Shown here: piece after piece, positions 1 to 32,577 of the stretch
Layout: the number at the start of each line of letters is the position of its first letter
Numbering within the stretch: position 1 is the first letter of the stretch
DNA from: an uncultured Lachnospiraceae bacterium
GTDB lineage: Bacteria; Bacillota; Clostridia; Lachnospirales; Lachnospiraceae
Reading direction: 5' to 3'
NCBI GenBank assembly: GCA_902774125.1
Contig: CACYHD010000017.1
Span: 26,427-59,003 of the forward strand
Length of the DNA: 32,577 bases
Translations under genes and position numbers: made by a program
The notes under the pieces: model-generated
What the model was told of the DNA's origin: nothing
Database searches by the model: none
The model's input: the letters and a program-made list of their open reading frames with translations, nothing else

Positions 1-138
1 TGCGTTGCAGCGGTTGCATCTATTAAGAGAGAACTAGGTAAGAAATGGGCGTTGTGCGTTGTTTTGTGGCAATGCGCTATTGCATGGCTAGTTGCACTAG
101 TAGTCAAGCTTATTGGAATGGCAATAGGAGGTTTCTAA
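1..138 (+). CDS. feoB: Ferrous iron transporter FeoB, C-terminal end (partial)
   Basis: The frame is open from base 1 and ends at TAA 136-138, giving the last 45 residues of a membrane protein; the start lies outside the window. Visible are a cytosolic turn (residues 8-15, IKRELGKK) and a terminal hydrophobic helix (WALCVVLWQCAIAWLVALVV) ending in a short glycine-rich tail. This is the usual end of FeoB, the G-protein-coupled Fe2+ importer of the plasma membrane. The strongest support is the neighbour: the next gene starts on the base after the stop codon and encodes a FeoB-associated Cys-rich peptide. The identification is inferred from this fragment and context, because the GTPase domain is not in view. 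Confidence 0.75.
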   Translation, partial: CVAAVASIKRELGKKWALCVVLWQCAIAWLVALVVKLIGMAIGGF

Positions 139-282
139 ATGAATGTTTGGGATTTTATTGTTTTTGCAATTGTTGTTCTAATCGTAATCGGTGCTATTAC
201 GGTGTATGTTAGAAGTCGCAAAAACGGCAGTGGCTGTTGTAATGATTGCAGCAAATGTAATGATTGTACAAATAAAAAATAA
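139..282 (+). CDS. FeoB-associated Cys-rich membrane peptide
   Basis: A 47-residue protein whose ATG follows the feoB stop with no gap; the ribosome site AGGAGG lies inside the feoB end at 127-132. Residues 4-24 form one membrane helix. They are followed by a basic stop (RSRK) and a cysteine-rich tail, CCNDCSKCNDC, with five cysteines. The layout (short N-terminus, one helix, cytosolic Cys cluster, directly after feoB) matches the FeoB-associated Cys-rich family (Pfam FeoB_associated). Its role is not firmly established; binding or relaying iron at the FeoB pore, in the manner of FeoC, is the usual proposal. It is too short for most ORF callers. Confidence 0.85.
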   Translation: MNVWDFIVFAIVVLIVIGAITVYVRSRKNGSGCCNDCSKCNDCTNKK

Positions 283-289
283 GATTTTT

Positions 290-313
290 AACCAGCATAT
301 ATATGCTGGTTTT
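290..313 (+). terminator. Terminator after the feo operon
   Basis: A perfect 22-base palindrome (AACCAGCATAT / ATATGCTGGTT, 290-311) follows eight bases after the stop codon and runs into TTT. It separates the feo genes from the next promoter. The T-run is short, so its efficiency is uncertain. Confidence 0.7.
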
Positions 314-340
314 ATGATGCAAAAAAAGTGTGGTTTTTGA

Positions 341-379
341 TTCTAATGTATCTTTAATGTTTCTGTTATATAATATACT
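341..379 (+). promoter_or_regulatory. Direct-repeat operator and promoter of the CotH gene (site 1)
   Basis: CTAATGT at 343-349 is repeated as TTAATGT at 354-360, exactly 11 bp on. TATAAT (369-374) and TATACT (374-379) follow as -10 candidates, and no good -35 is present because the second repeat occupies that position. The same arrangement occurs at 10438, 12619 and 15555. In-phase 11-bp direct repeats replacing the -35 are typical of sites for OmpR/PhoB-type activators. A second TATAAT at 392-397 could be an additional start. Confidence 0.6.
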
Positions 380-436
380 AGTTCTGTATGTTATAATATA
401 TTCAGCACAATAATAAGCAACGGAAAGGAAAAGAAT

Positions 437-3400
437 ATGTTTAAGAAAATGAAACAAAAATTAACAATGCTTCTTGCGCTGTTAATGGCTTTGACTATGA
501 TTCCTCAAGGCCCAATAGCAGCTGGCAATTTGGATGATTATTACGATTATTATTCAGAAGATGTTGAACCGGTAGATCCGGCGGTATTTATGGAAGATTT
601 GATTGATGAGGCCAAGTCTCTTGGTGTGCCTGATGCTTTCTATCGACACAACTTGGGAACAGAGTATGCGGAAGGCAATCTTCTTGAACCTGTAACTGAT
701 CTTTTGGACGGGGAAGAAGCGCCTACAATCAATATGTCTATGTTCACAACAAATGACGGTGAAGACGGATTGCTTATCAACAAGATTGATACAGGTGTCC
801 TCGCAAGAACTAAGTTCGACTTGGGCGAATATGATTTTGACGACTTGGATGCTGGAAATTTGGTTTATAACATGATTGCCAAAAAGACTCTCAAAGGAAC
901 AGCATACCTATTTTGGGGAGATGAAACAGATCCTTTCGTTTCGTTCAAAATCAAGAGATGCGTCAATGACGACTGGGAAAAAACAATCAACAAAGTTGTT
1001 AATGTTTTTAACTCAGGTTTAAGTGGAAAACAGCACATTTACCTAAAGTTTATTGCTGATAGTGCTTTGGATGAAGATGAAAATATTATTCCGGTTTCAG
1101 GTGTGAAGGGAAATCTTTTCCTATCAAGTATTTTCTTTACTGAGGGAAGTACACCTGTAGTTGATTTTTCGTTGGATAATGAAATCTCTACTATCGACAA
1201 AGTTAACGGCTCTGAGCTACATACAGTTATGGCTTGTGGTGACATGAATATTAATGTTCCTGATGACTATAAGTCCGAGTTTACAGGTAAGTCTGTAGCA
1301 AGTGGATCTTATGAAATGGAATATATTAGAGGAAGAGGTAACTCAACATGGCTTGTTGACAAAAAGCCTTACAAGATTAAACTTGAAAAATCCTCTGATT
1401 TGTTCGGCATGGGTAAGAGCAAACATTGGGTTTTACTTGCTAATTATTATGACTATTCACTAATTAGAAATAGAATGACATTTGACTTGGGAAGACAAAT
1501 GGGCATGGAATATACACCTAAGAGTGTAAGTGTTGATGTAATAATGGATGGAGAATATTACGGAAGCTACCAGCTTTCACAGCACGTTCGTATAGGTAAG
1601 GGTAATATTGATATTGATGATATTGAAGACCTTGAGCCTACTGAAGTGCCAGAAATAACAGGTGGTTACTTGCTATCTATGGGAACTTCATGGCTTGTCG
1701 AAGAGGACGAGGAAGAAATTCCTTGGATTAACACTGACGAAGCAAGATTCAGAATTGAAAAACCAGAATATTCTGCTGATTATTCTGAAGAATCCAAGCA
1801 AGCGCAGATAGGTTATCTGAATGGATATTTTGCTGACTTAGAAAGTTTAATCAAGGCCACAAATGATGATGATCCTGATAACGATACAATTGATGGCAAA
1901 ACATGGCGTGATTATATGGACGAGCAGTCCTATATAGATTATTATTTGTTCCAGGAGTTCTCACTTAACGGAGATGCTTATTCTTCTGGAAGTACATATT
2001 TGTACAAGAAACGTGAAGGTAAGGTGTACTGGGGACCATTGTGGGACTTTGACTTTGTTGCTTGGGCAGCTGACAGTACTAACTATCTAGCTGATTCAGG
2101 TGCAGAGGGATTTGGCTTTGGTGAAAGTAATCCATGGTTTACTACATTGATTAAAAGTGATGAAGAATTCAAGCAGCATGTCATCGAAAGATGGAATGTT
2201 TTCAAAGGATATCTTGAAGCAGCCATCGCAGATGGTGGTTTGTTAGACCAGTACAAACAACAAACATATTATTCAGCTCTTGCTAATTATCAGGTTAGAG
2301 GCTCATATCTAATGGGCGGCCAAGGATATTGGGGTGGCGGAATCGATCTTGTTGATGATGACGGCAATCCTTATACTCTCAACTATACTAATGAGATGGA
2401 GCGACTAAAGAAATTTATCAGAGCTAGAATAGATTGGGTTGACGCAAATATCGACACAATCGATGAACAAACAGGTGGATATTCTGTTAAGGATCCTGTT
2501 AAGTTTTACGTAGATGACCAGGTTGTCGCAGAGGTACATGAAGTGGAAGATGGTTATCGTCTTATTGAGGATGAGATTCCAGCTGATCCAGTTAAAGAAG
2601 GCTTATACTTCGTTGGATGGTTCTACATAGATGAAGATGGTAAGGAAGTTAAGTTTTCTAAAGATGACTGGCCATATCGCTATGATGATGATATAGAAGA
2701 ATATGTACCATGTGATGTTCATGCTAAGTTCAAAAAAGAATCAGAGATTGTTGACGTACAAGATATATCATTTACTAGAACAAGATTATATGTTCCTGGA
2801 GATTCATATGCTGTAACAGGAAAATCTGAAGAATATTTCGAATCAACATCAATTGATTTGAGTGAGTATCTCAATATTGTTCCATTTGATGCTGACTATG
2901 GTGAAATCAAGTGGTTCAAAAAGAATGAGTCAGATCCATGGGAAATTAATAGTAAGGGAGAAGTAGATATTACTTCATTTGGTGAGTACGTATTCTGTTG
3001 CCAGATTGGTGATAAGACTGCTTCAATTGAAGTTAACTCCTTTGATTACAGTGATGAGGTAGAAGTTGGTATTGAAGATATAAGAGTTGGCGATACTCTT
3101 GAATTGAAAGAAGGCGAGTATGGCATGCTTGACTACGGATTTAAGAAGCCTAAAAACGTTGCTTACTACGCATACGATGGATTTACTTTCAAACCAATTG
3201 ATTCTCAAATGGTAGATGTCAACAACAACGGAGTAGTATTCGCCAAAAAAGCTGGTATTACTCAGGTATTGACTATTTATCCTTCAGGGGAAGATGTAGA
3301 TGTTAAGCTTACAACTATCATCATAAAGGGCGAAGAAGAAACAACAACTGCTAAGGATGATTCTAAGAAAGATGAACCTAAGAAAGAAGCTTTGAAGCCT

Positions 3401-3838
3401 GGTGCTACATTCACTGATGGAACATACAACTATAAGGTGACTAAGTCAGGAACAGTTGACGGTAAGACTGCAGGAAATGTTTCTGTAATAGGACTTAAGA
3501 ATAAGTCTGTTAAAAACATTAAAATCGCTAACAGAGTTGTATATGATAATATCCCATATAATGTTACACAGATAGCTAACAAAGCCTTCTACAAAAACAA
3601 GAAGATTAAAAAAGCTACAATTGGTAAGAATGTAACAAAGATTGGCTCTAAGGCATTCTACTTAGCTAACAAGTTAACTAAGGTAACAATTTCTTCAACT
3701 AAGATTAAAACAATAGGCAAAAATGCATTCAGAAGAAAGAAATGCAAGAAGCTTACATTCAAGGTTAAAAAGTCTAAGAAGAAGTCTTATAAGAAGAAAT
3801 TAAAGAAAGCTAAGACTAACAAATTCAAAGTTAAATAA
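437..3838 (+). CDS. Secreted CotH-type kinase with BspA-like LRR and Lys-rich tail
   Basis: A 1133-residue exported protein. Residues 1-29 are a signal peptide (basic start, hydrophobic core, IAA cleavage region). The CotH kinase domain spans about 250-700: RGRGNSTW at 298-305 followed by KPYKIKL, SLIRNRM with Arg344-Asn345-Arg346, a DVIMDGEYYGSYQLSQ stretch, and GPLWDFD at 533-539, the acidic metal/ATP site of this atypical protein-kinase-fold family. An InlB/Flg_new-like repeat (VGWFY...HAKF) lies near 700-760. A charged Thr/Lys/Glu linker follows at about 966-985, then BspA-type LRR_5 repeats (NKAFYKNKKIKKATIG, SKAFYLANKLTKVTI), and the end is extremely lysine-rich. There is no sortase motif; the cationic tail could hold it to the wall. 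Ribosome site GGAAAGGAAAAG precedes ATG 437. Known CotH proteins phosphorylate Ser/Thr; the substrate here is unknown. It is transcribed alone, behind operator site 1. Confidence 0.88.
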   Translation: MFKKMKQKLTMLLALLMALTMIPQGPIAAGNLDDYYDYYSEDVEPVDPAVFMEDLIDEAKSLGVPDAFYRHNLGTEYAEGNLLEPVTDLLDGEEAPTINMSMFTTNDGEDGLLINKIDTGVLARTKFDLGEYDFDDLDAGNLVYNMIAKKTLKGTAYLFWGDETDPFVSFKIKRCVNDDWEKTINKVVNVFNSGLSGKQHIYLKFIADSALDEDENIIPVSGVKGNLFLSSIFFTEGSTPVVDFSLDNEISTIDKVNGSELHTVMACGDMNINVPDDYKSEFTGKSVASGSYEMEYIRGRGNSTWLVDKKPYKIKLEKSSDLFGMGKSKHWVLLANYYDYSLIRNRMTFDLGRQMGMEYTPKSVSVDVIMDGEYYGSYQLSQHVRIGKGNIDIDDIEDLEPTEVPEITGGYLLSMGTSWLVEEDEEEIPWINTDEARFRIEKPEYSADYSEESKQAQIGYLNGYFADLESLIKATNDDDPDNDTIDGKTWRDYMDEQSYIDYYLFQEFSLNGDAYSSGSTYLYKKREGKVYWGPLWDFDFVAWAADSTNYLADSGAEGFGFGESNPWFTTLIKSDEEFKQHVIERWNVFKGYLEAAIADGGLLDQYKQQTYYSALANYQVRGSYLMGGQGYWGGGIDLVDDDGNPYTLNYTNEMERLKKFIRARIDWVDANIDTIDEQTGGYSVKDPVKFYVDDQVVAEVHEVEDGYRLIEDEIPADPVKEGLYFVGWFYIDEDGKEVKFSKDDWPYRYDDDIEEYVPCDVHAKFKKESEIVDVQDISFTRTRLYVPGDSYAVTGKSEEYFESTSIDLSEYLNIVPFDADYGEIKWFKKNESDPWEINSKGEVDITSFGEYVFCCQIGDKTASIEVNSFDYSDEVEVGIEDIRVGDTLELKEGEYGMLDYGFKKPKNVAYYAYDGFTFKPIDSQMVDVNNNGVVFAKKAGITQVLTIYPSGEDVDVKLTTIIIKGEEETTTAKDDSKKDEPKKEALKPGATFTDGTYNYKVTKSGTVDGKTAGNVSVIGLKNKSVKNIKIANRVVYDNIPYNVTQIANKAFYKNKKIKKATIGKNVTKIGSKAFYLANKLTKVTISSTKIKTIGKNAFRRKKCKKLTFKVKKSKKKSYKKKLKKAKTNKFKVK

Positions 3839-3894
3839 TTGCTTTTATTAAGTATATTTAACGGAAAAATTAATAAAATATTTTTATAAAAAAC

Positions 3895-3939
3895 TATCAA
3901 GCATATGTTATAAATTTATGTTATAATGTATGCTTGATA
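3895..3939 (+). promoter_or_regulatory. Promoter flanked by an 11-bp inverted repeat, upstream of the Fe-S operon
   Basis: TATCAAGCATA (3895-3905) and its exact complement TATGCTTGATA (3929-3939) enclose 23 bases that contain TATAAT (3922-3927). The left arm falls in the -35 region and the right arm at the likely start of transcription. That geometry suits a dimeric repressor sitting across the promoter. A terminator for the CotH gene is less likely, because the loop is long and no T-run follows the right arm. The regulator is not identifiable. Confidence 0.5.
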
Positions 3940-3998
3940 TTATTTATTAAGCAAAAAATCATATGAACAAATAAACATCCGATTAAAAGGAGAGAGCA

Positions 3999-4745
3999 AT
4001 GCTTGAATTAAAAAATGTTTCATATTCAGTAGAAGAAGATAATAGTGAAGTAACTATCCTTAAGGACGTTAATCTCACTGTCCCTGATAACAAGTTGGTT
4101 GTTATTACAGGACCTAACGGTGGTGGTAAATCCACATTGGCTAAGCTTATCGCCGGTGTTTTGGTTCCTACTGGTGGACAGATTCTTTTTAACGGCGTGG
4201 ATATTACTAATATGTCTATTACAGATAGAGCTAAGCTTGGAATTGGATTTGCATTCCAGCAACCAGTAAGATTCAAAGGAATACAAGTTTTTGACCTTAT
4301 AAAACTAGCAACGGGCAAACAACTTTCAATGGACAATGCATGCAAGTATTTGTCTGCTGTTGGATTGTGCGCTAGAGACTACATTAATCGTGAAGTAAAC
4401 GCTAGTCTATCTGGTGGCGAGCTAAAAAGAATTGAGATTGCCACAGTTCTTGCTAAAAAGTCAGCTTTGTCTGTTTTTGACGAACCGGAAGCAGGTATCG
4501 ATCTTTGGAGTTTCCAGAACTTAATAAAAGTTTTTGAAAAAATGAGAAAAGATATTGTAGATAGTTCTATAATTATTATTTCTCACCAAGAGCGTATTCT
4601 AGACATTGCAGATGAACTCATTGTTATTAAAGACGGAAGTGTGATTAAGCAAGGCGCTAAGGATGAAGTGATGCCTACACTTAACGGCACAGAGTCAGCT
4701 GTCAAGGAGTGCAATAAGAGTGCAGAGTGGAAAGGAGAAGCATAA
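3999..4745 (+). CDS. sufC: Fe-S assembly ATPase, SufC family (SmsC type)
   Basis: A 248-residue soluble ABC ATPase, the usual SufC length. It has Walker A GPNGGGKS at 38-45, the signature LSGGE at 137-141 continuing into LKR, Walker B VFDEPE with Asp161-Glu162, the D-loop AGID and the switch histidine in IIISHQE. DEPEAGID is the SufC form of Walker B, as opposed to that of nutrient importers. It powers conformational change in the SufB-like scaffold encoded directly after it (stop TAA at 4743-4745, next ATG at 4746). Ribosome site AAAGGAGAG precedes ATG 3999. No sufD, sufS or sufU lies in the window, so this is the reduced two-gene layout called SMS (SmsCB) in archaea and some Clostridia. A cysteine desulfurase must be encoded elsewhere, if one is used. 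Confidence 0.9.
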   Translation: MLELKNVSYSVEEDNSEVTILKDVNLTVPDNKLVVITGPNGGGKSTLAKLIAGVLVPTGGQILFNGVDITNMSITDRAKLGIGFAFQQPVRFKGIQVFDLIKLATGKQLSMDNACKYLSAVGLCARDYINREVNASLSGGELKRIEIATVLAKKSALSVFDEPEAGIDLWSFQNLIKVFEKMRKDIVDSSIIIISHQERILDIADELIVIKDGSVIKQGAKDEVMPTLNGTESAVKECNKSAEWKGEA

Positions 4746-5672
4746 ATGATTCAATTAGATGAAATCCAAAAAAGATTATTAACAGAAGTTGCGGACCTTC
4801 ACTCAGTTCCTGAAGGTGCATATAATATCCGTTCTAACAGTAAGGCTATCGCTAGAGAATCTACAGCTAATATTGACATCGTTCCACGTGAAGGTGGTGA
4901 TGGCATCGATATACACATTAAAGAAGGAACTAAAAACGAGAGTGTTCACATTCCAGTTGTTATGACACAAAGTGGTCTTAGCGAAAAAGTATACAATGAC
5001 TTTTATGTTGGAGACAACTGCGATGTAGTTATCGTGGCTGGATGTGGTATTGATAACTGCGGTCCTGAAGATTCAGAGCATGACGGTATTCACAGATTTT
5101 TTGTCGGCAAAAATTCTAGAGTTAAGTATGTAGAAAAACATTATGGCTCAGGAGATGGCAAGGGAAAAAGAATTCTCAATCCTGTTACAGAAGTAACAAT
5201 GAAAGATGACAGCACTATGGAAATGGAAATGGTGCAGATCAAAGGTGTTGATGACACTAACAGAAAAACTGTTGCTAAGCTCGGTGCGGGTTCTAAGCTA
5301 ATTGTTAGAGAAAGACTTATGACACACGGCGAGCAGACTGCGTTAAGTTCTTATGATGTAATACTTGACGGTGAAGGTTCAAGTGCTGATATTGTAAGTC
5401 GTTCTGTTGCAAGAGATCAGTCTTATCAGAAACTTGATCTTAAGATTGTTGGTAATGCTGCCTGCTCAGGACATACAGAATGTGATTCTATTATTATGGA
5501 TAACGGTAAGGTTTTGGCAGTGCCACAGCTTGAGGCTAACAATGTTGATGCTGCGCTTGTTCACGAGGCCGCAATTGGAAAGATTGCAGGAGAACAGATT
5601 ATTAAGCTTATGACATTAGGACTTACAGAAGCAGAGGCAGAAGAGCAGATTATCAACGGATTTTTGAAATAA
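4746..5672 (+). CDS. sufB: Fe-S assembly scaffold, single SufB/SufD-like protein (SmsB type)
   Basis: A 308-residue protein, far shorter than canonical SufB (about 470) and without the long N-terminal helical part. The right-handed beta-helix core is recognisable. The C-terminal signature is clear: ACSGHTECDSIIM, then ALVHEAAIGKIAGEQI and LMTLGLTEAEAEEQII. This matches the SufB/D end that binds SufC and carries the conserved HEA histidine/glutamate. Further cysteines sit in AGCGIDNCG (near 96-103) and ACSGHTEC, possible cluster or sulfur ligands. It is coupled to the ATPase gene with no gap and the pair ends at the hairpin 5685-5716. Known SmsB proteins assemble with two SmsC. Whether it should be called B or D is not decidable, because the SMS version predates that split. 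Confidence 0.82.
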   Translation: MIQLDEIQKRLLTEVADLHSVPEGAYNIRSNSKAIARESTANIDIVPREGGDGIDIHIKEGTKNESVHIPVVMTQSGLSEKVYNDFYVGDNCDVVIVAGCGIDNCGPEDSEHDGIHRFFVGKNSRVKYVEKHYGSGDGKGKRILNPVTEVTMKDDSTMEMEMVQIKGVDDTNRKTVAKLGAGSKLIVRERLMTHGEQTALSSYDVILDGEGSSADIVSRSVARDQSYQKLDLKIVGNAACSGHTECDSIIMDNGKVLAVPQLEANNVDAALVHEAAIGKIAGEQIIKLMTLGLTEAEAEEQIINGFLK

Positions 5673-5684
5673 AAATTATTATAG

Positions 5685-5716
5685 GCCGTAGTAAATTAAT
5701 AACAATTTGCTACGGC
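5685..5716 (+). terminator. Stem-loop after the Fe-S operon
   Basis: GCCGTAGTAAATT (5685-5697), loop AATAAC, and AATTTGCTACGGC (5704-5716) form a 13-bp stem with one G-U pair. It starts 12 bases after the scaffold stop. No T-run follows, so it may be a weak terminator or an mRNA 3' end stabiliser. Confidence 0.55.
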
Positions 5717-5720
5717 TCTG

Positions 5721-5729
5721 TGCTACAAT
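5721..5729 (+). promoter_or_regulatory. Likely extended -10 of thyA-folA
   Basis: TGCTACAAT is a TGn-extended -10 placed about 30 bases before the thyA ATG. No convincing -35 exists at 17 bp, which an extended -10 can tolerate. The upstream hairpin ends five bases before it. Confidence 0.4.
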
Positions 5730-5758
5730 AGAACAAGAATATAACAATTGGAGGGAAT

Positions 5759-6604
5759 ATGAGTTACGCAGATAAAGTATTTGTGGATATGTGTAAGGAC
5801 ATTCTAGCTAACGGTACAGATACCAAAGGCGAGAAGGTTAGACCTAAATGGGACGATGGCTCTTACGCATATACTATTAAGAAGTTTGGTGTAGTTAATC
5901 GCTATGACCTAAAAAAAGAATTTCCAGCTATGACTCTTAGAAAAACAGGATTCAAGAGCTGTGTTGATGAGGTGTTGTGGATTTGGCAAAAAAAATCTAA
6001 CAATGTTGGCGAACTTAATTCTCACATTTGGGATGCATGGGCAGATGAAAATGGTTCTATAGGCAAGGCTTATGGATATCAAATGAGTGTTAAACATCAT
6101 TATAAAGAAGGTGATATGGACCAGGTAGACAGAGTTCTATATGATCTCAAAAACAATCCGTACAGCCGCCGTATTATGACTAACATTTATGTTCATCAGG
6201 ATTTGCATGAAATGAATTTGTATCCATGTGCTTACTCAATGACGTTTAATGTTACTAAGAATGAGGAGACAGGCAAGCTTGTACTTAATGGCATGCTCAA
6301 CCAGCGATCACAGGATATACTTACAGCTAACAACTGGAATGTATGTCAGTATGCGGCACTTGTTCATATGTTTGCACAAGTTAACGACATGGAAGTTGGT
6401 GAGTTCGTTCATGTTATTGCGGATGCGCATATCTATGACAAGCATGTGCCTCTTGTTGAAGAACTAATAACTAGAGAGCAGCATCCGGCACCAAAGCTTT
6501 GGATTAACCCGGAAATAAAAGATTTCTATGATTTCACACCAGATGATCTCAAGTTGATAGATTATGAGACAGGACCACAAATCAAAATTCCTGTTGCAGT
6601 ATAA
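5759..6604 (+). CDS. thyA: Thymidylate synthase (ThyA)
   Basis: A 281-residue enzyme that methylates dUMP to dTMP using 5,10-methylene-tetrahydrofolate and releases dihydrofolate. The catalytic cysteine is Cys157 in LYPCAY. The nucleotide-binding stretch NQRSQD, the NNWNVCQYAALVHM helix and HVIADAHIYDKHVP are all present. Length and the end (LWINPEIKDFYDFTPDDL...PVAV) match the B. subtilis/phage phi3T ThyA type more closely than the 264-residue E. coli type. The residue after the catalytic Cys is Ala, not His, a common feature of this branch. GGAGGG (5750-5755) sits directly before the ATG at 5759. The next gene, folA, starts 20 bases after the stop and recycles the dihydrofolate produced here. 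Confidence 0.95.
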   Translation: MSYADKVFVDMCKDILANGTDTKGEKVRPKWDDGSYAYTIKKFGVVNRYDLKKEFPAMTLRKTGFKSCVDEVLWIWQKKSNNVGELNSHIWDAWADENGSIGKAYGYQMSVKHHYKEGDMDQVDRVLYDLKNNPYSRRIMTNIYVHQDLHEMNLYPCAYSMTFNVTKNEETGKLVLNGMLNQRSQDILTANNWNVCQYAALVHMFAQVNDMEVGEFVHVIADAHIYDKHVPLVEELITREQHPAPKLWINPEIKDFYDFTPDDLKLIDYETGPQIKIPVAV

Positions 6605-6624
6605 ATTGAAAGGTTGGTATAGTT

Positions 6625-7113
6625 ATGAATTTGATTGTAGCAGTAGATAAGAACTGGGCTATAGGAGCTAACAATGATCTTCTTATTAGCATTCCAGAAG
6701 ATATGCAGTATTTCAAAGAAAAAACAATGGGCAAAGTCGTTATAATGGGAAAGAACACACTAGATAGTTTCCCAGGTGCTAAGCCACTTAAAAACAGAAC
6801 TAACATTGTGATTGCTCTTGAAACAGATTACAAGGTGGACGGAGCAACAGTTGTTTATACACTAGAAGACTTTATTAAAGAAGCTGAAAAATATCCAAGT
6901 GAAGATGTATTTGTAATTGGTGGAGGAAGTATTTACAAGCAGATGTTGCCATATTGCGATACATGCTATATCACTTACATTAACCACGAGTTTGAGGCTG
7001 ACACATATATTCCTAACCTAGATGAGATGGACGAGTGGTACATAGCTGATGAAAGTGAAGAGTATACTCACGAAGATATGACATATACTTTTAGAACATA
7101 CAAGCGCAAATAA
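6625..7113 (+). CDS. folA: Dihydrofolate reductase
   Basis: A 162-residue protein, the standard bacterial DHFR length. It reduces dihydrofolate to tetrahydrofolate with NADPH. Visible motifs are WAIG near residue 10 (M20 loop), the IPEDMQYFK helix holding the active-site acidic residue, GKVVIMGKNTLDS (NADPH binding), and FVIGGGSIYKQML, the second nucleotide-binding loop with the Gly-Gly pair. It follows thyA in the same operon, an arrangement that couples the use and regeneration of folate. Ribosome site AAAGG precedes the ATG. The operon ends at the hairpin 7133-7162. Confidence 0.95.
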   Translation: MNLIVAVDKNWAIGANNDLLISIPEDMQYFKEKTMGKVVIMGKNTLDSFPGAKPLKNRTNIVIALETDYKVDGATVVYTLEDFIKEAEKYPSEDVFVIGGGSIYKQMLPYCDTCYITYINHEFEADTYIPNLDEMDEWYIADESEEYTHEDMTYTFRTYKRK

Positions 7114-7132
7114 TAATTATTATATTTAGCAT

Positions 7133-7162
7133 AAAAGAGCATTCTATATAGAATGTTCTTTT
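7133..7162 (+). terminator. Terminator of thyA-folA
   Basis: AAAAGAGCATTCTA and TAGAATGTTCTTTT pair over 14 positions with one G-U pair. The right arm ends in TTTT, 49 bases after the folA stop. Confidence 0.75.
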
Positions 7163-7458
7163 ATTATGCATATAAAAATGACAAAATATACAGGGTGTCA
7201 AAATTCGTGTAAGTTACTAATTTTAGATAAAAAAGTCCACTTTTTGACAGGTCTCTAAAAAAAGACACCACCCTTCGAAAAACACTCCTTTTTTGGCGTT
7301 GCAATCAATGCTATTTTTTTATCAGCAAAACACGGAGACAATATATTGCATAATCATGAATATCATTTTTTACGGATCCGGCGGTATTCAATGAGCAATG
7401 TCATGTGAGCTACAATTAAATAATATTTTTAGTCGTAAAGACGGGAGGAAAATTGAAG
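7163..7458 (+). other. Intergenic leader upstream of the glucanase, no gene
   Basis: About 295 bases without a supported gene. It holds a small inverted pair, GGTGTC (7194-7199) and GACACC (7264-7269), and several A/T runs. TACAAT at about 7411-7416 is the best -10 candidate and lacks a clear -35. A 26-codon frame at 7178-7258 has no ribosome site and is not called. The glucanase ribosome site GGGAGG is at 7443-7448. The sequence does not contain the CTAATGT direct repeat found near other surface-protein genes, so this gene is probably under separate control. Confidence 0.4.
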
Positions 7459-9411
7459 ATGAAGTTTTTTAAAAAGGCTTTAGCATCTGTTTTGTCACTT
7501 TCAATGGTATTTTCAGTTTCTATGATCGGAACAAACGTAAAAACTGAAAAAGTCAAAGCAGCTGCTACATCAAATTCTAAATTGGTTTGGAGTGATGAGT
7601 TTAATGGAAGTTCTCTAGATACATCAAAGTGGGGTTATGAAACCGGCGGCGGTGGCTGGGGAAATAATGAGTACCAGTACTACACTAATAGAAAAGACAA
7701 CGTTTATGTAAGTGGCGGTCAGTTACATATTAAAGCTAAAAAAGAATCATATGGTGGAAGAAACTATACATCAGGAAGAATTAATACAGCTGGAAAATTC
7801 ACAATGACTCATGGTTATGTTGAGGCAAGAATCGCACTTCCTTCATGCCAAGGTATTTGGCCAGCATTTTGGATGTTAGGTTCTAATATCGGTAGTGTCG
7901 GTTGGCCAAGATGTGGCGAAATCGATATTATGGAAGCAATCAATGCAGAAGCAAGAACATATAGCACATGTCACTGGGATAACAATGGACATGCAGAATA
8001 TGGTCAAAATATGGGACTAAATAATAGAACTGGATATCACACATACGCAGTTCAGTGGGATAGTAACTATATTAGAGGTTTCTGTGATGGAAACAAATAT
8101 TATGAAATGTATATTGGCGGCGGAGCTGGTAATACAGAAGAATTCCAGAGACCATTCTATCTACTACTTAACGTAGCAGTTTGTGGTAACTGGCCTGGAT
8201 TCTCAATTGACGAGGGAGCACTTCCTCAGGAAATGAAGGTTGATTACGTTCGTGTATATCAGGAGAATCCTAACTTCTCAAGTTCAGCAGGAAGTAGTGT
8301 AGACAAAAACACAGGATCATCAAATTCAGGATCATCTAATAGTGGTTCATCAAACTCAGGTTCAAGTAACACATCAACACCTGCTTCAGGCATGGGAATG
8401 AAATATAACAATGGTTCATCAGCAACAGCTTATGTAAATAGTTGTAAATGGGCAGATATTCACTATTCAGTTAACGGTGGTGGACAGCAGAATGTAAGAA
8501 TGACTCAGTCAGGTTCTAAGGCTACATACAATGTAGGCGGACTATCAAACGGTGCATCAGTAAGCTACTGGTTCACATACGCAGACTCAAACGGTGCTGC
8601 ACACGATACAGCTAAATATACATATAAGCACAGCTCAGGCAGCTCAAGTAGTTCAAGCTCATCAAGCAGCTCAAGCAGCTCAAGTAGCTCATCAAGCAGC
8701 TCAAGCTCATCTGTAAACACAAAATCAGGTGATGTTTATATTTATCAGGATGCTAACTACGGCGGAAGATCAGCTTCTCTAGGAGTTGGTAACTACACAC
8801 TTGCATCTCTACAGAATAAGGGATTCAAAAACGATGATCTATCATCAATCAAAGTTCCTTGGGGATACAAAGTAATTATGTACGCTGATGATAACTACAA
8901 GGGTTCAACTAAGATAGTTTATGCTGATACATCTTATGTAGGAAACGATTGGAACGATAAGGTTTCATCAATCAAGGTTCAGAAAGCACAGTACAAGATT
9001 GTTAACAGACACAGTGGACTTTGCCTAGACGTTAGTGGCGGAAGCAAAGACAATGGTGCTAACATTCAGCAGTGGAACGACAACGGTTCAAACGCTCAGA
9101 AGTGGACAGTAAACTTTAACAAGGGCGATTCAACATACGTATTAGTTAACGTTGGTAGCGGCAAAGCTATGGATATGGGCGGATGGTCCAAGGACAATGG
9201 TGGAAACTGCATCCAGTGGGATAACAACAATACAGACAACCAGAGATGGTACATCACATCAATTGACGCTGGTTATTCATTCTTGATTAACAAATACAGC
9301 AATAAGGGATTAGACGTAGCTAACTGGAGTACAGCTGCAGGTGGAAACGTTCACCAGTGGGATTACAAAGCTAACGCTAACCAGCAGTGGAAGTTTGTAA
9401 GAGTAAACTAA
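7459..9411 (+). CDS. Secreted beta-1,3-glucanase: GH16, CBM56, beta/gamma-crystallin, ricin-B lectin
   Basis: A 650-residue exported enzyme. The start is ATG 7459, ten bases after GGAGG; the in-frame TTG at 7453 is too close to that site. Residues 1-35 are a signal peptide (KAAA cleavage region). GH16 spans about 38-266, with catalytic GEIDIME: Glu154 nucleophile, Asp156, Glu159 acid/base, the laminarinase/lichenase form. After a (Ser-Gly-Ser-Ser-Asn) linker comes a CBM56-type beta-1,3-glucan-binding module at about 312-391 (HYSVNGGGQQNVRMT, YWFTYADSNG). A run of 24 serines follows. The beta/gamma-crystallin domain at about 424-510 has two Ca2+-clamp motifs, NDDLSS and NDKVSS. A ricin-type trefoil (CBM13) at about 512-650 has QW/QKW repeats. 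There is no anchoring motif, so the enzyme is probably released. Likely substrates are laminarin, callose or fungal/yeast glucan; GH16 alone does not fix the linkage. Confidence 0.93.
   Translation: MKFFKKALASVLSLSMVFSVSMIGTNVKTEKVKAAATSNSKLVWSDEFNGSSLDTSKWGYETGGGGWGNNEYQYYTNRKDNVYVSGGQLHIKAKKESYGGRNYTSGRINTAGKFTMTHGYVEARIALPSCQGIWPAFWMLGSNIGSVGWPRCGEIDIMEAINAEARTYSTCHWDNNGHAEYGQNMGLNNRTGYHTYAVQWDSNYIRGFCDGNKYYEMYIGGGAGNTEEFQRPFYLLLNVAVCGNWPGFSIDEGALPQEMKVDYVRVYQENPNFSSSAGSSVDKNTGSSNSGSSNSGSSNSGSSNTSTPASGMGMKYNNGSSATAYVNSCKWADIHYSVNGGGQQNVRMTQSGSKATYNVGGLSNGASVSYWFTYADSNGAAHDTAKYTYKHSSGSSSSSSSSSSSSSSSSSSSSSSSSVNTKSGDVYIYQDANYGGRSASLGVGNYTLASLQNKGFKNDDLSSIKVPWGYKVIMYADDNYKGSTKIVYADTSYVGNDWNDKVSSIKVQKAQYKIVNRHSGLCLDVSGGSKDNGANIQQWNDNGSNAQKWTVNFNKGDSTYVLVNVGSGKAMDMGGWSKDNGGNCIQWDNNNTDNQRWYITSIDAGYSFLINKYSNKGLDVANWSTAAGGNVHQWDYKANANQQWKFVRVN
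8641..8712 (+). repeat. Poly-serine tract of 24 codons (AGC/TCA/AGT repeats)
   Basis: A hexamer AGCTCA and variants repeat without interruption and encode 24 serines between the CBM56 and crystallin modules. Both serine codon families (AGY and TCN) are mixed. Slippage in units of three or six bases would change linker length without shifting the frame. Confidence 0.9.
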
Positions 9412-9506
9412 AAAAAGAATTAAAATAGACTATTGAATAACAGCAGAAGTGATTTGCTATAGCTTTAAGCAAAAAATAAGCACAAATCAATAGTTGATTT
9501 AATTAA

Positions 9507-9550
9507 AAAATAGGTAAATGATGTTATGAAAAACATCATTTACCTATTTT
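9507..9550 (+). terminator. Terminator of the glucanase gene
   Basis: A perfect 19-bp stem (AAAATAGGTAAATGATGTT / AACATCATTTACCTATTTT) with a six-base loop ATGAAA and A/T flanks on both sides. It can act in both directions and therefore also against read-through from nth, which is convergent. Confidence 0.88.
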
Positions 9551-9562
9551 AAATTTCAAAAC

Positions 9563-9722
9563 TATTTTTTGAAGAACAGCATAATAATAAAGACTGATTT
9601 AAAACAATCTGCAGAGATGATATATTTAATCAATTAAATTATGAGTAATAATTGTAATTAAATATCATCTCGAAGCCGTTTTAAATCAGTCTTTATTATA
9701 AATGCTGTTTATAAAAAATATT
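9563..9722. repeat. Large imperfect palindrome between convergent genes
   Basis: The arms 9563-9604 and 9678-9722 are near-complementary. Their core, ATAATAAAGACTGATTTAAAAC, is matched exactly by its complement in the right arm, and AACAGCA at 9575-9581 pairs with the TGCTGTT end at about 9703-9709. An inner stem GAGATGATA / TATCATCTC (near 9613 and 9663) continues the fold. The whole could make one hairpin of roughly 160 bases. It may be the nth transcript end, a MITE-like element or a structured RNA. No target-site duplication was seen. Confidence 0.7.
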
Positions 9723-9730
9723 TTACAAAA

Positions 9731-10363
9731 CTATATATGTTTTTTACAAATAGACGACAGGCAACAGCGGTCACAATGTGGTGTTGTACGTGCTGTACAA
9801 ACATCTCTTCCGTGAAGTACAAGTCTATGGCAGAAATCACTTCCTTCATCTTCTGGGATTATTTTCCATAATGCCATTTCAACTTTCTTAGGATCCTTCT
9901 CACCATCCACAAGACCAAAACGATTAACTAATCTAATACAATGTGTATCTGTAACTATTGCAGGTTTGCCATACACATCACCAAGTATTAAGTTAGCACT
10001 TTTTCGTCCAACACCCGGTAGTTTTAGTAAATCCTTCATATTATCTGGAACAGTATAATTAAATTCATCTCTTAGCATAGTCATACAAGCTTTTATATCT
10101 CTAGCTTTGCTTTTTCCAAGGCCACATGGCTTGACGATAGCTTCTATAGCCTCTACAGGAGCGTCTGCTATAGCGTCTATATCAGGATATTTCTCGTACA
10201 GATTAGGCACAATACGGTTAACGCGTTCATCTGTGCACTGAGCGGCTAATCTAACGGAAATAAGCAATTTCCAGGCTATGCTAATGTCTAAGGAACATTC
10301 CGCGTCAGGATATTCTTGTTTTAGTAATTCTATTATTTCTATAGCTCTTTGTTTTTTTGTCAT
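9731..10363 (-). CDS. nth: Endonuclease III
   Basis: A 210-residue base-excision repair glycosylase/AP lyase for oxidised pyrimidines. The helix-hairpin-helix LPGVGRKSANLI carries the catalytic Lys121, and the active aspartate is Asp139 in VTDTHC, one off E. coli Lys120/Asp138. The 4Fe-4S cysteines are at the C-terminus, but their spacing is C-x7-C-x2-C-x5-C (CTARTTPHC...), one residue longer in the first gap than the usual C-x6-C. The minus-strand reading was checked and no frameshift explains the extra residue. Ribosome site AGGA lies 8 bases before the ATG. The gene is alone, convergent with the glucanase and divergent from the two-component operon. Confidence 0.95.
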   Translation of the reverse strand: MTKKQRAIEIIELLKQEYPDAECSLDISIAWKLLISVRLAAQCTDERVNRIVPNLYEKYPDIDAIADAPVEAIEAIVKPCGLGKSKARDIKACMTMLRDEFNYTVPDNMKDLLKLPGVGRKSANLILGDVYGKPAIVTDTHCIRLVNRFGLVDGEKDPKKVEMALWKIIPEDEGSDFCHRLVLHGRDVCTARTTPHCDRCCLSSICKKHI

Positions 10364-10435
10364 TTGTTAATTCCTTTTTTTAAAATTGTTTTATTGTATT
10401 TTACCATAATCCGGAGAAAAAATACTATTTTTGTA

Positions 10436-10472
10436 TTCTAATGTAGTTTTAATGTTTAGGTATTACTATAAT
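10436..10472 (+). promoter_or_regulatory. Direct-repeat operator and promoter of the two-component operon (site 2)
   Basis: CTAATGT (10438-10444) and TTAATGT (10449-10455) are 11 bp apart, followed after 11 bases by TATAAT (10467-10472). The context TTCTAATGTA is identical to site 1. The motif lies in front of the response regulator's own gene, which suggests autoregulation. The flanking AGGTATTA-TATA part is nearly the same as at site 4. Confidence 0.65.
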
Positions 10473-10533
10473 TATGCTAGAATAAGTAGGATTGAATTAG
10501 ATAATAATAGGTTTTGCACTAAGGAGGATATAA

Positions 10534-11208
10534 ATGAGACTTTTATTTGCAGAAGATGAAGAGGATTTGAATGCAATAGTTAAGATGAAACTTGAATCAG
10601 AGGGATACTTGGTTGATGCTTGCTTAGATGGAGAGGAAGCTATCGACTGTTTCGATATGGCTGAGTATGATTTGGTTATATTAGATATTATGATGCCAAT
10701 GGTTGATGGATTTGGCGTTTTAGAGCATATACGTAATTCAGGCAGTAAGGTTCCAGTGTTGTTTTTGACAGCAAGGGATTCTGTGGATGATAAGGTTAAA
10801 GGGCTAGATAGCGGAGCTAATGATTACTTAATTAAACCATTTGCTTTAGAGGAATTAATGGCTAGAGTTAGGGCTTTGACACGTAATGCTTTTGGTGAAA
10901 CTGAGAATACACTTAGTATTGCAGACTTAACTATGGATATTAACCGCCATGTTGTTACTAGAGGTGGCGAGGAAATTGAACTTTCTGCTAAGGAATATCA
11001 GTTGCTTGAATACCTTCTTCTTAACAAGGGAATTGTTATTTCCAGAGAAAAAATCGAGAACCATATATGGAATTATGATTATGAAGGTGGTACTAACGTT
11101 GTGGATGTTTACATTAGTTATCTTCGTAAAAAAATCGATGGTGGAAGAGATGTTAAGTTAATTAATACTGTTAGAGGAAGCGGATATGTCATTAAAGAAA
11201 AGAAATAA
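10534..11208 (+). CDS. OmpR/PhoB-family response regulator
   Basis: A 224-residue two-domain regulator. The receiver domain (1-115) has the acidic pocket Glu7-Asp8, phospho-acceptor Asp51 in VILDIMMP, Thr79 and Lys101 in YLIKPF, all the residues needed for phosphorylation. The C-terminal winged helix (about 128-222) has the usual LSAKEYQLLEYLLLNKG and the recognition helix and wing region NVVDVYISYLRKKID...RGSGYVI. Members of this family bind direct repeats of 10-11 bp, and such repeats lie upstream of this gene and three neighbouring units. The histidine kinase gene overlaps its end by 23 bases. AGGAGG-type site (AAGGAGG) precedes ATG 10534. Confidence 0.95.
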   Translation: MRLLFAEDEEDLNAIVKMKLESEGYLVDACLDGEEAIDCFDMAEYDLVILDIMMPMVDGFGVLEHIRNSGSKVPVLFLTARDSVDDKVKGLDSGANDYLIKPFALEELMARVRALTRNAFGETENTLSIADLTMDINRHVVTRGGEEIELSAKEYQLLEYLLLNKGIVISREKIENHIWNYDYEGGTNVVDVYISYLRKKIDGGRDVKLINTVRGSGYVIKEKK

Positions 11209-12622
11209 ACGATCTATACGATTTAATATAACTATATCATTTGCATTGGCTATGATTATTATCGCTATTCTTACTTTTGTGCTAGTACGATTTGTTAGCC
11301 AGGAAATATTAGAGAGTACAACAAGTAAGTATTTAATGAGTGCGGTTGATAGCAATGCGAATAAAATTGACTATGTGAAAAAGAAAAGTTCAAAAAGCAA
11401 GATTCGTAAAGATATAGTAATTAAGTACAAGAAGGGCTATCTGGAAATTGATAGAGACTTTTTAGGTATTATGCATGATGTCGAAAGTGGACTGTATGAT
11501 GAAAACGGAGACATGCTTTATGGTAAGAACCCTCTTGCAGATGAAAAAAAGATTGATTTTGTTCCATCTTTTTCAACATCTAGAATTTATAAACAAAAAA
11601 TCAATGGTAAACCTTATTATATTTATGATCGTAAAATTGTAGGAAACCACAAGAAAGGTCTTTGGATTAGAGGTATGGTGTCTCTAGTTCAAGAGGAAAA
11701 GCAGCTTATGGATATTACAAAAGCCACAGCTGTTTTTTTGCCGTTAGTAATTATTATAGCTATTATAGTTGGATTTCTTATATCTAACAGAATAATTAGA
11801 CCTATTAGGAAGATGGAAACTGTAACTTCTAATATTTCTAAGGGATCTGATCTGAAAAAACGAATCGAAGTTGGTGATGGTAAGGATGAGTTGACGATGC
11901 TTGCTAGAGATTTCAACGAAATGATTGAAAGGTTGGATGACTCATTTGAGGCGGAGAAGAGATTTATATCAGATGCCTCCCATGAGCTTAGAACTCCTAT
12001 GTCTGTAATAATGGCTCAGATGGAACTTACTATGGAAAAGGAAAGAACAGCGCCAGAGTACAAGGCAGCTATGGAAGTAATTTCCAGACAGAGCAATAGA
12101 ATGAGCACATTAATTGACAATTTGCTTGATTACACTAGATTAGAGCAACGTGCTCAAGAGTATGAGATGATTCAATTTGATTTAACTGATTTAGTTAGAT
12201 CAATATGTCATGATATGAAACTTGTTAAGACCAAAAACATAACACTTGAATATGATGTTGAAGAAGGAATAAATGTTAAGGGGAATCAGGTTTTGGTTTC
12301 TAGAATGCTACAAAATTTAATAGACAATGCCTATAAGTACGGTAATGATGATGGACATATTTGGGTTACATTAAAGAAAAGTCCAAGTGGTGATGTGGTA
12401 TTGTCAGTTAAGGATGATGGAATTGGTATTAGCGAAGAAGGTCAAAAACATATTTTTGACAGATTCTACAGAGAAGATACATCAAGAACACATAAGAAAC
12501 GACTATCATACGGATATGGTTTGGGCTTGTCTATGGTGAAAAAAATAGCTCAGATGCACGGTGCCCAATGTCTAGTTGACAGTAAGGAAGGCGTAGGAAG
12601 TCAGTTTGTTATTATATTCTAA
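11186..12622 (+). CDS. Membrane sensor histidine kinase
   Basis: A 478-residue kinase. Membrane helix 1 is at about 14-36 and helix 2 at about 181-201; between them lies an outside sensor region of about 145 residues that is rich in lysine and not a domain I recognise. HAMP follows (about 202-255). The HisKA box is FISDASHELRTP with His266. The ATPase part has the N box NLIDNAYKYG, G1 DDGIGI, the F box region FDRFYREDTSRTHKK and G2 GYGLGLSM. It starts inside the regulator gene with a GAGGAAG site, so the two are translationally coupled. Its stop codon TAA is part of operator site 3. It presumably phosphorylates the regulator encoded just before it; the signal is unknown. Confidence 0.94.
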   Translation: MSLKKRNKRSIRFNITISFALAMIIIAILTFVLVRFVSQEILESTTSKYLMSAVDSNANKIDYVKKKSSKSKIRKDIVIKYKKGYLEIDRDFLGIMHDVESGLYDENGDMLYGKNPLADEKKIDFVPSFSTSRIYKQKINGKPYYIYDRKIVGNHKKGLWIRGMVSLVQEEKQLMDITKATAVFLPLVIIIAIIVGFLISNRIIRPIRKMETVTSNISKGSDLKKRIEVGDGKDELTMLARDFNEMIERLDDSFEAEKRFISDASHELRTPMSVIMAQMELTMEKERTAPEYKAAMEVISRQSNRMSTLIDNLLDYTRLEQRAQEYEMIQFDLTDLVRSICHDMKLVKTKNITLEYDVEEGINVKGNQVLVSRMLQNLIDNAYKYGNDDGHIWVTLKKSPSGDVVLSVKDDGIGISEEGQKHIFDRFYREDTSRTHKKRLSYGYGLGLSMVKKIAQMHGAQCLVDSKEGVGSQFVIIF

Positions 12623-12655
12623 TGTGGGTTTAATATTTGCGTAATAACATATAGT
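12617..12655 (+). promoter_or_regulatory. Direct-repeat operator and promoter of the PepSY-LRR operon (site 3)
   Basis: CTAATGT (12619-12625) and TTAATAT (12630-12636) are again 11 bp apart, with TATAGT (12650-12655) as the -10 candidate. The first repeat includes the stop codon of the histidine kinase. The second repeat has one change from the other sites. Confidence 0.55.
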
Positions 12656-12768
12656 TATAAACAGTAAAAGTAGGTATATTAGTACATACAATTTTGCTAA
12701 AAACTGTAAGATAAAACGTAATTAAAGCTATTTGTTGATTTGATTAATAGCATTAGTAGGTGAATGAT

Positions 12769-13560
12769 ATGAAAAAGATATTTTCTGACAAAAGAATAAA
12801 AATAGTTTTGATTAGCTGTTTGGCAATAGCGTTAATTGTTATTGGTGGTATTTATGCGGCACGAACAATTGCCAGAAATAGTTCGATAGGTGAGGATGCT
12901 GCGGCGAGTTTTGCATATTTGGATGCTGAAGTAGAAAGCAGTGATGTCACAAACAGTACTATAAAGTTTGAGTACAAGGATGGGTCTTATGTTTATATAG
13001 TTAAGTTCCAAACAGACCAAGCAAAATACAGCTATGTTGTTAAGGCTTCAAACGGAATAATTCTTAATAAAAAAGTTATCAAGCTAAAGAAAACTAAAAC
13101 AAATAAGAGTGATAAGAAAAAGCATAAGAAAAAAAAGAAACATTCCAAGGACAAAGAAAAGACAACGGATGAGGAAACATACAAATCCAGTACTAATTAT
13201 GGAAGAGTTAATAAATCTCATAATAAAGTAAAAACAACGCTAACATATGATGAAGAAGATGATTATATAACAGTTGATAAGGCGAAGTCTATTGCTCAGT
13301 CAAGCGCTGGAGAATCATCAGCTGTTTTTACTGTGGCACAGATGGGAACAGAAAACGGTGTGGATGTATATTATGTTCATTTCACTGCTGGAAATAATGA
13401 GTATCAATATGTCATTAATGCTAAGTCTGGATCTATTATGGGTAGTCAAAAAATATCCCATAAAGAAACTAAAAAAGATGACAGTGGTGATAACGAAGGT
13501 GATGATAGCGGAGATGATGGTGATAACGGAAATCAAGATGGAAATGGAGAAATAGATTAA
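12769..13560 (+). CDS. Membrane-anchored protein with two PepSY-like domains
   Basis: A 263-residue protein. ATG 12769 is chosen because AGGTG (12757-12761) is seven bases before it; a GTG at 12760 overlaps that site. One membrane helix (about 11-31) leaves the rest outside. PepSY-like domain 1 is at about 38-100 (SSVTNSTIKFEYKDGSYVYIVKF type, ending ASNGIIL) and domain 2 at about 165-228 (ITVDKAKSIAQ...YYVHFTAGNNEYQYVINAKSG). Between them is a strongly basic Lys-rich linker (about 102-136), and the protein ends in an Asp/Gly-rich acidic tail. PepSY proteins often accompany two-component systems and peptidases in Firmicutes and may modulate proteolysis or sensing. The LRR gene follows 29 bases later, probably in the same transcript. 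Confidence 0.82.
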   Translation: MKKIFSDKRIKIVLISCLAIALIVIGGIYAARTIARNSSIGEDAAASFAYLDAEVESSDVTNSTIKFEYKDGSYVYIVKFQTDQAKYSYVVKASNGIILNKKVIKLKKTKTNKSDKKKHKKKKKHSKDKEKTTDEETYKSSTNYGRVNKSHNKVKTTLTYDEEDDYITVDKAKSIAQSSAGESSAVFTVAQMGTENGVDVYYVHFTAGNNEYQYVINAKSGSIMGSQKISHKETKKDDSGDNEGDDSGDDGDNGNQDGNGEID

Positions 13561-13589
13561 TCCAATTGTTTAATAAAAAAGGAAAATGA

Positions 13590-15458
13590 ATGATGAAGAA
13601 GTTACTGAAAAAAACAATAATTGCTGTATGTTTTTTTGCAGCCATTGTAATTGTATTTGGTATGGCAAAGGACGTGTCAGCTAAGTCTAAGATTACTTAT
13701 AAGTTAAAGAAGGGAACTTTGACTATAAAGGGAAAAGGTGATATTCCTAAGAAGAAAACATTTAAGAACAACAAAAAGATAAAGAAAGTTGTAATCAAAA
13801 AAGGTATTAAGTCAATACCTAACAATGCTTTTAGAAAATGTACCAAGCTAAAGAAAGTAACTATTCCAACTTCTGTTAAGAAGATAGGTGCATGTGCTTT
13901 TTATGGCACAAGATTAAAGAAACTTACAATTCCTAAGAATACAAAGCAGATTGGTGATGGATTTGTTAGTAACTGCAATTCTCTAGAAGTGTTAACTGTT
14001 CCTGGAGACTTTGCAATGGTAAATGAAGAAGGTTATCATGCAGGATATAGTCCGATTAATGACACATACTTAGTTCAAGTTAAGTTTAACAGTAATCTTA
14101 ACTACAAGATTTGCGGATACTTTAGAACTATGAACTTCGGTGTTGCAAAGAATGATAAGAATTTTAAAACAATTGATGGAGTTGTTTATACTAAGGATGG
14201 TTCCGGTATTGTAAGAGTGCCCTCAGAAAGAACGTCTTTGGCAATTGCTAATGGATGCCAGACTGTTTATACAGCTGCTTTATCGTACCAGTTCGGAGAT
14301 AATAGAGTTGTTTCAAAACTTGCTAATGTAACAATTCCAGCAAGCGTAACGAAAATTACTAATAAGAAGTATAATGTTAATGCTTTTGTACCTAAATCAC
14401 AAAAAATCAATTTTAAGATAATAGATCAAAGTAAATTATCAATTAATGATTTTGTGATATTGAAAAATGCTTTTGGAATCAAATCTTCTAAGTTGGCTAA
14501 AATGCTTCCTGAAAGAATAAAGTTTGATGAGGAATATAAAGTATATATAGGTGACAACAAATACTTAGTTTCTGGGGGAGGAGATTATATTGTAATTCCT
14601 GAAGGAGTTGAGATTATTTGTGAAGAAGCATTCAAGGGGTATTCTAGACCAATAATAAATAAACTAGTTGTACCGGAAGGTGTAAAAGAAATAAGAGATT
14701 ATGCCTTTGATAGTGCTTATTTCCAAGAAATGATATTGCCTGAATCGCTTACTTTGATTGGAGAAGGAGCATTTTATAATTGTGATCATCTCGAAAAAAT
14801 TAATATTCCTAAAAACATAAATGTGATTAATGATTTTGTTTTTTGGTTTTCAAGGTCTCTTAAAAAGGTTAATTTTGAAGGTAAAATAACATCATTTGGC
14901 AAGAATGCATTTGCATACACCAATGTTAATATTAATGAACTTCTTAAGGTTGATGGATTGAAGAAGTTGGGGGATAGTGTTTTTGACAGCGTAGATTTCA
15001 AAAATATTACTATTCCAGCAACAATCGAAACTATTGGAACTAATGTTTTTGACTTCTTTAATTATGGTGGAATTAGATACGTTACCTTTGAAGGAAGTAC
15101 CAACAATTATACTCCTTTAATGTTTGCAAATTATTATGAAAATGGTAATCTTTCATTTACACAAGGAATTAAAGATGCTTTTACCGGATTACATGTTGGA
15201 CGTACAAACCTAAATAAGAAAAATTACGAAATATCTTTGTGGTGGATTAAAGTAAGCGATGCAACAGGATATGAAATTAGACTAAGTAAAGATGCTGCAG
15301 GCAAAAAAGGTGTTAGAAAAATCTTTGCTAAGTATAATGAGAATTCTAAAATATTATCAGATAAGAAATCTGATAAGCATATATACGCTAGAATTAGACC
15401 ATATAAGCTGGAAAACGGCAAGAAAGTTTATGGTAAGTGGACTGTGCAGGTGATGTAA
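13590..15458 (+). CDS. BspA-like leucine-rich repeat surface protein, copy 1
   Basis: A 622-residue secreted protein. Signal peptide 1-33 ends at DVSA-KS. A very basic stretch (KKGTLTIKGKGDIPKKKTFK) leads into LRR_5 repeats at about 50-130 (IPNNAFRKCTKLKKVTIP, IGACAFYGTRLKKLTIP). The middle is less repetitive. A second repeat block sits at about 345-510 (ICEEAFKGY, IRDYAFDSA, IGEGAFYNCDHLEKINIP). The C-terminal 80 residues (IKVSDATGYEIRLSKDAAG...RPYKLENGKKVYGKWT) look like a fibronectin-III-like module common in Lachnospiraceae surface proteins. There is no sortase or cell-wall repeat motif. BspA-type LRRs mediate adhesion to host or surface ligands; the ligand here is unknown. It is about three-quarters identical by eye to copy 2. 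Confidence 0.88.
   Translation: MMKKLLKKTIIAVCFFAAIVIVFGMAKDVSAKSKITYKLKKGTLTIKGKGDIPKKKTFKNNKKIKKVVIKKGIKSIPNNAFRKCTKLKKVTIPTSVKKIGACAFYGTRLKKLTIPKNTKQIGDGFVSNCNSLEVLTVPGDFAMVNEEGYHAGYSPINDTYLVQVKFNSNLNYKICGYFRTMNFGVAKNDKNFKTIDGVVYTKDGSGIVRVPSERTSLAIANGCQTVYTAALSYQFGDNRVVSKLANVTIPASVTKITNKKYNVNAFVPKSQKINFKIIDQSKLSINDFVILKNAFGIKSSKLAKMLPERIKFDEEYKVYIGDNKYLVSGGGDYIVIPEGVEIICEEAFKGYSRPIINKLVVPEGVKEIRDYAFDSAYFQEMILPESLTLIGEGAFYNCDHLEKINIPKNINVINDFVFWFSRSLKKVNFEGKITSFGKNAFAYTNVNINELLKVDGLKKLGDSVFDSVDFKNITIPATIETIGTNVFDFFNYGGIRYVTFEGSTNNYTPLMFANYYENGNLSFTQGIKDAFTGLHVGRTNLNKKNYEISLWWIKVSDATGYEIRLSKDAAGKKGVRKIFAKYNENSKILSDKKSDKHIYARIRPYKLENGKKVYGKWTVQVM
13656..13705 (+). repeat. 50-bp segment identical to 15782-15831
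   Basis: The DNA coding for the signal-peptide end and first mature residues (GMAKDVSAKSKITYK) is identical base for base in both LRR genes, including third positions. The surrounding sequence differs at many silent sites. Confidence 0.9.
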
Positions 15459-15531
15459 TGATAAAAGTTTAATTAAAAAGTATTGCATATATAAAATATA
15501 AAATACAACAGAAAAAATATAATAGAAAAGT

Positions 15532-15562
15532 AAGATTAGAATTTTTTTAAGATTCTAATCTT
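15532..15562 (+). terminator. Stem-loop between the two LRR genes
   Basis: AAGATTAGAAT (15532-15542) pairs perfectly with ATTCTAATCTT (15552-15562), and ATTTTAATTTT follows. It could terminate the PepSY-LRR transcript. Its right arm is also the first half of operator site 4, so the two readings overlap. Confidence 0.55.
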
Positions 15563-15589
15563 ATTTTAATTTTAAGGTATTAGTATAGA
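15553..15589 (+). promoter_or_regulatory. Direct-repeat operator and promoter of LRR copy 2 (site 4, degenerate)
   Basis: CTAATCT (15555-15561) and TTAATTT (15566-15572) keep the 11-bp spacing. AGGTATTAGTATAGA, with its -10-like part at 15584-15589, closely resembles the same region of site 2 (AGGTATTACTATAAT). The TG of each repeat is lost. The site gives LRR copy 2 its own promoter and explains the long 260-base gap before it. Confidence 0.45.
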
Positions 15590-15718
15590 TAATGTAAAAA
15601 GGAATCAAAAGGATTCGGCTAGATAATTAGCGAAAGAGAATAGCTTATAAAACATGTTTTCTCGTAGTTGGTTTGAACTAGTACAAATGATTTTAAAATA
15701 TGAAAAGGAGAAAGAATC

Positions 15719-17587
15719 ATGAAGAATTTAATTAGAAAAATAATGGTTGCTGTTTGTTTCTCAGCAGCGATTGCACTGGCTTTTGGTATGGCAAAGGACG
15801 TGTCAGCTAAGTCTAAGATTACTTATAAGTTCAAAAAAGGAACTTTGACTATCAAGGGAAAGGGTGACATTCCTAAAAAGAAAACGTTTAAGAATAACAA
15901 AAAGATTAAGAAAGTCGTAATCAAAAAGGGTATTAAGTCTATACCTAACAACGCTTTTAAGAAATGCGTAAAATTAAAAAAGGTAACAATTCCTTCTTCA
16001 GTAAAGAAGATAGGTACATATGCTTTTTCAGGTACAGGATTAAAGAAATTAACAATTCCTAAGAGTGTTAAACAGATTGGTGATGGATTTGTTGATAACT
16101 GTAAATCTCTTGATGCTTTAACTATACCTGGAGATTTTACAAAGGTAAATGAAGATGGTAATGAGGCAGGATATTATCCAATTGACAAGACATACCTAAT
16201 TCAAGTTAAGTTTAACAGTAACCTTAACTACAAGAACTGCGGATATTTTAAAACATTGAACCTCCAAGTATCAAAGAATGATAAGGAATTTAAATCAATT
16301 GATGGTGTGGTTTATACTAAAGATGGTTCCGCAATCGTAAGAGTGCCTTCAGAAAGAACATCTTTGACAATTGCTAATGGATGTCAGACTGTTTATACAG
16401 CAGCTTTGTCATATGAATACGGAAGTAATGGAGCCGTTTCAAAACTTGCTAACGTGACAATCCCAGCTAGTGTAACAAAAATCACTAATGAGAAGTATAA
16501 TGTTGATGCTTTTGTACCAAACTCACAAAAAATTAATTTTAAGATAATGGATCAAAGCAAACTATCAATTGATGATTTTGTAAAACTTAAAAACGCGTTT
16601 AGAATTAAACCAGCTAAGTTAGCTAATATGTTGCCTGAAAGAATTAAGTTCGATGAGGAATATAAGGTTTATGTAGGGGATAATAAATATTTAGTTTCTG
16701 CAGGAGGAGATCATATTGTTTTCCCAGAAGGCGTAGAGATTGTTTGTGAAGAAGCCTTTAAAGGGTTTAACGAAGCTTCTGATGTAACAGTAAATGTACC
16801 GGAAGGTATTAAAGAAATTAGGGATAATGCTTTTTCTGGAGCATACTTCAGAAAGATAACATTGCCTGAATCACTTGTTTTAATCGGCAAAGGTGCTTTT
16901 TCAGAAACTCAAGGTCTTGAAGAAGTTACTATTCCTAAAAATATTAATGTAGTTAATGATGATGTTTTTTATAATTCATACTCACTAAAAAAGGTTGATT
17001 TTGAAGGTAAAATTACATCATACGGAAAAAGAGCATTTGCATACACTAAAGTTAATGTTAATGAACTACTTAAGGTTGATGGTTTGAAGAGTATAGGAAA
17101 CAGAGCTTTCGATAATGTTGAATTTAAGAATATAACTATTCCAGCAACTATCGAAACCATCGGAACTAATGCTTTCCAATTTAGCTACGACGGAACCCAA
17201 TACGTTACATTTGAAGGAAGTACTAATAATTACGACCCTTCTATGTTTGTTAAATATTATTATGAAAACGGTAATCTTTCATTTACACAGGGAATTAAAG
17301 ATGCCTTTACAGGATTTGATGTTGCTAGAAGAGTCAAAAGTAAGAAAAAGTATAAAATATCTCTAGGTTGGATTAAAGTAAGTGATGCTACGGGATATGA
17401 AATTAGACTAAGTAAAGATGCAGCTGGCAAAAAGGGTGTTAAGAAGATCTTTGCTAAGTACAACGAAAATTCTGCAGAAATCACTGATAAGAAATCTGAT
17501 AAGCACAAATATGCAATGATTAGACCATACAAACTAGAAAACGGAAAGAATGTTTATGGTAAGTGGACAGTGCAGGAAATGAAATAA
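15719..17587 (+). CDS. BspA-like leucine-rich repeat surface protein, copy 2
   Basis: 622 residues, collinear with copy 1 with almost no gaps. It has a signal peptide (1-32, DVSA-KS), a basic lead-in, the first LRR_5 block (IPNNAFKKCVKLKKVTIP, IGTYAFSGTGLKKLTIP), a conserved middle region, a second LRR block (VCEEAFKGF, IRDNAFSGAYFRKITLP, IGKGAFSETQGLEEVTIP) and the same C-terminal Fn3-like module (SDATGYEIRLSKDAAG). Differences cluster in loop positions of the repeats (for example FKGFNEASDVTVN against FKGYSRPIINKLV in copy 1), which would alter the binding face. The Shine-Dalgarno site AAAGGAGAAAG precedes ATG 15719. It arose by tandem duplication, has its own promoter region, and ends at the terminator 17666-17693. 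Confidence 0.88.
   Translation: MKNLIRKIMVAVCFSAAIALAFGMAKDVSAKSKITYKFKKGTLTIKGKGDIPKKKTFKNNKKIKKVVIKKGIKSIPNNAFKKCVKLKKVTIPSSVKKIGTYAFSGTGLKKLTIPKSVKQIGDGFVDNCKSLDALTIPGDFTKVNEDGNEAGYYPIDKTYLIQVKFNSNLNYKNCGYFKTLNLQVSKNDKEFKSIDGVVYTKDGSAIVRVPSERTSLTIANGCQTVYTAALSYEYGSNGAVSKLANVTIPASVTKITNEKYNVDAFVPNSQKINFKIMDQSKLSIDDFVKLKNAFRIKPAKLANMLPERIKFDEEYKVYVGDNKYLVSAGGDHIVFPEGVEIVCEEAFKGFNEASDVTVNVPEGIKEIRDNAFSGAYFRKITLPESLVLIGKGAFSETQGLEEVTIPKNINVVNDDVFYNSYSLKKVDFEGKITSYGKRAFAYTKVNVNELLKVDGLKSIGNRAFDNVEFKNITIPATIETIGTNAFQFSYDGTQYVTFEGSTNNYDPSMFVKYYYENGNLSFTQGIKDAFTGFDVARRVKSKKKYKISLGWIKVSDATGYEIRLSKDAAGKKGVKKIFAKYNENSAEITDKKSDKHKYAMIRPYKLENGKNVYGKWTVQEMK
15782..15831 (+). repeat. 50-bp segment identical to 13656-13705
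   Basis: Second copy of the perfectly conserved signal-peptide junction shared by the two LRR genes. Confidence 0.9.
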
Positions 17588-17665
17588 GAAATTACTACTA
17601 ACAATACTTTACTATCAAACAATAAAATACACAGTTTTGTATACAACGAAATAAATAATATAACG

Positions 17666-17693
17666 AAAACCACATGGAACTCCATGTGGTTTT
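17666..17693 (+). terminator. Terminator after LRR copy 2
   Basis: AAAACCACATGG, loop AACT, CCATGTGGTTTT: a perfect 12-bp stem ending in a T-run (TTTTTG). It is the clearest intrinsic terminator in the window. TATAAT at 17710-17715 just downstream may serve the next gene. Confidence 0.93.
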
Positions 17694-17751
17694 TGTTAGG
17701 TTAATAATGTATAATAATTAAAGAAAAATCATTATTTATGGAGCGGTATTT

Positions 17752-19680
17752 ATGAATAGAAAACAGTGGAAAAAAGAAGGAAGAAAATCCCTTAAAAGTC
17801 ACTATTGGATTTTTGTAACTGTGTGTTTGTTTGCGGCGCTTATTGGTACTGAATATGTTGGCTCTCTTGATTTTTTAACAGCCGATAAGGGGGAGACAAG
17901 GGTCCAGAGAAATGTTGCAAAGGGTAAAAAAGTTTTAGATACGATTAAAGAAGAAGATTCGGCAACATTGCCTTCGACTTTGACAGATAATTTTTCTGAT
18001 AGTTTAATTTATGATTTGTTGAATCGAAATCATAGTAAGGCTGAGCAAAAGGCAAATGCTAATGAAAAGAAAGAGCAACAAAAGACAGGTGATATTGGTG
18101 GTATTATAGCTGTTAATCATCAAAAGGGTGTGTTGGCAACAGTTGTAAATAAGATATCATCAGGAACTTTGGTAGTCACCGTTTATTCGGCTATATTATC
18201 ACTTGTGGGAAAAGATAATAGTATAGCGTCTTTTATATTTGTTTTTATTGCGCTTTTTGTAATGATTGCCTTGTGGGTATTCTTTGTTAACGTGTACAAG
18301 GTTACAATGAAAAGAATATTCATGGAAGGAACTACATATGAAATAGTTCGGAAAAATCGATTTTTGTTTTTGGCAAAAGTTGGAAGACATGCGAAAGCAT
18401 CCAAGGCGGCTCTTAAATGGACTGTATATGAAACCCTGTGGTCCCTAACAATTGTGGGGTATTTTATTAAGCACTATTCATACTTTATGACTCCATATAT
18501 ATTGGCAGAGAATCCTGATTTGACTGGTAGAGAGGCTATTACTCTTTCAAGAAAAATAATGTACGGTCATAAATGGGAAGCCTTTAAGTTGGAATTCAGT
18601 TTTATTCTTTGGGATATACTAGGGGTTGCAACATTTGGACTGACCTCAATGTTTTATGTTGCACCTTACAAGGAAGCAACATATTCACATTATTATAAAT
18701 TCATAAGACAGACAGCTTTTGATAATGAAATAGATGGTTGCTCTGTTATGAATGATAAATGGCTTTTTGAAAAGCCTGAAAGAAAAGATATCAAGCCGTA
18801 TTATTTGGATTTCAAAGATATTAGATCAGAGGGTATTAATCTACCTAAAGAAAAAGGCTTAAAGGGCTTTTTGGCTAAGTGGTTTGGGCTAGTTCCATTT
18901 ATGAACGAATACGAATGGGACTATAGACGAATTCAAACTAATCAAGCAAAGGTAAAACATCTAGGAGATGATATTGACGGGCTGACTTATCCAAGAAGAA
19001 TGTTTTCTTTGCCAGAAAAGGAAAAGAGCAATAGAGAATCAACATTGCTTTATACGAGAAGATTTTCCTTTACATCAGCAATAATGATTTTTTTTGTTTT
19101 CTGTTTTATTGGATGGGGCTGGGAAGTATGCTTACATCTTTTGGAAAAGGGAGAATTCGTTAACAGAGGTGTTAACTACGGACCATGGCTTCCTATTTAT
19201 GGAAGTGGTGGAATAGGGGCGTTGCTTTTATTTACTAGAATAAAAAAATATCCTTTGGCCACATTTTTTGCTTCTGTGGTTTTCTGTGGTGCAATTGAAT
19301 ATATTACAGGTGCGTCTCTTTTGGCAAAACACGGAGCTAGATTTTGGAATTACAGTGGTTACTTTTTGAACATTAATGGACACATTTGTGCAGAAGGTTT
19401 ATTAGTGTTTGGTGTGGCATGTATGGCTTGCATATACATTGTGGCTCCGGTTCTTGATGATATATTTTCCAAACTATCACTTAAGCTGGCTGTTACTATA
19501 TGTGTGATTTTAATTACTTTTTTTGTGGCTGATACAATATATTCCCGTAAGTATCCTAACTTAGATGGAATGTCCACTAAGTCCCGGAATGAATATATTA
19601 AAGAGAACCCTGATGCGTACAAGCATCAGTTGTGGTATGTGCTAGGTATTAATTACAAAAACTACAATGATAAAAAATGA
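17752..19680 (+). CDS. Membrane protein: DUF975 domain fused to CmpB (ABC type IV-like) domain
   Basis: A 642-residue polytopic protein. The N-terminal part resembles DUF975: it opens with RKQWKKEGRKSLKSHYW, has helices near 20-40, 140-185 and 225-310, and contains the characteristic YFMTPYILAENPDLTGREAI and the FYVAPYKEATYSHYY end. A charged cytosolic stretch of about 120 residues follows. From about 437 the C-terminal part matches the CmpB/'putative ABC-transporter type IV' family (Pfam ABC_trans_CmpB): FIGWGWEVC, FVNRGVNYGPWLPIYGSGG, EYITG, and WNYSGYFLNINGHICAEGLLVFG. The two families are usually separate proteins. No ATPase gene is adjacent, so a transporter role is only a family label. 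The HD phosphohydrolase gene follows 33 bases later and may be cotranscribed. Confidence 0.8.
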   Translation: MNRKQWKKEGRKSLKSHYWIFVTVCLFAALIGTEYVGSLDFLTADKGETRVQRNVAKGKKVLDTIKEEDSATLPSTLTDNFSDSLIYDLLNRNHSKAEQKANANEKKEQQKTGDIGGIIAVNHQKGVLATVVNKISSGTLVVTVYSAILSLVGKDNSIASFIFVFIALFVMIALWVFFVNVYKVTMKRIFMEGTTYEIVRKNRFLFLAKVGRHAKASKAALKWTVYETLWSLTIVGYFIKHYSYFMTPYILAENPDLTGREAITLSRKIMYGHKWEAFKLEFSFILWDILGVATFGLTSMFYVAPYKEATYSHYYKFIRQTAFDNEIDGCSVMNDKWLFEKPERKDIKPYYLDFKDIRSEGINLPKEKGLKGFLAKWFGLVPFMNEYEWDYRRIQTNQAKVKHLGDDIDGLTYPRRMFSLPEKEKSNRESTLLYTRRFSFTSAIMIFFVFCFIGWGWEVCLHLLEKGEFVNRGVNYGPWLPIYGSGGIGALLLFTRIKKYPLATFFASVVFCGAIEYITGASLLAKHGARFWNYSGYFLNINGHICAEGLLVFGVACMACIYIVAPVLDDIFSKLSLKLAVTICVILITFFVADTIYSRKYPNLDGMSTKSRNEYIKENPDAYKHQLWYVLGINYKNYNDKK

Positions 19681-19713
19681 TATGGTTAAACTATATGGAA
19701 AGACGAGGTATAA

Positions 19714-20919
19714 ATGAAACATAATTATCATAAATTAAGTGAAGAAATCCAAGAAAGAATTAAAGATAATCTGGAACATCATAGATTGTCGCCATACAGA
19801 TGTGAGGATGAGCAGATTATAAGAAGAGATCCTAACCGTGATGTGGCAAGTCTATGGCGTCCTGCCTTTCAGCGTGACATTGATAAGATTATTCATATTC
19901 CATACTACAGTCGTTATGCTGACAAAACTCAGGTTTTTTCCTTTTACAACAATGATGATATATCAAGGCGTGCCCTTCACGTTCAATTAGTTTCTAATAT
20001 AGCAAGAAATATTGGAAGAATTCTTGGACTTAATTTGGATTTAATAGAAGCTATTGCCCTTGGACATGATATTGGTCATACACCTTTCGGTCACGCTGGG
20101 GAGCGTTACCTTAATTCTGTTATGCTTGAAAAAACAGGCAAGTACTTTAATCATAACGTTCAAAGTGCCAGAGTTTTGGATCAAATATTCCATCGCAATA
20201 TAAGTCTTCAAGTTTTGGATGGGGTTTTATGTCACAATGGTGAGTTTGAACAGAAGGAATACAGACCTAATCTTAATAAAGACTTCAATGTTTTTGACAA
20301 GGAAGTTGAAGAGTGTACTAACTGTGGTGGAAGTGCTATAAAGAAACTTGTGCCTATGACTCTTGAGGGTTGTGTCGTGAGAATTTCTGATATGATTGCA
20401 TACATAGGAAAGGACAGACAAGATGCATTGACAGCAAAGATTATTTCCAAGGACACTGAGTTCACAAATCAATCTATTGGAGAAAAAAACGCAGAGATTA
20501 TTAACAATCTTAGTGTTGATGTTATGGAGAATAGTTACGGAAAGGATTACATTCTTCTCAGTGATGAGGCTTATAACGATCTTAAGATTGCAAAAAAAGA
20601 AAACTACGAGAAAATATACCTCAATGAGGATGCCAATAAAGAATATGATAAGTTCATTAAGCCTATGTTTGAAAAGGTGTACGATAAGCTTTATGAACAA
20701 GTGATTAGTGGTGATACTAATTCAATAATATATAGACATCACATTAACTATGTTAACGGCTATAATTTTGACAAGAATGATCCACCGTATGAAGTGTACG
20801 ACAAGCATCAAATTGTTGCAGACTATATGGCTTCTATGACTGATGATTACTTTATCGCACTATACGATGAATTATTCCCTGGAAACACAGTTAACATTAA
20901 GTACAAAACATATTTTTAG
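19714..20919 (+). CDS. HD-domain dNTP triphosphohydrolase (dGTPase family)
   Basis: A 401-residue cytosolic enzyme expected to cleave dNTPs into the nucleoside and triphosphate. RRDPNRDVASLWRPAFQRDIDKI is the family N-terminus. The metal site is complete: His89 (ALHVQL), His118-Asp119 (LGHDIGHTPFGHAGE) and Asp226 (ISDMIAYIGKD). It is shorter than E. coli Dgt (505 residues) and lies in the range of the Gram-positive homologues. Which dNTP it prefers, and whether another nucleotide activates it, cannot be read here. Ribosome site ACGAGG precedes the ATG. Confidence 0.9.
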   Translation: MKHNYHKLSEEIQERIKDNLEHHRLSPYRCEDEQIIRRDPNRDVASLWRPAFQRDIDKIIHIPYYSRYADKTQVFSFYNNDDISRRALHVQLVSNIARNIGRILGLNLDLIEAIALGHDIGHTPFGHAGERYLNSVMLEKTGKYFNHNVQSARVLDQIFHRNISLQVLDGVLCHNGEFEQKEYRPNLNKDFNVFDKEVEECTNCGGSAIKKLVPMTLEGCVVRISDMIAYIGKDRQDALTAKIISKDTEFTNQSIGEKNAEIINNLSVDVMENSYGKDYILLSDEAYNDLKIAKKENYEKIYLNEDANKEYDKFIKPMFEKVYDKLYEQVISGDTNSIIYRHHINYVNGYNFDKNDPPYEVYDKHQIVADYMASMTDDYFIALYDELFPGNTVNIKYKTYF

Positions 20920-20989
20920 ACAATAATATGATTTGTTATCACAAAGTGCACATTAAATAAAATATTGAAAAAATGAGGCTTAATTTTCG

Positions 20990-21018
20990 TTGAAATTAGG
21001 ACTTATTTTTGGTATAAT
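20990..21018 (+). promoter_or_regulatory. Sigma-A promoter of carAB
   Basis: TTGAAA (20990-20995), 17 bases, then TATAAT (21013-21018). This is a near-consensus vegetative promoter. Transcription would begin near 21025, leaving an untranslated leader of about 128 bases. Confidence 0.85.
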
Positions 21019-21024
21019 CTTGAT

Positions 21025-21152
21025 AATTTGAGTAAAAATATATTTTAATGCTCAAATAGTTGCCATAAAGGCAATGAAAAACACATCTACTAAGCACTAA
21101 TAATGTAGATGTTTAGAAACAAGAAGTTAAGTATTTATAGCGAGGAAAAAGA
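21025..21152 (+). promoter_or_regulatory. Structured leader of carAB with three hairpins
   Basis: Hairpin 1: ATTTGAG (21026-21032) with CTCAAAT (21051-21057) and inner TAAAA/TTTTA. Hairpin 2: TTGCC-ATAAA-GGCAA (21060-21074). Hairpin 3: ACATCTAC (21083-21090) with GTAGATGT (21105-21112). No T-run follows hairpin 3, and no PyrR-type loop was recognised, so this is not a plain attenuator. The ribosome site GAGGAAA is 41 bases beyond. Control of start-site choice or of translation by pyrimidines is possible. Confidence 0.5.
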
Positions 21153-22244
21153 ATGAAAGCATACCTAATTTTGGAAGATGGTACAGTGTTTGAAGGAACA
21201 TCTATTGGCGTTCAAAAAGAAGTCATTAGTGAAGTTGTCTTCAACACATCTATGTGGGGCTACTTAGAAGTTTTGACAGACCCATCATATGCAGGACAGG
21301 CTGTTTGTATGACATATCCACTTATCGGAAACTACGGAATATGTTTCGATGATATGGAATCACTTAAGCCATGGCCAGATGCATATATTGTTCATGAACT
21401 AAGTAGAAATCACAGTAACTTTAGATCACAAGGATCTATTCAAGATTTCTTAGTAGACAATGAAATTCCTGGAATTGCAGGAATTGATACTAGAGCTTTA
21501 ACTAAGATTCTTAGAACTAAAGGTACAATGAATGGAATGATTACAACTAAGGAGTACACAGATCTCACAGAAATCCTTCCTAAGATTAAAGAATATAAGG
21601 TTAGTGGAGTTGTTGATGAGGTTTCATGTAAGGAATCAAAGAAACTTGAATCAATGGCTGATGAGAAGAAGTTCAATGTGGCACTACTAGATATCGGTGC
21701 CAAAAACAATATAGCTGAGTCTCTACAGAAACTTGGTTGCGAGGTTACGGTATATCCATGCAGAACAAGTGCTGAAGAAATCATTGCTTCAAATCCAGAT
21801 GGAATTATGCTTTCTAATGGCCCTGGAGATCCAAAGGAATGTGAGTACGAGATTGAGCAGATCAAAAAACTATATGAGACAGATATTCCTATTTTTGCAA
21901 TCTGCCTAGGACATCAGTTGATGGCGCTTGCAATGGGATTCGATACTAAAAAGATGAAATACGGTCACAGAGGTGGTAACCATCCGGTTATCGATCTTGA
22001 TAGTAGACACGTATACATTTCTTCACAGAACCATGGTTATATGGTAGACGCTGATTCTGTTGATGAAAATATTGCCAAGGTTGCATTTGTCAATGTTAAT
22101 GATAAGACTGTAGAAGGTCTTCGCTATAAAGATAAAAATATATTTACAGTTCAGTTCCACCCAGAGGCTTGCCCTGGACCACAGGATTCTGAAAGATTGT
22201 TTGGCGAATTTATCGATATGATGGAGGTGAAGAATAATGGCTAG
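21153..22244 (+). CDS. carA: Carbamoyl phosphate synthase, small (glutaminase) subunit
   Basis: 363 residues, the standard length. It hydrolyses glutamine and channels ammonia to CarB for carbamoyl phosphate, the precursor of pyrimidines and arginine. The N-terminal CarA-specific domain includes GVQKEVISEVVFNTSMWGYLEVLTDPSY-type sequence and the PLIGNYG turn. The class I amidotransferase half has nucleophile Cys251 in AICLGHQ, preceded by GIMLSNGPGDP, and His336/Glu338 in QFHPEA. It overlaps carB by eight bases, so the two are translationally coupled. Because no pyr or arg genes flank it, the operon probably serves both pathways. Confidence 0.97.
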   Translation: MKAYLILEDGTVFEGTSIGVQKEVISEVVFNTSMWGYLEVLTDPSYAGQAVCMTYPLIGNYGICFDDMESLKPWPDAYIVHELSRNHSNFRSQGSIQDFLVDNEIPGIAGIDTRALTKILRTKGTMNGMITTKEYTDLTEILPKIKEYKVSGVVDEVSCKESKKLESMADEKKFNVALLDIGAKNNIAESLQKLGCEVTVYPCRTSAEEIIASNPDGIMLSNGPGDPKECEYEIEQIKKLYETDIPIFAICLGHQLMALAMGFDTKKMKYGHRGGNHPVIDLDSRHVYISSQNHGYMVDADSVDENIAKVAFVNVNDKTVEGLRYKDKNIFTVQFHPEACPGPQDSERLFGEFIDMMEVKNNG

Positions 22245-25200
22245 AGATATGAGTATTAAAAAGGTATTAGTCATCGGTTCAGGCCCTATTGTTATCGGTC
22301 AGGCCGCAGAGTTTGATTACGCTGGAACACAGGCTTGTCGTTCACTTAAAGAAGAAGGCCTAGAGGTAGTTTTGTTAAACTCTAACCCAGCTACAATTAT
22401 GACAGATAAGGATATCGCTGATGAGGTTTATATTGAGCCTCTAACAGTACCTATTCTTAAGAAAATTATCGAGAAGGAAAAACCAGATAGTATTCTTCCA
22501 ACACTTGGAGGACAGGCTGGTCTAAACCTTGCAATGGAAATTGCAGAGACAGGTTTCTTAGAGGAACACGGATGTAGATTGATTGGTACAACAAGTACCA
22601 CAATCAAAAAAGCAGAGGACAGACTTGAGTTCAAAGAGACTATGGAGAAGATTAATGAGCCATGTGCTCCATCTCTTGTAGTTGAGAGCATCGAGGATGG
22701 TGTTGCTTTTACTAATAAGATTGGTTATCCGGTAGTTCTTCGTCCTGCTTACACACTTGGTGGTAGCGGTGGTGGTATCGCTCACAATCAGGTTGAACTA
22801 GAAGAGATTCTAGAGAACGGACTTAGACTTTCACGTGTAGGTCAGGTTCTTGTAGAGAAGTGTATCGCAGGTTGGAAGGAAATCGAGTACGAAGTAATGC
22901 GCGATAGCGCTGGTAACTGCATTACAGTATGTAACATGGAAAACATTGATCCTGTTGGTGTTCATACTGGTGATAGTATCGTAGTTGCTCCTTCACAGAC
23001 ACTTGGTGATAAGGAACACCAGATGCTTCGTACATCAGCTCTTAATATTATCAACGAACTTGGAATTACAGGTGGATGTAACGTTCAGTATGCATTGCAC
23101 CCTGAGACTTTCGAGTATTGTGTTATCGAGGTAAACCCTCGTGTTAGTAGATCATCAGCACTTGCTTCTAAGGCTACAGGTTATCCTATTGCCAAGGTTG
23201 CAGCCAAGATTGCTATCGGATACACACTTGATGAAATTAAGAATGCTATTACTCAGAAGACATATGCTAGTTTTGAGCCAACACTAGATTACTGTGTTGT
23301 TAAGATTCCAAGACTACCATTTGATAAGTTTATTACAGCTAGTAGAAAACTTACTACACAGATGAAAGCTACTGGAGAGGTTATGAGTATTTGTAACAAT
23401 TTCGAGGGAGCTTTGATGAAGGCTATCAGATCTCTAGAACAGCACGTTGAATGTCTAAGAGACTATGATTTCTCTGGTCTTGATGATGACGAGCTAGAAG
23501 AGATGCTACACAAAGTTGATGATAGAAGAATCTGGGTAGTTGCTGAGGCACTAAGACGTGGTGTTTCATATGAGCATATTCATGAAGTGACTATGATTGA
23601 TGAGTGGTTCATCGACAAGCTAGCTATTATTACAGAGATGGAAAAAGCTCTTGAGGAAGAAGAACTAACAGTAGAACTTCTAAGAGAAGCTAAGAGAATA
23701 GAATTCCCTGATACAGTTATTGCCAGATTAACAGGCAAGACAGAAGAAGAAATCAAGCAGATGCGTTATGACAACAACATTGTTGCTTCTTACAAGATGG
23801 TTGATACATGTGCTGCTGAGTTCGAAGCTGCTACACCATACTATTATTCAGTATATGGTGGCGAGAATGAGGCTGTAGAGACTAACCCACCTAAGAAGGT
23901 ACTAGTACTAGGTTCTGGTCCTATCAGAATCGGTCAGGGTATCGAGTTCGACTTCTGTAGTGTTCATTGTACATGGGCATTCAAAGAAGAAGGCTATGAG
24001 ACAATTATCGTTAACAACAACCCAGAGACAGTTTCTACTGACTTTGATATTGCTGATAAGTTGTATTTTGAGCCTCTTACACCAGAAGATGTAGAGAACA
24101 TTGTTAATATAGAAAAACCAGACGGTGCTGTTGTACAGTTTGGTGGACAGACAGCTATTAAGCTAACAGAATCACTTATGAAGATGGGTGTTCCTATTCT
24201 AGGTACAAAGGCAGAAGATGTTGATGCTGCTGAGGATAGAGAGCTATTTGACGAAATTTTAGAGAAGTGTGAAATTCCTAGACCTACAGGTGGTACAGTA
24301 TTCACTGCTGAGGAAGCTAAGGAAGTTGCTAACAAGCTAGGTTATCCTGTTCTTGTTAGACCTTCATACGTTCTTGGTGGTCAGGGTATGCAGATTGCAA
24401 CAAACGACCAGGAAATCGAAGAATTTATCGATGTTATTAATAGAATCGCACAGGATCATCCTATCCTTGTTGATAAGTATCTACAAGGCACAGAGGTTGA
24501 GGTCGATGCAATTTGTGATGGTGAAGACATTCTTATTCCAGGTGTAATGGAACATATCGAGAGAGCCGGAGTTCACTCTGGTGATAGTATCTCAGTTTAT
24601 CCAGCATATTCATTATCACAAGATATAATTGACACTATTGAAGAGTACACAAGAAGACTTGCAATGTCACTTCACGTTAAGGGTATGATCAACATTCAGT
24701 TTATCGTTTGTGACGGACAGGTTTATGTAATTGAGGTTAACCCTCGTTCATCTAGAACAGTACCATATATCAGTAAGGTTACAGGTATCCCAATTGTTAA
24801 ACTTGCTGCTAAGTGTATTATCGGTGGTTCAATTAAGGGACTAGGTTACAAGCCAGGTCTACAGCCTAACGCTGATTACTATGCAATCAAGATGCCGGTA
24901 TTCAGTTTTGAAAAGATTAGAGGTGCTGAGACAAGCCTTGGTCCAGAAATGAAGTCTACTGGTGAGTGTCTAGGTATTGCCAAGACATTTAACGAAGCAT
25001 TGTACAAGGCCTTCCTTGGATCAGGTACAATACTTCCTAAGCACAAAAAATGTATTGTTTCTGTTAAAGATGCAGACAAGCAGGAAATGGTTCCATTGGC
25101 TAAACGTCTTGAAGCTTTGGGTTATGAAATCTATGCTACAAGATCAACAGCTGAGGTTCTAAGAGAAAACGGTGTTAATGCTAACAAGGTTAACAAGATT

Positions 25201-25434
25201 CAGCAGGAATCACCTACAGTAATGGACTTGCTACTAGATCACAAGATTGATATCGTTATTGATACTCCTACACAGGGTAGAGACAAAACAAGAGACGGTT
25301 TCTTGATTAGACGTGTAGCTATCGAGACAGGTGTTAACTGCTTCACAAGCTTAGACACTGTAGATGCATTACTTACAAGTTTAGAGAGTAACGCTAAGGA
25401 CAACATGACACTTGTTGATGTTGCTCAGATATAA
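22237..25434 (+). CDS. carB: Carbamoyl phosphate synthase, large subunit
   Basis: 1065 residues, full length. It has two homologous ATP-grasp halves. The first opens with [23 protein letters not shown], the second near residue 555 with [21 protein letters not shown]. Each half has its own glycine-rich loop ([10 protein letters not shown] near 175, [10 protein letters not shown] near 713). The carboxyphosphate and carbamate synthesis sites are therefore both intact. The C-terminal MGS-like allosteric domain (about 935-1065) includes [34 protein letters not shown] and ends with a divergent tail; this is where UMP and ornithine/IMP act in E. coli. The start ATG lies inside the carA end. The unit closes with the hairpin 25451-25485. 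Confidence 0.97.
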   Translation: [1065 protein letters not shown]

Positions 25435-25450
25435 TATTTATTAATCAACT

Positions 25451-25485
25451 GCTAACAATACTTTGTTTATCAAAGTGTTGTTAGC
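25451..25485 (+). terminator. Terminator of carAB
   Basis: GCTAACAATACTTTG, loop TTTAT, CAAAGTGTTGTTAGC: a 15-bp stem with one G-U pair. Only short T-runs follow (GTTTGAT), so it may be leaky towards the kinase gene. Confidence 0.7.
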
Positions 25486-25527
25486 GTTTGATATATTGGA
25501 GAGTGGCACGCCTGAGGAGGTTGTGCT

Positions 25528-26307
25528 ATGAAAAATTTTATTAACGAAGTTGTTGACGGAAGATATCTTGTACAAGAGCTTATTGGTCGCGGCGGTTTTT
25601 CCGCTGTTTACCGAGTGCGAGATATTAAAACAGGTAATTGTTATGCTATGAAAAAATACATAACATCTAATCCCGGCGACAGCCAAAAAATGTTGGAAGG
25701 TTTAGAGCGCGAGATGAATGTTCTCAAAAACACATCTCATCCGAACCTTCCAAAATTTTTAAATTTAATAAAAGCTGATAACAGTTTTTATCTTATTATG
25801 GAACTAGTAAAAGGTCAGAATCTCAAAACTTATGTAGATGACAATGGACCTCTTGCCAAAAACAATATGAAAAAAATAATGAGGCAAGTGCTAAGCGGAC
25901 TGTATTATTTGCACAGTCTAGACCCGCCTATTGTATATCGTGATTTGAAACCGGAAAATATAATTATTGATTCTGAATTTAATGTCAAACTAATAGACTT
26001 TGGCATTGCCAAAAGATATTCCAAAGAAATTGACATTGAAGAAAAGTGTTTTGGCAGCAAAGGATTTGCTGCACCAGAGCAGTATGGCGATTTGCAAGGG
26101 CGTCCTATTTATAACACGGACATTAGAACCGACATATACACAGTTGGAACAACGCTTTATTATCTTGCCACAGGCCAAAAACACACTAATGGGCACACAA
26201 GCATTCGTTGGGGACGCAAGATGGCTAGGGCTATACTAAAATGCACTCAGATTAACCCTGAGGACAGATATCAGTCCGTGCTTGAATTGTTAGTTCTAAT
26301 GATTTAG
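25528..26307 (+). CDS. Free-standing eukaryotic-type Ser/Thr protein kinase
   Basis: 259 residues consisting of the kinase domain and nothing else. All catalytic parts are present: glycine loop GRGGFSAVY (about 19-27), Lys42 in YAMKKY, the alpha-C glutamate in LEREMNVL, catalytic YRDLKPEN with Asp139 (Tyr replaces the usual His of HRD), and DFG at 157-159. The activation segment ends GSKGFAAPEQYG, a form seen in Firmicutes kinases, and the RTDIYTVGTTLYYLATG helix follows. There is no membrane helix and no PASTA repeat, so it is not PrkC/Stk1; no phosphatase gene is next to it. Ribosome site GAGGAGG is strong and lies within the loop of a small GCAC/GTGC stem. Its substrates are unknown. Confidence 0.9.
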   Translation: MKNFINEVVDGRYLVQELIGRGGFSAVYRVRDIKTGNCYAMKKYITSNPGDSQKMLEGLEREMNVLKNTSHPNLPKFLNLIKADNSFYLIMELVKGQNLKTYVDDNGPLAKNNMKKIMRQVLSGLYYLHSLDPPIVYRDLKPENIIIDSEFNVKLIDFGIAKRYSKEIDIEEKCFGSKGFAAPEQYGDLQGRPIYNTDIRTDIYTVGTTLYYLATGQKHTNGHTSIRWGRKMARAILKCTQINPEDRYQSVLELLVLMI

Positions 26308-26346
26308 CATATATGTCATTTTAACATCCCATCTGTCTAATAAGTT

Positions 26347-26375
26347 TTGCATAATAAGACCAAATAATTTATAAT
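26347..26375 (+). promoter_or_regulatory. Sigma-A promoter of the UDP-sugar pyrophosphorylase gene
   Basis: TTGCAT (26347-26352), 17 bases, TATAAT (26370-26375). Transcription would start near 26382, which rules out the upstream ATG at 26383 as a normal start. Confidence 0.8.
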
Positions 26376-26415
26376 ACTTTTAATGCACTATAAAAAAATA
26401 CTAGAGAGGTTAGAT

Positions 26416-27645
26416 ATGGATTACAATAATGCAAAAGAGATACTAGCTAAGTACAACCAAGAACATGTACTTGATTATTTTGATGAATTGTCTTCTGATG
26501 AAAAGCAGCAATTGCTTGGTCAGATTGAAGAAATAGATTGGGATTTGCTCCAATTAATAGATCAGCCAGAAGGTGTACACAATAAAGGTGTTATTACACC
26601 GCTTGATAATGCAGTTTCAATTAAAGATATTGAGGCTCACAAGGAAGTGTACAGAGCAACTGGTGAGAAGGCTATTAAGGAAGGTAAAGTTGCCGCATTG
26701 CTTTTGGCCGGTGGTATGGGAACTAGACTAGGTTCTGACAAGCCTAAGGGAATGTACAATATTGGTCTGACTAAGGATGTTTTTATATTCGAGATGATTG
26801 TCAGAAACACACTTGATGTTGTAAATGATTTGGGTGTGTGGATTCCACTTTACGTTATGACAAGCGAGAAGAACGACAAGGACACTAGAGAGTTCTTCGA
26901 GAAGATGAATTATTTTGGATATAACAAAGACTATGTTAAGTTTTTCAAGCAGGAAATGGCCCCAGCGGTATCTTTTGACGGCAAGCTTTATATGGAGGGC
27001 AAAAACAGAATTTCTACTAGCCCTAACGGAAATGGCGGTTGGTTCATTTCTTTTGTCAAAGCCGGACTTCTCGAAGATGCCAAAAAGAGAGGCGTTGAGT
27101 ATATTAACTTGTTTGCTGTAGACAACGTATGTCAGCGTATTGCAGATCCACTATTTGTTGGAGCGATGATTGAACACGGATGCAGATGTGCATCTAAGGT
27201 AGTTCCTAAGGCAACACCGGAAGAGAGAGTAGGTGTTTTGTGCCTAGAGGATGGCAAGCCATCTATTGTTGAGTACTACGAGCTAACAGAAGAAATGCGC
27301 TATGCCAAGGACGAGAATGACGAACTTGCATACAGATGGGGTGTAATACTTAACTATTTATTTAATGTTGAAGACTTGGAAAAGAATCTTGAAAACAACT
27401 TGTCTACACATATTGTTAAGAAAAAGATTGCTTATATAGATGAGAATGCTCAGCTAGTTAAGCCTGAGACAGAAAATGGATTTAAGTTTGAAACTTTGGT
27501 TCTTGATATGATTCATATGATGGATAACTGTCTAGCGTACGAGGTTGTAAGAGAAAAAGAATTCGCCCCAATCAAAAACAAAGAGGGCGTTGATTCTGTT
27601 GATACAGCAAGAGAACTGCTCAAAAAGAATGGAGTAGAATTATAA
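26416..27645 (+). CDS. UDP-sugar pyrophosphorylase, UDPGP/UAP1 family
   Basis: 409 residues from ATG 26416, six bases after GAGAGG. The frame continues upstream to an ATG at 26383, but that lies at the promoter's start site and has no ribosome site. The nucleotide-binding loop LAGGMGTRLG (97-106) is followed by SDKPKGMYNIGL, the UDPGP-family signature. Other conserved parts are PLYVMTSEKND and FFKQEMAPAV, ISTSPNGNGGWF and NLFAVDNVCQRIADP, which form the sugar/uridine site. This fold, found in eukaryotic UAP1 and UGP, differs from bacterial GalU/GlmU. The product is UDP-N-acetylhexosamine or UDP-glucose; the sequence does not decide which. It would feed cell-envelope glycan synthesis. argS follows after 36 bases. 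Confidence 0.86.
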   Translation: MDYNNAKEILAKYNQEHVLDYFDELSSDEKQQLLGQIEEIDWDLLQLIDQPEGVHNKGVITPLDNAVSIKDIEAHKEVYRATGEKAIKEGKVAALLLAGGMGTRLGSDKPKGMYNIGLTKDVFIFEMIVRNTLDVVNDLGVWIPLYVMTSEKNDKDTREFFEKMNYFGYNKDYVKFFKQEMAPAVSFDGKLYMEGKNRISTSPNGNGGWFISFVKAGLLEDAKKRGVEYINLFAVDNVCQRIADPLFVGAMIEHGCRCASKVVPKATPEERVGVLCLEDGKPSIVEYYELTEEMRYAKDENDELAYRWGVILNYLFNVEDLEKNLENNLSTHIVKKKIAYIDENAQLVKPETENGFKFETLVLDMIHMMDNCLAYEVVREKEFAPIKNKEGVDSVDTARELLKKNGVEL

Positions 27646-27681
27646 TTTATATTTTATTATATTACCAAAACGGAGATTATT

Positions 27682-29442
27682 ATGAAGAAGATTATTGAAT
27701 TAATAACAGAAGAGTTTGAAAAAGCATTTGAAGAAAAGGGCTATGACCAAAGCCTTGCCAAAGTTGTAGTTTCTAACCGTCCTGATCTATGTGAATATCA
27801 GTGTAACGGAGCTATGGCTGGAGCAAAGATTTATCACAAAGCTCCTATTATGATTGCCAATGATATTGTCGAAGCGTTAGCTGACAATAAGATGTTTGAA
27901 AAGATAGAAGCAATCAATCCTGGATTTATTAATTTTGACATAAATAAGGACTTTTTGGCGGATTACATCAATAACCTTGCACAAGATGACAAACTAGGTG
28001 TAAAACAGCAGAATAAAACAATTATAGTAGATTACGGCGGAGCTAATGTAGCTAAGCCACTTCACGTTGGACATTTGCGTTCTGCAGTTATCGGCGAAGC
28101 TATTAAAAGACTTAAAAAGTTTATGGGTAATGAGACTATCGGTGATGTTCACTTGGGTGACTGGGGACTTCAGATGGGTCTTATTATTACTGAACTTAAG
28201 TGTCGCAAACCGGATTTGCCATATTACGATGAGAGTTTTGACGGCGAATACCCAAGCGAGGCACCTTTTACAATTTCAGAATTAGAAGAAATATATCCAT
28301 GTGCTAATGGCAAAGCTAAGGAAGACGAAGCGTTCAAGGAAGAAGCTCATGAGGCGACTAGAAAGCTTCAGGAGGGCTACAAGCCATACCGCGCTTTGTG
28401 GCAGCACATTATGAACGTATCACTTGAGGATCTTAAGAAAAACTATGATCGCCTTAACACTCATTTTGAGTTGTGGAAAGGCGAGAGTGATGCTAATCCA
28501 TATATCGAAGACCTTATTAACGACTTAGTTAACAAGGGATTGGCTTACGAAAGTGAAGGAGCTCTTGTAGTTGATATCAAGGAAGACACAGACAAAAAAG
28601 AACTTCCTCCATGTATAGTAAGAAAATCAGACGGAGCGGCTCTTTATGCTACATCTGATCTAGGAACAATTATTGAGCGTGAAAAATTATATTCACCAGA
28701 TCAGTATATTTACATTACTGACAAGCGTCAGGAATTACACTTCACACAAGTGTTCCGTGTTGCTAGAAAGGCAGCTTTTGTCGGCGAAGATACTGATATG
28801 AAGTTTATTGGTTTTGGAACAGTTAACGGTTCAGACAACAAGGCTCTCAAGACACGTGATGGTGGCGTATATCGTCTTGAATACTTAATTAACGATGTCA
28901 ACGAGGCAGTTTATGGCAAGATGATAGAAAACAAAGCTATGGAAGGAGAAGAGGCTCAAAAAATAGCTGAGATTATCGGCTTGGCAGCTCTTCGTTACGG
29001 TGATCTTTCTAACCAGGCTTCAAAAGATTATATTTTTGACATCGATAAGTTTGCTTCATTCGAAGGAAACACTGGACCATACATTCTATATACAATCGTT
29101 CGTATCAAATCTATTATCGACAAGTATGTAGAAAGCGGTAAGACAACTGACGGAGTATCAATTAAGAACGTAGAAAACGAAAGTGCTACAAAGCTTATGC
29201 TAGAATTATCTAAGGTTAACAGTGTTATCGAAAACGCCGCTGACGAATTGGCACCACATAAGTTATGCCAGTATATTTACGAACTATCTAATGTGTTTAA
29301 CACTTTCTATCACAATACTAAGATTCTTGCAGAAGAGGATGAAGATAAGCAAAAAACATATATTGCATTATTATTATTTACTAAGAAGGTACTAGAGACA
29401 TGTATTGATATACTAGGCTTTAGCGCGCCTGACAGAATGTAA
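27682..29442 (+). CDS. argS: Arginyl-tRNA synthetase
   Basis: 586 residues, a typical class I ArgRS. An N-terminal Arg-tRNA domain (about 1-100) is followed by the catalytic core with VDYGGANVAKPLHVGHLRSAVIG, where HVGH at 128-131 is the HIGH motif. The second signature is present only as KALKTRDGG; a canonical KMSKS is absent, as in many ArgRS. The C-terminal DALR anticodon-binding domain has GNTGPYILYTIVRIKSI and ends LGFSAPDRM. The enzyme charges tRNA-Arg in the cytosol. GGAG precedes the ATG at 27682. It may be cotranscribed with the upstream pyrophosphorylase gene. It ends at a bidirectional terminator. Confidence 0.96.
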   Translation: MKKIIELITEEFEKAFEEKGYDQSLAKVVVSNRPDLCEYQCNGAMAGAKIYHKAPIMIANDIVEALADNKMFEKIEAINPGFINFDINKDFLADYINNLAQDDKLGVKQQNKTIIVDYGGANVAKPLHVGHLRSAVIGEAIKRLKKFMGNETIGDVHLGDWGLQMGLIITELKCRKPDLPYYDESFDGEYPSEAPFTISELEEIYPCANGKAKEDEAFKEEAHEATRKLQEGYKPYRALWQHIMNVSLEDLKKNYDRLNTHFELWKGESDANPYIEDLINDLVNKGLAYESEGALVVDIKEDTDKKELPPCIVRKSDGAALYATSDLGTIIEREKLYSPDQYIYITDKRQELHFTQVFRVARKAAFVGEDTDMKFIGFGTVNGSDNKALKTRDGGVYRLEYLINDVNEAVYGKMIENKAMEGEEAQKIAEIIGLAALRYGDLSNQASKDYIFDIDKFASFEGNTGPYILYTIVRIKSIIDKYVESGKTTDGVSIKNVENESATKLMLELSKVNSVIENAADELAPHKLCQYIYELSNVFNTFYHNTKILAEEDEDKQKTYIALLLFTKKVLETCIDILGFSAPDRM

Positions 29443-29470
29443 TATGCTGCAAAAAATCGTGGATAACAAA

Positions 29471-29501
29471 AAAAGAACTGATATTAAATATCAGTTCTTT
29501 T
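29471..29501. terminator. Bidirectional terminator between argS and the membrane protein gene
   Basis: AAAAGAACTGATA, loop TTAAA, TATCAGTTCTTTT: a perfect 13-bp stem with a T-run on the + strand (TTTTATTTTTATT) and A-run on the left, which becomes T on the minus strand. It serves both convergent genes. Confidence 0.92.
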
Positions 29502-29505
29502 ATTT

Positions 29506-29889
29506 TTATTTTGCATTACCTGAAGCAGTAACAGGTGTTTTTGAATTAGCTTTCTTTGAAGCTTTAGTGCTTTTTGTTTTTGTATTTGCTTTGATGCTTG
29601 GAGCCTGAGTTGTTTTTGCTCCCTTTACGTTAGTGTCGTTGTTCTGAATCAAAGCGTTTCTTAAGCTTTCTTTCTGAGCGTCTGACCATGGTGCCTGACT
29701 AGTTGTCTCAACTTCTGGCTTCCACATACCAGTGTGAACTGCGATATAAGCACCTAGTAAGAATAGTAAAGCAACACATACTACAGTAGTAAGAGCATAT
29801 TTTCTAACAACGTGTAGTTTGCTTTTTTTAGGTGGATGCTTACGCTCATATTTTTCTTGCTTATGTAAATTTACTTTCTCTTGACTCAT
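29506..29889 (-). CDS. Hypothetical single-helix membrane protein
   Basis: 127 residues, not assigned to a family. The N-terminal third is cytosolic and strongly basic (NLHKQEKYERKHPPKKSKLHVVRKY), followed by one membrane helix at about 32-52 (ALTTVVCVALLFLLGAYIAV). The outside part begins TGMWKPEVETTSQAPWSDAQKESLRNAL and ends in a low-complexity Lys/Thr/Ser/Ala tail. The coding evidence is a good ribosome site on the minus strand (GAGGTAAATGTATAATG) and isolation by a terminator on one side and divergent promoters on the other. It has the shape of small envelope or division-associated proteins, but nothing here fixes a role. Confidence 0.75.
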   Translation of the reverse strand: MSQEKVNLHKQEKYERKHPPKKSKLHVVRKYALTTVVCVALLFLLGAYIAVHTGMWKPEVETTSQAPWSDAQKESLRNALIQNNDTNVKGAKTTQAPSIKANTKTKSTKASKKANSKTPVTASGNAK

Positions 29890-30009
29890 TATACATTTAC
29901 CTCTCGTATCTAATAAATTCCTTTAATATTATAAAACAAACAATGATGTAAAACAAGAACAAATTGTGTTATACTTTTGTTTGTTTGAATATAAAGAAGG
30001 ATGGTAATT

Positions 30010-30666
30010 ATGAAGAAATATAAAACAATTCTTTTTGACCTAGATGGCACTGTAAGTAACACAAAAGAGGGTGTTACCAAATGCGTTCAATATGCCCTTG
30101 GCAAAATGGGTATTCAAGTGGACGACTTGGAGGATTTGCATCATTTTGTTGGACCTCCAATGGTGACAGAATATATGCGTAGTTACGGTATGGACAAGGA
30201 GACAGCGCTTGAGACATTGGGCTATTACAGAGAACGCTACAATCCTATCGGAATTTATGAGTGTCATATATATGACGGAATAAAAGATATATTGGTTTGG
30301 CTCAACGAAAATGGCTACAACGTGGGACTTGCCACATCAAAGCCAGAGCCTATGGCGTTGACGGTGTTGGATTATTTGAATATAAGAGAGTACTTCAATC
30401 CAGAGATAACATGCGGGGCGGATCTTAACGGTCCTGTTCTAACTAAGGAGGATGTTCTCAACAAGGTTTTTGACAATTCCAACGTTTCTAAGGAAGAGAC
30501 TGTTCTTATCGGCGATACAATTTATGACGTCGAAGGATGCAAAAAGGTTAATCTAGACTGCATCGGAGTTACATATGGTATGGGTGAAAAAGAAGATTTG
30601 GTGAAAAACGGTGTGATTACAACAATTGATCATCCAATGGATTTGGCCAAGTTATTACAACAGTAG
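30010..30666 (+). CDS. HAD-family phosphatase (phosphoglycolate phosphatase-like)
   Basis: 218 residues from ATG 30010. The ATG at 30001 abuts the ribosome site AGAAGG (29995-30000) and is unlikely to be used. Motif I is FDLDGT with nucleophile Asp10 and Asp12; motif II is LATSKPEP; motif III/IV is the Lys in LTKEDV followed by LIGDTIYDVEGCKKV. The cap domain between motifs I and II is the alpha-helical C1 type found in Gph/PpaX/pyrophosphatase-like HADs. Substrates are small phosphates; the family is too broad to name one. CPBP gene follows 13 bases after its stop, so the two are probably one operon. Confidence 0.9.
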   Translation: MKKYKTILFDLDGTVSNTKEGVTKCVQYALGKMGIQVDDLEDLHHFVGPPMVTEYMRSYGMDKETALETLGYYRERYNPIGIYECHIYDGIKDILVWLNENGYNVGLATSKPEPMALTVLDYLNIREYFNPEITCGADLNGPVLTKEDVLNKVFDNSNVSKEETVLIGDTIYDVEGCKKVNLDCIGVTYGMGEKEDLVKNGVITTIDHPMDLAKLLQQ

Positions 30667-30679
30667 AAAAGAGGCAAAT

Positions 30680-31549
30680 ATGTTAAAAGAAAAAAGTTCA
30701 ACAAATAAATTTATCGATGTTCTCAAAGCATTGTATCCATTCATAGTATGGCAGGCGCTGTCTATTGTTGCTGTGATGGCGGCAAGTTTTCTAATTGCTA
30801 TACTTACAGGTTCTGTAGACAAGGTGACAGAATATGTTAAGGATAATTTTTTGATGATTTCTGTAGTTGGATATGTGTTGACACTTCCTATATTCATAGT
30901 TATAGCTTACTTTAGAACTAAGTGGGCCAAAAAAGATGGAACATACGAAAAGTACAAGTCAGTTAACGGTGCTAAGTATTTGTTTATATTACCATTGGCA
31001 TTTTTCGGAATGTATGCGGGCAATATTCTCGTTTCACTCATCGAGAGAGTGCTACCTGAATCTTTGCAGCATTCATATGATGATGTTGCCAGTTTGATTT
31101 ACGGAAGCAACTTCGTCGTACAGATTATTGCTGCTGCGGTTTTGGGACCTATTATAGAGGAGTTGTGTTTTAGATATTTCTTGTATGGCAGCTTGAGAAA
31201 AGCTTTTGGAATAATACCTGCTGCAATTGCAACTGGCGTTGTTTTTGGTATTACACACGGCAACTTGGCTCAGTTTTTGTATGCGTTTCTTCTTTCTATG
31301 TTGTTCGTATTTGTTTATGAAAAATACAAAACAATTGCGGCACCTATTATAGCTCACGGTTTTTCTAATTTTGTGGGCATATTGATAAGTAATCTTGCAA
31401 GTTCCGGTTCGCAGGAGCAGGCTGCAAAAGTTGCTTCAAATGATTCTATAGCAGTTGCTGCAAGTCTTTTTGTGCTAGGATTTTCAGTAGCAGTAATAGC
31501 GATAATGGTTTATGTAATAAATAGATTTGTTAAACCTAGCAAAATATGA
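30680..31549 (+). CDS. CPBP family intramembrane metalloprotease
   Basis: 289 residues from ATG 30680, which has AGAGG eight bases upstream. The same frame stays open back to 30626 inside the HAD gene, but that start has no ribosome site. About eight membrane helices are visible. The CPBP (Abi/CAAX protease-like) motifs are complete: EELCFR with Glu160, Glu161 and Arg164; FGITH with His193; and HGFSN with His226 and Asn230. They form the glutamate/histidine metal site in the bilayer. Members process prenylated or small membrane proteins and sometimes give bacteriocin self-immunity. No bacteriocin gene is nearby, so the substrate is unknown. Confidence 0.9.
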   Translation: MLKEKSSTNKFIDVLKALYPFIVWQALSIVAVMAASFLIAILTGSVDKVTEYVKDNFLMISVVGYVLTLPIFIVIAYFRTKWAKKDGTYEKYKSVNGAKYLFILPLAFFGMYAGNILVSLIERVLPESLQHSYDDVASLIYGSNFVVQIIAAAVLGPIIEELCFRYFLYGSLRKAFGIIPAAIATGVVFGITHGNLAQFLYAFLLSMLFVFVYEKYKTIAAPIIAHGFSNFVGILISNLASSGSQEQAAKVASNDSIAVAASLFVLGFSVAVIAIMVYVINRFVKPSKI

Positions 31550-31611
31550 TATTCTATTAAAAACATAAACGTGATTGGTTTTATGAAAAAAATAAATGAG
31601 GTTGGATTAAT

Positions 31612-32577
31612 ATGAAATTATTAACAGTTACAATACCGTGTTATAATTCTGCAGAATATATGGACAAAAGTATAAGAAGTGCTGTCAATGGTGGTGACAG
31701 AGTTGAAGTTATCATTGTTGATGATGGCTCTACTGATAACACGCTAGAAATTGCTCGCAAATACGAAAAGCGTTTCCCTAATATTGTTAAGGTTGTTCAC
31801 AAGGAAAATGGTGGACACGGTGATGCGGTTAATACAGGTATCGCCAACGCTTCGGGTTTGTATTTTAAAGTTTTGGATAGTGATGACTGCCTAGGCAAAA
31901 ATGCTCTTGGCAAAGTTCTTAATCTTTTGGAAGAAATGGTTTCTAAGGATTCAGATCTTGATATGCTTATTACAAACTTTTTGTATGACAAGCAGGGTGT
32001 TAAGCACAAAAAGGTTATGAAGTATAAGAGCGCTATGCCTGTAGACAAAATGTTTACATGGGATGATGTTAAGTTTGGTGCTTCACAGTACTTATTAATG
32101 CATTCTGTTATTTACAGAACAAAGGTGCTCAAAAAATCAGGACTATTACTTCCTAAGCATACATTTTATGTAGATAATATTTACGTATTCCAGCCACTTC
32201 CATATGTGAAGAACATTTACTATATGGACGTGATTCTATACAAGTACTATATCGGAAGAGATGATCAGTCAGTTAATGAAAAGATTATGATCAAGAGATT
32301 AGACCAGCAGTACAGAGTGACAAAAATTATGTTGGATGAGTATTGCAAGATGGAACATCTTAACCATAAGCTAGATCAAGTTCTTGTTCATTATTTTGAT
32401 ATGATGATGTGTGTCTCATCTATTATGTCTATTAGAGAAGGATCTCAGCAGAGATTGCAGGACAAAGAAGAGTTGTGGAAACTTGTTGAGGAAAAGAATC
32501 CTACACTATATAAGCGAGTACGCAAGTCGATACTCGGACGTTCAATGAACATTCCGGGAAAAGGCGGAAGAAAAATA
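31612..32577 (+). CDS. Family 2 glycosyltransferase (partial, 3' end outside window)
   Basis: Open from ATG 31612 to the last base, 322 codons with no stop. The GT2 fold opens with LLTVTIPCYNSAEYMDKSI. VDDGSTDNT at 36-44 binds the nucleotide, NGGHGDAVNTGI follows, and LDSDD (Asp89, Asp91, Asp92) is the metal-binding DxD. After the GT-A core, a less conserved helical part (about 130-322) follows, with no membrane helix up to the cut. The basic end so far (KRVRKSILG) suggests that the end is near. Such enzymes add sugars to surface polysaccharide or teichoic acid; the gene downstream would tell which. ATG is preceded by GAGG at about ten bases. Confidence 0.88.
   Translation, partial: MKLLTVTIPCYNSAEYMDKSIRSAVNGGDRVEVIIVDDGSTDNTLEIARKYEKRFPNIVKVVHKENGGHGDAVNTGIANASGLYFKVLDSDDCLGKNALGKVLNLLEEMVSKDSDLDMLITNFLYDKQGVKHKKVMKYKSAMPVDKMFTWDDVKFGASQYLLMHSVIYRTKVLKKSGLLLPKHTFYVDNIYVFQPLPYVKNIYYMDVILYKYYIGRDDQSVNEKIMIKRLDQQYRVTKIMLDEYCKMEHLNHKLDQVLVHYFDMMMCVSSIMSIREGSQQRLQDKEELWKLVEEKNPTLYKRVRKSILGRSMNIPGKGGRKI

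Follow-up and report, generated by a model that had tools for sequence, protein, structure and literature searches.

What reads the 11-bp direct repeat that precedes several genes of this locus, and which genes does it control? The window (the whole stretch of DNA analysed, 32,577 nucleotides, 36% GC) encodes a two-component system among genes for secreted proteins. A sequence-only reading of it had proposed that the pair CTAATGT/TTAATGT marks a four-promoter regulon of surface proteins governed by that two-component system. The genes concerned are:

437..3838, + strand: secreted CotH-kinase-domain protein with a BspA-type LRR end (PF08757 2.7e-38, PF13306 2.6e-12; signal-peptide-like start by a home-made test)
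10534..11208, + strand: OmpR/PhoB-family response regulator (RR; PF00072 4.3e-28, PF00486 4.6e-27)
11186..12622, + strand: sensor histidine kinase (HAMP PF00672, HisKA PF00512, HATPase PF02518)
12760..13560, + strand: PepSY-domain protein with an N-terminal membrane segment (PF03413 2.3e-8, residues 170-228)
13590..15458, + strand: secreted BspA-like LRR protein 1 (PF13306 2.3e-54)
15719..17587, + strand: secreted BspA-like LRR protein 2 (PF13306 2.5e-55)

The RR combines a receiver domain with a winged-helix Trans_reg_C domain, as in the OmpR/PhoB family, and the adjoining kinase, whose gene overlaps that of the RR by 23 bases, has the HAMP, HisKA and HATPase domains expected of such a system. 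In the PepSY protein the second PepSY domain passes the Pfam cut-off and the first was read by eye. Judging by the 29-base gap between the genes, LRR protein 1 probably shares an operon with the PepSY gene. The best 25 of 101 NCBIfam models for the RR and the best 25 of 89 for the kinase all fell below their cut-offs; the top match of the RR is a heavy-metal regulator model, likewise below its cut-off, and we therefore do not claim a function in metal response.

Four operators and their -10 hexamers in the window

341..362, + strand: operator 1, 11-bp direct repeat in the CotH-LRR promoter (no mismatches in the heptamers; 33.2 bits for 341-374, the best in the window)
369..374, + strand: -10 hexamer TATAAT, 6 bp after operator 1 (found at this position in 55 of 62 promoters of other genera)
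10436..10457, + strand: operator 2, RR promoter (no mismatches to the 22-mer; 26.3 bits)
10464..10469, + strand: -10 hexamer TACTAT, read from the sequence at the conserved distance from operator 2
12617..12638, + strand: operator 3, PepSY-LRR1 promoter, read from the sequence (20.2 bits)
12645..12650, + strand: -10 hexamer TAACAT, read from the sequence 6 bp after operator 3
15553..15574, + strand: operator 4, LRR2 promoter (21.8 bits, third best in the window)
15581..15586, + strand: -10 hexamer TAGTAT, read from the sequence 6 bp after operator 4

Direct reading of the sequence agrees with the earlier account of exact CTAATGT/TTAATGT pairs at 343/354 and 10438/10449 and of a degenerate pair at 15555/15566, where CTAATCT/TTAATTT is two bases off. 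The pair at 12619/12630 is where it had been placed and has the same spacing, but it is not exact: it reads CTAATGT/TTAATAT, one base off. The heptamers are 11 bp apart at all four sites. Each site is followed by a -10 of the form TANNAT that starts 6 bp past the 22-mer; the earlier range of 8-13 bases can be read as this single constant spacing, which is 8 bases when counted from the second heptamer. The stop codon of the kinase coding sequence lies within operator 3, and a perfect TATAAT at 10467-10472 overlaps the TACTAT of the RR promoter.

A scan of the window with up to three mismatches returned 24 matches against 20.3 expected, which is chance level, and the sites could not be called from the window alone. 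They became callable because outside information was added in the form of a 34-position matrix built from PepSY promoters of other genera. On both strands of the window the top four scores of this matrix were operators 1, 2, 4 and 3 (33.2, 26.3, 21.8 and 20.2 bits, in that order), with the fifth at 9.1 bits, and none of 20 shuffled windows reached the score of the fourth site (best shuffle 16 bits). The matrix was built on sites picked with a genus matrix and so carries some circularity, which the matrix-free dyad count described below complements.

Promoter geometry and PepSY partners in other genera

We compared loci of RR relatives with 55-71% identity, which after filtering gave 84 PepSY genes in 65 loci outside the genus. 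The operator precedes 62 of these 84 genes (22 lack it) and only 6 of 756 other genes at the same loci; shuffles gave 0.15 and the opposite strand 0. The most enriched dyad found without any matrix was TAAT-N7-TAAT, present in 61 of 85 PepSY upstreams and 5 of 738 upstreams of other genes (p 5e-66). Upstream of the RR genes themselves, outside the genus and at 10 bits or more, the operator faces the RR in 12 of 71 cases and lies on the opposite strand in 11 of 71 (shuffle means 0.2 and 0.1), nine of these 11 facing a divergent PepSY gene; 48 of 71 have it on neither strand. The reversed matrix also fires, at 20 of 84 PepSY upstreams at 10 bits and, for the RR upstreams, at 5 of 71 on the forward strand and 0 of 71 on the opposite one; as a control it is weak, since the word looks similar when reversed. 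Shuffles, the opposite strand and other genes were used beside it.

PepSY-like matches occur in 73 of 80 RR loci, or 72 without locus L133, where the kinase frame is the sole match. The PepSY proteins of such loci carry one to three Pfam PepSY stretches, and a signal-peptide- or anchor-like start (home-made test) was found in the window protein and in the selection of PepSY proteins inspected. The core circuit appears to comprise the RR, its kinase and a PepSY protein outside the cytoplasm; modules of this kind are published (DbfQRS). What is conserved between genera is the RR with PepSY, the surface genes being met in the window's genus only.

The repeat, TTCTAATGTNNTTTTAATGTTT, is part of a rigid promoter, with a -10 that starts 6 bp on in 55 of 62 other-genus PepSY promoters. 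The profile of the 62 sites reads YTYTAATNTTNYTYTAATNTT, and across 50 columns the repeat and the -10 alone stand out; a separate -35 box is absent. The upstream element consists of two copies 11 bp apart and, starting 28 bp upstream of the -10, exceeds a -35 box in length; the -10 consensus resembles that of sigma-A (T 97%, A 98%, last T 98%). The -10 finder breaks ties towards 7 bases, and the column frequencies are independent of it. The period of 11 is supported by the profile, the window matrix and the dyad count.

Probable targets in the genome, the genus and the family

A search of the window's own genome for the 22-mer with up to three mismatches gave 10 matches against 3 for the reversed pattern. 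At promoter level (22-mer plus -10 with at most one mismatch) there were 19 matches against 1. Of the 19 matches, 14 precede the RR, PepSY or secreted proteins, compared with 1 for the reversed control, and the other five do not precede an RR, a PepSY gene or a simple secreted protein; one match lies at ruvB and another inside a gene. The sequence-only reading was right in the main, but the predicted regulon is larger than the four promoters first proposed, with about 14 in this genome. Secreted targets include LRR, CotH, serpin and NlpC/P60 proteins, and the operator precedes 7 of the genome's 14 BspA-like LRR genes (about half), the CotH-LRR gene included.

Across the genus, seven genomes with a close RR hold 26 sites with 0-2 mismatches, compared with four in 17 other genomes, and at least two such sites occur in all seven of the former and in none of the 17. 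Of the 26 sites, six precede the RR and the other 20 a gene whose product has a signal-peptide-like start (the home-made test has a background of 16 in 60), as expected if surface proteins are the targets. The genomes of the genus that carry the RR could belong to a single clade. In the 17 others, matches with three mismatches were no more frequent than controls (53 vs 62). One genome (G013, 91% complete) has the operator before a secreted gene, yet no RR at E<=1e-60, and another (G017) has the RR without a site, the best match in its record L060 having nine mismatches. The idea that relatives had lost PepSY, so that the LRR gene now stands behind its promoter, was rejected because five relatives (G001, G004, G005, G006 and G011) keep a PepSY match near the RR, below the family cut-off in three of the five; in G006 the gene order, as read, is RR-kinase-operator-LRR-PepSY.

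The RR family is present in 47 of 200 sampled genera of Lachnospiraceae. In the 199 family genomes outside our own the exact core had 108 matches against about 150 for the reversed pattern (hand count), so that a genome-wide surplus is absent outside the genus and a large regulon throughout the family is not supported. The RR neighbourhood alone stands out: the 46 other genomes that carry the RR hold 24 exact core matches, 11 of them no more than 3 kb from it, and 32 of these genomes lack such a match altogether.

A proposed circuit and its alternatives

These comparisons make it highly likely that the repeat is the operator of the RR encoded at 10534-11208, acting as a tandem-dimer activator of its own operon, of PepSY and of surface genes. 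The phosphorylated RR would bind head-to-tail as a dimer, one subunit on each TCTAAT/TTTAAT half-site, 11 bp apart. Bound there, it would cover the -35 region and, in the manner of a class II activator of the OmpR/PhoB type, activate from the -10 at its set distance of 6 bp downstream. It would thereby raise its own RR-kinase operon (putative autoregulation) and the extracytoplasmic PepSY protein, which most likely feeds back on the kinase; the stimulus would be some envelope condition. In the window's genus it would also raise about a dozen secreted surface proteins, among them BspA-like LRR proteins, CotH-LRR, a serpin and an NlpC/P60 protein.

The same regulator could instead repress, its dimer blocking the -35 region and the surface genes being released when the kinase is off. 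The site does cover that region, and OmpR-family proteins can also repress from such a position, but a repressor does not need a fixed phase to the -10, and here the distance is exactly 6 bp in 55 of 62 promoters; nor does the 50-column profile contain a separate -35 box beside the repeat and the -10. We consider repression improbable. Slightly less probable still is that the sites are bound by a different OmpR-type RR from elsewhere in the genome and that the local RR is merely one target. The site without a close RR in G013 would fit this, and the DNA-binding region varies so little among the 81 RRs compared that it says little about specificity. Against it, in many genera the site occurs beside members of this RR family, before PepSY and often before the RR, and an unlinked regulator would not predict the clustering of exact matches within 3 kb of the RR. 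The claim that the local regulator is the binder has therefore gained ground, both from the operators at RR and above all PepSY genes beside RR relatives and from the concentration of genus sites in genomes with a close RR, and the local regulator is very probably the binder.

It is very unlikely that the word is the recognition element of an alternative sigma factor. A fixed distance from the -10 would suit one, but the -10 is sigma-A-like, the two copies together are longer than a -35 box, and the word is linked to a two-component system. Chance matches in an AT-rich window can be all but dismissed: the three-mismatch window scan and the missing family-wide surplus of the exact core would suit them, but the sites stand far above shuffles, reversed patterns and control genes, and the other-genus matrix and the dyad count contradict chance.

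The proposed activator operator resembles several known ones. That of streptococcal CiaRH, TTTAAG-N5-TTTAAG, is also an 11-bp direct repeat near the -10, with a different half-site; its regulon includes small RNAs, and we know of no PepSY link. Mycobacterium tuberculosis PhoP, whose structure 3r0j the window RR matches at 1.6e-57, binds as a tandem dimer to 7-bp direct repeats that must be 4 bp apart, the same 11-bp period, but its half-site is TCACAGC and its regulon another (PMC4832192). Staphylococcus aureus SaeRS has a GTTAA-N6-GTTAA repeat of 11-bp period, a self-induced operon, a regulon of secreted and surface proteins, and auxiliary envelope proteins SaePQ that act on the kinase (PMC5083920). 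The window system shares the period, the operator at its own operon and, as predicted here, a secreted/surface regulon. It differs in its half-site (TCTAAT/TTTAAT then NTT), in having a PepSY gene in the auxiliary place and in its other targets; the 62-site profile does not match the SaeRS operator, having T before TAA and C or T in place of the G of GTTAA.

A close parallel in gene content is DbfQRS, where a small PepSY protein outside the cytoplasm is likewise encoded beside kinase and RR genes. Vibrio cholerae DbfQ is reported to bind the kinase DbfS, and DbfQRS-like neighbourhoods to occur across phyla at >60-fold over chance (PMC12714742). The sequence-only reading had recognised no described system; two-component-PepSY modules of this type are in fact already described there. 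Unlike DbfQRS itself, our loci are from Gram-positive Clostridia, their PepSY proteins carry one to three Pfam stretches, an operator is defined, the genus regulon consists mostly of surface proteins, and contact between PepSY and the kinase is only presumed. Among the matches listed from open-licence PMC literature, none described a clostridial two-component-PepSY operator or regulon.

In related gut bacteria the operator seems tied mainly to the RR and its partner PepSY, and here it seems extended to cell-surface proteins. Perhaps, with about even chances, an old clostridial RR-kinase/PepSY feedback circuit has become the master switch of the cell surface in one Lachnospiraceae genus. The operator would have been copied, or have evolved, before about half of the BspA-like LRR genes (CotH-LRR included), a serpin gene and an NlpC/P60 gene, so that one envelope signal would set the whole adhesion coat and PepSY its gain. 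A two-component family that NCBIfam leaves unnamed thereby gains an operator, a promoter geometry and a list of targets. With these its regulator, its signal and the part played by PepSY become directly testable, and the surface LRR proteins of bacteria from rumen and gut would be linked to one envelope signal.

A predicted direct-repeat operator and its candidate targets in the genome

All four repeats reported by the sequence-only reading, with half-sites 11 bp apart, are present on direct reading of the sequence, although the half-site at 12630, given as TTAATGT, reads TTAATAT. The full element is the 22-mer TTCTAATGTNNTTTTAATGTTT, the predicted operator of an OmpR/PhoB-type response regulator (RR). 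The genes concerned and their neighbours are as follows.

437-3838, secreted CotH-LRR protein, farther upstream of the RR region; operator at 341-362
7453-9411, secreted GH16 glucanase with CBM56, a Ser-rich linker and ricin-type lectin domains, between a folA-like gene (named by eye) and the RR region
10534-11208, RR; operator at 10436-10457
11186-12622, sensor kinase, overlapping the RR gene
12760-13560, PepSY protein; operator at 12617-12638
13590-15458, secreted BspA-like leucine-rich repeat (LRR) protein 1, 622 residues
15719-17587, secreted BspA-like LRR protein 2, 622 residues, similar to LRR1; operator at 15553-15574
17752-19680, DUF975 membrane protein fused with an ABC_trans_CmpB domain

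The operator at 12617-12638 starts within the kinase gene, whose TAA stop codon falls within the first half-site (TTCTAATG). In another genome of the genus (G006), the RR gene directly follows the folA-like gene.

In the window alone, matches with up to three mismatches are at chance level (24 versus 20.3). Across the assembly (1.9 Mb, 86 contigs, 93% complete), the same threshold gave 10 matches, the reversed pattern 3; for the exact core YTCTAATNNNNYTTTAAT the counts were 12 and 0. A whole-genome scan, a kind of check that the sequence-only reading had proposed, was run with operator plus -10 hexamer at fixed distance and at most one mismatch; it returned 19 matches versus 1 control, 13 of them without any mismatch, and 14 of the 19 lie upstream of RR, PepSY or secreted-protein genes. 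The proposed four-promoter surface regulon is supported for its four sites and their targets, but is too small.

Genes at the 19 operator plus -10 matches in the genome (C, contig and position; L, retrieved locus record). Gene names for the last five matches were read by eye, without a family search.
Window operators: RR; PepSY, with LRR1 behind it; CotH-LRR; LRR2
C5:54650, C6:31732, C34:14249: three further secreted BspA-type LRR genes
C19:24183: secreted gene, LRR_5 match slightly below cut-off
C14:27005: secreted gene with LRR_4 repeats
C1:73728: large secreted protein, CarboxypepD_reg domain and an Ig-like match slightly below cut-off
C14:32971: secreted NlpC/P60-SH3 protein, 237 bases from the site
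C40:23783: secreted serpin with Ig-like domain (C40:23921-25348, L256:5922-7349; Pfam serpin 3.4e-69)
C40:19767: secreted protein without Pfam match
C63:922: a further secreted protein
C29:14078-14110 (L273): ruvB; perfect operator and -10, the -10 overlapping the start codon
C29:18316: site within a U32-peptidase-like gene
C5:12430 and 12459 (span 12430-12491; L277, L278): two one-mismatch operators overlapping on opposite strands, between LCP-like and sugar-transferase-like genes
C6:2475: zinc-ribbon membrane protein

LRR_5 matches occur in 14 genes of this genome (one below cut-off), seven of which lie behind an operator or within its presumed operon. The ruvB match may be chance or real; a secreted-protein gene comes after ruvB here. 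The overlapping pair on C5, if functional, would link envelope polysaccharide to the same regulator.

Distribution among relatives

Among 24 genomes of the genus, seven carry the RR with at least 82% identity (G000, G001, G004, G005, G006, G011 and G017); further relatives occur in three genomes at 57-58% and in one at 54%. Sites with 0-2 mismatches number 26 in the seven genomes versus 4 in the other 17. Comparing upstream regions in relatives, another check suggested from the sequence, placed all 26 before RR (6) or a gene with a signal-peptide-like start (20). The four sites in the other 17 genomes are intragenic (G009), flanked by the 54% RR and a lipoprotein-like gene in divergent orientation (G012), upstream of a secreted gene (G013), and within a short ORF, 185 bases ahead of a secreted-looking gene (G014). 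Two genomes are exceptions: in G013 no RR was found at E<=1e-60 despite the operator, and G017 has the RR without a site at it. The 17 three-mismatch matches in the seven genomes were more mixed, with 6 upstream of a signal-peptide-like gene, 1 before a gene whose product has five membrane segments, 7 intragenic and 3 without a fitting gene.

The reversed pattern gave 10 matches in the seven genomes versus 43 forward, 8 intragenic (four of these 307-343 bases before a gene positive in the signal-peptide test) and 2 without a fitting gene. The other 17 genomes showed no excess (62 controls versus 53 forward matches); 17 of these controls were checked, 14 being intragenic and 1 upstream of a secreted gene. 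In all, 27 of 72 controls were examined, and among 60 genes from control stretches the signal-peptide test picked out 16. As the close-RR genomes may be one clade, this comparison is supportive rather than independent.

A GTDB contig search with the RR yielded 80 loci. Six belong to the genus (82-83% identity); the other 74, at 55-71%, are labelled mostly Lachnospiraceae with some Oscillospiraceae and Butyricicoccus, and include Catonella morbi and Niameybacter massiliensis. PepSY-like genes occur in 73 of the 80, the sole match in L133 being the kinase frame. Once loci of the genus, kinase frames and nearly identical upstreams had been removed, the set comprised 84 PepSY genes from 65 loci. 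The genus-trained matrix placed an operator of at least 10 bits upstream of 62 of these (opposite strand, 0; reversed matrix, 20; shuffles, 0.15 expected) and of only 6 of 756 other genes in the same loci; of five shown among those six, two (L110, L114) are RR genes whose frame was taken from a start codon further upstream. Counting without a matrix gave TAAT-N7-TAAT, of period 11, as the top 4+4 dyad before PepSY genes (61/85 PepSY upstreams versus 5/738 others, p = 5e-66). Among the loci compared, no target is as constant as the PepSY gene. At the same threshold, RR upstreams carried a forward operator in 12 of 71 cases and an opposite-strand one in 11 (shuffles, 0.2 and 0.1), with neither in 48. 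Nine of the 11 opposite-strand sites point to a divergent PepSY gene; the site in L125 does not fit this pattern and the L108 locus is too short to judge. In Catonella morbi (L080) three PepSY-like genes follow RR, two each with its own operator, and in L083 a PepSY gene at +2554 from RR has two operators back to back, whose four half-sites might suit a tetramer.

In a family-wide sample of 200 genomes, one per genus, 47 have an RR relative (E <= 1e-70). The 46 others hold 24 exact core matches, 11 within 3 kb of RR, and the core is absent from 32 of them. Over all 199 other genomes, 108 core matches compare with about 150 reversed (hand count), so there is no genome-wide surplus outside this genome and the signal does not extend beyond the surroundings of RR. 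With 12 core matches (control 0), this genome leads the 200; the next have 7 and 7 (controls 3 and 4). Given this contrast, we regard the surface regulon as a local extension of the core circuit of RR, kinase and PepSY protein.

Promoter geometry and proposed mechanism

The -10 hexamer starts exactly 6 bp past the 22-mer in 55 of the 62 scoring PepSY promoters, with conserved columns T29 (97%), A30 (98%) and T34 (98%), and no separate -35 box is visible in the 62 besides the repeat. The earlier description of a -10-like hexamer after each window site and of a replaced -35 agrees with this, and its 8-13-base range can be read as a single distance, 6 bp past the 22-mer at all four (TATAAT, TACTAT, TAACAT and TAGTAT). 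A 34-position matrix built from PepSY promoters of other genera ranks these sites first to fourth of all window positions; the fifth lies 11 bits below the fourth, which 20 shuffles never reached.

The 11-bp period and strict spacing fit binding of the RR as an OmpR/PhoB-type tandem dimer. For mycobacterial PhoP, to which the RR aligns at 1.6e-57, PMC4832192 describes a solved tandem dimer on repeats of 7 bp separated by a strict spacer of 4 bp. The fixed phase to the -10 and the missing -35, read with knowledge of the class, argue for the RR as a class II activator. The PepSY protein would be a partner of the kinase, as its constancy as a target and DbfQ-DbfS of V. cholerae (PMC12714742) suggest, and may damp or tune it.

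Relation to known systems

The sequence-only reading recognised no described system with this gene content. The kind is already known: SaeRS, also a two-component system, has a direct-repeat site and a regulon of secreted proteins (PMC5083920), and two-component system-PepSY modules have been described (PMC12714742). For the specific clostridial operator or regulon, no description was found in the open-licence PMC literature among the matches listed. What most deserves further attention is the apparent growth of an RR-PepSY core into a surface regulon.
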